Assembly: GCF_000155675.2 (NCBI RefSeq)
Contig: NC_020911.1
Location: 424,501 to 488,500, forward strand
DNA length: 64,000 bases
Direction: 5' to 3'
From: Octadecabacter antarcticus 307
GTDB lineage: Bacteria > Pseudomonadota > Alphaproteobacteria > Rhodobacterales > Rhodobacteraceae
Below, one piece after another: positions 1 to 64,000 of this stretch. Position numbers and translations under genes: made by a program. The stretch's first letter is position 1. The number at the start of each line of letters is the position of its first letter. The notes beneath the pieces are model-generated. The model saw only the letters and a list, made by a program, of their open reading frames with translations. It was not told the origin of the DNA and ran no database searches.

Positions 1-800
1 ACTGGCCGCCGCTGGAGAAACCGATCCCGTGCTGCGCACCATCGCAGACGGGTTCATCGCCGCCCACATCACGCTGTGCAAGGCGACCGCTGACTTTGAT
101 GCCGCATTGAGGGCGAAGTCCAAAAGTAATCCCATCGCGCGTCGCCTCATGACCATTCCCGGAGTTGGCCCAATTGTATCACTCAGTTTTGCAGCACTCG
201 TCGACGATCCCAATCGGTTCAGTAAAACCTCAGACGTGGGTGCGTTTCTCGGTTTGACGCCGAGGCGGCACCAATCGAGTGAAATGGATTGGTCGGGCCG
301 TGTCTCAAAGTGCGGAGATGCAGCGATGCGGGGGCTACTGTTTGAAGCGGCGTCCTGTGTCATTAGACAGGTGAAGCGCTTCTCAGCGTTGAAGTCCTGG
401 GCCGTCCGACTGGCTGGGCGGCGAGGCTTCCGCAAAGCCGCTGTTGCCACCGCGCGCAAGATTGCAGTGTTGATGCTGACGCTCTGGAAATCAGGAACCG
501 ACTATCAATGGACACAAGAGGCCACTGCCTGAACTGAATTCTTGCCGGACGGGCGGGAAGCGAAGTCCCGACGGGACGGAGGTTGATCGATCTCGTAAAA
601 ACGGTTGGGACGGAGCAACTGCCACGTAACCCGCAAACGACATTGGAGACGATCCACCACCGAAAACCATCATGAGGCGCAATGCGCGACCTCGGAGAGA
701 ACCATGACCCCGAACGGACAGATCGCTAACCCGCTTGACAAGGCCGCAAACAGAGAACCGTTTTTGGCAAACCTTAATTACCGTGCATCAAATGCCGACC
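1..800 (+). mobile_element. Right part of an IS110-family element
   Basis: The transposase end is followed by about 300 bp without a gene (533-835), separating it from the convergent mscS-type gene that stops at 836. IS110/IS1111 elements keep long noncoding ends that encode the bridge RNA, and they often lack clear terminal repeats, so the exact right boundary cannot be fixed from one copy; 800 is approximate. I see no other gene in 533-835. Confidence 0.5.
2..532 (+). CDS. IS110-family transposase, C-terminal part (5' end outside window)
   Basis: The frame is open from the window edge to the TGA at 530-532, so only the C-terminal half of a transposase is present. It has the Transposase_20 (IS116/IS110/IS902) signature: the helix-hairpin-helix-like IPGVGP at about codon 55 and the following FLGLTPRR...GRVSKCGD...R block, which in this family lies C-terminal to the DEDD catalytic domain. 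The ORF's first ATG (position 29) is internal to the protein, not its start. No lesion is visible in the part present. The N-terminal catalytic half cannot be judged. The family assignment is solid. Confidence 0.85.
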   Translation: MAAAGETDPVLRTIADGFIAAHITLCKATADFDAALRAKSKSNPIARRLMTIPGVGPIVSLSFAALVDDPNRFSKTSDVGAFLGLTPRRHQSSEMDWSGRVSKCGDAAMRGLLFEAASCVIRQVKRFSALKSWAVRLAGRRGFRKAAVATARKIAVLMLTLWKSGTDYQWTQEATA

Positions 801-835
801 CTATCCGCAACCCAGACCATCACCATCGCAACCGC

Positions 836-2182
836 TCAATCCAGCGCCTTGTGTCTAATTTCCGACCCTTCGATCATTTTGACCTCACGTTGTGGGAACG
901 GAATCGAAATGCCGTTGTCCGCAAACGCGTCCCATAGCGCGAGATAGACGTTGCCGCGAATGTTGGTCAGTCCGCCCGTCGGGTCCTTGATCCAGAACCG
1001 CAGGATGTAATCGACGCTGCTGTCACCAAAGCCAACGATGTGACAGACTGGCGGGCGAAATTCCAGAACACGGTCCACGCCGGCGGCCGCGGCAATCGCC
1101 AGCTTGCGCACTTCGCGCGGGTTATCGCCATAGGCGGTGCCAAAATAGATATCCAACCGAACAAAATCGTTGGAATGTGACCAATTCACCACCTGCGTGG
1201 TGATGAGGTCTTCGTTCGGGATCAGGTACTCGCGCCCGTCGCGGGTGGTGATGCTGACGTACCGCGCGCCCAGCGAATTAATCCAACCAAACGTTTCCCC
1301 CACGGTGATCACGTCACCGGGTTTGATCGATTTATCCAGTAGAATGATGATCCCCGACACAAGGTTGCTCACGACCTTTTGCAGACCAAAACCAATACCG
1401 ACACCAATCGCACCCGACAGCACCGCAAGGCCTGTCAGATTAAACCCGACTGCCTGCAAACCAACGAAAAACGCAAAGCCATACAGGACCACTTGCAAAA
1501 ACTTGACGACCAACACCCGCATCGACGGGCTGATATCTTCGTTGCGGTGAATGCGCACCGACGTCTGGTGCGAAATAAATCGCGCCACGACAAAGAAAAT
1601 CGACAGGATAAACACGCCTTGCACCAGCAGCCAAAGCGATAGCCGTGCATCGGCGACCTCAATGGCAGCCGCATCAAGAACCTCGATCCCCTGATCTGTC
1701 AGCCCCGTGATGCGCAGCGTAATCCAAATCCACGCGCCATAACGCACGATGGATCGCAAAAACGGATTACCGATCAGCCGCGTCGCAAACACCACAATCA
1801 GCCAGGCCAGCGCAAGGTTAGCCGCGATCCCGATCATATATGACCGTGATCCCCAGGTGATTTCGCGCATCACGATCAAGACGATCCAGATAAACGCAAC
1901 AAAGAAAATCCCGCGCAGCCTGCGGTGAATGACCAACAGCCACCGCAACCGCCACTTTGGCCAGCTTTCGCGGGTCCGCATCCAGCGGTGCAGTGGCGGG
2001 CTGAGAATTTGACTGGCCAGATGCGCCACCAGAAATATCGCGACGATGATGCCCAACTGATACGCATTCCAAGGCCGCAGAAAACTCTGGAGAAACACAA
2101 CGAGCTGGCTCCATATCCCTTGGCCAATCTCGGCGATCTCGGCGGCCTGACCAGCAAGGTCTAATGTGTTTTGCGGTTCCAT
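836..2182 (-). CDS. MscS-family mechanosensitive ion channel
   Basis: A 448-aa inner-membrane protein. Several hydrophobic helices fill the N-terminal 250 residues. The MscS pore helix and beta domain follow: glycine/alanine-rich GAIGVGIGFGLQKVVSNLVSG, then DKSIKPGDVITVGETFGWINSLGARYVSITTRDG with the conserved IPNE...VVNWS block. Such channels open on hypo-osmotic shock. I chose the ATG at 2182 rather than 2227: it has an AGGA-type ribosome site 7 nt upstream, and the 15 extra residues are polar and unlike the family. It is longer than E. coli MscS (286 aa), so it is a multi-helix paralogue. It converges on the IS110 end. Confidence 0.9.
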   Translation of the reverse strand: MEPQNTLDLAGQAAEIAEIGQGIWSQLVVFLQSFLRPWNAYQLGIIVAIFLVAHLASQILSPPLHRWMRTRESWPKWRLRWLLVIHRRLRGIFFVAFIWIVLIVMREITWGSRSYMIGIAANLALAWLIVVFATRLIGNPFLRSIVRYGAWIWITLRITGLTDQGIEVLDAAAIEVADARLSLWLLVQGVFILSIFFVVARFISHQTSVRIHRNEDISPSMRVLVVKFLQVVLYGFAFFVGLQAVGFNLTGLAVLSGAIGVGIGFGLQKVVSNLVSGIIILLDKSIKPGDVITVGETFGWINSLGARYVSITTRDGREYLIPNEDLITTQVVNWSHSNDFVRLDIYFGTAYGDNPREVRKLAIAAAAGVDRVLEFRPPVCHIVGFGDSSVDYILRFWIKDPTGGLTNIRGNVYLALWDAFADNGISIPFPQREVKMIEGSEIRHKALD

Positions 2183-2313
2183 GGGCGTTCCTAAGCTACC
2201 CTGACACTTTGTTATCTGGGGCGGCAAACAGCAAGGGTCCAGACCGGTCTTTGCACATGCACTGTAACGGGATCACCCTTGCGAGAACCCTGCAGGGGGT
2301 ATAACTGCAGTTC

Positions 2314-2400
2314 ATGACGCAAGTTTTTGACATGGATGACCGCGCCCGCCTGCCTTGGCGCTTTTATGGTGCCGCGTGCACAATACTCGCGCAGCTATAA
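2314..2400 (+). CDS. Possible 28-codon leader ORF upstream of leuC
   Basis: The 305-bp stretch 2183-2487 holds no longer gene. It contains an ATG-started small ORF of 28 codons ending RFYGAACTILAQL, 87 bp before leuC. It has three leucine codons, one a rare CTA just before the stop, but no leucine run as in classical leuL peptides, and I see no convincing attenuator hairpin. An imperfect CTGCAG-flanked repeat lies just upstream. It may be a regulatory peptide or chance. Confidence 0.2.
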   Translation: MTQVFDMDDRARLPWRFYGAACTILAQL

Positions 2401-2487
2401 CGCCAATCTATAATGCCGTGCGCCTGCGATGAATTTCGGGGCGCGTTGAAAATCCATACCCATAACCAACAGAATGGGAGAGGACAC

Positions 2488-3894
2488 ATGTCCCCCAAAA
2501 CGCTTTATGATAAAATCTGGGATGCCCACGTCGCTGATGAGGCTGATGACGGCACCTGCCTGCTCTATATCGACCGCCACTTGGTCCATGAGGTCACGTC
2601 CCCGCAAGCCTTTGAGGGCCTGCGCATGACAGGCCGCACTGTGCGCGCGCCGGATAAAACCATCGCCGTGCCGGACCACAACGTGCCCACAACGCTGGAC
2701 CGTGCCAATGCCGAAACGATGACTGCGGACAGCCGCATTCAGGTTGACGCGCTTGACACCAACGCCAAAGAATTTGGCATCCACTATTACCCAGTGTCCG
2801 ACGTGCGCCAAGGGATCGTGCATATTGTCGGTCCCGAACAGGGCTGGACCCTTCCGGGTATGACAGTGGTCTGCGGCGATTCGCATACCGCCACCCACGG
2901 CGCGTTTGGCGCGCTGGCCCATGGCATCGGTACATCCGAAGTTGAACACGTTCTGGCGACGCAAACGCTGATCCAGAAGAAATCCAAAAACATGAAGGTC
3001 GAAATCACCGGCAAATTGAACCCCGGTGTGACCGCCAAAGACATCACCATGTCCGTGATCGGCAGAACCGGCACGGCGGGTGGCACCGGCTACGTCATCG
3101 AATATTGCGGCGAAGCTATCGAAGCTTTGTCGATGGAAGGCCGTATGACCGTCTGTAACATGGCGATTGAGGGCGGCGCACGCGCAGGCTTGATCGCGCC
3201 AGACGCCACAACATACGCCTATTGCAAAGGCCGTCCGCAAGCGCCCAAAGGCGGCGAATGGGACACCGCGCAGGCGTGGTGGGAAACCTTGTTCTCCGAC
3301 GGTGACGCGCATTGGGACCTCGTCGTTACAATGAAGGCTGAAGACATCGCACCTTCCGTCACATGGGGCACTTCCCCTGAAGACGTGTTGCCGATCACCG
3401 CAGTCGTTCCCGCCCCCGAAAGCTTCACAGGTGGCAAGGTCGACGCGGCCCGTCGCTCTATCGATTATATGGGCCTCACACCGGGTCAGAAACTCACTGA
3501 CATTGAAATCGACACGGTGTTCATCGGGTCGTGTACCAACGGGCGCATCGAAGACCTGCGCGCTGCGGCTGCGATCCTCAAGGGTAAAAAGATCAAAGAG
3601 GGCATGCGCGCGATGATCGTTCCAGGCTCCGGTCTTGTGCGTGCCCAAGCCGAAGAAGAAGGCCTCGCGGATATCTTCAAGGATGCAGGTTTTGAATGGC
3701 GCATGGCGGGCTGTTCGATGTGCCTTGCGATGAACCCTGATCAGTTGGCCGAAGGCGAACGCTGTGCCTCAACCTCGAACCGAAATTTTGAGGGTCGCCA
3801 AGGCTACAAGGGCCGCACGCACCTTGTGTCCCCGGGCATGGCGGCGGCGGCTGCGATCACAGGCCGTCTGACAGACGTTCGGGACTTGATGTAG
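2488..3894 (+). CDS. leuC: 3-isopropylmalate dehydratase large subunit
   Basis: Aconitase-superfamily subunit that with LeuD interconverts 2- and 3-isopropylmalate in leucine biosynthesis. The 468-aa length fits the family. The [4Fe-4S] ligands are visible as Cys349 (GSCTNGR), Cys409 and Cys412 ([12 protein letters not shown]), and the substrate-side [16 protein letters not shown] motif is present. The ATG at 2488 follows GGGAGAGGA; the ORF's earlier start at 2413 would add 25 unrelated residues. leuD follows after a 154-bp gap carrying a 20-bp palindrome, so the two may share a transcript. Confidence 0.98.
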
Positions 3895-3919
3895 GCGTTG
3901 ATCGTGCAGCCACTGGCAT

Positions 3920-3939
3920 ACAGGTTGTGCACAACCTGT
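3920..3939. repeat. Perfect 20-bp palindrome, copy 1
   Basis: ACAGGTTGTGCACAACCTGT is a perfect inverted repeat between leuC and leuD. A copy with one change lies at 45064-45083 in another intergenic gap. It lacks a T-run, so it is more likely a protein-binding site or dispersed repeat than a terminator. Function unknown. Confidence 0.6.
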
Positions 3940-4048
3940 GCACGCTGTGTGACTCTTACTGCCCGGTTAACATCGGTTAATAAATCGGTAACCAGAATTT
4001 AACAGCTCGGCGGTTTTCGTTAACCTCGACCTGCAAAGGACAAGACAA

Positions 4049-4654
4049 ATGGAAAAATTTGACAAACTCTCTGGCATCGCGGCGCCTATGCCGTTGGTCA
4101 ATATCGACACGGATATGATTATCCCGAAGATGTTTTTAAAAACGATCGCGCGCTCTGGCCTTGGCGTGAACCTGTTTGATGAAATGCGATTTGACCGCCA
4201 AGGTAATGAAATCGCTGACTTTATTCTCAACAAACCCGCCTACCGCGACGCCTCCGTTCTGGTTTCTGGCGACAATTTTGGCTGCGGATCATCGCGCGAA
4301 CACGCGCCGTGGGCGATCGCAGATTTCGGCATCCGCTGCGTGATTTCTACCAGCTTTGCCGACATATTTTACAGTAATTGCTTTAAAAACGGTATCTTAC
4401 CCATCATCCTGCCGGAAGCCGAACGCGATGCCCTGATGAAGGATGCCGAAAAAGGCGCCAACGCCCGCATCGAAATCGACCTCGCGGCACAGACCGTCAC
4501 CTCGTCTGATGGCGACGTTTATACGTTCGAGGTCGACAGTTTCAAAAAACACTGCCTGATGAACGGTTTGGACGATATCGGCCTGACCATGGAAAAGGTC
4601 GCGTCTATCGACACATATGAGGCGCGGCTGTCTGCAGAGCGGCCATGGGTCTGA
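4049..4654 (+). CDS. leuD: 3-isopropylmalate dehydratase small subunit
   Basis: 201 aa, the usual size for LeuD, the swivelling domain that completes the isopropylmalate isomerase active site with LeuC. It shows [17 protein letters not shown] near the N-terminus and the diagnostic [16 protein letters not shown] motif at about residue 73. The ATG at 4049 follows AAAGGACAAG. It lies 154 bp after leuC on the same strand, and a strong hairpin terminator follows 32 bp after its stop. Confidence 0.97.
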
Positions 4655-4686
4655 TCCTGAAACGCTGAATACTGGTCTGAATTTTG

Positions 4687-4717
4687 ATAAGGGGCGCTCT
4701 GCTGTGCCCCTTATTTT
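4687..4717 (+). terminator. Terminator after leuD
   Basis: Perfect 9-bp arms ATAAGGGGC (4687-4695) and GCCCCTTAT (4706-4714) around a 10-nt loop, followed by TTTC. It closes the leuCD unit. The 190 bp from here to the next gene hold nothing else I can identify. Confidence 0.75.
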
Positions 4718-4906
4718 CGCCACACGTCCTAACAGTTCGTCAACCGACCTTGTGCCACGTGAACCTGTCTACCCCCACATCTAGACGCTATAATTCCAAT
4801 GCTACGGAATGGTTGCAATCTCGCACCAGTATCGCCGCAAATTTGCCCTGATCTTTTGCCAAATCTTAAGGGTGACTTGCAGCGATAACTGAATTTGGGC
4901 AATATT

Positions 4907-5845
4907 ATGGCAATTATGAGGCAACCTGCCGACAATGCGCAGGATCGAAACGGGATAAGGACGCGGCACGTAATCGCGACCGACCGAAATGAGGGTAAAA
5001 GAGCAGTGTTTTCAAGGCTTTCAGGCGCTGCCTTACGGGCAGTCTTAGTGATATTGATGATCGCTACGCCATCGCTGATGCTTGCCGGCACAGCGACGGA
5101 TACAACACATCTCGTCGCTCTCGTTTGCATCGTGGCCAGTGTATTTGTGTTTGTTGAATACAACTCCAGTTCTCCCAGCTTGATGGAATTTCGGGACGCA
5201 CCACCCTTTAATCGTGTGCGTTACTTTGGCTTGGCGGCCACCGTGCTGGCACTGACGGTCATCGCCAAAGGGGTGACAGAACCGACGACATTGACAGTGT
5301 TGTTCAACATCGTTGGCGGCTCGCTCGCTGAAGCCATGGATTTCCCCTATTCCCCTGTTCGTCTCGTGGTCCTGATGCTCCCAACTGAAGCAAGCGCAGA
5401 CCTCATTGACAATGTTCGTACCGCCGCTGGCCTCAGCTATCTTGTGTCCTTGCTGTCATTGGCATTTTTTGTCTTGGCGCTGCGGTTGAACAACTGGCCC
5501 AACCAGCGTGGCGGCTTCAACGTCTGGACGAACCTGCCTACATTTGACCCAACTGCCGGTGGTGACGTCGTTACTCGACTTGAACGTGATGGTCAGCTTA
5601 ACATTATATTAGGATTTCTGCTGCCCTTCTTGATCCCAGCATTTGTGAAACTCGCCTCGGATATGTTCAACCCGATCCAGTTGCAGGATTCACACACCTT
5701 AATTTGGACGATGACCGGATGGGCCTTCATTCCCGCCAGCTTGATTATGCGCGGCATTGCGATGCTTCGCGTGGGTCAAATGATCGCGCTTCAGCGCGAA
5801 CAGGCATACCTGCGCACGCAGGGCGAAGACGGCATTCCGGCTTAA
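4907..5845 (+). CDS. Conserved membrane protein, function unknown
   Basis: A 312-aa protein with about five or six hydrophobic segments, for example at the N-terminus (VLVILMIATPSLMLAG), YFGLAATVLALTVIA, SYLVSLLSLAFFVLAL, IILGFLLPFLIPAFV and FIPASLIMRGIAML. I recognise no catalytic motif. The start is uncertain: ATG 4907 and 4916 add a polar N-terminus, while GTG 5006, preceded by GAGGG, gives a protein beginning just before the first membrane helix. Its stop abuts the next gene, a secreted EEP-fold protein, so the pair is probably one transcript and may act together at the membrane. Confidence 0.75.
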   Translation: MAIMRQPADNAQDRNGIRTRHVIATDRNEGKRAVFSRLSGAALRAVLVILMIATPSLMLAGTATDTTHLVALVCIVASVFVFVEYNSSSPSLMEFRDAPPFNRVRYFGLAATVLALTVIAKGVTEPTTLTVLFNIVGGSLAEAMDFPYSPVRLVVLMLPTEASADLIDNVRTAAGLSYLVSLLSLAFFVLALRLNNWPNQRGGFNVWTNLPTFDPTAGGDVVTRLERDGQLNIILGFLLPFLIPAFVKLASDMFNPIQLQDSHTLIWTMTGWAFIPASLIMRGIAMLRVGQMIALQREQAYLRTQGEDGIPA

Positions 5846-5865
5846 TTTACTGGCTTATTGCCCTT

Positions 5866-6936
5866 ATGATCGGGGTCTCCACCGCGTCTGCCCAATCAAG
5901 CGACATCGTTCGAATTGCAACATTTGCCGCCCCGCTTAGCCGCGATGGGCCAGGGCTGCTGCTGCGCGATATCGCGAAGCAAGACGACGAAGAAATTGCT
6001 GCTATTGTTGCGATCATTAACCATATCGCCCCTGATATTTTGATCCTCACTGACTTCGATTATGATGCGGGCGGCGCAGCACTGTCGGCTTTTTTGGATA
6101 TCCTCGCAGATCCATATCAGCACCAATTTGCACTGCGCCCGAATGCGGGGATGCAGACGGGGCTTGACGTGGATGGCGACGGGTTCACTGGCGATGCACG
6201 CGACGCGATGGGCTACGGTCGTTTCTTGGGCGACGGTGGGATAGCGCTTTTATCGCGCCATTCGGTCGATGTGGGCGACGTCACTGACCTGACAGATCTG
6301 CTTTGGCGGGATGTGCCGGATGCGGTCCTGCCGCAAATGAACGGGACGCCATTCCCGTCGGTCGACGTGCAGGCGGTGTTGCATGTGTCGTCGTCGGGCC
6401 ACTGGATCGTGCCGATCAATCTTGGCGTTCAGACCATCACGCTACTTGTATTTTCCGCGACCCCTCCCGTGTTTGATGGGCCGGAAGATTTCAACGGGCT
6501 GCGCAACCGCGACGAGTTGCGGGTGTGGGAGGCGGTTTTGGATGGCACCCTGGCCGGGCCCCTCATTAACCCCGTCATAATCGGTAACGTGAACGCGGAC
6601 CCGTTTGATGGACAAGGTATCCGCAGCGGTATCGCCGGCGTTCTTACGCGCCCTGATTTACAGGATGCAAAACCAATGAGTGCAGGCGCGCGACAGGCGG
6701 CGGATCCCGAACAGGTTGGTGATCCCGCCTTGGATACTGCCGATTGGTCAGATGACGGACCGGGCAATCTGCGGGTGTCCTACATACTGCCGTCCCGTCA
6801 CCTTAACGTTACGGACGCGGGTGTCTTTTGGCCCGCGGCGAATGATCCTATGGTGGTTCTACTGGGCAATGATGGCTTGGCCGCCGGGCCGCACCGCCTC
6901 GTTTGGGTGGATGTTGAGATTGAGGGCCTGCGTTAA
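5866..6936 (+). CDS. Secreted endonuclease/exonuclease/phosphatase-fold protein
   Basis: The protein reads VRIATFAAPLSRDGPG...DILILTDFDYD early and ends NDPMVVLLGNDGLAAGPHRLVWVDVE, the layout of EEP-superfamily proteins (metal-dependent phosphodiester hydrolases); NVNADPFDG supplies a likely catalytic Asn/Asp pair. A signal peptide (YWLIALMIGVSTASA) precedes the mature part, so it is exported. The start is unclear: the only ATG near the signal is 5866, which truncates it, whereas the full signal would need the ATT at 5845 overlapping the upstream stop. The last 78 bp overlap the convergent SDR gene. Substrate unknown. Confidence 0.75.
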   Translation: MIGVSTASAQSSDIVRIATFAAPLSRDGPGLLLRDIAKQDDEEIAAIVAIINHIAPDILILTDFDYDAGGAALSAFLDILADPYQHQFALRPNAGMQTGLDVDGDGFTGDARDAMGYGRFLGDGGIALLSRHSVDVGDVTDLTDLLWRDVPDAVLPQMNGTPFPSVDVQAVLHVSSSGHWIVPINLGVQTITLLVFSATPPVFDGPEDFNGLRNRDELRVWEAVLDGTLAGPLINPVIIGNVNADPFDGQGIRSGIAGVLTRPDLQDAKPMSAGARQAADPEQVGDPALDTADWSDDGPGNLRVSYILPSRHLNVTDAGVFWPAANDPMVVLLGNDGLAAGPHRLVWVDVEIEGLR

Positions 6937-7770
6937 AGCCACGTGCAACGGGGTCATCGCGACATCATCGCACAGCGCTGCGTGGCGGGATGCGTCGATA
7001 TGGTGTGGTTTGTCCCAAAGATAGCGCATTTCAACCAAGGCACGGCCCATTGGCCACGCGATTCTTGCGATGCTTATCGGCCACCACGCCATGCGTTTCG
7101 CGGCGATTTTCCGCCTAACAACCGTTGAAATGGCACGTGCTAGTTCTTCACCCGTCAAAGTGAAGCTTGGCACCGGAACGTCTTCGAATAGGCCAAGGCT
7201 GTGTCGCTTTTCGGCCAGTGACACCATTGTGGCGGCCACATCGGGAAGAAACGTAAAAGCATGCGGGCGATTAAGGTGGCCCGGGTAGGAAATTTTACCT
7301 TTGTTAATTGGTTTGGCAATGATCATGTCGAACCAGTTTCCCGATGCTTGCGTATCAAGGTAATCCCCCGCTCGCACGACAAAGCTCTGCACACCGGACG
7401 CACGATATGCCGCTTCCATGTTCACACGAACCCGCCCCAATGGATTGGTCGCGAGGTGCGGTGTGTCAGGCCCGAACCGTTCGGGGCCTTGCGCGCCGTA
7501 AACATAGACGTTGCCCGGGATAATCACGGTGGCGCCGCTGGCTTTGGCGACTTCGATGATTTGCGTGGTTTGATCTGGGACCTCGGCCGCCCATTGCGGG
7601 TAGGGCGGGTTCCAGCCGTTGACGATGACAGATGCGCCCCACGCTGCGTCCCAAAGGGTGTCTTTGTCACGATCAAATCGACGGACCTCCCAGCCTGCAG
7701 TTTCGAATGCTTGGGCCGCATTGCGGCCAAGGCGGCCCGTTGGGCCAAGTATCAGAACGGTGTTTTTCAT
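6859..7770 (-). CDS. NAD(P)-binding epimerase/SDR-type protein
   Basis: A 303-aa Rossmann-fold protein with the dinucleotide motif LGPTGRLGRNAAQAF at residues 7-21 and an extended-SDR look (PGNVYVYG, with Y in the catalytic position and a downstream R/N pair in place of the usual YxxxK), so activity on the standard mechanism is uncertain. The ATG at 7770 has AGGAG upstream; the longer ORF start at 7809 reads into the regulatory gap. It is divergent from a LysR gene, its probable regulator. Its C-terminal 26 codons run into the convergent EEP gene. Confidence 0.85.
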   Translation of the reverse strand: MKNTVLILGPTGRLGRNAAQAFETAGWEVRRFDRDKDTLWDAAWGASVIVNGWNPPYPQWAAEVPDQTTQIIEVAKASGATVIIPGNVYVYGAQGPERFGPDTPHLATNPLGRVRVNMEAAYRASGVQSFVVRAGDYLDTQASGNWFDMIIAKPINKGKISYPGHLNRPHAFTFLPDVAATMVSLAEKRHSLGLFEDVPVPSFTLTGEELARAISTVVRRKIAAKRMAWWPISIARIAWPMGRALVEMRYLWDKPHHIDASRHAALCDDVAMTPLHVALTQALNLNIHPNEAVRPGGQAIIAQ

Positions 7771-7857
7771 GATGTATCTCCTGTGTTGGTGCCAATATGT
7801 GCAATTCAAATTTGGTTTGGAATTGCCTAAATTTGCAGGCCATGTATTCAGTTGTGT
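7771..7857. promoter_or_regulatory. Divergent promoter region of the SDR/LysR pair
   Basis: An 87-bp AT-rich gap separates the two divergent starts. It contains CAAATTTGG and CCTAAATTTG, related repeats that fit the T-N11-A style of LysR sites. The divergent arrangement is the usual one for a LysR regulator and its target. The exact operator is not resolved. Confidence 0.45.
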
Positions 7858-8763
7858 ATGTCACCTGTATTGAACCCCGCCGATTGGTCCCTGATTCAAG
7901 CCTTCCTGATGGTCGCTGAAGAAGGGTCGTTGTCTGGTGCTGCCCGCAAACTCGGGGCGAGCCAGCCAACTTTGGGGCGTCAGATTAAGGCGCTTGAACA
8001 TCAGTTGAGCGCGAGCCTTTTTACGCGGCAGGCACGGGGGTTTGAACTTACGCAAACCGGTGCCGCATTGGTCGCCCCCGCGCGGGCGATGCGCGATGCA
8101 ATGGGGCAAATTACGCTGACAGCGGCGGGGCAATCGGCACGAATGAGCGGCACCGTGCGGATCACCGCAAGCGTGATGACGTCGCTGTATCACCTGCCGG
8201 ACATCATCGCGAAAATCCGGCTTGCGGAACCCGCGATTGGAATCGAAATCGTTGCCTCTGACGACACCCGCAACTTACTGTATCGAGAGGCAGATATCGC
8301 TGTCCGGATGTATCGCCCGACGCAATTGGATTTAGTGACACAGCACATCGGTGACATCCCGCTGACCATTTGTGCATCCAAAAGCTACTTCGCACGAAAG
8401 GGTTCGCTGCACGGTGTCGCTGATCTGGCACACCATGATTTCGTCGGATACGACACCAACTCCGCACTCATCGATGGATTTCGCGAGGCTGGGATCGAGG
8501 TTACGCGCGATTTTTTCAAAGTGCGGTGTGACGATCACGCAACGTATTGGAACCTTGTGCGGGCCGGCTGCGGGATCGGATTTGCCCAGGGGTCAGTTGC
8601 GCGGGATGACCCTAATATTGTGGCGATTGATCCCGGAGTGGCGATCCCGTCTTTGCCCGTCTGGCTGGTCGCCCATGAGGCCATGCGCCACACGCCGCGG
8701 ATCAGGCGGGTTTGGGATTTGCTTGCGATCGGGTTAAGGCCGCTTGTTGATACGCAACCTTAA
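7858..8763 (+). CDS. LysR-family transcriptional regulator
   Basis: 301 aa with the N-terminal winged helix-turn-helix (MVAEEGSLSGAARKLGASQPTLGRQIKALE, residues about 18-47) and a C-terminal periplasmic-binding-like effector domain. ATG 7858 is preferred to TTG 7852. It likely controls the divergent SDR gene; the inducer cannot be inferred. Confidence 0.92.
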   Translation: MSPVLNPADWSLIQAFLMVAEEGSLSGAARKLGASQPTLGRQIKALEHQLSASLFTRQARGFELTQTGAALVAPARAMRDAMGQITLTAAGQSARMSGTVRITASVMTSLYHLPDIIAKIRLAEPAIGIEIVASDDTRNLLYREADIAVRMYRPTQLDLVTQHIGDIPLTICASKSYFARKGSLHGVADLAHHDFVGYDTNSALIDGFREAGIEVTRDFFKVRCDDHATYWNLVRAGCGIGFAQGSVARDDPNIVAIDPGVAIPSLPVWLVAHEAMRHTPRIRRVWDLLAIGLRPLVDTQP

Positions 8764-8860
8764 TTTGGGCTTAAGTCAGGGGTTTCTTGACCCGTGCGGG
8801 CTGACGGGCTAGGCGGAATCCAACTCATGCCAGCCCCGAGATTTAATAAGGATATCCCCC

Positions 8861-9964
8861 ATGTCGAACCCTTCCCTTTTGATCCTGCCAGGTGATGGCA
8901 TCGGCAAAGAAGTCATGGCCGAAGTGCGCCGCGTTATTGACTGGTTTGGTGCCAAACGTGACATGCAGTTTGACGTATCCGAAGATCTGGTTGGTGGGGC
9001 GGCGTATGACAAGTACGGCACCCCCTTGCACGACGACACGATGGCTAAAGCGCAAGAAGTAGACGCAGTCTTGCTTGGCGCTGTGGGTGGTCCGGCGTAT
9101 GACGATCTGGATTTTTCTGTCAAACCTGAACGTGGCCTTTTGCGTTTGCGCAAAGAAATGGACCTTTTCGCAAACCTGCGTCCCGCGCAGTGTTTTGATG
9201 CATTGGCGGATTTTTCAAGCCTGAAAAAAGAACTCGTTGCGGGTCTCGACATTATGATCGTGCGGGAACTGACGTCGGGCGTGTATTTTGGCGAACCGCG
9301 TGGCATCCACATGGAAGACAACATGCGTGTTGGCATCAACACACAGCGCTACACCGAAGCAGAGATTGAGCGCGGCGCGCGTGCGGCGTTTGAAATGGCA
9401 ATGAAGCGGTCGAAGAAGCTGTGTTCGATGGAAAAGGCAAATGTCATGGAATCGGGCATCCTTTGGCGTGACGTCGTGACCGAAGTGCACGCCGACTATC
9501 CCGAAGTTGAACTGTCCCACATGTACGCCGATAATGGCGCGATGCAGTTGGTCCGTGCGCCCAAACAGTTCGATGTGATCTATACCGATAACCTGTTCGG
9601 CGATATCTTGTCGGATTGTGCCGCGATGCTGACGGGTTCGCTTGGCATGTTGCCGTCCGCGTCCCTCGGCGCGCCGATGGGGAATGGCCGTCCCAAGGCG
9701 ATGTATGAACCCGTTCATGGGTCTGCGCCTGATATTACCGGGCAAGGAAAGGCGAACCCGATTGCCTGTATCCTCAGCTTCGCGATGGCGCTGCGCTATT
9801 CGTTTGATCAAGGTGATGAGGCCGTACGGCTAGAGGCTGCGATTGAAAAAGTGCTGGCAGACGGCGTGCGCACTGGTGATTTGTTGGGCGATGAGGACGC
9901 TGTTGCCGTAAGCACATCTGGCATGACTGATGCAATCTTGGCGGCACTTGACGCGTCACTTTAA
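8861..9964 (+). CDS. leuB: 3-isopropylmalate dehydrogenase
   Basis: 367 aa, typical length. It oxidatively decarboxylates 3-isopropylmalate with NAD+ in leucine biosynthesis. Visible motifs are [13 protein letters not shown] at the N-terminus, the arginine-rich substrate segment ([20 protein letters not shown]), the catalytic [11 protein letters not shown], the metal-binding [10 protein letters not shown] and the NAD-binding [10 protein letters not shown]. The gene is about 4 kb downstream of leuCD, separated by the EEP and SDR/LysR genes, so it is probably transcribed on its own. Confidence 0.98.
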
Positions 9965-10026
9965 CGGACGGCAGACTGTTGCTTGCTAGGGATGATCGAG
10001 TCGCAAGAATACGGAAAGAATAGAGC

Positions 10027-10989
10027 ATGTCTTCAAACGCCAAAGGCGCGCTTCTGGCGCTGATCGCATTCGGAGTGTTCGCGACCCATGATGTCTTCGT
10101 AAAGACCTTGGGCGCGATCTATTCACCGATCCAGATCGTGTTCTTCTCGGTGCTGTTTAGCTTTCCATTGGCGACCATCATGCTGATGCGTGATGCCAAA
10201 CCGGGCAATCTGTTGCCACGTCACCCGTGGTGGATGGCGCTGCGCACAGTTGCGTCGGTCGCAACGGCTGTGACGGCGTTTTACGCGTTCACAATCCTGC
10301 CTTTGGCGCAGACTTATGCGATTCTGTTTGCAGCGCCGTTGCTGATCACAATCCTGGCGATACCGATCTTGGGCGAAGTTGTGCGTTTGCGCCGTTGGCT
10401 TGCAGTTATTGTTGGTCTCACGGGCGTGCTTGTGGTGCTGCGTCCAGGATCGACGGATCTGAATTTAGGCCATGTGGCGGCATTGACGGCCGCTGTGGGC
10501 GGTTCCATCGCATCTATCGTCGTGCGCCGTATTGGGGCCGATGAACGCCCTGTCGTGATGCTGCTATACCCGATGATGGCAAACTTCGTTCTGATGGGAA
10601 TTGGATTGGCGTTCGTGTACATTCCGATGCCGATTGAACATCTTGGTTTGGTCGCGCTTGTGGCAGCATTTGCATGGACTGCAGGGCGCTGCATCATAGC
10701 CGCCTATCAATCCGGTGAGGCCGCGATCATTGCGCCAATGCAGTATTCCCAGATTATCTGGGCCACTGTGTATGGCGCGCTGTTTTTTGACGAACATATC
10801 GATCGTGCGACAATCATTGGCGCGAGCATTATTATTGCGTCTGGCATGTATATCGTTCTCCGCGAAAGCAGCGCTGGCGCATCGGCGACGACGCCCGTTT
10901 TGCGCACGCGGTCACGCCATGAAACTGGCACGTATCTGCGTGCGGGGCCCTTTTTGCGCCTTATGGGCCGACATCCCGACGACAAGTAA
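10027..10989 (+). CDS. EamA/DMT-family transporter
   Basis: A 320-aa inner-membrane protein with ten predicted helices in two EamA repeats. The first begins ALLALIAFGVFATHDVFVKTLG; the second carries HVAALTAAVGGSIASIVVRRIG and ends near ASIIIASGMYIVLRE. The hydrophilic tail of about 35 residues follows the last helix. DMT exporters move metabolites or amino acids; the substrate cannot be read from the sequence. The start lies 62 bp after leuB. It converges on the FAD oxidoreductase with 6 bp between the stops. Confidence 0.9.
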   Translation: MSSNAKGALLALIAFGVFATHDVFVKTLGAIYSPIQIVFFSVLFSFPLATIMLMRDAKPGNLLPRHPWWMALRTVASVATAVTAFYAFTILPLAQTYAILFAAPLLITILAIPILGEVVRLRRWLAVIVGLTGVLVVLRPGSTDLNLGHVAALTAAVGGSIASIVVRRIGADERPVVMLLYPMMANFVLMGIGLAFVYIPMPIEHLGLVALVAAFAWTAGRCIIAAYQSGEAAIIAPMQYSQIIWATVYGALFFDEHIDRATIIGASIIIASGMYIVLRESSAGASATTPVLRTRSRHETGTYLRAGPFLRLMGRHPDDK

Positions 10990-10995
10990 CGGCTG

Positions 10996-12213
10996 CTAGA
11001 TAATCGCGCTTTCGGCAAAGGGCCTGCCTGCAGCGATGCGGTCATATCCGAACGGCGCTAGGTCAAGGGTGCGGTATTCGCCATAGGTCAACAATTCAGC
11101 TGTTCCGCGCCCCATCGCAGGAGATTGCTGCAACCCGTGACCAGAAAACCCATTTACGAAGAAGAAGTTTTCAACCTCAGTGTGTGGCCCAAGAATCGCG
11201 TTCTGGTCCAAAGTGTTATAGTCATAATGCCCTGTCCATTCGGTGACGACTTTGATGGCCTCGAATTGGGGGATTCGGGTTGCAATGGTCGGCCAGATCT
11301 TGTCCTGCCATAGGCTGTGGTCCATGGTGAAATCGTTAAAATCTGCCGCCAGATCAGGGTGTGCATGGCCACCCGCCAGATAGGTTTTCGGACCGTCTTG
11401 TCGGAAATGCACGCCGGACGGATCAATCGTCAGCGGCAAGGCGCCAACAAGCGGTTGTTCGGCGGTAAATATCCACGTGAAACGCTTTCGCGGCTCAATC
11501 GGGATTTCGATCCCCGCCAGTCTGGCGGTCTTTGCCCCGCGTGGGCCTGTAGCATTGACGACCTTGCCACAAGAAATCACGTCGCCATTCGCAAGTGTGA
11601 CACTGTGAACGCGCGGCCCCACAACGCGCATCGAAACGACCTCGCCCGCAATGTATTCCACGCCACGTTCGCGCGCTGATCTGCGCCACCAATCGAATAC
11701 CGTGCCGCCGTCCCAGTAGCCTTCGTCGATAAGGTTAATGCTGCCCAACACGATGTCATCAACATTGTAAAACGGGTAGGCGGCCCTGATCTGGTCGGGC
11801 GTCATCAATTGCGTCGCTGCGCCCGCATCTAGCTGCACCTTTTGCGCGGTCCGCAATTGGCCCGCGAAGGCGTCGGTGTCGGCGAGATACATGTAGCCAA
11901 AGCTCTGAATCGACAGGTCCGGCACGCGGGCATCATTGCCCATGTACGCTTTAAAGCCCTTGATGAACGCAGCGCCGAATTGGGAAATCTTGACGTTCAA
12001 CGGATTGCTGAACTGCTGGCGAATACAAGAATTCGTATGGGCGGTCGCGCAGTTTGCATAAGTTGGGTCGCGTTCAATCACTAAAATCGTGCCGTCAAAA
12101 TCAGGATTATCTGTCAAGAACCACGCCACGGCGGACCCGTATATCGCGCCACCGACGATTACCACATCGTAGCTGTTGCGCGTAGCGCTTGTTTCAAATT
12201 GTCTAACTGCCAT
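10996..12213 (-). CDS. FAD-dependent oxidoreductase (DAO family)
   Basis: 405 aa. The N-terminal nucleotide-binding motif is SYDVVIVGGAIYGSAVAWFL (residues 14-33) with an acidic residue closing the second strand (VIERD). The body matches the DAO/glycine oxidase-sarcosine oxidase fold, ending in a typical NFFFVNGFSGHGLQQSPAMGRGTAELL segment. Such enzymes deaminate amino acids or demethylate N-methyl amines; the substrate is not determinable. It is divergent from the iron-binding protein gene, 171 bp away. Confidence 0.9.
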   Translation of the reverse strand: MAVRQFETSATRNSYDVVIVGGAIYGSAVAWFLTDNPDFDGTILVIERDPTYANCATAHTNSCIRQQFSNPLNVKISQFGAAFIKGFKAYMGNDARVPDLSIQSFGYMYLADTDAFAGQLRTAQKVQLDAGAATQLMTPDQIRAAYPFYNVDDIVLGSINLIDEGYWDGGTVFDWWRRSARERGVEYIAGEVVSMRVVGPRVHSVTLANGDVISCGKVVNATGPRGAKTARLAGIEIPIEPRKRFTWIFTAEQPLVGALPLTIDPSGVHFRQDGPKTYLAGGHAHPDLAADFNDFTMDHSLWQDKIWPTIATRIPQFEAIKVVTEWTGHYDYNTLDQNAILGPHTEVENFFFVNGFSGHGLQQSPAMGRGTAELLTYGEYRTLDLAPFGYDRIAAGRPFAESAII

Positions 12214-12345
12214 GCCTGATCCGCCTCGTTACCACTTGGGGCTTAAAATGCGGCGCCGGTCAAGCGTTGTTGGCCAAGCGTCATGGGTTAGGGATTAATT
12301 CCGATAAATTTAGTCAGGATTGCTTGACGGATGGATGCTAGGAAG

Positions 12346-12370
12346 ATATCTGATCGAAATAGTCAGATAT
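12346..12370 (+). promoter_or_regulatory. Iron-responsive operator (TGA-N9-TCA) upstream of the iron-binding protein gene
   Basis: ATATCTGA and TCAGATAT are perfect 8-bp arms around nine bases, with the core TGA-N9-TCA known for RirA/IRO sites and the related Iron-Rhodo-box. A -35-like TTGACG lies at 12324-12329, so the operator overlaps the expected -10 (about 12347). It ends 14 bp before the ATG. This supports iron repression of the gene; the regulator itself is not in the window. Confidence 0.75.
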
Positions 12371-12384
12371 AAAGGATAGACTAA

Positions 12385-13401
12385 ATGCCAACCAAAACTA
12401 TCACCCTTGCAGCGTTGTTGCTGAGCACTGCCGCACCTGTGTTCGCCGACGGTGAACTGAACTTGTATTCATCACGTCACTACGACACAGACGAACGGCT
12501 CTATTCAGATTTTGAGGCGGCTACAGGCATCACCATCAACCGGATCGAAGGCAAAGCTGATGAATTGATCGCGCGGATGGAAGCCGAAGGCGTGAATTCT
12601 CCTGCTGACGTGCTTTTGACTGTCGATACATCACGGCTTGAGAGGGCGAAGGATGCGGGAGTGCTGCAATCCATCGAAAGCGATATCCTTGAGGAACGTA
12701 TCCCGGCGAGCCTGCAGGACAGCGACAACCAATGGTACGGATTTTCCCAACGCGCACGGATCATTTTCTACGACAAGGCCAATGTTGAGAACCCGCCGCT
12801 GACATATCTCGCGCTTGCGGATCCTGCATACCAAGGCATGGTTTGTCACCGGTCATCGACCAATGTGTATTCACAGACGCTTTTGTCTAGCGTGATCGAG
12901 AACCACGGTGAAGAGGCAGCACGCGGTTGGGCACAAGGCGTTGTGAACAACTTTGCACGCGATCCACAAGGTGGCGATACCGACCAGTTGCGCGGTCTTG
13001 TGTCGGGCGAATGCGATATATCGATTTCGAACACTTACTATTTCGCCCGCGCGATCCGTACCGACGTTGACGGCCTGCCCGCCGACGCTCGCGAAAACAT
13101 CGGCTGGGTCTTTCCATCGCAAGATGCCGAAGGCGCACACATGAACTTGTCCGGCGGCGGCGTGGCAGCACACGCACCGAACCGCGACAATGCGGTCGCT
13201 TTCCTCGAATACCTTGCGTCAGATCAGGCGCAGCAGTATTTCTCTGCTGGAAACGATGAATACCCGGCGGTTCCCGGTGTTGAACTGTCCCCTTCGGTTC
13301 AGGCCTTGGGAGACTACATCGGCGATACAGTAAACCTAAGCGAGGTGGCTAAGAATTTGCCGCTTGCCCAAGAGATATTCAACGAAGTTAATTGGAAATA
13401 G
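12385..13401 (+). CDS. Fe(III) ABC transporter periplasmic binding protein
   Basis: 338 aa with a clear signal peptide (TLAALLLSTAAPVFA, cleavage after residue 22). The mature part matches the ferric-binding FbpA/FutA/IdiA family: LNLYSSRHYDTDERLYSDFEAATGI at the N-terminus and ISNTYYFARAI with the Tyr pair used for iron coordination. It delivers Fe3+ to an inner-membrane permease, here the convergent gene at 19088-20773. An iron-responsive operator lies directly upstream. Its original terminator was split by a transposon 30 bp after the stop. Confidence 0.93.
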   Translation: MPTKTITLAALLLSTAAPVFADGELNLYSSRHYDTDERLYSDFEAATGITINRIEGKADELIARMEAEGVNSPADVLLTVDTSRLERAKDAGVLQSIESDILEERIPASLQDSDNQWYGFSQRARIIFYDKANVENPPLTYLALADPAYQGMVCHRSSTNVYSQTLLSSVIENHGEEAARGWAQGVVNNFARDPQGGDTDQLRGLVSGECDISISNTYYFARAIRTDVDGLPADARENIGWVFPSQDAEGAHMNLSGGGVAAHAPNRDNAVAFLEYLASDQAQQYFSAGNDEYPAVPGVELSPSVQALGDYIGDTVNLSEVAKNLPLAQEIFNEVNWK

Positions 13402-13413
13402 CCTTAAGCAATC

Positions 13414-13439
13414 CAAAAAAAGGGGGGCGTGGTCAAGGC
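13414..13439. terminator. Left half of a bidirectional terminator split by a transposon
   Basis: A7 followed by G6 and the arm GGGGCGTGG (13424-13432). Its partner CCGCGCCCC followed by TTTT lies at 19074-19086. Joined after removing 13440-19074 (element plus one target copy), they form a 9-bp stem with loop TCAAGG flanked by A and T tracts, reading as a terminator on both strands. GGTCAAGGC (13431-13439) is the left target-site duplicate. Confidence 0.75.
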
Positions 13440-13465
13440 TGACGCATTCCGGCTTTTGGGACACA
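13440..13465 (+). repeat. Left terminal inverted repeat of the outer transposon
   Basis: Begins TGACGCATTCCGGC and ends TTTTGGGACACA. It is identical over 26 bp to the reverse complement of 19040-19065. Confidence 0.9.
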
Positions 13466-13471
13466 GAACTG

Positions 13472-13510
13472 ACGCCTACCAAGTTTTTGCTTGGTAGGCG
13501 TTTGATTTTA
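13472..13510. terminator. Hairpin with T-rich tail just inside the left transposon end
   Basis: Twelve-bp perfect arms ACGCCTACCAAG (13472-13483) and CTTGGTAGGCGT (13490-13501) with a 6-nt loop, followed by TTGATTTT. It lies between the inverted repeat and the transposase start, where it would block transcription entering from outside, a common device in IS elements to limit impinging transcription. Confidence 0.65.
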
Positions 13511-13826
13511 CAGATCATTTAGAGATAGGAGATACTAAGAGTTGGGGGAGAAGTGTCCCGCGACCACACATTGCAAAAAATGTCCGAAAGGTTTCCGTTT
13601 CATCCGAAACGACCAACATCTCTTTCGGCTTTGGAGGCCATCTTGACGAAACGACAGATAGGAAATCTGATGGTCAAGAGTGTTCCAAAACTAAACTTGC
13701 GTGAAGTTTATCCCGCAGTGTCCGAAGAAATCAACCACAATACTTGTGGTGATGTCGATTGCGACTGACCTGTGCCCCAATTTCCCTCCAGCTTTGCGCG
13801 GAGTCCTTGGTGCTAAATCTTTGACC

Positions 13827-14162
13827 TTAAGCGGCCATCTTGTCGATGATCCTTCTCTCTAAAAATTCCATTGGCGTCAGGTTCCCCAGAGCTGAATGTG
13901 GTCTGCGCCAGTTGTAGTCGTCCTGCCATTCTTCAAGCGTTTTGCGGGCGTCGCCCAATGTAGCAAACAGCGTTTCATTGAGGCATTCATCTCTTAGTTT
14001 ACCGTTGAAGCTTTCGATGAACCCGTTCTGCTGGGGCTTGCCCCCTCTCATGGTTTGCAAGCAAACCACTGCCGGGCGGCGGGACGCGATATAATGCCAA
14101 TCGATACCCGTATTTTGAACCCATTTGAGGATCGCCATGCTGGTGAATTCTGTGCCGTAACA
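13827..14162 (-). pseudogene. IS3-family orfB, 3' half (integrase domain end)
   Basis: Encodes the end of the rve integrase core: [24 protein letters not shown], then [18 protein letters not shown] with the catalytic Glu, then the usual [15 protein letters not shown] end. Between HYIA and GKPQQNGF sit 14 residues that do not belong to the family; they are translated from a palindromic element at 14044-14083. The gene is cut at 14162 by the IS110-family insertion; about 27 codons between this half and 15857 are missing. Confidence 0.85.
14044..14083 (+). repeat. ~40-bp palindromic element, copy H1 (in-frame in IS3 orfB)
   Basis: Begins CCTCTC, has the core GGTTTGCAAGCAAACC, then CTGCCGGGC. 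Compared with the expected IAPGKPQQN protein sequence the net insertion is 39 bp, so the frame is kept and the element is translated. Confidence 0.75.
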
Positions 14163-14185
14163 CCTTCGGAATATCGCTAATTTAA

Positions 14186-14235
14186 GGCTATGACTGCCTG
14201 CGCAGCCCCAAATAACGCAGCAGGTGGTCATAGCC
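14186..14235 (+). ncRNA. Long hairpin in the left end of the nested IS110 copy, candidate bridge-RNA segment
   Basis: GGCTATGAC (14186-14194) pairs perfectly with GTCATAGCC (14227-14235), and inner CCTGCG/CGCAG pairing extends the stem. It lies 57 bp before the transposase ATG. IS110-group elements encode a structured bridge RNA in the noncoding end next to the recombinase, so this is a reasonable candidate. I cannot identify target and donor loops without intact copies to compare. Confidence 0.35.
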
Positions 14236-14291
14236 GTGCCTCAGGTCCCTACGGTGGTTTTGTACAAACCACACCGCAAAGGAGACCAACT

Positions 14292-15553
14292 ATGACCGAT
14301 ATCATTATTACACAAACTGCGCCCGTTTTGGTGGCCATCGATATCTCGAAGGCCCGCGACGAAGTTCTCATTGCTATTGCGGACAAGAAGCGCTGCCGTC
14401 GTTTGACTGTTCTGAACCAGCTAGACGACTTCAATCGTCTAATCACATCGCTTGCCTGCTACGGCCGCCCTGTCCGTGTAGCTTTTGAAGCAACGGGTAA
14501 TTATCACCGTGCCTTGGCTTATCATCTTGCCGCAGCAGGTTTTGAGTTGAAGTTGGTGTCATCTGTGGCCCTGGCCAGAACGCGAGAGGCCTTGCACAAC
14601 AGTTGGGACAAAAACGACCCTAAGGATGCCCAGGTCATTCTTCACATGATGGAGATCGGGAACGAGCAGTTTTATCATGCCCCCCTCGTGCGTGGCACTA
14701 ACGACATCCAAGAGCTTTCCAAAACGCATGACATCGTATCCAAGTCGAAGACCGAGTTGTGGCACCGAGTTGTGGCACCGAGTTTTAACCCATTATCTGC
14801 CGCTGTATTTTCCTGAAGCTGATCGTTTCCATCGCAGTTCTCGCAGTTCTCGCAGTGACTGGTTCTTTGCTTTCCTTGAACGTTATCCGTCACCACACTT
14901 GATCTCAGCCATGAGCAAGGAGGCATTCATCGCTGACGCTTGGGATGTGGTGGGCCTCAAGGTTGCAAAAGAGCGTTTACTTTCAGATATCTACGAGACT
15001 GCCAAAGTATCAGTCGGACTGCCGGTTGCCGCAGATTCCGACGCGATAAGCATGTTCAAAAGGAACGTCAGAGTAGCCCTGCTACAGATCGCCTCGCAGC
15101 ACACTAAATCAGGTCAAAGGGGGGTGGCCGGATGCCCCGGAACCCCCGGCCGGATCAAATCGGTATGGGTGGCCGGATTGCCCCGGAATACGCAATGCTT
15201 TGACAATTTTGGCAGAAGCTGGGGATGTACGGCGCTTTCGTCATCACCGGCAGTTTTTGAAGTTCTGTGGAATGGACCTTGCGACTATGCAATCAGGTAC
15301 ATTCAGAGGGCAAACCAAACTGTCAAAATATGGCAATGCTCGGCTTCGTTGAACGCTTTGGATGGCTGGACAGGTTGCTATTCTGCAGCGCACCAACAGC
15401 TTCCGCGACAAGTTCGAGCGCTACATCGCCAAAGACCGTCACAACACCCATTTGCGCCGAAAGGCGTACACCGCAATCGCAGCGAAGATGGCCCGAACCG
15501 TTCATGGGATCATCAAGCACGGCGAACCATATCGCCCCTTCTTTGAGGGGTGA
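14292..15553 (+). pseudogene. IS110-family transposase, broken by small duplications and an IS21-like fragment
   Basis: ATG 14292 follows AAAGGAGACC. The DEDD half is recognisable: VAIDISKARDEV (first Asp), VAFEATGNYHRALAYHL, then WDKNDPKDAQVIL. A 13-bp perfect tandem duplication (14756-14768 and 14769-14781) shifts the frame after TELWHRV. The correct frame then continues LTHYLPLYFPEADRF...RSDWFFAFLERYPSP. A 74-bp foreign piece at 15120-15193 replaces the helix-hairpin-helix region; family sequence resumes at NALTILAEAGD. Further shifts follow before the final HLRRKAYTAIAAKMARTVHG...PFFEG. Not functional. Confidence 0.88.
15120..15193. repeat. IS21-like terminal-repeat fragment inside the IS110 transposase
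   Basis: Three degenerate copies of a 22-23-bp unit with core GGCCGGA start at 15126, 15148 and 15171, each followed some bases later by CGG. Multiple short subterminal repeats of this kind are typical of IS21-family ends. No istA/istB is present, so this is a footprint or deletion remnant. Confidence 0.55.
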
Positions 15554-15856
15554 TCGACAGCAGTAGGACCTTTCTCTGTAAGGGCCGTGGAGGCAGACAA
15601 CTGACCTCGTAGATAATGTTTAGGCCTTCTGCTCAACGACCCAAAGATCTCGTCTTAAGGACGGTGAGAGCCGCAAAAGCGTACTCTGTGTTTGTTATGG
15701 GAGAGACAGTTCGTTGACCAAAATGCCAAACTGAGCAATGCTTCTAACGTGTCGAGACGCCTCGATGCGACAATAACCTGACGCCAATTCAGCTAATCAT
15801 TCCGCGCATAGGACGTTATCGACACGTATGGTTTGGGGTTTGCCGCGCTCAGCATG

Positions 15857-16364
15857 ATGTGTCCGCGACAAGTACCAGGTTCTCGCGGCTGAAGTCATCG
15901 ACAACCGTCAGAATACGAAACCGGCGACCGTCAGTCAGCGCGTCAGACACAAAATCTAATGACCATCTCTGGTTAGGACCATCACAGGCAGCACCATCGG
16001 CTTCCGCGTGCCCAAAGCGCGCTTTCTACCGCCCCTACGACGCACTTGGAGCTTCTCTTCAGTGTAAATGCGTCTCACCTTTTTGTGGTTCACCGCAAAG
16101 CCTTCGCGCGCGATCATCACATGAACACGACGGCAACCAAACCGTCGCCGCTCCCTCGAAACCCGCTTGATGGCATCACGCAACTCAGCGTCATCGCCAC
16201 GGCGAGACGGATACCGCACCGTTGATCGATCAACTTGCAAGACATCGCACGCCCCCTCTCGGCAGATTGCTTTGCAATCGCCTGCCGGGCAATGGTCGCT
16301 GGCTAACCTGATGAGTTTCCATCAAGTGAACCACAGCTTTAAGCTTCCCAACGGGCGTCACCAT
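15857..16364 (-). pseudogene. IS3-family orfB, 5' half
   Basis: The natural start is the ATG at 16364, reading MVTPVGKLKAVVHLMETHQVSQ. A 40-bp palindromic element at 16255-16294 then breaks the frame; removing exactly 40 bp restores QRRAC before DVLQVDRSTVRYPSRRG. The family sequence continues RRFGCRRVHVMIAREG...NHKKVRRIY, and after one more small frame shift near 15985 gives GPNQRWSLDFVSDALTDGRRF (first catalytic Asp region), ending at LVADTS where the IS110 copy begins. Confidence 0.85.
16255..16294 (+). repeat. 40-bp palindromic element, copy H2 (in IS3 orfB)
   Basis: Begins CCTCTC, core GATTGCTTTGCAATC, then CTGCCGGGCAATG. Deleting these 40 bp rejoins CAGCGAC with GGGCGTGC as Gln-Arg-Arg-Ala-Cys, the expected IS3 orfB sequence. 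Confidence 0.85.
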
Positions 16365-16662
16365 TTTTTTGAATTGATGTCTCGCAACATTGCATTGTCC
16401 CTCGCCTGACAGGGTATTGCGCAGCAATGTCCCGAGAAGAGAGCATCTGTTCCGCTAGCAGCTTCTTTAGCTTCCCGTTCTCGTCTTCCAAGGCCCGCAA
16501 CCGCTTCGCGTCAGACGGCTCCATGCCTCCATACTTCGATGTGTATTTATAGAACGTCGCTGAACTGATCCCGTGCCGCCGACATACATCAGCAGTCTTC
16601 TCCCCAGATTCCTGTTCTTTGATAATTGCTATGATCTGTTCGTCTGTAAATCGTGCCTTCAT
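16358..16662 (-). pseudogene. IS3-family orfA (helix-turn-helix protein), interrupted by a palindromic element
   Basis: ATG 16662. Encodes the HTH_Tnp_1 domain (FTDEQIIAIIKEQESGEKTADVCRRHGISSATFY) and the leucine-zipper-like SDAKRLRALEDENGKLKKLLAEQML. A 41-bp palindromic element (16400-16440) then interrupts it. Removing the 41 bp gives DNAMLRDINSKKW and a TGA at 16358, with A7 just before, the expected -1 slippage signal that would place ribosomes in the orfB frame. This agreement supports the reconstruction. Confidence 0.88.
16400..16440 (-). repeat. ~40-bp palindromic element, copy H3 (in IS3 orfA), divergent
   Basis: On the minus strand it reads TCTTCTCGGG, then CATTGCTGCGCAAT, then CCCTGTCAGGC. 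Same plan as the other copies (ATTGC/GCAAT stem) but less similar; 41 bp by reading-frame reconstruction. Confidence 0.6.
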
Positions 16663-19039
16663 TTGTCCGTCCTTTTGTTGGGCGGACTCTACACAAATCT
16701 GGAGGAGTTTTAGGGGCGCAGGTCACGACAACGACGGTGTTGCTCCGGATTTTTCGCTACCCACCTTCAAGGGCCGCAATGCTACTCAACGCAAACTTCT
16801 CGCATCAATAAAGCTGCCAGCCCTTGCGACTGGCAAAGGCATATACACGCTCGACGGTGATGATAAGGCGTCGAGGGTATCCCAGGTTTTCGAGTATCAG
16901 GGCGATCCGCACGCTTGGGATGACGGGAGAAATCTCATTTGCCATCATCAAAAGGGAAACCGAACCTGCGAGGTATCGTTTAATATTTTCTCGAATGAAC
17001 ATCTCCTCGACGAAATCGACAGGCTGATGACACAGAATGGACTACTTGAAGGGCCAGTCTGTGGGTGTTGTGGCGCTCGGTATCTGGATGCACCGGACGA
17101 GTTTATCTTCAATGGAACGCACGGCAAACTCGCGCCCGCGCGTAGAGGGAAGCGGCCGAAGCCTTCTGGATTCCGGATCATTCATAAACCCTGTAAAGGG
17201 CAGCCCGGTGCGCGTATCTCCGTTTCCCTGGACCATCAGGCACAAAAGAAGAAGAGCGATAATGGTGCGCCTGCTCAGGGAGTTGGTCAATGGCGCAAGT
17301 ATCAACGACCTCCAACGCCTTTTGTCGGACCCCGATACGGGCAAGAAATGCGGTGTGAGCCGTATTTACAGTCGTATTTTCTTTTTGGAAAAGATCCTGC
17401 TCGCGTTTGAGCGCGCGAAACTGCAAGATTGGAAAGCTAAGGAAGACGCATCCGACCGGTTCAGCCATATGCGCATCGCGCACGATGATGTGGTCATTTC
17501 AGTAAACTGGGAAAGTCGGTTTGATCGCCGCCTGACGCCTCTTCACTGCTCGGTCAGCGCAGACATCCGCAGTGGATATGTCTTCCGGATTGATGCCAAC
17601 TTCGACCCGCGTGTCGATCCTGCTGCTTTCTTCGAAGAGCACTACCTCGATGTTGCCGGCCAGCCCCGCAATATCCGTAAACAATACACCCAGAAGTCTG
17701 GCAAGGTCGTGAGCGCCCCATTGCTTCACTTCCAAAGGCCGAGCGGTAGGTTTGATGAGGCCGCGTTCTTTGCCAGCGCCGAGAGTAGCTGGCGGGTTTT
17801 TGAGGAAAAGTTGAAGAAGGCCTATGAGGAAGACATTTCTTGCGGCATTGATCTGCCCGATGATGTTCAGCAAGGTCTTTGGGAATCAGGTGCGCGACGC
17901 CGGGTTCTCAATGAGATCCGCAACGGATACTTCGGCCTTGTAGATACCAACCGCGATCACCGCGGCAGTTTCAAGGGGGTAGTCGTTAAACAGACCTATA
18001 CAAAGGCTGCGCACCTTGCGTGCCTGCGAAAGATGCTGCCAGATGGCAAGATTACCCTGGTTGGCGAACAAGAAGCTGCGATGGTGCGAGTTGTCCCTCA
18101 CATTTTCCGAGACTTGATTAGGGAGGACAAGTTCGAATGGTTTGTGATGTCCTTCGACAAGGAAGCTTCTACGCCAACGAACCAAAGCCGTATCAAAAAA
18201 TTCGAAAAGGCGTTCGAGGAGTTTGGTGAGATTCAGACGCGGATTGTAGGCGAAGAGCTTCCGAGATGGGAGCTATTGAGACGGTTCTGCGCAGCAGGGC
18301 TAATGCCAGCAGTGAAGACTGATAGCCAGGACGCGGTGCATCCTTTTCCGATCGCCAACTTTCAATCTGCCCAGTTCCCACAGTTCTGGGCCAGCTCGCC
18401 TGTCCAGCATTACGGTGAGACCGAAAAGACGGTGGGCTTTCCAGTGCTCCGGTCAAAATAGCGAAAGCGTTTGAAGTCGGTAGGCTTCGATCAAAAGATA
18501 GCTGATGACGATCTAAGGGAGGCGCTCGCTCGTCGTGTGTTGAACACCACAATCCAGCCTGTATGAACCGCTTTTATGAACTCTGTGCGGAGCCGGATCA
18601 GTCCAACCGCGCGGGCAGGTGGGCGCGGCAGTCGAAACGGTCCCAGCTACATAAACGGCGCAGTATTTAATCCTGCTAGCTTGGTCGCCCTGCTCAATAT
18701 CTATCGCGTGTATTACAACTGGTTCGAGACACGGCAGTATGTAGCGTCTGGGTCGTCGGGGCAGGGCACAACCGAGGTGGCCCAAGGTGTCTCTACAGTG
18801 CGGGTTCCTGGATCGTCCAAATCCCTGAAAGTCCCGAAGCGGCGAACCGCCGCGCCGGTAATGCGGACCCCGGCGATGCGGCTGGGTGCCGACAATCCAA
18901 AGAACAAGGCACCTGATCCACGCAGGATCTTTTATCGACCTTGGTTGTTCCACGGCACACCGCTTTGGAGAAAGTTCGAGACACGGTAATGGCTTTCTCA
19001 ATCAAGAGGCCCCCGCGAAATAAATCGCGAAAGCCTCTA

Positions 19040-19065
19040 TGTGTCCCAAAAGCCGGAATGCGTCA
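19040..19065 (-). repeat. Right terminal inverted repeat of the outer transposon
   Basis: Begins TGTGTCCCAAAAGCC and is the exact reverse complement of 13440-13465. The 9-bp target duplicate GGTCAAGGC follows at 19066-19074. Confidence 0.9.
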
Positions 19066-19087
19066 GGTCAAGGCCGCGCCCCTTTTC
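19066..19087. terminator. Right half of the split bidirectional terminator
   Basis: Target duplicate GGTCAAGGC, then the arm CCGCGCCCC (19074-19082) and TTTT, ending directly at the permease stop codon. It pairs with 13424-13432 when the transposon is removed. As it stands neither convergent gene keeps the full hairpin. Confidence 0.75.
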
Positions 19088-20773
19088 TTATGCCCTGTGC
19101 GCAGCGACCTGACGACACAGCAAGATCACCGGCAGCAACCCGATTGCCCCAATCAAAAGGCTTGGCACTGCCGCGCCGTTCAGCCGTTCATCGGACGCCA
19201 ATCGGAATGCCTGAACCGCCAATGTATCAAAGTTGAACGGCCTCATGATGAGCGTGGCAGGTAGTTCTTTCATGACATCGACAAAGACTATCAACGCGGC
19301 AGTCAACAGGCTTGGCGTTAGGATAGGCACGTGAACGCGGCGCACGGTGCCAATGGAATTTTGCCCCAAAACGCGGCTGGCGGCGTCAATGTTGCGGCTA
19401 ACGACGGCAATTCCGCCTTCATAGGCGCCCAACGCGGCGGCGAGAAATCTAATCATATACGCGCCGATCAGCAGCCAGATGGATCCCGTAAACAACAACC
19501 CCGTTGAGACATCAAAGGTGGCGCGCATCCAGGCATCCAGCGCATTGTCAAAGGCCGCAAAGGGCACGATTAAACCAACCGCAATTACGCCCCCCGGCAC
19601 GGCATACCCGATCCGCGCGATATACAGCGCCGCCGCCGCCGAACGAGTTTCGCGCAACCGGTTGAGACTCCCCAGTAAGACCGCAGCTGCGACCGTGACC
19701 AATGCCGCAATAGTTGCCAAAGTCAGTGAATTTTTGATGAAGTGAACGTATCGCGGACTGAACAGATTTTGTTCTGACCCTACCGCCATAACGGACAATG
19801 CCAGCACCGGAATGATAACGCCGAGCATAACTGGCAAACCACACAAGATCACCGCGCCCCACTTAGTGACACCTGCCAGTGGAATGCGACCTACCACGTC
19901 TTGGCGTTTGCCGTTACTGAACCGCGCGCGGCCCCGATTTGCGCGTTCCAACATCGCCAGAAGCAACGCGAAGGCCAGCAGCCCAAGCGATAATTGCGCC
20001 GCTGCGCCACGATCGGCCATGGAAAACCAACTGTTGTGGATGCCAGTCGCCAACGTTTGTACTCCGAAATAGGACACGGTGCCGAAATCCGCGATCGTCT
20101 CCATCATTGTGAGAAGAACACCCGCTGCAATGGCAGGGCGCGCCAAGGGCAGGGATATCGACAGGAATGCACGCACGGGCGATTTGCCCAACGATCGCGC
20201 CGCAAGGAACGTCGTCGCGCTTTGCCCCAGAAACGCGGCGCGCGCGAGCAGGTAGACATAGGGGTACAACACTAAGATTAGCATGATCGCCGCGCCGCCC
20301 AAACTGCGAATTTCAGGAAACCAATAGTCGCGTGGCCCCCAGCCGGTCACATCGCGCAGTGCGGCTTGGACGATGCCGGGATGGTCCAGAACATGGGTGT
20401 AAGCGTAGGCCAAAACATAGGCGGGAAATGCCAGGGGGATCACCAGCGCGACCTCAAGCCAGCGCCGACCTGGGAAGTCGGTCATCGTCACTAACCACGC
20501 TGACACTGTACCTATCATAAAAGTGCCAAAACCCACAATGACGACCAGGCCGGCGGTGTTGCGCATATAGTCATCGAGAACCGTCCCGGCGAGGTGGCGC
20601 AGCGTGTCGGTATCGCTCGAAAATGATGCAAGCCCGACCGCAAGGAACGGCAAAAGACAGAACATCGCAATCAGGAACGCGAGCAAGGCCATCGTTTTGT
20701 CGGCCATAAACCACGACGGTTTCGCGGTCGGGGGGGGCGCAGTTGGGGTGGGGTTTTGTGTGCTGTCGGACAT
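19088..20773 (-). CDS. Fe(III) ABC transporter permease, two fused BPD domains
   Basis: 561 aa with about twelve membrane helices in two BPD_transp_1 domains, the FbpB/AfuB layout. Both EAA-type loops are visible: AARSLGKSPVRAFLSISLPL in the first half and DAASRVLGQNSIGTVRRVHV in the second; they dock the ATPase. A proline-rich cytoplasmic N-terminus precedes helix 1. The partner binding protein is the convergent gene at 12385. No ATPase gene is in the window, so the ATPase must be elsewhere. The ORF is intact despite the adjacent insertion. Confidence 0.92.
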   Translation of the reverse strand: MSDSTQNPTPTAPPPTAKPSWFMADKTMALLAFLIAMFCLLPFLAVGLASFSSDTDTLRHLAGTVLDDYMRNTAGLVVIVGFGTFMIGTVSAWLVTMTDFPGRRWLEVALVIPLAFPAYVLAYAYTHVLDHPGIVQAALRDVTGWGPRDYWFPEIRSLGGAAIMLILVLYPYVYLLARAAFLGQSATTFLAARSLGKSPVRAFLSISLPLARPAIAAGVLLTMMETIADFGTVSYFGVQTLATGIHNSWFSMADRGAAAQLSLGLLAFALLLAMLERANRGRARFSNGKRQDVVGRIPLAGVTKWGAVILCGLPVMLGVIIPVLALSVMAVGSEQNLFSPRYVHFIKNSLTLATIAALVTVAAAVLLGSLNRLRETRSAAAALYIARIGYAVPGGVIAVGLIVPFAAFDNALDAWMRATFDVSTGLLFTGSIWLLIGAYMIRFLAAALGAYEGGIAVVSRNIDAASRVLGQNSIGTVRRVHVPILTPSLLTAALIVFVDVMKELPATLIMRPFNFDTLAVQAFRLASDERLNGAAVPSLLIGAIGLLPVILLCRQVAAHRA

Positions 20774-20842
20774 GACCGCTTGCTACCCTATCGCCTGCGC
20801 GGCGTCTATCTAAGACCTATTGTTTTAGTCGGGATTAAGGCA

Positions 20843-21001
20843 TCAGTCAGCTGGGCGATCGTCATATTCGTAACGCAGGATACGCGCGGCGTCGCCATCG
20901 GGGTCTTCATATTGGTCTGACCGAAGGGTCCATAAGAAACCGACAAGGCCGAGCGCACCAAGCGTGAGAGAGATCGGAATGAGGTAGGCGAGAACATTCA
21001 T
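20843..21001 (-). CDS. ccoS: cbb3-type cytochrome oxidase assembly protein CcoS
   Basis: A 52-aa single-helix membrane protein that reads MNVLAYLIPISLTLGALGLV and then GFLWTLRSDQYEDPDGDAAR, the diagnostic CcoS/FixS pattern (helix followed by W..RSGQYDD..GD..RIL). Its ATG overlaps the ccoI stop region, so it is the last gene of the ccoGHIS group. CcoS is needed for heme and copper incorporation into cbb3 oxidase. It is intact, although ccoI is not. Confidence 0.9.
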   Translation of the reverse strand: MNVLAYLIPISLTLGALGLVGFLWTLRSDQYEDPDGDAARILRYEYDDRPAD

Positions 21002-21002
21002 A

Positions 21003-23187
21003 TCACCGAACCCTCAGGGCATTAAGGGACACGATAATTGAACTTGTCGACATGGCAATTGCGGCCGACAGCGGCGTGGCAAAGCCGAAGAAAGCAAAGG
21101 GAACCGCAATCATATTGTAGCAAGCCGCAACGCCAAAATTTTCGAGGATACGCTGACGGGCAGAACGCGCGATCCGCAAAGCGTCTTCTATCTTTGAAAC
21201 ATCACCAGAGATCAGGACAATGTCAGCGGCAACCCGCGTGGCGTCCAACGCGGATGCAGGCGCGATAGAGACGTGCGCCAGTGCCATCGCCGCTGTGTCA
21301 TTCAACCCGTCACCAACCATCAGAACGTGCTTGCCTTGTGTGCTTAATTTTTTAAGAAACTTCGCTTTCTCGGTTGGCAGGACGTCAGAACGCCAATCAG
21401 TAAGGTTAATTATTTCTGCGAATCGTTTAACATTTGACGCGGTATCGCCGGACAATAACGTGACAGGCAGACTTCGATTCTGCAGGTGTTCCAAAAGCTG
21501 GCCAACGCCCGCCCGCAAGATGTCTTGAAATTCAAAGGTTGCATGGATGTGGTCATCGACAGCCAGAACTGTGCCTTGTCCCGCTAGGCCCGCCCAGTCA
21601 GCCCGCCCCAGCGCGACGCGTTTGCCATTCCAAAACCCTGAAATCCCGTAACCCGGCAGTTCCTTGATGCCGGTCAGTGTGACAGTCGGCAATTCCTGGC
21701 CTTGCGTCGCGGCGACGATGGCGCGGCTGCGCGGATGTGCTGACGCCATGGCAAGCGTTGCTGCAAGAGCGAGGTCCTGCGGCGCGATATTGCGTAGATT
21801 CAACAGCGCCGGCTTGCCCAAAGTCAGTGTACCAGTCTTGTCAAAGATAACGGTGTCGACTTCGGCCAAACGTTCCAGTGCGGTTGCGTGTTTCACAAGC
21901 AAGCCACGACGAAACAGCGCACCGGAGGCGACTGTGGACACCGCAGGAACCGCCAAACCCAAGGCGCAAGGACAGGTGATAATCAGCGTCGCGACCGCGA
22001 TGTTAAGGGAATAGCGCACGTCACTGCCCGACGGATACATCCACATCACAAAGGCCGCGAACGCCAGCAGGTGCACGGCGGGCGCATAGATCGCGGCGGC
22101 GCGGTCCGCGAGTGAATTGTAGCGCGATTTAGCTTCTTCCGCGACAGAGATCAGGTCAGCGAGGGAGTGCAAACGTATCTTTGCCAACGGCCGTCACCCG
22201 CACGTTGAGCGGTCCTGTGAGATTGATTTCACCGGCACGCAGGATGTCATCGGGCCACACACAGACGGGGTCGGACTCGCCCGTCAGAAACGCGAGGTCA
22301 AGTTCGCTTTCGCCACGCATGATCTGTCCGTCGACCGGCATCCGCGCGCCGGGTCGGACAAGAACAAGATCGCCGATGCAAAGATTAGACAGAGACACCG
22401 TTTGCGGTATTCCATCGTTCAGGCGCAAGGCAGTTGGCGTTTCCTGCGCAGCAAGTTCCGTGGCGGCCGAGCGCGCCACAGTACGGGTGCGCTGGTCAAG
22501 GTAGCGCCCAGCCAGCAGGAAGAAGGTCAATGACAAGGCTGCGTCAAAATAGGCGTGATCGCCAGAATTGGCGACTTCAAACAATGACATTCCAGCGGCC
22601 AGAAAAATGGCGAGAGAGATCGGGACATCCATGTTGAGCCGCGCAACACGCAAAGCCCGCCAAGCGTTTACGTAAAATGGCTGCGCTGCGAAGATGATCG
22701 TCGGCAACGCGATGACAGCGGAAATCCAGTGGAACAGATCGCGGGTGGCATCGCTGGCCCCAGACCATACTGCAACAGACAGCAGCATGACATTCATCAT
22801 CGCAAAGCCTGCCACACCAAGGCGCATCAAAAGATCACGCGCGGCACGGTCAGAATGATTGGCCGATAATGTGGCTTGGTCCAGTGGTTGCGCATCATAG
22901 CCCAACGCCGCGAGCGCTTCTGTCAGCATCACGTCATCAATGTCGGGGCTTACATGCACTGTCGCTCGTTTGCGGGTCAGGTTCACCCGCACATGCGACA
23001 CCCCGGTCAAGTCCATCAAGCCACGTTCAACAATTGAAATGCAGGCAGCACAGTGGATCGTGGGAAGGGACAGCGCGACTTCGCGGTCGCCACGCTTTGC
23101 GGTATTGCCTGCCTGCTCGGTCGCAAGTGCTGTGGCGTCGCATCCGGGGCAGGCGGACAGGCCGATATGGGCATCTGCAACTGTCAT
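21003..23187 (-). pseudogene. ccoI: Copper-transporting P-type ATPase CcoI, frameshifted
   Basis: P1B-type ATPase that supplies copper to cbb3 oxidase. ATG 23187 overlaps the ccoH stop as ATGA. First part: N-terminal CPGC, heavy-metal domain HCAACISIVE, membrane helices and the actuator TGESDP. At about 22170 the frame breaks (expected GKDT-x-LHSLADL; here one net extra or two missing bases), and the second frame carries TCPCALGLA, the phosphorylation site DKTGT, GDGLNDTAAM and the C-terminal helices. Everything on each side is well conserved, so the lesion is recent or a sequencing error. Confidence 0.9.
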
Positions 23188-23636
23188 CTTTGGACCAAGA
23201 CAACGACGCGTTGGCGAAAGGCTGTACCGTCTTGCGCGGTGGCTTCCATGCGCAGGTTCCAATTGCCTGGCGCGGTGGTCACTGGGGCAATATATTTGGT
23301 TCCGGTGAAAATGAAATCTGGCGTCTGATCATCGCGTACGTTGGTCGCGCGCCCGAATATGCCATCAAGTTCGGCGACCTCAACAGGGCGACCATCTGCC
23401 TCGGTGATACTAAGGTGAAGTTCGTCATCAGACACGTTCGCCGAAACAGTCCAGCCGAGTGCCAGTTGCGCACTGCGATCTGCATCGAAATTCTGGCTGG
23501 CAACGTATGAGTTTTTTACTTCTAACCCGGGAAAGGTCGCGACCGCCGAATACGCCAGCAACAGGTTGACCGAAAGGATCACGCCAAATGCGCCTGCCAT
23601 CCCAAAGAATAATTTGCGCCCAGTAAGTGGTGCCAT
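23184..23636 (-). CDS. ccoH: cbb3 oxidase assembly protein CcoH (FixH family)
   Basis: 150 aa with one N-terminal membrane helix (LFFGMAGAFGVILSVNLLLAYSAV) followed by a periplasmic domain with FPGLEVKNSYVASQNFD, the FixH signature, and LGW nearby. It associates with CcoN/CcoO during assembly. The start is 3 bp from the ccoG stop, and the stop overlaps the ccoI start (ATGA), so translation is coupled. Intact. Confidence 0.92.
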   Translation of the reverse strand: MAPLTGRKLFFGMAGAFGVILSVNLLLAYSAVATFPGLEVKNSYVASQNFDADRSAQLALGWTVSANVSDDELHLSITEADGRPVEVAELDGIFGRATNVRDDQTPDFIFTGTKYIAPVTTAPGNWNLRMEATAQDGTAFRQRVVVLVQR

Positions 23637-23639
23637 GAT

Positions 23640-25073
23640 CTAGGTTCCCCCCGTGCCGTTAAAATATGTATCGTCGTGGGCGCGTTCATCGTTGATTGTG
23701 TCGATAACCCAGAACCGCATGGGCGTGCGATCATCGGTTGACGCTGGGGTTTGCGCAGCGGCGCTGACAAAGACCCGCTCAAGATGGGTTGAATCGGCTG
23801 GCACATCCACAACGTTGTTTCCGTTGGCTTGACCTTGAACGTCGATCTGAAGCGCGGCATCAGATGTGACAGACAGTTCAAATGGCCGCGTTTCACCGTG
23901 TTTATTGCGCAGGCGGATTTCGTAAACATTGCGGATCGTGCCATCGGAAAGGACGACATAGGTCGGATTTCGCACAGCCGCGACGGTCATGTTGATGTCG
24001 GGTTGAATGAACAAAGCAACCACCAACCCAATTCCGACAATGGACCACAGACCTGAATAGATCAGGGTGCGCGGTCGCAGGATGTGCTGCCAAACCCGTT
24101 TTGTCGGCTGAGCATTGCGTTCTGCTTCTTCATCATCAAGTGACAGATAATCAACAAGCCCACGCGGCTTGCCGATCTTGGCCATGATGTCGTCGCATGC
24201 ATCAATGCACAGCCCGCAGGTGATGCATTCCATTTGTTGCCCGTCGCGGATGTCGATGCCGACAGGACACACGTTGACGCAGGCCATGCAGTCGATGCAA
24301 TCACCTTGCGGTGTGTCCTCAGTGATCTCAGCCGAATGTTTGCGCGGCTCACCGCGCCGGGCGCGGTAGCCGATGGTGATTGTATCTTCATCCATCATAG
24401 CGGCTTGGATGCGCGGCCAAGGGAAGGCGTAGATGCAGACCTGTTCGCGCGCGATGCCGCCAAAGAACACGGTGGAAACGGTTAGGATTGCCATGGTTGT
24501 ATAGGCAACCGGATGCGCGGTTCCATTGATCAGGTTCACCAGCAGTGTAGGCGCATCGGTAAAATAGAAGACCCACGCGCCGCCCGTGGCCAACGCGATC
24601 ACCAACCAGATTGCGTATTTCGTCAATCGCAATCGGAGTTTACGGACATCCCATTTTGCATTCCAAAGACGAACGCGGGCGTTGCGGTCGCCTTCAATCC
24701 AGCGTTCCGTCGCAATAAATAGGTCCGTCCAGACGGTTTGTGGACAGGCATAGCCACACCAAACGCGGCCCATGGCGGATGTGAACAAGAACAGGCCAAG
24801 TCTCGCCATGATCAGCAACCCGGCAATGAAATAGAATTCATGTGGCCAGATTTCGATCCAAAAAAAGAAGAATCGCCGACTGGCAAGGTCGATCAGAACC
24901 GCTTGGTCCGGCAGTTCTGCACCACGGTCCCAGCGGATCCATGGAGTCAGATAATAGATGCTGAGCGTCAGGATCATGATCACCCATTTTAGTGACCGGA
25001 ATTTGCCCTTCACCTTGCGCGGGAAGACAGGCTCGCGTTTTGCGTAAAGTGGCTTATTATCGGTGGATGTCAC
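23640..25073 (-). CDS. ccoG: cbb3 oxidase accessory ferredoxin-like protein CcoG
   Basis: 477 aa with several membrane helices and a two-[4Fe-4S] domain: CIDCMACVNVCPVGIDIRDG and CITCGLCIDACDDIM at about residues 265-300. The C-terminal half is a periplasmic Ig-like domain as in RdxA/FixG. CcoG is implicated in copper reduction for cbb3 assembly. The ATG overlaps the ccoP stop by 4 bp. Intact. Confidence 0.95.
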   Translation of the reverse strand: MTSTDNKPLYAKREPVFPRKVKGKFRSLKWVIMILTLSIYYLTPWIRWDRGAELPDQAVLIDLASRRFFFFWIEIWPHEFYFIAGLLIMARLGLFLFTSAMGRVWCGYACPQTVWTDLFIATERWIEGDRNARVRLWNAKWDVRKLRLRLTKYAIWLVIALATGGAWVFYFTDAPTLLVNLINGTAHPVAYTTMAILTVSTVFFGGIAREQVCIYAFPWPRIQAAMMDEDTITIGYRARRGEPRKHSAEITEDTPQGDCIDCMACVNVCPVGIDIRDGQQMECITCGLCIDACDDIMAKIGKPRGLVDYLSLDDEEAERNAQPTKRVWQHILRPRTLIYSGLWSIVGIGLVVALFIQPDINMTVAAVRNPTYVVLSDGTIRNVYEIRLRNKHGETRPFELSVTSDAALQIDVQGQANGNNVVDVPADSTHLERVFVSAAAQTPASTDDRTPMRFWVIDTINDERAHDDTYFNGTGGT

Positions 25074-25940
25074 TGCGCGCTGCCAAGTTGATGAACGTAG
25101 GCGGCAACAGCGTTAATTTCGGAAAGACTTAGCCCACTTGCCCCACGGAATTCTTCGGACCATGTGGGCATAACGCCAAAGCGGGCATCATGAATGCTCG
25201 TACGGATCGTGTCCGCGTCGCCGCCATAAAGCCAGATTGCGTCGCTCAGGTTTGGCGCGCCGATGTCTTCCACTCCAAGCCCTGCATCACCGTGACACGG
25301 TGCACAATTATCATAGAACAGCGTGGACCCAACCCCTGCCAGAACGGCATCATGGTCTTGGCCTGAAATCGAAAGGACATGCTGAACGATCGCATCAATT
25401 TCATCATCCGCAAGGATTTTGTCGGCGCCAAAAGCAGGCATCTGGGTGTAATGACTGTCAAAGGACTGCTCGTTCCGGATGCCGTGGGTGACCGTGTAAG
25501 CAATTTGTCCAATTTCGCCGCCCCAAAGCCAGTCGTCATCAAGCAGGTTTGGATAACCGCCTGCCTGTACGCCAGCCGCGCCACTTTCGTGGCACTGCGA
25601 ACAGTTCGCCGCAAATATGGACCCGCCTGCATTGACTGCGAAGGTGTGCAATTCCGCGTCCTCGCGGATCGCCGTTAGGTCCACCGAGGCCAGCCGCGCC
25701 AGAATTGCCGCGTTTGACGCATTCACGCGGGCGATGTCTTCGGCGACTTCGCCACGGGTCGAATAGCCTAACAGACCCTGCGTCGCGCCACTGATCAGCG
25801 GCCAAGCAGGGTAGAGCCCAGATGATTGTCAGATAGAAAACCCAGACCCACCAACGTGGCATTGGATTGTCGAGCTCTTCGACGCCGTCCCAAACGTGAC
25901 CCGTGGTGTCGACGTCGTCTTTTTTGTCTTGCTTATTCAT
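25070..25940 (-). pseudogene. ccoP: cbb3 oxidase diheme subunit CcoP, frameshifted
   Basis: ATG 25940 overlaps the ccoQ end by 8 bp. The N-terminus [19 protein letters not shown]...[20 protein letters not shown] is typical, but in the membrane helix the frame breaks near 25822: IIWAL is followed in another frame by [17 protein letters not shown], so a few codons (family IGYSxL) are gone and the frame is shifted. The second frame (25070-25815) retains both heme c sites CSQCH and CAPCH. A GTG at 25726 could start only a soluble fragment without the anchor. Confidence 0.9.
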
Positions 25941-26133
25941 TTTGAGCCTCCGGACCTTTGGTGGTGTCGTTGACTGGACCGTCTTCGTGGCGGAATATGA
26001 CGTTGGCGGCATCGTCGTGCAGATCGCGTGATCCGGGGCGGAAGGCCCAAAACCACACGAACGCAAGAAAGATAAACAGCGCGAGCAACGCCCAGCTATC
26101 GGCGAGTTCGCGAAGGAATATATAGGTGTCCAT
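25933..26133 (-). CDS. ccoQ: cbb3 oxidase small subunit CcoQ
   Basis: 66 aa with one membrane helix ([19 protein letters not shown]) followed by the conserved RPGSR and an acidic cytoplasmic tail. Size and position between ccoO and ccoP are as in other ccoNOQP operons. CcoQ stabilises the complex. Confidence 0.92.
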
Positions 26134-26144
26134 GTGCTGTCCCC

Positions 26145-26861
26145 CTAGCGGCTTGCATCAGGTGTGAAGGTCGAAAAATCGACCAGCGTGCCCAGCATTT
26201 GAAGATACGCATCCATTTCGGAAATTCCATCACTGCTGTTGAAGTTACGGACCTGTGCGCCCGGGTAGCGTTCGACCAGATCATCCCAATCACTGAACGG
26301 GTCGGCTTGGGCGATGAAATCCGCCTGCGCGTTCTCGATCATGTCGTCCGTGTATGGGACGCCGACAGCCGCATGGGTCTTCACCAGATCTGCAATGTGA
26401 TCAGGCTCAATGAAGCGGTTCGTCAAGAATGAATATGGCGGCATAACCGATTCTGGCACGACTGATTGCGGATCACTGAGGTGATCAATGTGCCAAGCAT
26501 CCGAATAACGTCCACCGACACGCGCAAGGTCCGGCCCCGTCCGTTTAGACCCCCACTGATGCGGGTGGTCGTACATAGATTCCGCAGCGAGGCTATAGTG
26601 CCCGTAGCGTTCAACCTCATCGCGAATCGGGCGGATCATCTGGGAGTGGCAGACATAACAACCCTCGCGCACGTAGATGTCGCGCACTGCCAATTCCAGC
26701 GGGGAATAGGGCCGCATGCCCTCAACCTTTTCGATGGTGTTTTCAAGATAGAACAGCGGTACGATTTCAACGATCCCGCCGATGGCGACAACCACTAGGC
26801 TGCCGACCAACAGGAGCGACGCGTTCTTTTCGATGACCTTATGGCGATCAAGAATTCCCAT
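26145..26861 (-). CDS. ccoO: cbb3 oxidase monoheme subunit CcoO
   Basis: 238 aa with an N-terminal signal-anchor helix ([24 protein letters not shown]), then [16 protein letters not shown], the heme c attachment motif CxxCH, and the downstream Met ligand region [13 protein letters not shown]. It passes electrons to CcoN. The start lies 75 bp after the ccoN stop; an AGCAGCATGTTGCTGCT hairpin lies in between. Intact. Confidence 0.95.
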
Positions 26862-26935
26862 AATCAGCCTCCTTATTCAGCGGGAATGGCCGCGGTGGAA
26901 TCAGCAGCATGTTGCTGCTTTCCGAAGGCTGTCAT

Positions 26936-28540
26936 CTAAAGGTTGAAACACATGATGATTGCGCCGGTTAGGTACAGGGCTCCGCCCAGACCACGCACGA
27001 CATACATCGGGAACTTGGCCTCAACGGTGTCAGCAAAGCTGTTCACCAAGAAACCCTGTGCGTCGACTTCGCGCCACATCAGGCCTTCCATGATCCCGGT
27101 GACCCACATCGAAGACGCGTAAAGAATGATCCCGATCGTCGCGAGCCAGAAGTGGTAGTTCACCAGACGCAGCGAATAAAGCCCTGCGCGGTTCCACAGT
27201 TTTGGTGTCATGAAATACAGTGCCGCAAATGTAATCATACCGTTCCAGCCCAGCGCACCGGAATGCACGTGGCCGATGGTCCAGTCGGTATAGTGGCTTA
27301 GCGAATTCACTGCGCGGATCGACATCATCGGACCCTCGAATGTGGACATGCCATAAAAGCCGAGTGAAATGACCATCATGCGAATGATCGGGTCGGTGCG
27401 GATTTTGTCCCATGCACCTGACAGCGTCATTAAACTGTTGATCATGCCACCCCAGCTGGGCATCCACAGAACGATAGAAAACACCATGCCAAGGGTCGTC
27501 GCCCAGTCAGGTAACGCGGTATAATGCAGGTGGTGCGGGCCGGCCCATATGTACGAGAAAATCAATGACCAGAAATGGACGATCGACAGTTTGTAACTGA
27601 ACACCGGCTTACCGGCCTGTTTTGGGACAAAGTAATACATCATGCTCAGGAAACCTGCTGTCAGGAAGAAACCAACAGCGTTGTGGCCGTACCACCACTG
27701 GGTCATCGCATCCTGCACGCCTGCGAAAACCTGCACAGACTTTGAGCCGAAAATGCTGATAGGCAACGACAGGTTGTTGACAATGTGCAGCATCGCAACG
27801 GTCACGATAAAGGCGAGGAAGAACCAGTTCGCGAGGTATATATGTGGTTCTTTGCGTTTGACGAGCGTGCCAAGAAAAACGACCAGATAGGCGACTCAAA
27901 CGATGGTCAGCCAGATGTCTACGTACCATTCAGGTTCGGCGTATTCTTTCGATTGGGTGGCCCCCATCAAATACCCCGTCGCGGCCAGCACGATAAAAAG
28001 ATTGTACCCCCCAAACACGAACCACGCGGTGTTGCCGCCCCACAGACGGGCAGCACAGGTGCGTTGCACGATATAAAACGACGTACAGATCAGCGCGTTG
28101 CCACCGAAGGCAAAGATCACTGCGGACGTGTGGACCGGACGTAGGCGGCCGAAGTTGCCGGAACCCTGTAGGAGTTCAAAATTCAACGATGGAAACGCCA
28201 GTTGGAACGCGATGAATGTGCCGACAAGAAATCCGGCCAGCCCCCAAAACGCCGTTGCAACCACGCCGTAACGGATCACACCGTCCATGTAGCCTGTGAG
28301 TTCTGGTGGTCTGATGTCGTCAGCAGTGCGTACCGACCAAACGAACATGCCCGCTGATATGACCATGATGATAATGGCGTGAACTTGATAGGCAATATCA
28401 CGCGCCCAACTTGCGGCCACCGCCGCGAGCAGGGTGATAATCCCGAACGCAAGTATCTTGAACCAATTCCACATCGCGGCGTTCCCTTTTTCGAATAGGA
28501 CGAATGTGTCCTGCAAATATCTATGGAACGGGTTTTTCAC
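26936..28540 (-). pseudogene. ccoN: cbb3 oxidase catalytic subunit CcoN, premature stop
   Basis: A single reading frame of about 535 codons with the full set of helices and His-rich motifs of the heme-copper oxidase family ([54 protein letters not shown]). It is interrupted only by TGA at 27896-27898 (codon 215), where the family has Trp (LTIVW); the same frame then continues [20 protein letters not shown] without another defect. One G-to-A change explains it. The product would lack the active-site helices. Read-through or a sequence error cannot be excluded. Confidence 0.92.
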
Positions 28541-28559
28541 GGATCAGCCCAAGGCCGCA

Positions 28560-28573
28560 TTGATCCATGTCAA
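28560..28573. promoter_or_regulatory. FNR/FnrL box between ccoN and usp
   Basis: TTGATCCATGTCAA matches TTGAT-N4-ATCAA at nine of the ten defined positions. It lies in the divergent gap between ccoN (start 28540) and the universal stress gene (start 28662), with fnrL itself next door. A second short palindrome TTGATATCAA lies at 28592-28601. The first box is about 95 bp from the usp ATG, and only 20 bp from the ccoN ATG. Confidence 0.65.
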
Positions 28574-28661
28574 AGAAATGCACGGTTTATTTTGATATCA
28601 ACCAACGGGTGACGGTCAACGGATTGTGACATTGAAACGACCCAAAACAGGAGCCCTGAAC

Positions 28662-29501
28662 ATGAGTTATAAAACCATTGCCATCGTCATCTCGGACGAG
28701 GTTGGCGACAAAGCAGCATTGCAAGCGGCGGTCACTTTGGCCAACCGCGAGGGCGGACACCTGGATGTCTATTGTCTTGGCATCGATCCGATGCGTTACG
28801 ATGTGGCGCCCATGGGGGCGTCATTGGCAGTTATGGGCGCAGGCACTGGTGAAGCGCAGGCGCGGGCTGCCACATTACTCGATTGGGCGCAATCCTGTGT
28901 TAAGGGCGCACTGGCGCCAACAGCGGTCCAAAAACTGGTCGTCACGTCTGCTGGCCTCGACGCGGCCATCGCGCGGGTTGTGCGGTATTCTGACCTGATC
29001 ATCGCATCGCAGCCTTACGGCGAGGGGTCGACGCAATTACAGACCATCATCCTTGAGGCGGCTTTGTTTGGCACCGGCGCGCCTGTCATGATGATTCCAC
29101 GTACCGCTGACGATATCGGAGCCTTTGATCGCGTCATGGTCGCATGGGACGAAAGCACCCAAGCACTGGAGGCTGTACGCAAAGCCTTGCCAGTCCTAAA
29201 GCGTGCTGACCGCGCCGAAATCATCATGATCAACCCTCCATCTCATTCGCCGGAACGATCCGATCCGGGTGGCGTGATTTGTGTGATGCTGGCACGCCAC
29301 GGCGTAAAAGCGGACGTTTCGATCCTTGCCAAAACGATGCCGCTTGTTGCGGAAGTCATCAACCGCCACGCTCAAGATCAGGCAGTCGATTTGATAGTTA
29401 TGGGCGCATATGGTCATTCGCGCTTCCGCGAAGCGCTGATTGGCGGCGCGACCCGCGACATGCTTGAAACCGCGCGCGTTCCGATCCTGATGGCGCACTA
29501 A
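28662..29501 (+). CDS. Universal stress protein, UspA family, tandem domain
   Basis: 279 aa; two UspA-like halves. The second half ends with MGAYGHSRFREALIGGATRDML, the ATP-binding motif of the family. ATG 28662 follows CAGGAG; the earlier ORF start adds 12 unconserved residues. It is divergent from ccoN with an FNR box in between and convergent with fnrL, overlapping it by 4 bp at the stops. Oxygen-dependent control is likely; the molecular role is unknown. Confidence 0.88.
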   Translation: MSYKTIAIVISDEVGDKAALQAAVTLANREGGHLDVYCLGIDPMRYDVAPMGASLAVMGAGTGEAQARAATLLDWAQSCVKGALAPTAVQKLVVTSAGLDAAIARVVRYSDLIIASQPYGEGSTQLQTIILEAALFGTGAPVMMIPRTADDIGAFDRVMVAWDESTQALEAVRKALPVLKRADRAEIIMINPPSHSPERSDPGGVICVMLARHGVKADVSILAKTMPLVAEVINRHAQDQAVDLIVMGAYGHSRFREALIGGATRDMLETARVPILMAH

Positions 29502-30235
29502 ATGTGCGAGATCGGGTCGCTGCCGGTCTGTTCCAGTAAACGCGCCATATCTGGCACGACCACCCGCCGTTTGCCTTCAAGTAGAATAATATCCTCCCGC
29601 TTCAGCGCGGAGATTTGGCGGCTGACCGTTTCTAGCGTAAGGCCCAGATAATCTGACATTGCTTCGCGTGTGAGTGGCAAATCAATCGTCACTGGCGCTT
29701 TGGCCAGTGGAACATCGAGGGTCTTTTCGCGGCGGGCAATTATGGTCAGCAAACTCGCGATTTTTTCGCGTGCGGTTTTGCGACCGAGGATCAACATCCA
29801 TTCGCGGGCGGCATCCAGTTCATCCATCGTCATTTCAAGCAGGCGTTCGCCAATGTGTGGGGTGCGAATCAACATTTCCTCAAACGGTTTGCGCCTGAAG
29901 CAACATAGCGTGACATTGGTGATTGCGGACACATCATAGGCAGACGTTCCGCGCCAAGGGCGGCCGATAAAGTCGGATGGAAGCAAGAGCCCCAACATTT
30001 GCGTGCGCCCGTCCTCAAGCGTTTGACCCAGCGTTGCGACACCGCGCACCACAGAGGCCACAAAGGTCAGATCATCGCCCGCCCATACAATCGTTTGTCC
30101 AGCCTCAAACATGCGGTAAAACTTCATGTCTTCGAGCTGCGCCAATTCATCATCATCGCACTTTGCGCAAACGGCGCGGTGGCGGATTGGACAATCGGCG
30201 CATTGCACGTTCAATTTTGAAATGTTGATGGCCAT
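29498..30235 (-). CDS. fnrL: FNR-type oxygen-sensing regulator FnrL
   Basis: 245 aa Crp/Fnr protein. The N-terminus carries Cys12, Cys15, Cys23 and Cys26 (CADCPIRHRAVCAKC) and an internal Cys111/Cys112, enough for the oxygen-labile [4Fe-4S] cluster. The cNMP-type beta barrel and dimer helix follow, then the DNA-recognition helix ETVSRQISALK, whose E..SR is the FNR type that reads TTGAT. In Rhodobacteraceae FnrL activates ccoNOQP, which here is degraded. Intact; overlaps the usp stop. Confidence 0.93.
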   Translation of the reverse strand: MAINISKLNVQCADCPIRHRAVCAKCDDDELAQLEDMKFYRMFEAGQTIVWAGDDLTFVASVVRGVATLGQTLEDGRTQMLGLLLPSDFIGRPWRGTSAYDVSAITNVTLCCFRRKPFEEMLIRTPHIGERLLEMTMDELDAAREWMLILGRKTAREKIASLLTIIARREKTLDVPLAKAPVTIDLPLTREAMSDYLGLTLETVSRQISALKREDIILLEGKRRVVVPDMARLLEQTGSDPISHI

Positions 30236-30423
30236 GATGAATCCTCTCAGATCAGTAGGATATTTTAATGACTTTATAGGAACGGTAATTAGTCAACAAT
30301 GGTTTTAGTTTAACTGTGCGAACGAAAAGGCGCCTCCTAACGCTTTGGTGCAGGGGATGAATGCCTCTGGCGCTTGCGCCTTACGCGCCGCCATGCGACC
30401 TCTGTGGAAAAAGGGGCTTTGGT

Positions 30424-31605
30424 ATGCGCATCGGTTTGATTGTTCTGGTGCTGGGCTACGTGCTGAGCCAATTTTACCGCGCATTTCTGGCGGTCTTGAC
30501 CCCTGCGCTTGAGGCGGATCTGGGTGCAACAGCCGCCGATCTGTCGTATGCGTCCGGCCTTTGGTTTATCGTCTTTGCCGCCATGCAGATTCCCGTCGGT
30601 GAGGCACTGGATCGCATCGGGCCGCGGGTCACTGCCGTTGTTTTGTTCAGCATGGGCGGGGCAGGCGGGGCATTGGTTTTCGCGATGGCGCAGACACCTG
30701 CCCATATTGCTTGGGCCATGGCGCTGATCGGCATCGGCTGTTCGCCTGTGTTGATGGCGGCTTATTACATCTTTGCGAAAATGTATCCGGCGGTGATGTT
30801 TTCGACCCTTGCTGGTGCGATGATCGGCTTTGGCAGCTTGGGAAATCTGGCAAGTTCTGCACCCATGGCGTGGGCCGTAGAAGCGTTCGGTTGGCGTGAA
30901 ACAATGGTGGTGCTTGCGGTGGTGACCCTGTTGGTGTCAATCGCGCTTTGGGTGGTTATGAAAGACCCACCCAAGACTACGTCGACAGGGCCAAGAGGGT
31001 CCGTCTTGGACATCCTCAGGATCAAAGCGCTGTGGCTGATTTTCCCGATGATGTTTGTGAACTACGCCCCCGCCGCGGGTCTGCGCGGGCTTTGGATCGG
31101 CTCGTATGGCACGGATGTGTTTGGGGCTGATACGTCGATGATTGGCACCATGACGCTGGTCATGGGCCTTGCAATGATCGCAGGTAACTTCGCCTATGGA
31201 CCGATGGACCGCGTGTTTGGCACCCGCAAATGGGTCGTGTTTGTCGGTAACGCGCTGGGTGCTATGGGCTGTTTTGTTTTGTTCTTCTTGGCCAGTGATG
31301 TGTCGATCTGGACGGCGACTGCGTTGCTCGCACTGGTCGGTCTTGCAGGGGCATCGTTCCCGATAATGATCGCCCACGCTCGCCCGTTCTTTCCCGAACA
31401 CCTTACGGGGCGCGGTGTGACGTTGATGAACCTTTTCGGAATAGGTGGTGTCGGGGTCATGCAAATTATCACCGGACGGTTGATGACGTTCTGGCAGGAC
31501 AGCAAAGGTGACGCAGAGGCCTATTCGCTCCTGTTCGGGTTTTACGGCATCCTTATTTGTTGTGGCCTTGCGATCTATGTCTTCAGCACCGACCGCACAG
31601 ACTAA
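30424..31605 (+). CDS. Major facilitator superfamily transporter
   Basis: 393 aa with twelve predicted helices. Motif-A-like segments (PVGEALDRIGPRVTAV after helix 2; YGPMDRVFGTRKWVV after helix 8) and central loop fit MFS. ATG 30424 begins directly at the first helix; the earlier ORF start 30361 adds 21 residues with no helix. Substrate unknown. Confidence 0.9.
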   Translation: MRIGLIVLVLGYVLSQFYRAFLAVLTPALEADLGATAADLSYASGLWFIVFAAMQIPVGEALDRIGPRVTAVVLFSMGGAGGALVFAMAQTPAHIAWAMALIGIGCSPVLMAAYYIFAKMYPAVMFSTLAGAMIGFGSLGNLASSAPMAWAVEAFGWRETMVVLAVVTLLVSIALWVVMKDPPKTTSTGPRGSVLDILRIKALWLIFPMMFVNYAPAAGLRGLWIGSYGTDVFGADTSMIGTMTLVMGLAMIAGNFAYGPMDRVFGTRKWVVFVGNALGAMGCFVLFFLASDVSIWTATALLALVGLAGASFPIMIAHARPFFPEHLTGRGVTLMNLFGIGGVGVMQIITGRLMTFWQDSKGDAEAYSLLFGFYGILICCGLAIYVFSTDRTD

Positions 31606-31685
31606 GGCCCCTTTCGTTTAAGGCGCATTGGGTCTAAGACGCGCGTGTCCCATAGGGGACATGCATATACAAAGGATCCGAACGC

Positions 31686-32708
31686 ATGGGCTATAGAATC
31701 GTCATTGCGGGCGCCACAGGTAACGTGGGCCGCGAAATGCTCAACATTCTGGCAGAACGCCAGTTTCCAGTGGATGAGGTTGTCGTACTGGCATCCCGCA
31801 GATCGCTCGGCACGGAAGTGAGCTTTGGCGACAGAACGTTGAAAACCCTGGACTTGGATACCTTTGATTTTACCGGCTACGACATTGCATTCTTTGCGGT
31901 CGGGTCTGACGCGACAAAGAAATACGCGCCCATCGCGGCCAAGCAGGGGTGTGTCGTCATCGATAACTCATCGCTTTATCGCTATGATCCTGACGTGCCG
32001 CTGGTCGTTCCAGAAGTGAACCCTGAGGCTGTCGATGGCTACGCGAAGAAGAATATTATCGCGAACCCGAACTGTTCGACTGCGCAGATGGTTGTGGCGC
32101 TGAAGCCTTTGCATGACCGCGCCAAGATTAAGCGCGTTGTCGTGTCCACATATCAGTCCGTATCCGGTTCGGGCAAAGACGCGATTGATGAGCTGTGGGA
32201 CCAGACCAAATCAATCTACAATCCGACCGACTCCAAGCCGCCCAAGGTCTTTACCAAACAGATCGCGTTCAACGTGATACCGCATATCGACGTTTTCATG
32301 GACTCAGGCGATACCAAAGAAGAATGGAAGATGGTCGCCGAAACCAAAAAGATCATCGATAAGTCCATCAAGGTCACGGCGACCTGCGTGCGCGTGCCTG
32401 TTTTTGTCGGCCATTCTGAATCGATCAACATCGAGTTCGAAGATTTCATCGACGAAGACGAAGCCCGCGATATACTACGCGAAGCACCGGGTGTTATGGT
32501 CATCGATAAACGCGAAGATGGTGGATATGTTACGCCCGTCGAATGTGTCGGTGATTTCGCCACGTTCGTCAGCCGCATCCGTCAAGACAGCACTATCGAC
32601 AACGGCCTGAACATGTGGGTGGTGTCTGACAACCTGCGCAAAGGTGCGGCTCTTAACGCTGTGCAGATCGCGGAAACGCTTGGCAACCGTTGTCTGAAAA
32701 AGGGCTAA
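31686..32708 (+). CDS. asd: Aspartate-semialdehyde dehydrogenase
   Basis: 340 aa. It reduces aspartyl phosphate to aspartate semialdehyde, the branch point to lysine/diaminopimelate, threonine and methionine. NADP-binding IAGATGNVGREML at the N-terminus, ASRRSLG, the catalytic Cys in NPNCSTAQMVVAL (about residue 130) and the substrate-binding YQSVSGSGKDA are all present. The gene is monocistronic; a bidirectional terminator follows 38 bp after the stop. Confidence 0.98.
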   Translation: MGYRIVIAGATGNVGREMLNILAERQFPVDEVVVLASRRSLGTEVSFGDRTLKTLDLDTFDFTGYDIAFFAVGSDATKKYAPIAAKQGCVVIDNSSLYRYDPDVPLVVPEVNPEAVDGYAKKNIIANPNCSTAQMVVALKPLHDRAKIKRVVVSTYQSVSGSGKDAIDELWDQTKSIYNPTDSKPPKVFTKQIAFNVIPHIDVFMDSGDTKEEWKMVAETKKIIDKSIKVTATCVRVPVFVGHSESINIEFEDFIDEDEARDILREAPGVMVIDKREDGGYVTPVECVGDFATFVSRIRQDSTIDNGLNMWVVSDNLRKGAALNAVQIAETLGNRCLKKG

Positions 32709-32746
32709 TCCCGCTGGCTGCTATTGGAATCGGTATTAACGGGAAA

Positions 32747-32770
32747 AAGCCCCACCGCTTGGTGGGGCTT
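32747..32770. terminator. Bidirectional terminator after asd
   Basis: Perfect arms AAGCCCCACC (32747-32756) and GGTGGGGCTT (32761-32770) with a GCTT loop, preceded by AAA, so it acts for the minus strand at least as well as the plus strand. Confidence 0.8.
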
Positions 32771-33092
32771 ACATAACAGCGGCAACCGTAACCATGTAGC
32801 CTTTTGACGAAATTCCGCGCCCGTTCAGAACGGACGTAGCACTCACAAACGTCACGACTGCAATCGTACCGTAATGACTTGTCACCGCAGCTGCATCAAT
32901 GCGGCTAAGATTGGTCATGATTTTCAGCATCTCGAACGCGACAGTGGATACTGAAATCGACTGCAACGCCCTCACCGCAACCTCTGGCACGCTCAAATCC
33001 GATCGGCCCAATGCGGCAAAAATGCCAGGCACGAAAGACAGGATCACACTGGAAAGCAGGTTTGCCGCGGCAAGGTCAAAAATTTCAACCAT
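32769..33092 (-). CDS. Small hypothetical protein
   Basis: A 107-aa ORF from ATG 33092 (24 codons' shorter than the longest reading) whose stop overlaps the asd terminator. One hydrophobic stretch near the N-terminus (LLSSVILSFVPGIFAALG) could be a membrane segment. I recognise no family. Convergent placement with the shared terminator supports a real gene; sequence conservation is unknown. Confidence 0.4.
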   Translation of the reverse strand: MVEIFDLAAANLLSSVILSFVPGIFAALGRSDLSVPEVAVRALQSISVSTVAFEMLKIMTNLSRIDAAAVTSHYGTIAVVTFVSATSVLNGRGISSKGYMVTVAAVM

Positions 33093-33170
33093 TAGAAATC
33101 CGGTCACCGAATTCAAAAAATACTATAAAATAATTATGGAATAACAAAACGGTAACAGAAGTTTCACGTC

Positions 33171-33818
33171 CTAGAGGGGTTCAAAGACGTCAGTGTCAGC
33201 GTCGTAAACTTCAAGCCCGCCATGACCAATGTCGTTCCAGAGACCATGTAGCGATAACCGACCACTGTCGACTGCTTCCTTCACATGCGGAAAGGTCATG
33301 AGGTTTTTGAGCGATATCACAACGCTGTCTTTCTCAAGTTGGCGCACACGCGTCACATCGTTGCCTTTTGGCAGTTTTTCAAAGCTAGGGCGCAAAATGT
33401 CCATCCAGCGACCGACGTAGCTACTTTTGGCCTCAAGTTCGGGCGCGTTTCCGGAACACATGTCATAACAGGCCTGCACGCCGCCGCAGGCCGAATGGCC
33501 CAAAACGATCAGATGCGAAACTTTCAACCCCGTAACGGCATATTCAACGGCAGCAGACGTGCCGTGATGCTTGCCGCCAGATTCCTGTGGGGGGACCAAG
33601 TTTGCGATGTTGCGGTGAATAAAAAATTCACCCTGATCCGCCCCAAAAATCGATGTGACATGCACGCGACTGTCGCAGCAAGACACCACCATCGCGCGCG
33701 GGTGCTGACCGCCTTCAGCCAGTTGCATATACCAGCCCTTGTTTTGTTCGTAAGTTGTTGCTTTCCAACCATGATATCGGCGGATCAAATAGTCTGGAAG
33801 AGGGCGAGCGAGGTTCAT
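33171..33818 (-). CDS. Beta-class carbonic anhydrase
   Basis: 215 aa. It interconverts CO2 and bicarbonate. Zinc-site motifs: Cys47-x-Asp49-x-Arg51 (CCDSR) and the later LGHSACGG with His and Cys ligands. ATG 33818 is preferred to 33851, since the family begins near RPLPDYLIRRYHGWK. A single-copy gene with its own promoter region. Confidence 0.95.
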   Translation of the reverse strand: MNLARPLPDYLIRRYHGWKATTYEQNKGWYMQLAEGGQHPRAMVVSCCDSRVHVTSIFGADQGEFFIHRNIANLVPPQESGGKHHGTSAAVEYAVTGLKVSHLIVLGHSACGGVQACYDMCSGNAPELEAKSSYVGRWMDILRPSFEKLPKGNDVTRVRQLEKDSVVISLKNLMTFPHVKEAVDSGRLSLHGLWNDIGHGGLEVYDADTDVFEPL

Positions 33819-33958
33819 GATACTGTCCGTTTCGTCAATTTTACCCTGCATATGGCGAATTTATCGGAAATTCGAGCGATTTATGCAGCGCGGTTGAAAC
33901 CAATTGGAAACTTTGGGGTCATAGTTTTGCACTGGGGTGAAGTGAGAGTGGGATCAAA

Positions 33959-34363
33959 ATGGATCAACAACAGACTTGTAATGGGTTAGGCGCGATTGCG
34001 CGTCTGATCCCGATGGAACCGTTTGGGCGAGGCGTACATGACTTATCGCCATACGCACCGGCGGATGACGATTTTGGCCACGGTGATGTGATTTGCGCGG
34101 GCTTAGAGGAACTATCGCGGCATTTGAAATGGGTGGACGACGATTATCAGTCCGGCCATCTCGATCGACTTGAGGCGCGTTCGCGCAGCATCGTCATGCT
34201 CGCAGATCAGCTTGGTTTGCGGCGGGTTGGGCAAGTCGCGGCGGACGTCGCCTATTGCATTGATGATCCTGATGAGGTCGCTTTGGCGGCGACTTTGTCG
34301 CGATTGATGCGGTTGATGACGCAAGCCTTGGATCATGCGGGGGGGGCGATTTCAACCTTCTGA
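33959..34363 (+). CDS. Conserved hypothetical protein
   Basis: 134 aa, acidic and predicted mostly helical (LDRLEARSRSIVMLADQLG and ATLSRLMRLMTQALDHAGGA). No signal peptide, membrane helix or recognised motif. It precedes the M17 aminopeptidase gene by 86 bp on the same strand and may share its transcript. Function unknown. Confidence 0.65.
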   Translation: MDQQQTCNGLGAIARLIPMEPFGRGVHDLSPYAPADDDFGHGDVICAGLEELSRHLKWVDDDYQSGHLDRLEARSRSIVMLADQLGLRRVGQVAADVAYCIDDPDEVALAATLSRLMRLMTQALDHAGGAISTF

Positions 34364-34449
34364 ATTGGGGGGGTGATTTGGGTGTGTGGGCCGTGGCCCT
34401 TGCCACAGGCATGGTTTAGGTTGACGCAACAATCATGCCAGAGGTCCGA

Positions 34450-35829
34450 ATGTCACCCCAATTTGCCCCGCCATCTGCTACCACAATTGCGCTAATCACG
34501 GTCACGACTGACGATTTTGAGGCGACGCTTGCCAATTTGCCAAATGCGTCGGCAGACTGGTTGCGGGCCACTGGGTTCGCCGCGAGCATCGGCGCAATGG
34601 CCGCTTTGCCGAACGCCGATGGATCAATCAAGGCTGTCTATGTCGGCTTGGGTGCCAAGGGCCAAACACGTGTCCGTTTTGGCATCGCGGCGGCAGCTGC
34701 AAAACTCCCAGCCGGAACCTACGCTTTGGATACAATGCTGACGGGTCCTGCATTGGAAGAAGCGGCACTGGGCCTATTGCTCAGCCTATATCAATTCGAC
34801 CGCTATAAGGCCGCTCCAGCGCAAGGCCGTGCATTCGTTGCGCCAATCGGTGTTGACGCAGTGCGGATCGAAGCATTGGCCGATGGTGAATGCCTGACCC
34901 GTGATCTGATCAACACACCGGCGTCTGATATGGGGCCGGACGAACTTGCAGACGCTGCACAGATATTGGCGGCGCAGCACGGCGCGACTATGGTGATTAT
35001 CCAAGGCGATGACCTGCTTAATCAGAATTTCCCGCTGATACACACGGTTGGCCGCGCGTCCCCGCGCACACCGCGTCTTATTGATATGTCATGGGGTCAT
35101 TATGGTCCAAAACTGACGCTTGTTGGGAAGGGTGTGTGTTTTGATACAGGCGGTCTCAATCTCAAACCTGGCGCGTCGATGGGATTGATGAAGAAAGATA
35201 TGGGCGGCGCTGCAACCGTATTGGGCTTGGCCCATATGATCATGGCGCTAAAGACGCCGCTGCAACTTCGTGTGCTGATTCCCGCCGTGGAAAATTCTGT
35301 TGACGGGTCTGCGTTCCGCCCTGGTGATGTTCTGAACAGTCGCAAAGGGCTAACCGTTGAGATCAACAATACCGACGCCGAAGGGCGGCTGGTTCTAGCC
35401 GATGCGCTGACACTGGCGGACGAAGGCAAGCCTGACCACATCATATCTATGGCGACTTTGACGGGTGCTGCGCGCGTTGCTGTCGGGCCAGATATCGCGC
35501 CGTTCTTCACGACCGACGACGCAATGGCCCGAGCATTGGCACAGGCCGCTGCTGAGGTCGCGGATCCAGTCTGGCAAATGCCGTTTCATGACCCCTATGA
35601 GGCGATGATTGAACCGCAGATTGCGGATCTGGACAACGCGCCATCGGGCGGATTTGCCGGGTCTATCACGGCGGCGCTGTTCCTGCGACGGTTCGTAACA
35701 GATACGCCATACACGCATTTCGACATTTACGGCTGGAACCCAACCGCGGCCCCTGCGCGACCTAAGGGTGGCGTTGGCATGGGCGCACGGGCTATTTTGG
35801 CAGCCTTGCCCGACGTCTTGGATCTATGA
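34450..35829 (+). CDS. M17 family leucyl aminopeptidase
   Basis: 459-aa cytosolic metallo-exopeptidase. The di-zinc site motifs are visible: GKGVCFDTGGLNLKPGASM with MKKDMGGAA, and the family signature NTDAEGRLVLAD; NTPASDMGPDELA precedes them. The substrate-domain N-terminus is short as in alphaproteobacterial PepB-like members. Start ATG 34450 or 34435. The stop overlaps the ATG of the NlpC/P60 gene, so the two are co-translated. Confidence 0.93.
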   Translation: MSPQFAPPSATTIALITVTTDDFEATLANLPNASADWLRATGFAASIGAMAALPNADGSIKAVYVGLGAKGQTRVRFGIAAAAAKLPAGTYALDTMLTGPALEEAALGLLLSLYQFDRYKAAPAQGRAFVAPIGVDAVRIEALADGECLTRDLINTPASDMGPDELADAAQILAAQHGATMVIIQGDDLLNQNFPLIHTVGRASPRTPRLIDMSWGHYGPKLTLVGKGVCFDTGGLNLKPGASMGLMKKDMGGAATVLGLAHMIMALKTPLQLRVLIPAVENSVDGSAFRPGDVLNSRKGLTVEINNTDAEGRLVLADALTLADEGKPDHIISMATLTGAARVAVGPDIAPFFTTDDAMARALAQAAAEVADPVWQMPFHDPYEAMIEPQIADLDNAPSGGFAGSITAALFLRRFVTDTPYTHFDIYGWNPTAAPARPKGGVGMGARAILAALPDVLDL

Positions 35830-36653
35830 CCGACGCCCGCTTGACCCCCGCCAATGGGCGTGTCGCGGCCAGCCATTTGCGCGGCCGAGTTACGGCTGAC
35901 GTGTTCGTTGGCGGTGAATCCGCTTCGATTGGGCAAGTTGTGGTCGATCTCTGTGTGGCTCCTACCGGCAGGCGCGAACGGCAGCTGCTTCTTGGCGCTG
36001 CTGTGACGGTTTTTGAACGCCGCGAAGGTTGGGCCTTTGTGCAAGGCAAAAGCGATGGTTATGTGGGCTATGTGCCTGAGTCTGCGCTTGTCAAACCGAA
36101 CGACACGACCCACCGTGTCGCCACCCAGGCGACACACGCCTACGCAACCGAAAACATCAAATCACCCGACCTTTTGCATCTGCCATTTGGCGCAGAAGTC
36201 ACCGTTGTCGGTGAGCGGCACAAGTTCTTTGAAACGCCGCATGGCTTTATCCCTAAAAAGCATCTGCGCCCGTTGGCGCAACTGTTTGCGGACCCCGCCA
36301 CTGTTGCGCAGTTTTATTTTGGTGCGCCGTATCTTTGGGGCGGAAATTCCACGCGCGGGGTTGATTGTTCAGGCCTTGTTCAGGCGGCGTACCACGCCTG
36401 TGGTCATTTGTGTGCCGGTGATAGTGACCTGCAAAGCGACGGATTGGGGCGCCAGTTAGAGAGCGGTGAAAACCTGCTGCGAGGTGATTTGATTTTCTGG
36501 GATGGCCACGTCGCGATGATGCTTGATACCGACACGATGATCCACGCAAACGCCCATCACATGGCAGTGGTCTACGAAGGTCTGGCGCAGGCGACACTGC
36601 GGATAAAAGCACAGGGTGACGGCGACGTTACAGCCCGCAGACGGGTCCTTTGA
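35826..36653 (+). CDS. NlpC/P60 peptidase with SH3-like N-terminal domains
   Basis: 275 aa. Bacterial SH3-like segments fill the first 150 residues (VFERREGWAFVQGKSDGYVGYVPESAL). The C-terminal peptidase has Cys in RGVDCSGLVQAAYHACG, the first His in WDGHVAMML and a following IHANAHHMAV. It cleaves gamma-D-Glu-diamino acid bonds in peptidoglycan stems. No signal peptide is evident, and with an M17 aminopeptidase encoded 4 bp upstream (ATGA overlap) it probably works in muropeptide recycling. Confidence 0.92.
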   Translation: MTDARLTPANGRVAASHLRGRVTADVFVGGESASIGQVVVDLCVAPTGRRERQLLLGAAVTVFERREGWAFVQGKSDGYVGYVPESALVKPNDTTHRVATQATHAYATENIKSPDLLHLPFGAEVTVVGERHKFFETPHGFIPKKHLRPLAQLFADPATVAQFYFGAPYLWGGNSTRGVDCSGLVQAAYHACGHLCAGDSDLQSDGLGRQLESGENLLRGDLIFWDGHVAMMLDTDTMIHANAHHMAVVYEGLAQATLRIKAQGDGDVTARRRVL

Positions 36654-36662
36654 TCGCATCGT

Positions 36663-36998
36663 TCAATCTATGGGACGCATCAATTTGCGTTCTAACACCC
36701 GCAAAACTTGGCGCAGATCGTTGCCGCGTTTAAGGATCCGCCCTTCCATCCCGATCACAACGTATTGCCCTTGTTTCAGTCGAAGGCTTGGGCGTTTTTC
36801 GATGCGATACATCGGATGTTCAGCAGTGCGTCGAAACACAGAAAAAATTGCGACCTCTTTGAGGTGCGAAATCCCATAGTCGCGCCATTCACCCGCCGCC
36901 ACAAATCGCCCGTACACAGACAGGATCGCGTTAAGCTCCGTTCGATGAAATGCAATTTGGGTGGGCGCGGCATTGGGAAATGGTGTCGGTGCGTTCAT
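36663..36998 (-). CDS. DUF2794 family protein
   Basis: 111 aa. Matches the DUF2794 family of alphaproteobacteria by its FHRTELNAILSVYGRFVAAGE...WRDYGISHLKEVAIFSVFRRT pattern and basic C-terminus (LKRGNDLRQVLRVLERKL). Function unknown; usually a stand-alone gene. Convergent with the NlpC/P60 gene. Confidence 0.85.
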   Translation of the reverse strand: MNAPTPFPNAAPTQIAFHRTELNAILSVYGRFVAAGEWRDYGISHLKEVAIFSVFRRTAEHPMYRIEKRPSLRLKQGQYVVIGMEGRILKRGNDLRQVLRVLERKLMRPID

Positions 36999-37193
36999 CG
37001 CGCTAGATTTGCCCTAACGCGGTATCAAATCAACCCCGCCCGCTTCATAAAAAGCGTTGGCGCCCCCAAATCACCCCGCACCAGTCCTATTCGCGCCACA
37101 TTCGGACGGCACTAAGATGCTATCGAAAGTCCTCCGAAGGCGTGTCTTATCAGCCCCCAGCCAGTGCGTGTCTTCGGAGTGACATTTTGACTC

Positions 37194-37493
37194 TCAAGAA
37201 CAGGAAGTCGACCTGATCCGGTTGTCAGAACCGACATTAAAGTTGATCCGTTCTGGGCGAAAATCCATCGTGTCCGCCTGATTTTGCCGGATCACACGGA
37301 CCTGCCCGAGCAACAAAACACGTTCCAGCGTGGTCGCGTCTTCGCCGATCAGAGCGGCGTACTGGCTGGCGTTACAGGTATCTTCAGTCACGGCTGGAAG
37401 TCCTGTGCCTATTGACGTTTGCGTATCTGGATCGACAGCAGTGTCGCATGCTGCGAGTGCAAAAATTATGGCGATTGTTAACAGGTTTTTCAT
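37194..37493 (-). CDS. I78-type peptidase inhibitor lipoprotein
   Basis: 99 aa. A lipobox (LAAC, Cys16) follows a short signal, so the protein is a lipoprotein. The rest matches the I78 inhibitor family: CNASQYAALIGEDATTLERV, then VRVIRQNQADTMDFRPERINF and a terminal Cys. Family members inhibit serine peptidases in the periplasm. 36999-37193 holds nothing I can identify. Confidence 0.85.
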   Translation of the reverse strand: MKNLLTIAIIFALAACDTAVDPDTQTSIGTGLPAVTEDTCNASQYAALIGEDATTLERVLLLGQVRVIRQNQADTMDFRPERINFNVGSDNRIRSTSCS

Positions 37494-37547
37494 ACGCGCT
37501 TATCCAGTCTCCTGCCAATCAGCGCAATGCCCAGCCGAACGCGCTGT

Positions 37548-38165
37548 TCAGGTTGCGTACCGCGCGAGGAACGTTTCAACCGCGCCGACCACGATCCGCT
37601 TTTTTTGCGTGTCATCAAATGACGCGTCCATGCTGAATATCAGGCGCGGAAATAGGTCAGTCTTGCAAAGTTCACTAAATTGATCAGCGGCCAATGGCAG
37701 ATCGTCGATCTTTAGCTCATTGCGTGAAATGCCAACCTTCATGAACGCAATCAGTCGGTCCCGTACCAGCGCTGGGCCGCTTTCATAAAACTCGCGCCCC
37801 AATTCGGGAAACCGATCACTTTCGGCGACACACAGCCGGAAAACCTGCAGGCCGAAATTTGATGTGAAAAAATTGACCATTTGCCACGCGGCTTGTGTCA
37901 AAACAGTGCCAGCTGGCAGGGACATATCAATGGTTTCGACGGCTGCTTCCGCTTGGCGGATACATTCGGACTTAGCGACTTCCATGAACAGCAAACGTTT
38001 GTCTGGAAAGTAGCTGTACAGCGTCGCCTTAGACACGCCAGCTGCGCGGGCAATATCGTCAACGCTCGCCCCCTCGAAACCATCAGACATGAAAATTTCG
38101 CGCGCTCCGTCCAGAACTTGGTCGAACTTGCGCCCGCGCTTCACCTTTGGTGGTCCGTCAGCCAT
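37548..38165 (-). CDS. TetR-family transcriptional repressor
   Basis: 205 aa. The N-terminal helix-turn-helix (GFEGASVDDIARAAGVSKATLYSYFPDKRLLF, residues about 30-61) is canonical; the C-terminal ligand domain is TetR_C-like. A palindrome CTGAACCGTTTAG lies 29 bp upstream of its ATG, and similar sites precede the two following transcription units, so it probably represses itself, the small secreted protein and mbfA. Confidence 0.92.
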   Translation of the reverse strand: MADGPPKVKRGRKFDQVLDGAREIFMSDGFEGASVDDIARAAGVSKATLYSYFPDKRLLFMEVAKSECIRQAEAAVETIDMSLPAGTVLTQAAWQMVNFFTSNFGLQVFRLCVAESDRFPELGREFYESGPALVRDRLIAFMKVGISRNELKIDDLPLAADQFSELCKTDLFPRLIFSMDASFDDTQKKRIVVGAVETFLARYAT

Positions 38166-38193
38166 GAATGGTCTCCCTGCCCAATCCTATAAA

Positions 38194-38206
38194 CTGAACC
38201 GTTTAG
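38194..38206. promoter_or_regulatory. Operator-like palindrome upstream of tetR
   Basis: CTGAACCGTTTAG, close to the CTAAACCGTTTAG at 38444-38456. Likely autoregulatory site of the TetR protein. Confidence 0.55.
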
Positions 38207-38228
38207 ATCGGGCAAGGAAAGGCTTGGT

Positions 38229-38405
38229 TTATTCCTGTACGATGCACAGGCCTGTTGCCGCGTCTGGTGATAAGCAGTCTTTGTTGACGGTAACGTCCGC
38301 AGTGGGCGGGAACGACAAGTTTGGAAGCGAAAAAGTGATGCCGCCAGCGGTTGCGGATGTAGCAAGCATAAGGGTCGTTGCGGTGATAAGTGCGATGCGT
38401 TTCAT
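38229..38405 (-). CDS. Small secreted protein
   Basis: 58 aa. A clear signal peptide (MKRIALITATTLMLATSATA) is followed by a short mature part with two Cys (NKDCLSPDAATGLC) that could form a disulfide. No family recognised. Its ATG at 38405 follows GGAACG and faces a TetR-type palindrome at 38444-38456. Located between tetR and mbfA; transcribed toward tetR. Confidence 0.6.
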   Translation of the reverse strand: MKRIALITATTLMLATSATAGGITFSLPNLSFPPTADVTVNKDCLSPDAATGLCIVQE

Positions 38406-38443
38406 GATGCGTTCCTTTCAAAGTGAACTTGATTTTCAACCAT

Positions 38444-38456
38444 CTAAACCGTTTAG
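38444..38456. promoter_or_regulatory. Operator-like palindrome upstream of the small secreted protein
   Basis: CTAAACCGTTTAG, a perfect palindrome around the central C, 39 bp before the ATG. Confidence 0.6.
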
Positions 38457-38469
38457 TTTAGCTTGCAAG

Positions 38470-38499
38470 CATTAAATGAACCGATCGGTTCACTTAATG
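38470..38499. promoter_or_regulatory. 30-bp palindrome upstream of mbfA
   Basis: CATTAA and TTAATG flank the perfect 16-mer TGAACCGATCGGTTCA (38477-38492). The half-site GAACCG is shared with the other two operators, so it is a third candidate TetR site, here for mbfA and possibly the divergent gene too. Confidence 0.6.
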
Positions 38500-38528
38500 G
38501 GGTTGAACCTGCACAAAAGTGAAGTACA

Positions 38529-38543
38529 TTAGAACTGTTCTAA
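38529..38543. promoter_or_regulatory. Iron control element (ICE/Irr box) upstream of mbfA
   Basis: TTAGAACTGTTCTAA is a perfect palindrome matching TTAGAA-N3-TTCTAA of Irr sites. It ends 14 bp before the ATG at 38558, which is why I reject the ORF start at 38519: the operator would then be coding. Confidence 0.75.
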
Positions 38544-38557
38544 TAATGAGGTTCACC

Positions 38558-39535
38558 ATGATCCCTGGAGTATCAAGCAGAAAGCGGTTCTCTGACCTCG
38601 CCGAGCAAGAGGTTCTCGCGCTCGCTATTTCGTCAGAAGAAGACGACGCGCAGATATACCGCAGCTACGCGCATCGTCTGCGCGACGACTTCCCGGCCTC
38701 AGCTGCGATATTTGATGGAATGGCCGTTGAGGAAGACGAACATCGCCGCCGCCTCATCGACTTGCACCAGTCCCGCTTTGGCGACACTATTCCTCTGATC
38801 CGGCGTGAACATGTCGCTGGATTTTACGCGCGTCGCCCCGTTTGGCTTATCGAAAACCTCGGCCTTGATCGCATTCGCGACGAGGCCCGCCAAATGGAAC
38901 GCGACGCGCAACGTTTCTACGAAATGGCTGCTAAAAATACGACCGATGCGGCAACCCGCAAACTGTTAGGCGACCTCGCCATGGCCGAGGCGGGCCATTC
39001 GCAGCGGGCGGGTGAACTGGTGGATGAAAAAGTCAGCACCGATGCCGACATGGAAGAAAAAGACGCAGCACACCGCCAATTCATTTTGACGTGGGTACAA
39101 CCGGGGTTGGCCGGGTTGATGGACGGGTCCGTCTCAACGCTCGCGCCGATCTTTGCGGTCGCATTTGCAACGCAAAACACGTGGACGACATTTCTTGTCG
39201 GCCTTGCCGCCAGCATCGGCGCGGGCATTTCCATGGGCTTTACCGAAGCCGCCAGTGACGATGGTCAAATTTCAGGGCGCGGCGCGCCGTGGAAACGCGG
39301 CGTTGCGTCCGGAGTGATGACGACGCTTGGTGGTCTGGGACACGCGATGCCGTATCTTATCACCGACTTCTGGACGGCGACAGTTATCGCCATCATCGTG
39401 GTGTTCGTCGAACTATGGGCCATTGCGTGGATCCAAAACCGTTACATGCAAACGCCATTCTTTCGCGCGGCTTTTCAGGTTGTCCTTGGGGGTGCGCTGG
39501 TTCTGGCGGCCGGTGTGATCATCGGCAGTGGGTAG
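38558..39535 (+). CDS. mbfA: Ferritin-like/VIT iron exporter MbfA
   Basis: 325 aa. An N-terminal ferritin-like (erythrin) domain has paired acidic metal sites (ISSEEDDAQIYRSYA, MAVEEDEHRRRL, LAMAEAGHSQRA), then the VIT1/CCC1 membrane domain (LAGLMDGSVSTLAPIFAVAFA, four or five helices). MbfA lowers cellular iron and protects against peroxide. ATG 38558 has TGAGG 7 nt upstream; 38546 is the alternative. An Irr-type ICE box and a TetR-type palindrome lie directly upstream, so iron and a second signal probably control it. Confidence 0.9.
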   Translation: MIPGVSSRKRFSDLAEQEVLALAISSEEDDAQIYRSYAHRLRDDFPASAAIFDGMAVEEDEHRRRLIDLHQSRFGDTIPLIRREHVAGFYARRPVWLIENLGLDRIRDEARQMERDAQRFYEMAAKNTTDAATRKLLGDLAMAEAGHSQRAGELVDEKVSTDADMEEKDAAHRQFILTWVQPGLAGLMDGSVSTLAPIFAVAFATQNTWTTFLVGLAASIGAGISMGFTEAASDDGQISGRGAPWKRGVASGVMTTLGGLGHAMPYLITDFWTATVIAIIVVFVELWAIAWIQNRYMQTPFFRAAFQVVLGGALVLAAGVIIGSG

Positions 39536-39573
39536 TGCTTTTGCCTCGTGCGATGTGATGTTAACGCTGTGGC

Positions 39574-40497
39574 ATGATAGAAATATTTCTCCAGACTTTG
39601 CCGTTTTTTGCACTGATTGGCCTGGGCTACGGCGCGGGGCGGTCTGGCTTTTTCACGCCCGAAGCCACGGCGTACCTCACGAAATTCGTCTTCTATTTTG
39701 CGCTGTCGGCAATGCTGTTCAAGTTCTCGGCGAACCTGTCCCTCAATGAAATCTTCGACTGGCCGTTCGTGCTTGCCTACCTTTGGGGAACGATGTTCAT
39801 CTACCTCATCGCGACAGGCGTGGCACTGCTGCGCAAACGTGGCATCGAAGAAGCCGCGATTGAAGCCCAATGCGCCGTCATCGGCAACGTCGGGTTTCTT
39901 GGTATACCGATGTTGGTGCTGCTTTTGGGCGAAAAGGCCATTGGGCCTGTTATGTTGGTCCTCGCCGTGGATCTTATTGTATTTGGCTCGCTTATCGTGA
40001 TCCTTATTACGGGATCGCGCGACGGGCGGATGTCGCTAGGCGTTTTGCGGACCGTTGGTGTCGGATTGCTGAAAAACCCGATGATCGTTTCCATCTCGCT
40101 CGGCCTTATCGTGTCATCTATTGGCCTGCCGGTCCCGAAGCCTGCGAATGAATTCCTGTCCCTCCTTGGCGCCGCCGCCACACCCGGTGCGCTGTTCGCG
40201 ATCGGCGCGTCCCTCGCGACAAAGTCTGCTGAGCGTATTATTGTTGCGGGCTGGCTGTCGTTTGCCAAACTGGTCTTGCACCCTGCCGCTGTCGCTTTTG
40301 CTGCACTTGTGATGTTTCCGGTAGACGCATACGCGGCGGGCGTCATGATCGCAGCTGCTGCCTTGCCCGTGGCGGGAAATGTCTACATCCTTGCGCAACA
40401 CTACGGGGTCGCCCCATCGCGGGTGTCGGCGTCAATTCTGATTTCCACCGCATTCAGCGTTATCACGGTGTCCGCCGTAATTGCCGCCGTCACCTGA
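39574..40497 (+). CDS. AEC-family (auxin efflux carrier type) transporter
   Basis: 307 aa with ten predicted helices arranged as two five-helix halves; FALIGLGYGAGRSGFF and the central ASIGLPVPKPANEFLSLLGAAATPGALFAIGASLA match Mem_trans. Family members export organic acids or auxin-like compounds. Its end overlaps the next ORF's longest reading but not its likely start, 13 bp later. Confidence 0.9.
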   Translation: MIEIFLQTLPFFALIGLGYGAGRSGFFTPEATAYLTKFVFYFALSAMLFKFSANLSLNEIFDWPFVLAYLWGTMFIYLIATGVALLRKRGIEEAAIEAQCAVIGNVGFLGIPMLVLLLGEKAIGPVMLVLAVDLIVFGSLIVILITGSRDGRMSLGVLRTVGVGLLKNPMIVSISLGLIVSSIGLPVPKPANEFLSLLGAAATPGALFAIGASLATKSAERIIVAGWLSFAKLVLHPAAVAFAALVMFPVDAYAAGVMIAAAALPVAGNVYILAQHYGVAPSRVSASILISTAFSVITVSAVIAAVT

Positions 40498-40510
40498 TAG
40501 AAAGCCCGCC

Positions 40511-41206
40511 ATGACCAATGCACTCCCAACCTATCAGGCCCTGCCACTGCCCGACCGCAGCGATTATGACGATGCCAAAATGCTGGCTGAGGCAGAACAG
40601 TTCTACGCTCATGTCAAAACCCGTCACTCGATTCGTGAATACATCGACAAACCTGTCCCAAAACCCATTATTGAAGCCTGCGTTCTAGCCGCGGCAACCG
40701 CCCCAAGTGGTGCAAACCAGCAGCCTTGGTATTTTGTGGCAATCAGCGATCCCGCGATGAAATCCGCAATTCGAAAAGCTGCTGAGGACGAGGAAGAAAA
40801 ATTCTACAGCGGTGCTGGTGGCGATGCATGGCTGAAAGCGCTGGAACCGATTGGCACTGACGCGTCCAAACCACACCTTGATATCGCGCCGTGGCTGATC
40901 GTGGTTTTCGCCCAACGCTGGGGTGAAAGGGACGGCGTGCGGGTGAAACATTACTACGTCCCGGAAAGTGTTGGAATTGCAACGGGGATGCTGATTACGG
41001 CGTTGCACACTGCCGGACTTTCATGCCTCACACATACGCCCAACCCGATGAAATTTCTCAATGAACTTTGCGCCCGCCCAGAGAGTGAAAAGCCTATCAT
41101 GATCCTTGCTGTGGGGCACCCCGCCGACACTGCCACAGTGCCGGCCATTGCGAAAAAGAAGAAGGGATTAACAGAAATCCTGACCACATATGAAGGTGAT
41201 GCTTAA
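40511..41206 (+). CDS. Nitroreductase-family protein
   Basis: 231-aa FMN-dependent oxidoreductase. FMN-binding RHSIREYIDKP and PSGANQQPWYF are at residues about 38-80, with the glycine-containing VPESVGIATGMLITALH later. ATG 40511 is preceded by AAAG; the ORF start at 40481 lies inside the preceding gene. The TAA overlaps the ATG of fghA (TAATG), so the two are coupled. Substrate unknown. Confidence 0.9.
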   Translation: MTNALPTYQALPLPDRSDYDDAKMLAEAEQFYAHVKTRHSIREYIDKPVPKPIIEACVLAAATAPSGANQQPWYFVAISDPAMKSAIRKAAEDEEEKFYSGAGGDAWLKALEPIGTDASKPHLDIAPWLIVVFAQRWGERDGVRVKHYYVPESVGIATGMLITALHTAGLSCLTHTPNPMKFLNELCARPESEKPIMILAVGHPADTATVPAIAKKKKGLTEILTTYEGDA

Positions 41207-42033
41207 TGGAAATCTTATCAGAAAACCAATGCTTTGGCGGCGTGCAGGGTGTCTATAAACACCGATCAACTGCCACTGGAACCGACATGACCTTTGCGGT
41301 TTTTCTACCCGCTGAAGCCGCCGACGGACCCGTGCCGGTACTGTGGTTTCTGTCGGGTCTGACCTGCACCCATGACAACGCCATGACCAAAGCAGGCGCG
41401 CAGGCGTGGGCTGCCGAACAAGGAATTGCAGTGGTTTTTCCCGACACGTCCCCGCGCGGTGACGGTGTTCCGAATGACGACGCTTTTGACCTTGGCCAAG
41501 GCGCTGGATTCTACGTCGACGCGACCGAGGCGACGTGGTCCGAACATTTCAAAATGTGGACCTACACAACGGAGGAACTGCCTGCCCTGATCGGTGAAAA
41601 CTTTGCTGTCGACTTGACCCGCCAATCTATCACTGGCCATTCCATGGGCGGACACGGCGCGCTGACGATGGCGATGGCACTGCCCGGGCGGTTCCGGTCT
41701 GTGTCCGCCTTTGCGCCAATCTGTAACCCGACCCAAAGCGATTGGGGACGCAAACAATTTACGGCCTATTTGGGCGATGAGGCAAACTGGGGGCCGCATG
41801 ACGCGACATTACTGATGCAGGGTGGCGGGTTTGACGGGCCCATGCTTATCGACACGGGAACGGATGATCAATTCTGGGATTTGCTCGGCACTGAGGCCTT
41901 CGCCACTGCGATGACCGCCAAGCGGCAGCCCGGTCTGTTACGCCTGCAAAAAGGCTATGATCACAGCTATTTCTTCATCTCAACATTCATGGAAGATCAC
42001 GTGAACTTCCATGCAGAAGCGCTTTGGGCATGA
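41206..42033 (+). CDS. fghA: S-formylglutathione hydrolase
   Basis: 275 aa esterase-D-family enzyme that hydrolyses S-formylglutathione in glutathione-dependent formaldehyde oxidation. Nucleophile Ser in GHSMGGHGA (about residue 148), the early oxyanion-hole [10 protein letters not shown] and late GYDHSYFFI His are present. Length fits the family. Formaldehyde-oxidising partners are not in the window. Confidence 0.96.
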
Positions 42034-42058
42034 ACAGCGTCGCACCAAAGGTGCGCCC

Positions 42059-42508
42059 GTGATTTACATCGACGCGGATGCCTGCCCCGTAAAGGCCGAG
42101 GTCGAGAAAGTCGGTACGCGTCACGGCGTGCGGATTTTCGTTGTGTCCAACGGTGGACTGCGACCATCACAGAACCCGCTGGTTGAAACGGTGATCGTTC
42201 CTGATGGCCCAGATGTCGCCGACATGTGGATCGCAGATCGCGCGGTCACGGGCGATGTGGTCATCACCGGCGACATTCCCTTAGCTGCCAAATGCGTTGC
42301 AGCGGGCGCGCGCGTGCTGAAACACAACGGCGAGGCCTTGACGCAAGCTAATATTGGCAATGTCCTCGCGACGCGTGATCTGATGACAGACATCCGCGCT
42401 GCGGATCCATTTCGACAGGGCGGCGGCAAGGCCTTTTCAAAATCCGACAGGTCCCGTTTTCTGGATGCGCTGGAACGAGAGTTGCGCACGGCCAAAGTAA
42501 CCAAATGA
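42059..42508 (+). CDS. YaiI/YqxD (DUF188, UPF0178) family protein
   Basis: 149 aa starting at GTG 42059 ([17 protein letters not shown]), preceded by AAAGGTG. The family hallmarks D-A-D-A-C-P and [20 protein letters not shown] are present, suggesting a PIN-like fold. The ORF's ATG 42011 lies inside fghA. Function unknown in any species. Confidence 0.85.
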
Positions 42509-42524
42509 GTGGAGAATTCCCAAG

Positions 42525-43145
42525 ATGACCGTCCGCGCCGTTCTGTTCGACATTGGAAACGTGCTGATTGAGTGGCAGCCAGTGCGATTTTTCGACCGTG
42601 TGATCGGTGTAGATCGGCGGGTCGCATTTTTCGCAGGGGCCCCGATACTGAATATGAACGAGCGCGTTGACGCAGGTGAGAATTTTCAAGATTCCGTGGC
42701 GGAAATGATCGCCGCACATTCGGATTGGACTGATGAACTTGCCCTATGGCGGGACCGTTGGATCGAAATGCCATCACCCGTAATTGATCATGCCGTGCGT
42801 CTGTTGCGCGCCCTACGCCGCGCACGGCGTCCGGTCTTTGCATTGTCGAATTTTGGGAATGAGACGTTTGAAATTGCAGTGTGCAATTACCCGTTCCTAG
42901 ACGAGTTTGACCGTCGGTTTATTTCGGCAGAATTAGGGATGAGTAAGCCAAAAATTTATATATATCAGCGGGTTGAGGATGAGTGCGGCATCCAGCAGGA
43001 TGCACTGCTGTTCACAGATGATCGTCCAGAAAACATCGCCGCTGCGCAGGAACGTGGTTGGCGAACCCATCTTTTTGATGGCCCCGATGGCTGGGCCGCG
43101 CGCCTTGTTCGCGAAGGTCTATTAACAACGGAGGCTGCTGTATGA
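42525..43145 (+). CDS. HAD-superfamily hydrolase
   Basis: 206 aa. Nucleophile Asp in VLFDIGNVLIEW, motif II ALSNFG, Lys in GMSKPKIYIYQ and acidic motif IV FTDDRPENIAAA, with an alpha-helical cap. HAD-IA phosphatase/haloacid dehalogenase type; substrate unknown. The stop overlaps the next ATG (ATGA), so translation is coupled. Confidence 0.92.
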   Translation: MTVRAVLFDIGNVLIEWQPVRFFDRVIGVDRRVAFFAGAPILNMNERVDAGENFQDSVAEMIAAHSDWTDELALWRDRWIEMPSPVIDHAVRLLRALRRARRPVFALSNFGNETFEIAVCNYPFLDEFDRRFISAELGMSKPKIYIYQRVEDECGIQQDALLFTDDRPENIAAAQERGWRTHLFDGPDGWAARLVREGLLTTEAAV

Positions 43146-44053
43146 CGCATATGATCCCATTTGAGGACGGTCAAATCGGACTTGATTGGCTCGCCTTGAC
43201 CGACGCGTTGGCGGACGGGCATTCACGGCCTAAGGCAAATGTCGAAGACGTGTTTATGTACCGCGGTGGCGACACGTTGCTGAACCGGTCTGCGTGGATC
43301 GACGGCATGGGCCTTGCAATCAAATGCGCGACAATTTTTCCAGCCAACAAGGTCGCTGGCAACCCGATGGTCAACGGCGCGGTAAATTTGTTTTCTGACG
43401 ACGACGGCAAACTTGAGGCGATATTGGATTTCCATCTTGTTACCAAATGGAAAACTGCGGCTGACAGCCTATTGGCAGCGCGGCGATTGGCGCGCCCCGA
43501 CAGTAAGCATATTCTAATCGTGGGCGCAGGCACTGTCGGACGTTCGCTTTGGCAAGCGTATTCGGCGGCGTTTCCATACGCGGAATTTTCTGTCTGGAAC
43601 CGGTCCCCCGATGGTGCAGAACAGTTCGCAAAAGACTGCGACGGTGTGACCGTCGCGACCGATTTGGAGGCGGCAGTAAGGGCTGCAGATATTGTGACGT
43701 CCGCCACCATGACCACCCAGCCTGTGTTGCACGGTGCGTGGTTCCAGCCGGGGCAACATATTGATTTAATTGGGGCATACCGCCCTGACATGCGCGAAGT
43801 CGACGATGAAGCCCTGCTGTGCGCGCGGGTTTTTGTCGACAGTTACGCCACAACGATGAACCACATCGGAGAGCTGAAAATCCCGCTTGCGGCTGGTGTG
43901 ATTTCGCCCGACCACATTGTTGCCGAATACTATGAGCTGGATAAGTTTAAACGTGGATCAAGCGACGAAATTACGTTGTTCAAAAATGGTGGCGGCGCGC
44001 ATCTTGATTTGATGACGAGTCGCTATATTCTGGATGTCTGGAAAGGGTGCTAG
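43142..44053 (+). CDS. Ornithine cyclodeaminase/mu-crystallin family protein
   Basis: 303 aa. Substrate-side Arg-rich N-terminal part and Rossmann motif ILIVGAGTVGRSLW (about residue 122) fit the OCD/mu-crystallin family (NAD(P)-dependent deamination or imine reduction). NRSPDGAEQFAKD follows as the acidic dinucleotide edge. Overlaps the HAD gene upstream. True substrate not determinable. Confidence 0.9.
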   Translation: MTHMIPFEDGQIGLDWLALTDALADGHSRPKANVEDVFMYRGGDTLLNRSAWIDGMGLAIKCATIFPANKVAGNPMVNGAVNLFSDDDGKLEAILDFHLVTKWKTAADSLLAARRLARPDSKHILIVGAGTVGRSLWQAYSAAFPYAEFSVWNRSPDGAEQFAKDCDGVTVATDLEAAVRAADIVTSATMTTQPVLHGAWFQPGQHIDLIGAYRPDMREVDDEALLCARVFVDSYATTMNHIGELKIPLAAGVISPDHIVAEYYELDKFKRGSSDEITLFKNGGGAHLDLMTSRYILDVWKGC

Positions 44054-44055
44054 AT

Positions 44056-44985
44056 ATGCTGGGTTGGGTGTTTCCGCTGCTGGTTATAGGTGGATTGGCG
44101 ATGCTGCCTTGGCTGGCTGAAAGCCGACGACATTCGGTGGATTTTTTTCGTGAAAAAGCACCCGGTCGGTTTGCCAAGCTCAGCCAAGGTGTCACGCATT
44201 ATCAATGGCTTGGTGGTGTGCGAGGGCCAGTTGTTGTCTGTATTCACGGACTCACGACACCCAGTCCGGTCTGGTATGCGATCGCGGGGGGGCTGGCAAA
44301 ATTGGGCCACCGCGTGCTGGTTTATGACCTGTATGGACGTGGCTTTTCGGATGCGCCGCGCGGGGCGCAGGATGCTGAATTCTTTACGACGCAATTGGCC
44401 GACCTTTTGGATCATCAGGGGCTGACAAAGGACGTCACACTGATGGGATATTCTATGGGCGGTTCGATCGCGACGCATTTTGCGGCGGCCCACCCAAACT
44501 GCATCAGACGCCTCATTTTACTAGCGTCGGGCGGGATGTGGCTGCGCGAGGATAAGGTGACAGAACTGAGCCGTGAAACCCCGGTTCTTGGTGACTGGTT
44601 GCATGCTGTTATCGGGGCGCGCAGGGACCGGCAGGCGCTTCGCAGACAGCTGGGTCAAGTATTTGATGTTGAAAAAATTATTGAACTTCAGCTGGCAGAG
44701 TACCAGAGTCAGGGATTTCTTCGGTCCGTCCTTTCAAGTCGGCGAAATATGCTGGCAGACTTTCAGGAAGACCAACATCGAACCATCGGGCGTGCGGATA
44801 TTTCAGTAATCGGGATCTGGGCCGAAAGGGACGAAGTGATCCCACTGAAATCACTTGGGACATTGACGCAATGGAACCGCAGCGTGCGCCAAGAGGTGAT
44901 CCCCGATGCGGACCACAGCGTTGGATTTACCCACGCCACACAGATCGTCAAAGTGCTGCGCGACGTGCTGCGTGAGGACGCATAA
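44056..44985 (+). CDS. Alpha/beta hydrolase, membrane anchored
   Basis: 309 aa. An N-terminal hydrophobic anchor (WVFPLLVIGGLAMLPWL) precedes the hydrolase: VVCIHGLTTPSPVWY oxyanion region, nucleophile Ser in LMGYSMGGSIA, Asp in IWAERDEVIP and His in DADHSVGF. ATG 44056 lies 2 nt after the preceding stop. Substrate unknown. Confidence 0.9.
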   Translation: MLGWVFPLLVIGGLAMLPWLAESRRHSVDFFREKAPGRFAKLSQGVTHYQWLGGVRGPVVVCIHGLTTPSPVWYAIAGGLAKLGHRVLVYDLYGRGFSDAPRGAQDAEFFTTQLADLLDHQGLTKDVTLMGYSMGGSIATHFAAAHPNCIRRLILLASGGMWLREDKVTELSRETPVLGDWLHAVIGARRDRQALRRQLGQVFDVEKIIELQLAEYQSQGFLRSVLSSRRNMLADFQEDQHRTIGRADISVIGIWAERDEVIPLKSLGTLTQWNRSVRQEVIPDADHSVGFTHATQIVKVLRDVLREDA

Positions 44986-45366
44986 TCGCCGCCGAAATTG
45001 CACAACCAAACCCCGTTCCTACCCCCTAGTCCACCATTGGCACACAGGTGGCACATCGCGTACACAGGCTGTGCACAACCTGTATGCACACTTTTTGATT
45101 TAGACCGCGCTGACGAATGGCGTTGCGCAGTCTTTGCGGATTGGCAGATGCACGATGCCAGAAAGCGTGTCCATTTAACGCAGCCCATAGATATGCGTGA
45201 CGAGCCCGCTTCACGACTTGGCTGATGGATTATTTGAATTCCAGTTTGAACGCTGCCGCCGGGCGTCCAAAGGCGCGACATTGGGGATGAGTTGAATTGG
45301 TATTTTTGAACCAAAGAAGCCGCGACGTGGATTGCGGGGCACGGTTGGTCTGCGTAACAAGGCCGG
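44986..45366. other. 381-bp intergenic region with palindrome
   Basis: No open frame here has recognisable protein content on either strand. It contains the 20-bp near-palindrome at 45064-45083 and two short repeats of CACAGG nearby. The zapE ATG follows directly. Confidence 0.5.
45064..45083. repeat. 20-bp near-palindrome, copy 2
   Basis: ACAGGCTGTGCACAACCTGT, identical to copy 1 at 3920-3939 except one base. Both lie in intergenic gaps. Confidence 0.6.
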
Positions 45367-46440
45367 ATGGGAACGGTTCAAGACACATATCAAGCCCGCG
45401 TGGATTCGGGAGCGTTGCAGGATGATCCGGTGCAGCGGGCGGCATTGGCGTCGCTGGAACGTGTGCGGGTGGCAGTTCTAGATGTGCCAGATGCCCCCAA
45501 GGACGGATGGTTTCGTAAGGCGACCCCAGTCGTTGGCCCGAAGGGGTTGTACATGTGGGGCGGTGTCGGGCGTGGGAAATCCATGTTGATGGATCTGTTG
45601 TATGACACGATCGAGATGCCCAAGCAGCGCAGTCATTTTCATGCGTTTATGCAGTGGGTCCACGGTGCCATCGCCGATGCGCGCAAAAATGGCGTCGAGG
45701 ATGCAATTGCGCCAGTGGCGGCGGATCTGGCGGGGCGTGTCCGGTTTCTGGCATTCGACGAGATGCAAATCAGTGACATTACGGATGCGATGATCGTGGG
45801 GCGATTGTTTGAGGCGCTTTTTGCCGCCGGTGTGGTGGTTGTGACCACATCGAACCGTGTGCCCGATGATCTTTACGAGAATGGGCTGAACCGCCAGCAC
45901 TTTTTGCCATTTATTGCTCTGCTCAAGGATCGGATGGAGGTGCATGAACTGGCGAGTGAGGTAGATTATCGTCAATCGGTTCTTGCAGGATCGCCCAGCT
46001 ATTTCACACCCAATGACGCAAATGCATGGGTGGGGATCGAGGCTGTTTGGCAGAAGCTGACCAAAGGCGAGGCCGCGCCGCTGACGTTGTGGGTGAACGG
46101 GCGCGATGTTGTGATTCCGGCGTTTGCCAATGGTGTTGCGCGGGCAAAGTTTCGTGATTTGTGCGGGGTGTTTCTGGGGGCGGCGGATTATCTGGCGTTG
46201 GCGGATGCGGCGCGAGTTTTGGTGCTTGAGGATATCCCACGACTGGGGCGGTCGAATTTCAATGAGGCAAAGCGGTTTGTGACGTTGATCGACACGCTTT
46301 ATGAGGGGCGTGTGCAGTTGATTGCGTCCGCAGCGGCGGAGCCTGAAATGTTGTATCTTGAGGGTGAGGGCGTGTTCGAATTTGAACGCACCGCCAGCCG
46401 ACTGCGCGAAATGCAGGGCGCGGACTGGGCCAAAGTCTAG
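45367..46440 (+). CDS. zapE: Cell-division AFG1-like ATPase ZapE
   Basis: 357 aa AAA+ ATPase. Walker A GLYMWGGVGRGKSMLMDLL at about residue 60 and Walker B FLAFDEMQ follow the family order; sensor-like TTSNRVPDDLY is present. ZapE destabilises the FtsZ ring in E. coli. ATG 45367 has GGCCGG upstream only. The stop is 7 bp from the convergent LysM pseudogene. Confidence 0.93.
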   Translation: MGTVQDTYQARVDSGALQDDPVQRAALASLERVRVAVLDVPDAPKDGWFRKATPVVGPKGLYMWGGVGRGKSMLMDLLYDTIEMPKQRSHFHAFMQWVHGAIADARKNGVEDAIAPVAADLAGRVRFLAFDEMQISDITDAMIVGRLFEALFAAGVVVVTTSNRVPDDLYENGLNRQHFLPFIALLKDRMEVHELASEVDYRQSVLAGSPSYFTPNDANAWVGIEAVWQKLTKGEAAPLTLWVNGRDVVIPAFANGVARAKFRDLCGVFLGAADYLALADAARVLVLEDIPRLGRSNFNEAKRFVTLIDTLYEGRVQLIASAAAEPEMLYLEGEGVFEFERTASRLREMQGADWAKV

Positions 46441-46447
46441 CCGTGGA

Positions 46448-47097
46448 TTAAGCGTCCAGTTGCGGAATGACGAGGCGCTGGCCGACGCGGATGCGATCAG
46501 GGCTGGAAAGCAAGCCCCTGTTGGAGTCAAAGATCGTCGTGTATTGGCCAATCACACCATAAAATTTGATCGAAATCGCGCCGAGGCTGTCGCCGTGTTG
46601 CACCGTACAAAGCCGCGCTTTGATTTCATCGGTCGCGCGCTGAATGACACGGACTTCCATGCCCGCCTTGTTGTTTGGGGTGACGTCAGGAATTGACGGT
46701 GTGGGGCCGTCGGCCGCAATCTGGGCCTGCGTGACGATGTTGTTGAGCAGCACAAACGTATCCACGCGGCCATCCGATGTGACCAGAATTTCAGGCACAG
46801 CGACGTCGCCAGACGCGGCGGCAGTGTTGACGATCAGGTCGATGTTTTCATCGCTTTTGCTTTCGCTTTCGCTTTCGCTTTCGCTTTCGCTTTCGCTTTC
46901 GCTTTCGCTTTCGCCTGCGCGCAGGGCGGCGACAACGATTTCTTCAAGCGTGTTGCGTTCTTCAAGGATGGATTTCTGACCGGTTACAGCTTCGATTCCT
47001 GCAAGGATATCGGACGTGGATTGCTGCTGGGCCTGGCTGTTGGTGGTGACAGGCCCAAGGCCTGAAAACCAAGCTCGGCCAGGACGTTGTCGGTCAT
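46448..47097 (-). pseudogene. LysM-domain protein with SE-repeat linker, frameshifted
   Basis: The C-terminal 100 residues end in a LysM module (CTVQHGDSLGAISIKFYG...SPDRIRVGQRLVIP). Upstream in frame come a 9-unit Ser-Glu repeat and a helical region. The ATG at 47097 is in another frame; one base missing from an A4 run at 47065-47068 would join them. No start codon precedes the LysM part in its own frame except GTG 46798. No signal peptide is recoverable, so the N-terminus is lost or altered. Confidence 0.7.
46859..46912. repeat. Hexanucleotide tandem repeat (GCTTTC)9
   Basis: Nine perfect copies of GCTTTC (minus strand AGCGAA or GAAAGC), coding an alternating Ser-Glu linker in the LysM pseudogene. 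In-frame copy-number change by slippage is possible. Confidence 0.9.
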
Positions 47098-47181
47098 ATC
47101 TGACAGGAGGGTGTCATCGGTGCTTGGGTTGGCCACGTCAACGCGGCGGGGGGCCTGTACCAACCCTGTCCGGATCGACGG

Positions 47182-47734
47182 CTACCCTGCTGCTATCAGG
47201 TGCCCCATCGCGTCTGGCGCATCGTTCGACCAAACACCACCGTTGTGCAGCGTCAGTGTCATGGCGTTGCTGAAATCGAGGTTGCCGTCAACCTGTGCAA
47301 CCTTTGCAACCGCCCCAACCGCGCAAGATATCGTCGCGAAAGAGATTTTTGGCGTCCAGTGCCGTAACCGGAACTTTAACCCCGCCCGGAATTGATCCAG
47401 TGGCAAATTTAGCGGGCGCGCGCGTATCAAGCAACAGCCCCGTGCCACCCGTCACGCGGCCTTCGAGGAATGTCAGAAGTTCAAGTTCGCCCAGCGTTGC
47501 CACGCCGTCCGCCGCGGCCATCGGCTGGATGCAGTGAAGCGGGCAGGCGCGCGATGTAAGGGCGAAGTCACCCTGCAAGGTGGTGCGCGTGTTCTGGTCG
47601 CGCGTCACAGCGAGGGTCTGCCCGTTAAGGGTATAGACGCTGTCACTTTTGAATGTCGTGATCCGCTCGTCTCGCGCCAGCGCGGGAAGACCGGCTGCGA
47701 GGGCAAAGGCAAAAACAGCCAGACATGCGATCAT
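47182..47734 (-). pseudogene. Exported rhodanese-like protein, frameshifted
   Basis: The N-terminus has a signal peptide (LAVFAFALAAGLPALA) and a small domain (VYTLNGQTLAVTRDQ...SRACPLHCIQPM) before a rhodanese-like half (LLLDTRAPAKFATGSIPGGVKVP; no catalytic Cys visible in the part before the break). A one-base shift near 47310 moves VAKVAQVDGNLDFSNAM...MGHLIAAG into another frame, which ends at TAG 47182 where the family usually has a Tyr (AAGYP). Past that stop the frame stays open toward the LysM gene. Confidence 0.75.
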
Positions 47735-47845
47735 CTTTATCTAAAGGTACTCGTTACGTGTTTGGTCGGCCAAAGTCGTGGGGCGCGCTCTTATGTTGGT
47801 CCAATGACATGAGCGCACCCCAAGGAACGCCATCGGTTTGCCGTG

Positions 47846-48085
47846 TTAATCGTGTCGGTACATGTTGGTCAGGTTGTTCAAATTGGGTGACAAACACGGG
47901 CTGATACAGGTGGCTGACGATTGTATGAGCGCGGAAATAGTCGACTGTTCGAGGGTGTTAGCGCGGGATATTGTGAACTCGTGTCCATTAACGGTGAACA
48001 CAGCGTTTGCTGTCACTGGAAGCGTTTCTGCCGCGCAAACGGTTGAAAAAGCCATCAATGTGCATGCCAAAGCGGTGCGTCTCAT
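47846..48085 (-). CDS. Short exported paralogue of the rhodanese N-terminal domain
   Basis: 79 aa with a signal peptide (LACTLMAFSTVCA). AVFTVNGHEFTISRANTLEQ...SSATCISPCLSP matches the N-terminal domain of the neighbouring rhodanese gene (VYTLNGQTLAVTRDQ...SRACPLHC), but there is no rhodanese part. It may be a free domain or a truncated gene. Function unknown. Confidence 0.55.
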   Translation of the reverse strand: MRRTALACTLMAFSTVCAAETLPVTANAVFTVNGHEFTISRANTLEQSTISALIQSSATCISPCLSPNLNNLTNMYRHD

Positions 48086-48233
48086 CCCTCGTCCCCCAAC
48101 GATTGAGCGCTAAATATTGTGGCCTAATGGGCAGGCCGACGCTCAGTTAGAATTGGGAGCAACATATCGAAGTATCGCGAATTACTCGTCAAAGGAAAAG
48201 TGTGCGGCGTTTCAGTTTTTCGGGGGGGAGAGA

Positions 48234-48797
48234 CTATTCGCTTGCAGAGAGGGCGCAAAAGCGAGCGCCGGAGTGGTCGGACGATGGCAAGCCACCCAGC
48301 AGCGCCACACCGCCACAATCAAGGTTCGCGGTGCCAGCGTGAAAGACCGGAAAGCGCGTGTAGCGGTTGATCATGCTGTCGGTGTGCCAGACGTTGTTGA
48401 CGCATAAATCTTGCGCGTTGGTGCCGGAATTAAAGCCAAAACCGGGGGCGCCGCAATCGTCCGCTTGCCCGCCAGCGTTCCACGCTTGGCCTTTGTCGCT
48501 GTCGTGCATGCCACCCGTCGGAAATACCATGCCGCGCGGATCAAAGCTCAGGTTCCAGCTTGTCGTCGGGTTCAACTGACGCAAATCCCAAGTGCCCAGC
48601 GGAATGTCGTCTTTGAAGCCAATGATGAAGAATTCGGCAATGTCGTCGTGCGTCAGCAATGAACGGTTCATCAGCGGGTCGGGCACTGACATCGTGCCTT
48701 CCATGCGGTAGCCGTTGTTGCCTTCCCAGCAGAATTCAAAGTCCGCAGACTGGGCGGGCAGGGCGAGTGTGACGAGGACGGCGATGGCGCGGATCAT
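48234..48797 (-). CDS. Secreted hypothetical protein
   Basis: 187 aa. Signal peptide MIRAIAVLVTLALPAQSA; the mature part contains six cysteines (e.g. FEFCWEG, ADDCGAP, DLCVNN, LDCGG) and a GTMSVPDP...GFKDDIPLGTWDL stretch. No family I can name. It overlaps the folC stop by 4 bp (ATGA), so it is the last gene of the accD-folC run. Confidence 0.75.
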   Translation of the reverse strand: MIRAIAVLVTLALPAQSADFEFCWEGNNGYRMEGTMSVPDPLMNRSLLTHDDIAEFFIIGFKDDIPLGTWDLRQLNPTTSWNLSFDPRGMVFPTGGMHDSDKGQAWNAGGQADDCGAPGFGFNSGTNAQDLCVNNVWHTDSMINRYTRFPVFHAGTANLDCGGVALLGGLPSSDHSGARFCALSASE

Positions 48798-50062
48798 CCA
48801 TTTTCCCGCATGACGTGGCCCGCAAAATAAAGCGATCCGCAGATCAGAATACGCGCGTTCGGGGTTTTGGCGATGATCCTGTCAAGGGCAGCGTAAAGAT
48901 CGGGCGCGGTGGTGGCTGTTATGCCCACCGCGGTCGCCGCGTCCGCGGTGGTTTGGGCGGGCAAGGTGTTGGTTTCACCGGGGATGGCAACAGCCGTAAG
49001 GGTTTGTGCATGTGCTGCCAGCGGTTCCATGAAACCGCGCACGTCTTTGGTGTTTAGCATGCCGCAAATCAGATGCGTTGGGCGATTGGGTAACGTGTCC
49101 AGCGTTGTGGCGATGGCTTTGCCTGCGGCGGGATTGTGACCGCCATCGAGCCAGAGTTCGGCGGGCGCACAGCGATCCGCCAGCGGGCCAGTTTTCAGAC
49201 GCTGCATGCGGGCAGGCCATGTGGCGTTTGTCAGGGCCGCTTCGCAGGCGGTTTCATCTGCGCCGAAGTGACGAAGGGCGGCCAAAACAGCGCCTGCGTT
49301 CTGGATTTGGTGCGGGCCGGGAAGTGCGGGCAGGGGCAAGTCAAGAAGGCCGGTTTCGTCCTGATAGATCAGGTGATCACGTTCGCGACTGACGTGAAAA
49401 TGCTGACCGTAGGCGATGATCGGCGCACCAAGGCGGGCTGCTGCGCGTTCAATCACATCCATCGCGTCGTCGTGCTGCGGGCCGACAATGCACGGCACAC
49501 CGCGTTTGATGATGCCGGCTTTTTCGCCAGCGATCAGGGGCAGTGTGTCACCGAGGTATTGTTGGTGGTCGAGGTCGACAGGTGTGATGATGCACAGCGC
49601 GGGGTCCATGACGTTGGTCGCATCAAGCCGCCCGCCGAGCCCGACTTCGAGCAGGGTAAAATCAGCGGGGGTTTCAGCAAAAGCCAGCAGCGCCGCGCAC
49701 GTCGTGATTTCGAAATAGGTGATATTTTCGCCAGTGTTGGCGGCGTAACAGCGATCAAGCGCTTCGGTCAGCGCGTCTTCCGATATCAGATCACCCGCCA
49801 GCCGGATACGTTCGTGGAACTGCGCAAGGTGTGGCGATGTGTAGGCGTGAACGCGTTTTCCCTGCGCTTCAAGCCCCGCACGTATCATCGCCAGTGTCGA
49901 TCCTTTGCCGTTGGTGCCGGCAATGTGGATCACGGGTGGCAGGCGGCGTTCGGGATTGCCAAGCGCGTTGAGCAACCGCCACATCCGATCCAGTGTCAGG
50001 TCGATGATTTTAGGATGCAGCGCCATCATGCGCGCAAGGATCACGTCTGAGGATTGGGTCAT
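48794..50062 (-). CDS. folC: Folylpolyglutamate synthase/dihydrofolate synthase
   Basis: 422 aa. Mur-ligase-family enzyme that adds glutamate to dihydropteroate/tetrahydrofolate. P-loop VIHIAGTNGKGSTLAMI, the FAxTPADFTLLEVGLGGRLDATN segment and HSLDHQ-like DLDHQQYLGDTL are present. Start and stop overlap neighbours by 4 bp each, so it is translated with accD and two small membrane/secreted proteins. Confidence 0.96.
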   Translation of the reverse strand: MTQSSDVILARMMALHPKIIDLTLDRMWRLLNALGNPERRLPPVIHIAGTNGKGSTLAMIRAGLEAQGKRVHAYTSPHLAQFHERIRLAGDLISEDALTEALDRCYAANTGENITYFEITTCAALLAFAETPADFTLLEVGLGGRLDATNVMDPALCIITPVDLDHQQYLGDTLPLIAGEKAGIIKRGVPCIVGPQHDDAMDVIERAAARLGAPIIAYGQHFHVSRERDHLIYQDETGLLDLPLPALPGPHQIQNAGAVLAALRHFGADETACEAALTNATWPARMQRLKTGPLADRCAPAELWLDGGHNPAAGKAIATTLDTLPNRPTHLICGMLNTKDVRGFMEPLAAHAQTLTAVAIPGETNTLPAQTTADAATAVGITATTAPDLYAALDRIIAKTPNARILICGSLYFAGHVMRENG

Positions 50063-50451
50063 GTGGCGCGTCCTGTGCGGAGTGAGACGAAAAGCATGAC
50101 GCCAAATGTGACGTTATAGCCCGCGCAAAACGCAGGCCACCATAGTGGACCGGGATGCGGGGTTGCGAACAGGGCCGCGTCAAGGATGGCGTGCGCGATA
50201 AATGCAAGACCGAGGCCTGCGATGCCGATCCGGTTCGAAAACACGGCAGCAGCAGCGAAGGCCGCAAAAATTGCAAGATGCAGCACGACCTGTCCATCAT
50301 CTTGGCTGGCAACCGCGAACAATGGCCAGAAACCAGCGACAGCAATCAATACCAGCGCAACGATACCGGACCGCAGCATGCCAGCACGCGACAGGGCGAA
50401 TACCGTCGCGCTGGCCAACGCTGCCCCGATGAGCACGGGCAGCAGGATCAT
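50059..50451 (-). CDS. Small membrane protein between accD and folC
   Basis: 130 aa with four predicted helices ([19 protein letters not shown] at the start; [20 protein letters not shown] at the end). No motif. Overlaps both flanking genes by 4 bp. The same position in other roseobacters suggests a conserved but uncharacterised protein. Confidence 0.7.
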
Positions 50452-51383
50452 TCGGTTTTGGTGTCCGCGACCGCAGTCTGGTCGGTTATGTTTTCGGTGC
50501 TATCCGGTGGGGGTAGTTCACCAGCCACAGCCGGATCGAGACCCAAAAGCATGCGGGTAATCGTGATCAATTCTTCGCGCATTTTGCCACGCGGCGTCAC
50601 ACGGTCCAGCATCCCGTGATCAAGCAGATATTCCGACCGCTGGAAGCCCTCGGGTAGTTTTTCACGGATCGTTTGTTCGATGACGCGCGGGCCAGCAAAA
50701 CAAATCAACGCGGCAGGTTCGGCAATATGCACATCGCCCAGCATCGCATAGCTGGCCGTTACGCCGCCCGTCGTCGGGTGGGTCAACACGACAATATAGG
50801 GCAAGTTCGCTTCTTTGAGCATTTCCACAGCCACGGTCGTGCGCGGCATCTGCATCAGGCTCAGAATGCCTTCTTGCATGCGTGCGCCACCTGCGGCGGA
50901 AAACAGGATCAGCGGACGTTTGGTTTCCACGGCACGCTGCGCAGCTGCGATGATCGCGTTGCCAACATACATGCCCATGGACCCGCCCATGAAGCTAAAA
51001 TCTTGCGCTGCGGCGACGATTGGCGTGCGGCCGATTTCGCCCATCGCCACAAGCATCGCTTCTTGTTCGCCAGTTTTGCGCTGGGCGGCTTTCATGCGGT
51101 CCGGATATTTCTTCTGATCGCGGAAATGCAGTGGATCGGCGGTCGGCGTGGGTACATCGACTTCGGTGAAAATCCCGCCGTCAAACAACGCCCCAAAGCG
51201 GTCACGCGGGGTGATCGCCATGTGGTGATCGCATGATGTGCAGACATTCAGGTTGTCCGACAATTCGCGGTGAAACAGCATGGTGCCGCATTCGTCACAT
51301 TTCGACCACAGGTTCTCGGGCACTTCACGGCGCGAGAAGATGGAATTGATGCGCGGGCGGACGTAGTTGGAAATCCAGTTCAT
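50448..51383 (-). CDS. accD: Acetyl-CoA carboxylase carboxyltransferase subunit beta
   Basis: 311 aa. N-terminal zinc ribbon ([24 protein letters not shown], two CxxC) and crotonase-fold body with [13 protein letters not shown] and [18 protein letters not shown]. Partners with AccA to carboxylate acetyl-CoA for fatty acid synthesis. First gene of the accD-membrane protein-folC cluster, which is typical in alphaproteobacteria. Confidence 0.97.
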
Positions 51384-51437
51384 GGGACCCTCAAATTATG
51401 TTGGGTTTGAAATAAGCGCACAGGACGCGAAATGCAA

Positions 51438-52334
51438 TCAGCGGCGTAGGGCAAGGCGTGCGGTAAGCCAAACAGTGCATAGCATCAGCGCCTCGTAAGG
51501 AATAAACGGCTCCCAAGCCAGACCGTAGGTGGGCCAGACGAACAGTGCCGCACCATAAAGCCAGTCGTCGGCTGCAAGGATGACCAGCGCACTAATGTTG
51601 TTGACGAAATGCACAGCAAAGGCTGGACCAAGGGTGCCAGAACGCGCAGTAAGATCGGCGCTGACAAGGCCAAGACACGTCGCCCAAGCAACGTAAGCCC
51701 ATGCGGAATAGGCGGGGCTAGCTGGGTCGTAGTGGATTAAACCAAACAGGAAAGACGGAACGCCAATCCAGATGATTGGGTATTTGCAAAGAGCGGCAAG
51801 GTGGCTTTGCAGGTAGCCACGAAACACCAGTTCTTCGGCGCTGATTTGAACGAACAACAGCGGCAGGATCGCGGGAAGAAGGGAGAGCCAAGTGGTGAAA
51901 GGGAATTGCTGCACAGCGTCTGGCGTGAAGGCAGATGGCAGTACGAGAATGGCATAAAGTGGCGATAGATAGGGACTAACACGCCAGAATTGCCGCCAAG
52001 CGGGGCGGATCGCACCAATAAGGTCGCGCAGGCCGACGCGATGCAATCGGCGAACCATAAACAAAAGTAACGCGGTGTATATTGCGAACGCAGCCAGATT
52101 CCAGCGGACAGCGGTGGGGGTTGTCCCATCGATGAAATCGTCGATTAGCGCTGGGTTAGAGACTATGTTGGGGTTTTTTGTCCAAGTGGAAAAGAGTGCA
52201 ACAAATATGAATTGGAAGCCGTACCACAGCACCGCAATGACAAGAACTATAGATACCCAGCTTGCCAACTTTCTGAAAGGTTCCGCACGCACTGCCATGG
52301 GGGTGTAGGCGTCACGCAATCGTATGTCCCGCAT
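51438..52334 (-). CDS. CPBP-family intramembrane metalloprotease
   Basis: 298 aa with about eight helices. The CPBP (CAAX/Abi) motifs are visible: EELVFRGYLQSHL, then LFGLIHYDP and VHFVNNISA with the metal-binding His. ATG 52334 overlaps the ACT-protein gene by 23 bp; ATG 52298 would avoid it. Substrate unknown. Confidence 0.88.
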   Translation of the reverse strand: MRDIRLRDAYTPMAVRAEPFRKLASWVSIVLVIAVLWYGFQFIFVALFSTWTKNPNIVSNPALIDDFIDGTTPTAVRWNLAAFAIYTALLLFMVRRLHRVGLRDLIGAIRPAWRQFWRVSPYLSPLYAILVLPSAFTPDAVQQFPFTTWLSLLPAILPLLFVQISAEELVFRGYLQSHLAALCKYPIIWIGVPSFLFGLIHYDPASPAYSAWAYVAWATCLGLVSADLTARSGTLGPAFAVHFVNNISALVILAADDWLYGAALFVWPTYGLAWEPFIPYEALMLCTVWLTARLALRR

Positions 52335-52683
52335 CGGTCAGGGCGGTCTTTACGCGGTTCATTTCAGCCGTGCGCACCAACAGATAGTCGCGCAAATGGG
52401 TGGAGATCACAAAGACGCCGAGGCCCGCTGTCGATATCGGCGTGAGGGCGGCCATAACAACACCGGGTTCGTCTAGTGTGGCTAATGTGTCGACCCGCAG
52501 CGCTGTCCAGCCTGTATCGGCAATATCTGGCGCGCGGTTGGCAAGGCAGACGATAGACAGTTCGTCGTTGGCGCGGGTGATGTTCACAAGGCCAACGCCG
52601 TCTGCCCAGTCGGGCAGCAATGCAAGTGCAGGCATGCGGGTGATGGCATATTCCCCAGTAAGGGAGGTGAAAGATAATTTCAT
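52312..52683 (-). CDS. ACT domain-containing protein
   Basis: 123 aa starting ATG 52683 (MKLSFTSLTGEYAITRMP). The C-terminal half (DEPGVVMAALTPISTAGLGVFVISTHLRDYLLV) is an ACT fold of the aspartate kinase/CASTOR type, which binds amino acids. Co-directional with the CPBP gene. Divergent from ilvD. Confidence 0.8.
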   Translation of the reverse strand: MKLSFTSLTGEYAITRMPALALLPDWADGVGLVNITRANDELSIVCLANRAPDIADTGWTALRVDTLATLDEPGVVMAALTPISTAGLGVFVISTHLRDYLLVRTAEMNRVKTALTDAGHTIA

Positions 52684-52792
52684 TCTTTCAGACTGCCGCG
52701 TGCTGGAGTCTAAGCCAAGTATAATGCGACTTGTAGGCAAAGCCACTGCGATTTAGACGGTTTGCAAGTTAGATTTCCCAAAAGGTACCGTG

Positions 52793-54526
52793 ATGACCCG
52801 CAAAGCAACCGACAAGACGAACCTGCCCAGCCGCCATGTCACAGAAGGCCCGTCGCGCGCGCCGCATCGGTCGTATTTCTACGCGATGGACCTGACCGAA
52901 GAGCAGATTAATCAACCATTTGTCGGCGTGGCCACCTGCTGGAACGAAGCAGCGCCTTGTAACATTTCACTGAACTGGCAGGCCCGATCGGTCAAACGTG
53001 GTGTCAAAGAAGCAAGCGGTACGCCGCGCGAATTTACCACCATCACCGTCACCGATGGCCTTGCGATGGGCCACGAGGGCATGCGGTCGTCGTTGGCATC
53101 GCGCGATGCGATTGCGGACACGGTTGAATTGACGATGCGCGGCCATTGCTATGATGCGATTGTCGGTCTGGCGGGCTGCGACAAATCCCTGCCGGGGATG
53201 ATGATGGCCATGGTGCGTCTGAACACGCCGAGTGTTTTCATGTATGGTGGGTCGATCCTGCCGGGTCGCCACGAAGGCAAAGACATTACCGTTCAGGATA
53301 TGTTTGAGGCTGTTGGCAAATACCAAGCGGGTCAAATGACAGACGCTGAATTGGCTGTGATGGAACGGGTTGCATGCCCGTCTGCGGGTGCCTGCGGTGG
53401 TCAGTTTACGGCCAACACGATGGCTTGCGTTTCTGAGGCGATCGGCCTCGCGCTTTTGAATTCATCCGGCATGCCCGCGCCCTATGAAGACCGGGCGCAA
53501 TACGGTGAGGCGTCGGGCCAAGCGGTTATGAACCTGATCGCAAAGAACATCCGCGCCCGCGATGTGGTGACGCGCAAGTCGCTGGAAAATGCGGCACGTG
53601 TCGTCGCCTGTACAGGTGGGTCGACCAATGCTGGCCTACACCTGCCTGCAATTGCACATGAAGCGGGCATCGATTTCAACCTGTTCGACGTTTGTGACAT
53701 TTTCAGAGACACGCCGTATTTTGTCGATCTTAAGCCGGGTGGTCAGTACGTGGCAAAAGACATGTTTGAGGTCGGCGGTGTGCCTGTCGTGATGAAAGAA
53801 TTGCGCAAAGCGGGCCTGTGGCATGACGATTGCATGACGGCCAGTGGCAAAGTCATCGGCGAAGAATTGGACATGATTAAGGGTGAGGCTGATGGCAAAG
53901 TTATTTACCCCGTTGAGAACCCGATCACCAAAACTGGCGGTGTTGTTGGATTGAAGGGTAATCTTGCCCCTGATGGTGCCATCGTGAAGGTCGCTGGCAT
54001 GTCTGACGACGAACAGGTCTTTACCGGTCCTGCGCGGGTGTTCGAATCAGAAGAGGACGCTTTTTCGGCTGTGAAGGCGCGCTGCTATAAAGAAGGTGAA
54101 GTGCTGGTTATCCGCAACGAAGGGCCGTCCGGTGGCCCGGGAATGCGTGAAATGCTGGCGACAACGGCGGCGCTGTCCGGTCAGGGCATGGGCAAGAAGG
54201 TCGCGCTGATCACTGATGGTCGTTTTAGTGGCGCAACGCGGGGCTTTTGCGTTGGCCACGTCGGGCCTGAGGCCGCACATGGTGGCCCGATTGGTATGCT
54301 GAAAGACGGTGACATGATCACGATGAACGCGGTGAGCGGGGAACTATCGGTCGATCTGACAGATGCAGAACTGGCGCAACGCAAGGCGGATTGGGTTGGC
54401 CCGAAAGAGACGATTTATGCGTCGGGCGCGCTGTGGAAGTACGCGCAACTGGTTGGTGGCGCGCTGAATGGCGCAGTCACGCACCCTGGCGCGAAACATG
54501 AACGCCACATCTATATGGATCTGTAA
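52793..54526 (+). CDS. ilvD: Dihydroxy-acid dehydratase
   Basis: 577 aa. Converts dihydroxy acids to 2-keto acids in isoleucine and valine biosynthesis (and feeds leucine). [Fe-S] ligand motifs: [23 protein letters not shown] and [39 protein letters not shown] ending. ATG 52793, one codon after the GTG. The divergent ACT-protein gene lies 106 bp upstream. Confidence 0.97.
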
Positions 54527-54531
54527 CAATA

Positions 54532-55215
54532 ATGTGGGTGCGCGGGTGTAATCTGGTGGTTTGCCTCATTGGATTGGGTGGCTGCGAAGGTGGGGCAGAC
54601 GGGGTTATGGGCCGGTTGGCCAGCATCGTCTCCGCACCCAGCGCCACCAGCCAAGGCATACGCACACTATCACTACTTGGGGGTAATGTGCGGGTGCGCG
54701 GGCCAGACGGTTATTGTGTTGACCAAACGGCCAGCGATGCGCGGCGCGGCTTTGCGGTGCTGGCCGGATGCGCGTTGTTGTCAGACGGTGCTGCGGTCAT
54801 GCCGAACCTTGACGGGTTGATTACCGTTCAATTTGGCGCTGAAAGCACGGCAAGCGTCACCGACAACGAAGAGGCCTTCGCGATGTTTTTGACGACGGAC
54901 ATCGGTCTTGGTCTTTTGGCGGGCAACGGAAATGCGGCGAATGTATCGCAGGCGGTTACGATCACAGACCGCGCGGGCGTGTTGGTGCGGTTCCACGACA
55001 CGTCGGGCCCTGCTTTTGCAGGCACGGCCGGCCCGCAGTGGCGCGGGTTCTTGGACATCAACGGCCGGCTTGCAACGATATCCGTGCTAAGCTTTGAGCG
55101 CGCGGTGTTAAGCCGCGCCGAAGGTGAGCGTTTGCTGGTCGTGGCGATGGCAGAATTGGCCGAAGCCAACGCGCCGACTGTCGCGCCACAGGCAACAAGA
55201 GACGATAATGGTTGA
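54532..55215 (+). CDS. Putative lipoprotein next to ilvD
   Basis: 227 aa. Its N-terminus (NLVVCLIGLGGCEGG) resembles a signal with lipobox LGGC. No family known to me. Only 5 bp after the ilvD stop, so it may be co-transcribed by position. Base composition like its neighbours. Confidence 0.6.
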   Translation: MWVRGCNLVVCLIGLGGCEGGADGVMGRLASIVSAPSATSQGIRTLSLLGGNVRVRGPDGYCVDQTASDARRGFAVLAGCALLSDGAAVMPNLDGLITVQFGAESTASVTDNEEAFAMFLTTDIGLGLLAGNGNAANVSQAVTITDRAGVLVRFHDTSGPAFAGTAGPQWRGFLDINGRLATISVLSFERAVLSRAEGERLLVVAMAELAEANAPTVAPQATRDDNG

Positions 55216-55301
55216 TTTAGCGAGAATTAATTCGCTAATTTTTTCCTCTTGCGAAACAATTTGGCATATATGATTCTGACAAAAGGATTCTATCGGACCC
55301 C

Positions 55302-56075
55302 ATGGGACAACGACGCACAGGACTGTTTGAAAAGCTGCTGTCGCGGGGCACGCGGGCATTTTGGTCCCGTGCGGCGAATGCGGCTGGAACCACAGATTTA
55401 TCCGTCCTGCGCAGTCAGCGGACTGAGGCGCGCATTTTACGCCAGAAACTGGATGAGTTGACCTATACGGCCGACAGCCGCCTTGCATGGCCGCGCATCG
55501 GATTGTCGAATTTTCCCAAGCCAGCGGGAACGGATTGGTCGTGGCGCCCGCAACTGTGGCGTGGCGCGTTGCCATTCAAGGGGATCAGTGGCGTTGAAAG
55601 CAAGACGATGCTGGGTGATGAGGTCACGATTTTTCACGACTGCCAGATTTCGGAACTGACGCTGCGCCAGCTGCGCAACACCCGTCAAGAGGATTTGGCC
55701 CCATTTGGCTTGCGAATGGACGTGTTCCAATTCGATGGGTCATTCCTCAGCCTTGTGCTGGCGCTGCCGCAATTATCTTGCGAAGGTTTGACGCGGCGAC
55801 ATCTTTTGCGGATGGAAGCGATCGTGGAGACTGAAACGCCGTTGGAGATTTTCGCTCGGATAAATGTGCGGCATGGGCCGAACACAGAACAGATTGTTCG
55901 CGAACTGCCGCTTGATGATGGCAAGGTGATGGTGGAGTTTGATCTGGCCTATACCAAGCTGAACGAAAAGCGCGTTGAGTCCATGTGGATCGATTTGATC
56001 TTTGAGGGTCCTCAGATGAACCAAGTGACGATACGCGATGTGACATTCTCGCGCAATCCTCGCGCGGAGCTTTAG
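55302..56075 (+). CDS. DUF6478-type conserved protein
   Basis: 257 aa, soluble, no signal. Begins MGQRRTGLFEKLLSRGTRAFWSRAA and has WPRIGLSNFPKPAGTDWSWRP with a beta-rich remainder. I associate it with the DUF6478 family of Rhodobacterales from memory. Function unknown; it precedes a second small conserved gene by 8 bp, so the pair is probably one unit. Confidence 0.7.
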   Translation: MGQRRTGLFEKLLSRGTRAFWSRAANAAGTTDLSVLRSQRTEARILRQKLDELTYTADSRLAWPRIGLSNFPKPAGTDWSWRPQLWRGALPFKGISGVESKTMLGDEVTIFHDCQISELTLRQLRNTRQEDLAPFGLRMDVFQFDGSFLSLVLALPQLSCEGLTRRHLLRMEAIVETETPLEIFARINVRHGPNTEQIVRELPLDDGKVMVEFDLAYTKLNEKRVESMWIDLIFEGPQMNQVTIRDVTFSRNPRAEL

Positions 56076-56083
56076 GGGTTTGG

Positions 56084-56476
56084 ATGTCTGATAAGATATT
56101 GCTGACGAAACTGCGCCTTGTTGAAGGCGTCTGGCATGGATCGCTAAAGCACCTTGGGCGCAAGGGCACCTGGCAGCCAAATATCGAAGTTACGCATCTG
56201 GATTCTCCTATCGACGGGGTCGATGTGCAAGAAGACCGCGTCGAGGAATGCTGGCACGTGAGCGTACCGATCCCCGCCGACAGAATTGCCGACGGGGTAC
56301 AGACGTTTGTTATTACGGACCGCAATGAGGACGTGCTGCTCGGCAGTTTTTCAATCGTCGCGGGGGATGCTTTGGCAGAAGATATCCGAGCCGAGTTGTC
56401 GTTACTACGCGCAGAGCTGGACATGCTGAAGAAAGCGTTTCGGCGTCATTGCGTTGAGACGCTGGGTGGTGGCTGA
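56084..56476 (+). CDS. Conserved hypothetical protein, partner of the DUF6478-type gene
   Basis: 130 aa; a beta-sandwich-like body (VWHGSLKHLGRKGTWQPNIEVTH, FVITDRNEDVLLGSFSIVAG) ends in a helical coiled-coil-like tail (AELSLLRAELDMLKKAF). Starts 8 bp after the preceding stop. Function unknown. Confidence 0.7.
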   Translation: MSDKILLTKLRLVEGVWHGSLKHLGRKGTWQPNIEVTHLDSPIDGVDVQEDRVEECWHVSVPIPADRIADGVQTFVITDRNEDVLLGSFSIVAGDALAEDIRAELSLLRAELDMLKKAFRRHCVETLGGG

Positions 56477-56514
56477 ATTGGTCTAAGATCGAATTGGCTG
56501 TGCCAATCAGACCA

Positions 56515-56572
56515 AGTGGGGGCCAGCCCCCAGTTCTGGGGCGCTGCCCCGCCCTACGGGCTCCCCGGGATA
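56515..56572. terminator. GC-rich hairpin cluster after the DUF6478 pair
   Basis: GGGGGC-CA-GCCCCC (56518-56531) is followed by GGGGCGCTGCCCC and CCCCGGGATATTT. A similar GC-rich unit ending in a CCCGGG-ATATTT tract is a common intergenic feature in roseobacters and probably terminates transcription; I base that on recall, not on a search. Confidence 0.5.
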
Positions 56573-56612
56573 TTTATGAGACAAAGACGAGGTGACGCGG
56601 CGTTTGGGGTGA

Positions 56613-58682
<2,070 letters not shown>

Positions 58683-58730
58683 CCAAACACCCAAAGGGAA
58701 CCAGACATAATCGCACTCAGACATTGGATC

Positions 58731-59371
58731 ATGTTTGGGATACTGGCGCTGGGCGTCGCGGCCTGTTCATTTGCGGCCCTCGCATCGAACAACGACGCGG
58801 ACATCATTGTGGTTGGGGTTTGATCCTGCATGGCATCGCAGATTTGGCCGCTCTATTCCCAATGTCGTTGAACGCTCGACTGGCTTGACGGTGCGCGTTG
58901 AGTCGATCAGCGGTGCGCGGTTTTTGGGGTCATAGGGCATTCTGACGCAATATATCGCCAGTAATTGGGATTGGGTCATCGCATATGGTGGCGGCAATGA
59001 TCTGGCCTTGGGTTTCCAAACGCCAAATGCACGGCGTGTGTTGGATGAATTGATTTCATCGAATGGCAGTCAGGGTGCAATGCCGGCCGTGGTAAACAAA
59101 GTCGTGGCGCAAGGCGCGCAAGTGATTGTCCTCGGTTATTATCCAGTGAGGGATCTTTGTGGCCCATTTGCGCCCTGCATTGCGGTTTTGGATGAATTGG
59201 CGGCGCGTCAAGCGCGTTTGGCGGCGTCAAACCATGACGTGACTTTTGTCGATAGTGGGCTGGTTATCAGGCGGGGCAATGCGCTGGCCTGATCTGGTGC
59301 ATCCGTCGCCGCGCGGTGCGGCGCTGATTGGGGAATTGATTGCGTCGGTGATCGTGCGTAACACAAGGTAA
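58731..59371 (+). pseudogene. SGNH/GDSL hydrolase, inactivated
   Basis: Three in-frame pieces together match an SGNH-type lipolytic protein: a lipobox-like start (LGVAACSF...NNDADIIVVG), the body RRFGRSIPNVVERSTGLTVRVESISGARFLG, then ASNWDWVIAYGGGNDL...VIVLGYYPVRD, and PDLVHPSPRGAALIGELIASV with the catalytic Asp/His block. Breaks: a frameshift at the nucleophile GDS (near 58821), TAG at 58933-58935, and a shift near 59288. Confidence 0.75.
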
Positions 59372-59517
59372 CCAAGGATTAGAAACATTGTGTTTCTCTG
59401 TTTCCTGCCCTGCAACAGTCCCGCCATAACCCCGCAATTGTCATGCCCGTGCCGCAGTGTTGCCCCTTTTGGCGGCAATACATACCTCGAACAAGAGATG
59501 TCAATCGAGGATCAATT

Positions 59518-60423
59518 ATGGATCGCCTTAGTGAAATGGAAGCCTTTGCCACAGTCGTGGATCAGGGTGGATTTACAGACGCTGCCAAGAAAATGGGGAT
59601 TTCAAAATCTGCTGTTTCTAAGCATGTTTCATCGCTTGAGGCGCGCCTTGGTGCTCGTCTTTTGAACCGCACAACACGGCGTGTCAGCCCCACCGAAATC
59701 GGCCTTGCTTATTACGACCGTGCCCGCCGCGTTCTAAACGATGCAGGCGAAGCGGATGCATTGGTCACGTCGATGCAATCTGCACCCTCTGGTCTGTTGC
59801 GCATCAGTGTGGCGACAGATTTCGGGGTCAATCACCTGTCACCTGTGCTCGGTGATTTCCTTGGGGAGTTTCCTGACATCACGGTCAACATGGTTCTCAA
59901 CAACCGCTACGTCGAACTGATTTCTGAAGGCTTCGACATGGCGATCCGCATCGGTGAGTTGGAAGACAGTACATTGCGTGCCCGTAAACTGACGGAAACG
60001 TCGCGCCGCATGATCGCCTCGCCGGGGTATTTTGAACAATTCGGGCGGCCGCAAAAGATCGACGATTTGAACGATCACAAGCTGCTGCACTATTCGAACC
60101 AGTCAAATTCTGCCGTGTGGAAACTGAAAGCGCCGTCCGGTGAAAAACGCCAAGTGCGCACCGCAGGTTGGCTAACGGTGAATGACGGACAGTCCTTGCT
60201 GAATGCTGCAATTTCCGGCCTTGGCATCGCCTATTTGCCGTCATTCCTTTATGCAGATGCACTGGCCAAAGGTCTGGTTGAAGAAGCGATCCCCGATCTT
60301 CCGGTCGATACCCAAGGCATTTACGCGGTCTATCCACCGGGCCGGTTTACCCAGCCGAAAGTGCGCGCGTTCATTGATTTTCTCGTGCATTCGTTTGCAG
60401 AGAAGGGTCCAGATATCTGGTAA
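59518..60423 (+). CDS. LysR-family transcriptional regulator
   Basis: 301 aa. N-terminal HTH AKKMGISKSAVSKHVSSLEARLGARLLNRTTRR (residues about 21-53), the CrgA-like subgroup with TTRRVSPTE and IGELEDSTLRARKL. ATG 59518 follows GAGGATCAATT; the ORF start at 59443 is far upstream. A clear terminator follows at 60484-60520. Target genes unknown. Confidence 0.9.
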   Translation: MDRLSEMEAFATVVDQGGFTDAAKKMGISKSAVSKHVSSLEARLGARLLNRTTRRVSPTEIGLAYYDRARRVLNDAGEADALVTSMQSAPSGLLRISVATDFGVNHLSPVLGDFLGEFPDITVNMVLNNRYVELISEGFDMAIRIGELEDSTLRARKLTETSRRMIASPGYFEQFGRPQKIDDLNDHKLLHYSNQSNSAVWKLKAPSGEKRQVRTAGWLTVNDGQSLLNAAISGLGIAYLPSFLYADALAKGLVEEAIPDLPVDTQGIYAVYPPGRFTQPKVRAFIDFLVHSFAEKGPDIW

Positions 60424-60483
60424 CCCAACTAAGTTCCAAACGATTTCAACATGATACACCTAGGGCTTCGTGCCCACATCTTA

Positions 60484-60520
60484 ACGCAGCCCGTCCAAAT
60501 TCTTGGGGGCTGCGTTTTTT
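60484..60520 (+). terminator. Terminator after lysR
   Basis: ACGCAGCCC (60484-60492) pairs with GGGCTGCGT (60507-60515), followed by TTTTTT. Confidence 0.85.
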
Positions 60521-60673
60521 ATGTGCCGTCGAGAAACGGGTATCTGGTCGAGGACATTTTGTGCGTTTAACAAACGGTCGTTTTTGGAGCCGACAGTTTT
60601 TTCCGTGCAGTCTTTGTAAGTTAGGGATAAATTGCCCATAATATGCATTTATTGATAGCACTTGGAGCCGATA

Positions 60674-61315
60674 GTGAGAAAAACGATCCGTCACCGACTG
60701 TTGTTTTGGCCGATCATTGGCATTGTAATGATTGGAATCGTTTTGATGGTATCGGTCATTGACCGCATCTACCCAATCGACACCGGGGAAAATGGGTTCC
60801 TAGAGATTGCAGGATTGATCTTACTCATTGTCATGATGTTTGCATGGTTTGCAGCGGTGGTGACTGCCTTCCGAAGCGACTTGAGCGATCGCATGGGCTT
60901 TGTCGCTGTATTTTTGATGTTTTCTGCAATTTCTTTTGGGGCGGCAGGGCGCGAAACAACTTGGGGGAAAATATATGGGCTGGACGAAGCGACAGTCGAC
61001 TACCTCACACTGACATCAGCGATTATCTTCCTGATATTTTTCATAATTTCCATCACACTGATCTGTGTACGGCTCCGCGGACGTAGGGCATTCTTTTGGA
61101 ATCTGTTAACTTCGCACCCGATGGGTTGGATTATATGCGGGCTCGTGTTGTTTGTTATAGGAACATTTTTTGAAGAAAATATTTTCGGTATAGAGCCGCA
61201 TCAACTTTTCGAGGAGGCGCTTGAGCTCTTAGCTTATTTGAGCGTCACCATCGCAGCTTTCGCCTTTAGGTCAGCTATAAAAGTTTATGCGTCTTCAAGC
61301 GAGGGTGATCCATAA
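60674..61315 (+). CDS. Membrane protein, function unknown
   Basis: 213 aa starting at GTG 60674, where GGAG lies 6 nt upstream; the ORF's TTG 60662 would leave no ribosome site. Five predicted helices (PIIGIVMIGIVLMVSVI, FLEIAGLILLIVMMFAWF, and others). No motif recognised. More AT-rich than neighbours and lying beside an IS, so recent acquisition is possible. Confidence 0.6.
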   Translation: MRKTIRHRLLFWPIIGIVMIGIVLMVSVIDRIYPIDTGENGFLEIAGLILLIVMMFAWFAAVVTAFRSDLSDRMGFVAVFLMFSAISFGAAGRETTWGKIYGLDEATVDYLTLTSAIIFLIFFIISITLICVRLRGRRAFFWNLLTSHPMGWIICGLVLFVIGTFFEENIFGIEPHQLFEEALELLAYLSVTIAAFAFRSAIKVYASSSEGDP

Positions 61316-61506
61316 CCTTCCTTTTTGAAACATCCACCAACCACATCTTTTGACGCTGCCACAAATCCCGTTCAAAACCCGAGCGGTTGTTAAAGGTTTT
61401 TTGCCCCTACCGTGAAACCTGATGGGGTGGATGCCTCCTGCTCCAACCAGCGTCGCAATGCGCTATACTGCAGGTGTCGATATCTGCATATGAGAGGAGC
61501 CACCCC

Positions 61507-62566
61507 ATGCAAGTTACAACAATAAGCGTTGATCCATCGACCGGCAGGCGAATTTGCAGCAATCGCTGAGAGGTTGGCCAAGAACATTTTTCAAGTTCAC
61601 GGGATCGCTAGAGACGAAGAGGTCGTCTTCAACAGGCCGTTGAGACGCGCACAACTATTACCGTTCTTCACGAAGCTTGAACCCTGTCTCATTGGTATGG
61701 AGGCCTGTAGCAGTGCGCATCATTGGGCTCGGGAGTTCACAGCGTTGGGCCATATTGTCCGCCTGATCCCGCCGATATATGTCAAACCATACGTCAAACG
61801 CGGGAAGTCCGACGCCATCGATGCCGAGGCCATTTGTGAAGCGGTAACGCGTCCGACGATGAGATTTGTTGCGATAAAAACCGTTGAGCAACAAGCTCTG
61901 CTGTCGCTCCATCGCGCACGGGCTCTGCTTGTCCGACAACGCACCCAGTTGATCAATGGCTTGCGTGGTATGGTCGCTGAGTTCGGCGTTTACATCGCGA
62001 AGGGCCTCGCGCGGGTCATCGGATTTGCAGAGGATATTTTAGTAGGCGAAGTGCTAGATCTGCCCGAGATTGCCAATGAGGTGATCCATAACCTGTGTGA
62101 GCACCTCGTGGCACTTCACGCCCGAATCCGGTGGTATGAAGAACGGCTCAAGCTGGTCGCCAAGGAAGATGCGCGGGTCCGTTTATTGCGTACTATTCCA
62201 GGCGTTGGTGTTGTGACAGCCTCGGCAATCATCGCCAGCATTGGTGACGGCCATCAGTTCCGCAATGGCCGTGAGTTTGCAGCATGGCTGGGTCTGACGC
62301 CTGCAAACAAGTCCAGCGGCGGGAAAGAGAAACTGGGGCGCATTACGAAAATGGGTGATCAATACTTACGATGCTTGCTCGTCGTCGGCATGACATCACT
62401 TGTCCGACAGACCAAATCCCACCCGGAGCGCGCCAGCAAATGGCTAACATCGTTGCTGGAACGAAAACCAGCGCGCGTCGCAACTGTCGCGATGGCAAAC
62501 AAAACGGCAAGGATTGTCTGGGCGGTCCTGACCCGCAACGAACCATACACACCCCACACAGTTTGA
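61507..62566 (+). pseudogene. IS110-family transposase, disrupted by a 40-bp palindromic element
   Basis: ATG 61507 (with AGAGGAG upstream) starts MQVTTISVD; the frame is broken by a 40-bp insertion at 61534-61573, after which the family sequence LAKNIFQVHGIARDEEVVF continues in another frame. Removing the 40 bp gives Val-Asp-Leu-Ala-Lys with no other change. The DEDD half has MEACSSAHHWARE, SDAIDAEAICEAV, then C-terminal IPGVGVVTASAII, WLGLTPANKSSGGK and ITKMGDQYLR. Everything else is intact, so the loss is recent. Confidence 0.92.
61534..61573 (-). repeat. 40-bp palindromic element, copy H4 (in IS110 transposase)
   Basis: On the minus strand it begins CCTCTCAGCGATTGC and ends CCTGCCGGTCGATGG. 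Its exact 40-bp removal restores GTT-GAT-TTG-GCC. Confidence 0.9.
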
Positions 62567-62918
62567 GAGACAAAGGAACAACGAGTTAGCAAGACCTGCG
62601 AGATGATGATGCATAAGTCTGCCGCTAAAATCAAGACACCCCGCCGAATGGCTCGGGCATTAAAGCCCGCAAAGCTGATAGGGACTTGGTTTGCGGAATC
62701 CATCAGGGCCAGCGGTCAAAACCGCGCAAACAGGCCCCTCTCATTGATTGCTTTACAATCAACTGCCGGGCAGCGGGAACACATGACTGCTTCTGACAAA
62801 TGCACAAATCTGATCAAATATGTCTTGCTATGCAGGAGCCATCCACACAAGTCATTCGCAGCGCTACCGAATTTTGGCAGGATGGGTTTTTCCTGCCGTT
62901 TGCGGCACTCGCTCTTAT
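62567..62918. other. IS110 right noncoding end and flank before the OmpA gene
   Basis: No gene in these 352 bp. It holds the noncoding right end of the IS110 copy, where bridge-RNA sequences may lie in IS1111-type members, and palindromic copy H5 (62737-62776). Confidence 0.6.
62737..62776 (+). repeat. 40-bp palindromic element, copy H5
   Basis: Begins CCTCTCATTGATTGC, has TTTACAATC, then CTGCCGGGCAGCGG. Matches H2 closely; lies in noncoding IS110 right-end sequence. Confidence 0.85.
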
Positions 62919-63851
62919 CTATTGCGTCGACGTGATGATGACTTCAACGCGCCGGTTTGCCTCGCGGCCGTCTTCCGTAAGGTTTGTCGCAACAGGGGAA
63001 AGGTAACCCATTCCTTGCGCATCAAGCTGGCGGCGGGGGATGTCATACGTCGTCACCAAGCGTTCCAGAACTGACCCTGCGCGGCGTTTGGACAGCGCGA
63101 TGTTTCCATCGAGCGAACCAACGGAATCCGTATGCCCGACCAGCGCTACCGTGCGGTCAGGGTTCGCGATGAGATAGTCCGCGAGGTCCTGCAACGACAT
63201 GACGGACGCGTCACCAAGTTGTGCCGACCCCGTTTGGAACACCAAGCCCGTCAAGATAAAGCGTCCCTGATCTTCGAGAGACTGCGAAAGATTGCCGTCT
63301 GGTGCCGGTGTCGGTGCCACGCCACAAACGGCAGGTGCATCTGCCGCCGCCACAGGCGCGCTGTCAGCAGCACCAACACGGATGATTTGGATGAACCCCG
63401 CTGATGAGGATCGACTGGCGAGAAGGCTGAGTAATTCGACCGCGCCATCAACGGTCCGCCGCGTGGCGACAAAGCGGTAGTCGCCCAAATCGACATGCAT
63501 CGCGGGTGCGGGCAGGACAGGCGTGGCGAAGCGAAAATCAAAACCACCGCAGGCGTCGGCGGTGCAGGTAAACAGCACCTCGAACCCCGCTTCAGTCAAC
63601 TGGTTGGTCAGCGGTTTCAGCAATTGCAGGGTGGTCAGTCCTAGGGCTGTGACGCGCCACGCCTGGCTGCGCACTTCGCCGGTTCCCGTCAAGACGGGCA
63701 GGCCTGCGGGGGTCCACGCAGCGGTGGGCATGGCATAACTGTCCAGCCCCACGACCTCCTCAACCACAAGCGTTGCGTTGGCGGGCATGTCGAGGGTGAA
63801 AGCCACCGCCTGTAGTGGCGCAAGAAGCAGGAGGGCGAGGATGCGGATCAT
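62919..63851 (-). CDS. OmpA-family protein
   Basis: 310 aa. Signal peptide (LALLLLAPLQAVAF); a 180-residue N-terminal domain of unknown fold; C-terminal OmpA domain that binds peptidoglycan (FQTGSAQL...LADYLIANPDRTVALVGHTDSVG, SKRRAGSVLERLV, NRRVEVII). The stop of an AhpD-like gene overlaps its ATG, so they are co-transcribed. Confidence 0.9.
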   Translation of the reverse strand: MIRILALLLLAPLQAVAFTLDMPANATLVVEEVVGLDSYAMPTAAWTPAGLPVLTGTGEVRSQAWRVTALGLTTLQLLKPLTNQLTEAGFEVLFTCTADACGGFDFRFATPVLPAPAMHVDLGDYRFVATRRTVDGAVELLSLLASRSSSAGFIQIIRVGAADSAPVAAADAPAVCGVAPTPAPDGNLSQSLEDQGRFILTGLVFQTGSAQLGDASVMSLQDLADYLIANPDRTVALVGHTDSVGSLDGNIALSKRRAGSVLERLVTTYDIPRRQLDAQGMGYLSPVATNLTEDGREANRRVEVIITSTQ

Positions 63852-64000
63852 CGGTTTTGGGAATGATAGTCGTCATTGGGGCGCATATCCGTGGCGCTGG
63901 CCATGCGGTTGGTCATGTTGAAGAAGCCTGTCACGGATGCGATGTCCCAGATGTCGCGATCATTAAAGCCAGCGTCGCGCAGCGTTTGGCGATCAGCCTC
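63848..64000 (-). CDS. AhpD-like peroxidase-related protein, C-terminal 50 residues
   Basis: The frame reads in from the window edge: EADRQTLRDAGFNDRDIWDI, then ASVTGFFNMTNRMASATDMR and a short tail to the TGA at 63848-63850. This is the C-terminal end of the carboxymuconolactone decarboxylase/AhpD-like peroxidase-related family. The active-site part lies outside the window. It overlaps ompA by 3 bp (ATGA). Confidence 0.8.
   Translation of the reverse strand, partial: EADRQTLRDAGFNDRDIWDIASVTGFFNMTNRMASATDMRPNDDYHSQNR

Follow-up and report, generated by a model that had tools for sequence, protein, structure and literature searches.

Short palindromic elements with fixed ends and free stems reside in insertion sequences of Octadecabacter antarcticus 307 and other Rhodobacteraceae

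The five palindromic segments of the window, i.e., the whole analyzed stretch of 64,000 nt from Octadecabacter antarcticus 307, belong to one family, which is almost confined to the Rhodobacteraceae. In our judgment (probability about 0.58), they are copies of a non-autonomous mobile hairpin, which an enzyme would move in the form of a folded single strand, with insertion sequences (ISs) serving as habitat and vehicle. A preliminary description of the window had proposed a palindromic family of about 40 bp that inserts into IS genes, and hundreds of copies, empty sites, and repaired reading frames bear this out.

Elements 1-3 lie in fragments of an IS3 (13,700 to 16,620, minus strand), in which an IS110-like block is nested (from about 14,170 to about 15,800, identity judged by eye, ends approximate). 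Element 1 (14,043 to 14,081, plus strand, 39 bp, stem ATGGTTTGCAAGCAAACCA) is located inside OrfB and element 2 (16,254 to 16,294, plus strand, 41 bp, stem GGCAGATTGCTTTGCAATCGC) in the N-terminal part of OrfB, both antisense, while element 3 (16,400 to 16,440, minus strand, 41 bp, stem GGGACATTGCTGCGCAATACC) is found in sense orientation inside OrfA and is degenerate (TCTTCTC...CTGTCAGGC). Element 4 (61,535 to 61,574, minus strand, 40 bp), which has the variant form ACCTCTC...CTGCCGGTC, interrupts an IS110 transposase gene (61,508 to 62,566, plus strand) near its start in antisense orientation and splits the motif ISVD|LAKN. Element 5 (62,736 to 62,775, plus strand, 40 bp, stem ATTGATTGCTTTACAATCAA) resides in noncoding sequence of the IS110, on the 3' side of the transposase, at a site that is also occupied in two IS110 relatives (L269 and L276). 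When the elements were cut out in silico by their coordinates, removal of element 1 yielded a continuous OrfB frame, and the frames were joined to SQR|RRAMSC in OrfB (element 2), EQML|DNAMLRDI in OrfA (element 3; EQML|DNAMLRDINSKKW), and ISVD|LAKNIF in the IS110 transposase (element 4). All five segments reported earlier are thus present, with starts redefined by 0-1 nt, and the assignment of four copies to IS coding sequences and one to IS110 noncoding sequence agrees with the present analysis. The earlier lengths of 40, 40, and 41 bp were close but not exact, element 1 being 39 bp long. A scan of the window with the pattern CCCTCTCN{14,30}TGCCGGGC gave three matches, compared to none in 100 shuffles.

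The elements consist of CCCTCTC, a variable palindrome, CTGCCGGGC, and usually a terminal ARYG. ARYG ended 118 of 152 contexts that were collected without any demand on the tail. Among 124 distinct sites the length varied from 37 to 45 bp and was a multiple of three in 25 and not in 99; the criteria for these sites allowed one mismatch per end and included a palindrome filter and a required [ACG][AG][CT]G tail, and therefore the conservation of their ends is partly by construction. For the analysis of covariation the palindrome filter was omitted and the end-mismatch limit was kept. The inner stem covaried above shuffled controls at inner lengths of 17-21, while inner lengths of 22, 23, and 25 mixed registers. 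It is therefore the pairing that is kept and not the stem sequence, and the GATTGC/GCAATC stem, previously regarded as a family feature, has to be given up as such. TCTC and CTGCC, which oppose each other in the internal loop, are fixed. Support for an outer CCC/GGG helix is thin: 37 departures in 267 sequences comprised 10 compensated, 9 wobble, and 18 broken pairs. Both orientations of the element occur, even within one transposase. Ten loci yielded six Rfam matches, all of them outside the elements. A scan of the collected loci revealed no convincing lone left or right halves, as would be expected of a longer autonomous version. The stem could have acted as a guide to the target, but no words shared by stem and target beyond permutation were found. 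Stem base 3 correlates with target position -6, as the best of 336 tests, and this correlation probably reflects the base composition of the host genomes.

The strict pattern has 304 matches in the genome of O. antarcticus 307 and none for the reversed pattern used as a control, so that the case of no further copies genome-wide, which had been named as a ground for dismissing the family, did not arise. At most 107 of 295 genomes of the Rhodobacteraceae, the own genome included, contain matches (reversed control 10 of 295), an upper bound because 8 of the 30 first-listed loci were chance matches or unclear. Only 1 of 380 genomes of the class outside the family has a match. The elements are also present in named cultured strains, e.g., on plasmid pDSHI04 of Dinoroseobacter shibae, and the prevailing stems differ from genome to genome. 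According to Pfam, an IS transposase domain is at or beside the element in 15 of 22 sampled loci (the first-listed L031-L060 minus L033, L035, L036, L037, L042, L048, L058, and L060). A text search of the literature found no published description of such a hairpin family, in line with the earlier statement that none was known.

Insertion is seamless at C|GATGR. At the 124 distinct sites the information in the target is limited to positions -1 to +5, and the adjoining motif is GAYGR. Inverted repeats in the target had a mean run of 3.29, compared to 2.88-3.14 at eight shifted positions, a difference too small to use. The comparison of occupied and empty sites, which had been proposed as a check, uncovered empty homologous sites and revealed no target duplication. 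An element was detected in 6 of 80 relatives of the window IS110 and in none of the other 74, one of which (L281) was later found to be occupied; in L286 and L287, which belong to the six, the element lies outside of the IS. The N-terminus is uninterrupted in 29 IS110 relatives, and excision from occupied copies restores the same N-terminus. Therefore, the possibility that the segments occur in all copies of the IS, which would have made them native parts of it, is rejected.

ISs loaded with elements have been multiplied. One genome contains six dispersed full-length copies of an IS3 with four elements; three of the copies are flanked by a 3-bp duplication, the frames of this IS3 are intact after removal of the elements, and no full-length empty copy was found in that genome. 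In five pairs of IS copies, each pair from a single genome, an identical element occupies the same nucleotide position while the flanks are 74-88% alike, and near-identical elements in divergent flanks also occur between genomes (L281/L105, L134/L184, and L214/L099). Gene conversion that drags the flanks along was rejected as the source of such pairs, since no tract of full identity surrounds the elements: in 29 pairs, which were selected partly by likeness of the near flanks, identity was 0.91 at 0-10 nt, 0.86 at 10-25 nt, and 0.82 at 25-50 nt. Near-identical genomes showed neither a gain nor a loss of an element relative to each other.

It is conceivable, albeit unlikely, that each IS site received one old insertion that was inherited with the IS, and that conversion or template switching between the elements of a genome subsequently replaced the stems. 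This would fit the finding that homologous IS sites carry different stems in different genomes, and also that all five copies at the IS110 VD|LAKN site (L053, L011, the window, L232, and L282) have the ACCTCTC...CTGCCGGTC variant in spite of differing stems. These five were found without demanding the variant, while copies retrieved with a pattern that demands ACC/GGT are no independent support. One IS3 site likewise has the variant in common to two stems (L142 and L304). That ACC/GGT is shared by copies at VD|LAKN in which the stems differ points to alteration of resident elements and not to new insertions. However, the variant is present only where the preceding base is an A (4 of 15 sites with A, none of 132 without), and therefore it may follow the target. 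In addition, fresh insertion accounts equally well for identical elements in divergent copies, and the many empty IS110 relatives would require many exact losses. We consider it very unlikely that the hairpins are intron-like or bypassing, being skipped or removed in the transcript or during translation so that loaded transposases stay functional. The multiplication of the loaded IS3, its frames, and dN/dS values of 0.05-0.32 in 10 of the finite-value pairs of element-bearing IS110 copies of the O. antarcticus 307 genome (the window, L298, L301, L302, and L303) would be in agreement with such a mechanism, but four of the compared copies contain gaps or stops, both orientations occur within one transposase, and lengths are variable and mostly out of frame. 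Moreover, the selection seen in the IS110 genes may predate insertion, because the elements differ far less than the dS of the genes.

The mover was searched for in 20 element-rich genomes, and no candidate common to all of them was found among Y1_Tnp (PF01797), Y2_Tnp, the reverse transcriptase RVT_1 (PF00078), and the relaxase PF03432. Y1_Tnp is missing in 16 of the 20 and present in 31 of the 295 family genomes, and Y2_Tnp is present in 7 and missing in 13. RVT_1 was found in 7 of 20 element-rich versus 3 of 20 element-free genomes and the relaxase in 10 of 20 of either kind; both were rejected as required movers, as each is missing from many element-rich genomes. In size, palindromic form, and seamless insertion the hairpins resemble REP elements, whose transposase is of the RAYT type (Y1 HUH), or relics of the IS91 type (Y2 HUH), and the genome of O. 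antarcticus 307 has 24 Y1_Tnp matches. Nevertheless, such an origin is very improbable: the Y1 (RAYT/IS200) and Y2 (IS91) genes are lacking in many carriers, the consensus has no GTAG or CGTC tag, and no constant position of an element beside the gene was found in eight Y1 loci. Least credible is that a host or plasmid defence places hairpins at catalytic codons of transposases. Several sense insertions are directly 5' of an Asp codon that we take to be catalytic (MI|DATYLK in IS5, IVT|DK in three IS6 elements of a single genome, HHT|DRGAQY in IS3, and VIV|DVE), but the target GAY is an Asp codon in any case, other sites are noncoding or non-catalytic, and loaded ISs have multiplied nonetheless.

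Under the favored reading of a non-autonomous mobile hairpin, an enzyme supplied in trans would recognize the fixed loop and the ends on a folded single strand, which would be inserted 5' of GAYGR. We infer a folded single strand because the pairing is kept rather than the stem sequence and because no target is duplicated. Landing in an IS would be tolerated, and the IS would subsequently serve as a vehicle by which the elements are multiplied and transferred from genus to genus. The stems would change by compensated pairs, so that each genome acquires its own prevailing stems. More tentatively, and with considerable doubt, the 40-nt hairpins could form a class of mobile elements that is recognized by shape; a recombinase of the Rhodobacteraceae would insert them as folded single strands and excise them exactly in the same form. 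If exact removal occurred, loaded ISs would stay alive, and the element would be an intron-like hyperparasite of transposons at the DNA level.

Small palindromic repeats that lack a known mover are an old puzzle. Since the present family occurs in hundreds of copies and in cultured strains, with sharply defined ends, a simple target, clean empty sites, and a free stem, its insertion, its removal, and the enzyme become testable, and mobile elements are nested within mobile elements on a genome-wide scale. For Octadecabacter, many transposon pseudogenes have been reported in the available part of the genome study (PMC3646047), and nesting of hairpins would explain a fraction of them.

Among known systems, the REP/REPIN elements with their RAYT transposases comprise GTAG and CGTC superfamilies, as far as the accessible text of the source goes (PMC3733652). 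Both groups are small palindromic repeats with high copy numbers and stems that can differ between subfamilies. To our knowledge, no target duplication is known for REP elements either. However, REPs lie between genes and the present family inside IS genes, the foot of the hairpin has the fixed ends CCCTCTC and CTGCCGGGC plus ARYG instead of a GTAG/CGTC tag, and the RAYT gene is mostly missing in carriers. IS91-derived elements differ by the Y2_Tnp gene, which most element-rich genomes lack. The Rickettsia palindromic elements, to which the family had been likened in size and habit, are described in the consulted section of their source as 105-146 bp long and fused in frame with host genes (PMC2229807). 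The likeness in habit holds, as both are palindromic, reside inside genes, and have no known mover, but that in size does not, and the hairpins are mainly found in IS genes and are mostly out of frame. MITEs such as Correia/NEMIS, RUP, and ERIC are, according to the same section, bounded by terminal inverted repeats and in most cases by target duplications (PMC2229807). The hairpins would likewise be small, non-autonomous mobile elements, but their ends CCCTCTC and ...GGGCARYG have only CCC/GGG in common, and the sites read have no target duplication. Yeast mitochondria contain GC clusters and bypassing elements, which are mobile hairpins with lengths of some tens of nucleotides and in part lie inside genes; these are organellar, and their ends and targets differ from those described here. 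With its interspersed copies and empty homologous sites, the family has what is expected of a non-autonomous mobile hairpin in general.

The five window segments beginning at 14044, 16255, 16400, 61534 and 62737, which the preliminary description had assigned to a single family, do belong together, as borne out by the window sequence, by pattern matches and by the repair of reading frames upon their removal. The elements start with CCCTCTC, continue with an inner part that mostly measures 17-25 nt, and close with CTGCCGGGC, usually followed by ARYG (118 of 152 contexts that were collected without requiring this tail). Stem pairing was analyzed for 267 distinct sequences, with no palindrome filter applied. 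Up to four Watson-Crick types occur at paired inner positions, and at inner lengths of 17-21 pairing in the main register exceeds that of every one of 100 shuffles at most positions. Registers are mixed at inner lengths of 22, 23, and 25, and in one common class an unpaired A follows the first pairs. In the outer CCC/GGG helix of these sequences 10 departures are compensated (ACC/GGT six, from few sites, GCC/GGC two, CAC/GTG one, CCT/AGG one), nine keep a wobble pair, and 18 break pairing. Therefore, TCTC and CTGCC are fixed as sequence, and in the stem it is mainly the pairing that is fixed. A variant of the form CCCTCCC...CTGCCGGTC, with one stem at two places on one chromosome of Leisingera aquimarina (loci L286 and L287), lies roughly 1.78 kb beyond the point where an IS110 match begins and is possibly a subfamily.

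The 4.88-Mb genome of O. antarcticus 307 itself contains 304 matches to CCCTCTCN{15,25}CTGCCGGGC, 159 forward and 145 reverse, versus none for the reversed control pattern. Within the family Rhodobacteraceae 107 of 295 genomes, this one included, have a match, which is an upper bound, as 22 of the 30 first-listed loci look real; the control matched in 10 of the 295. Outside the family, a longer pattern matched in one of 380 genomes of the class, G487, a member of another family that carries three elements with three different stems (L205, L210, L215). Matches were also found in 151 plasmid records, 107 of them covering 80% of the query, mainly from Pseudosulfitobacter, Sulfitobacter, Leisingera, and Phaeobacter; a few other genera are also listed. 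The 13 phage records with matches included none that covered 80% of the query and nothing convincing.

The elements insert at C|GATGR; at 124 distinct sites information is confined to positions -1 to +5, and none of them has a target duplication. Removal of the elements renders the IS3 and IS110 frames of the window continuous, and restores [VL]DLAKN in occupied IS110 copies (L232, L282, L298, L300-L303). The D is present in 28 of 29 unoccupied IS110 relatives with the same N-terminus, and such empty sites confirm the element ends. A search of named genomes with the window IS110 protein, from which 80 of 469 loci were kept, yielded 74 loci in which no element was seen, one of which proved in the flank comparison to contain an element after all. 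The possibility raised earlier, that all copies of the same IS hold these segments, thus does not apply, and empty homologous sites together with the restored frames rule out that the elements are native IS parts. At six loci (L069, L070, and L071 of genome G063, L034, L039, L134) the element lies directly 5' of an Asp codon in IS6, IS5, IS3, or IS1182-like transposases; from the surrounding motif, we take these Asp residues to be catalytic.

The same IS positions are occupied in different genomes by elements with different stems, e.g., CTGGCCCT|GATGG in IS110 (L053, L088, L100, L105/L106, L067) and ATGATC|GACGC or close variants in IS5 (L022, L032, L034/L073, L090, L121-L124). Conversely, five pairs of divergent IS copies, each pair from one genome, carry an identical element at the same position, with flanks that are 77 and 79% (L083/L085), 77 and 82% (L121/L122), 81 and 85% (L073/L034), 88 and 74% (L105/L106), or 88 and 81% (L124/L128) alike. 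The elements of L122/L124 and L121/L124 differ slightly. Gene conversion would leave a tract of raised identity, and none was seen in the flanks of the compared pairs. We interpret this pattern as recurrent insertion into preferred sites, with the inserting stems being those active in a given genome. The ACC/GGT variant, which is common to all five occupied copies of the IS110 VD|LAKN site that were found without requiring it (L053, L011, L232, L282, and the window element at 61535..61574), argues for a single origin per IS site with the stem changed in place; however, this variant occurs solely after base A, at four of 15 such sites versus none of 132 others. A coupled change from C-G to A-T in the first base of the element and the base paired with it is seen at L142, L147, L304, and the VD|LAKN site, only with a preceding target base A.

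Among 22 loci, each sampled from a different genome, Pfam revealed an IS transposase domain at or beside the element in 15 (L031, L032, L034, L038-L040, L043, L045, L046, L049, L050, L053-L056), with L043 and L049 under the cut-off and L038 just under it. L044, L052, and L057 presumably also encode IS transposases, judged by motif, and L041, L047, L051, and L059 have neither domain nor motif at the element. Automatic gene calling can hide such insertions, because at L304, on a Sulfitobacter pontiacus plasmid, the annotated IS3 transposase gene spans the element. IS-rich DNA at L015 (1501-2810; G000:C2:257151-258458) contains eight elements in about 1.3 kb, most in one orientation.

ISs loaded with elements have still multiplied, as the two-contig genome G013 contains six full-length copies, each in different surroundings, of a 1,385-bp IS3 with four elements, two per orientation. 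Relative to the sixth copy the other five show 3-12 differences, a 3-bp duplication is present in three of the six, and a search of that genome revealed no full-length copy without elements. Minus its elements this IS3 has 1,231 bp and an OrfB frame open over 308 codons. Its multiplication might have relied on a transposase supplied in trans, on an empty copy that has since disappeared, or on the elements being removable. In the window, a perfect 27-nt inverted repeat (13439-13465 and 19040-19066) bounds a 5.6-kb block with a loaded IS3; this repeat and the recurrence of the element pair 14043 and 16254 at similar spacing elsewhere in the genome suggest that copying may involve the block as a whole.

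In 10 loci with elements, none of the matches to Rfam overlies an element. The main text of the Octadecabacter genome paper (PMC3646047) contains neither 'repeat' nor 'palindrom', and the matches listed in the open-licence PMC literature, in a search that included bypassing elements, held no description of the family. An unrelated palindromic repeat around CAGGTTGTGCACAACCTGT is present at 3913-3951 and 45037-45093 of the window. Among candidate enzymes for movement, Y1_Tnp matched in 31 of the 295 Rhodobacteraceae genomes and four of 20 element-rich genomes, Y2_Tnp in seven of these 20, RVT_1 in seven of 20 element-rich versus three of 20 element-free genomes, and the relaxase PF03432 in 10 of 20 of either group. 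Given that they insert seamlessly and that recognition would be by shape, the elements would most likely move by a single-strand reaction.
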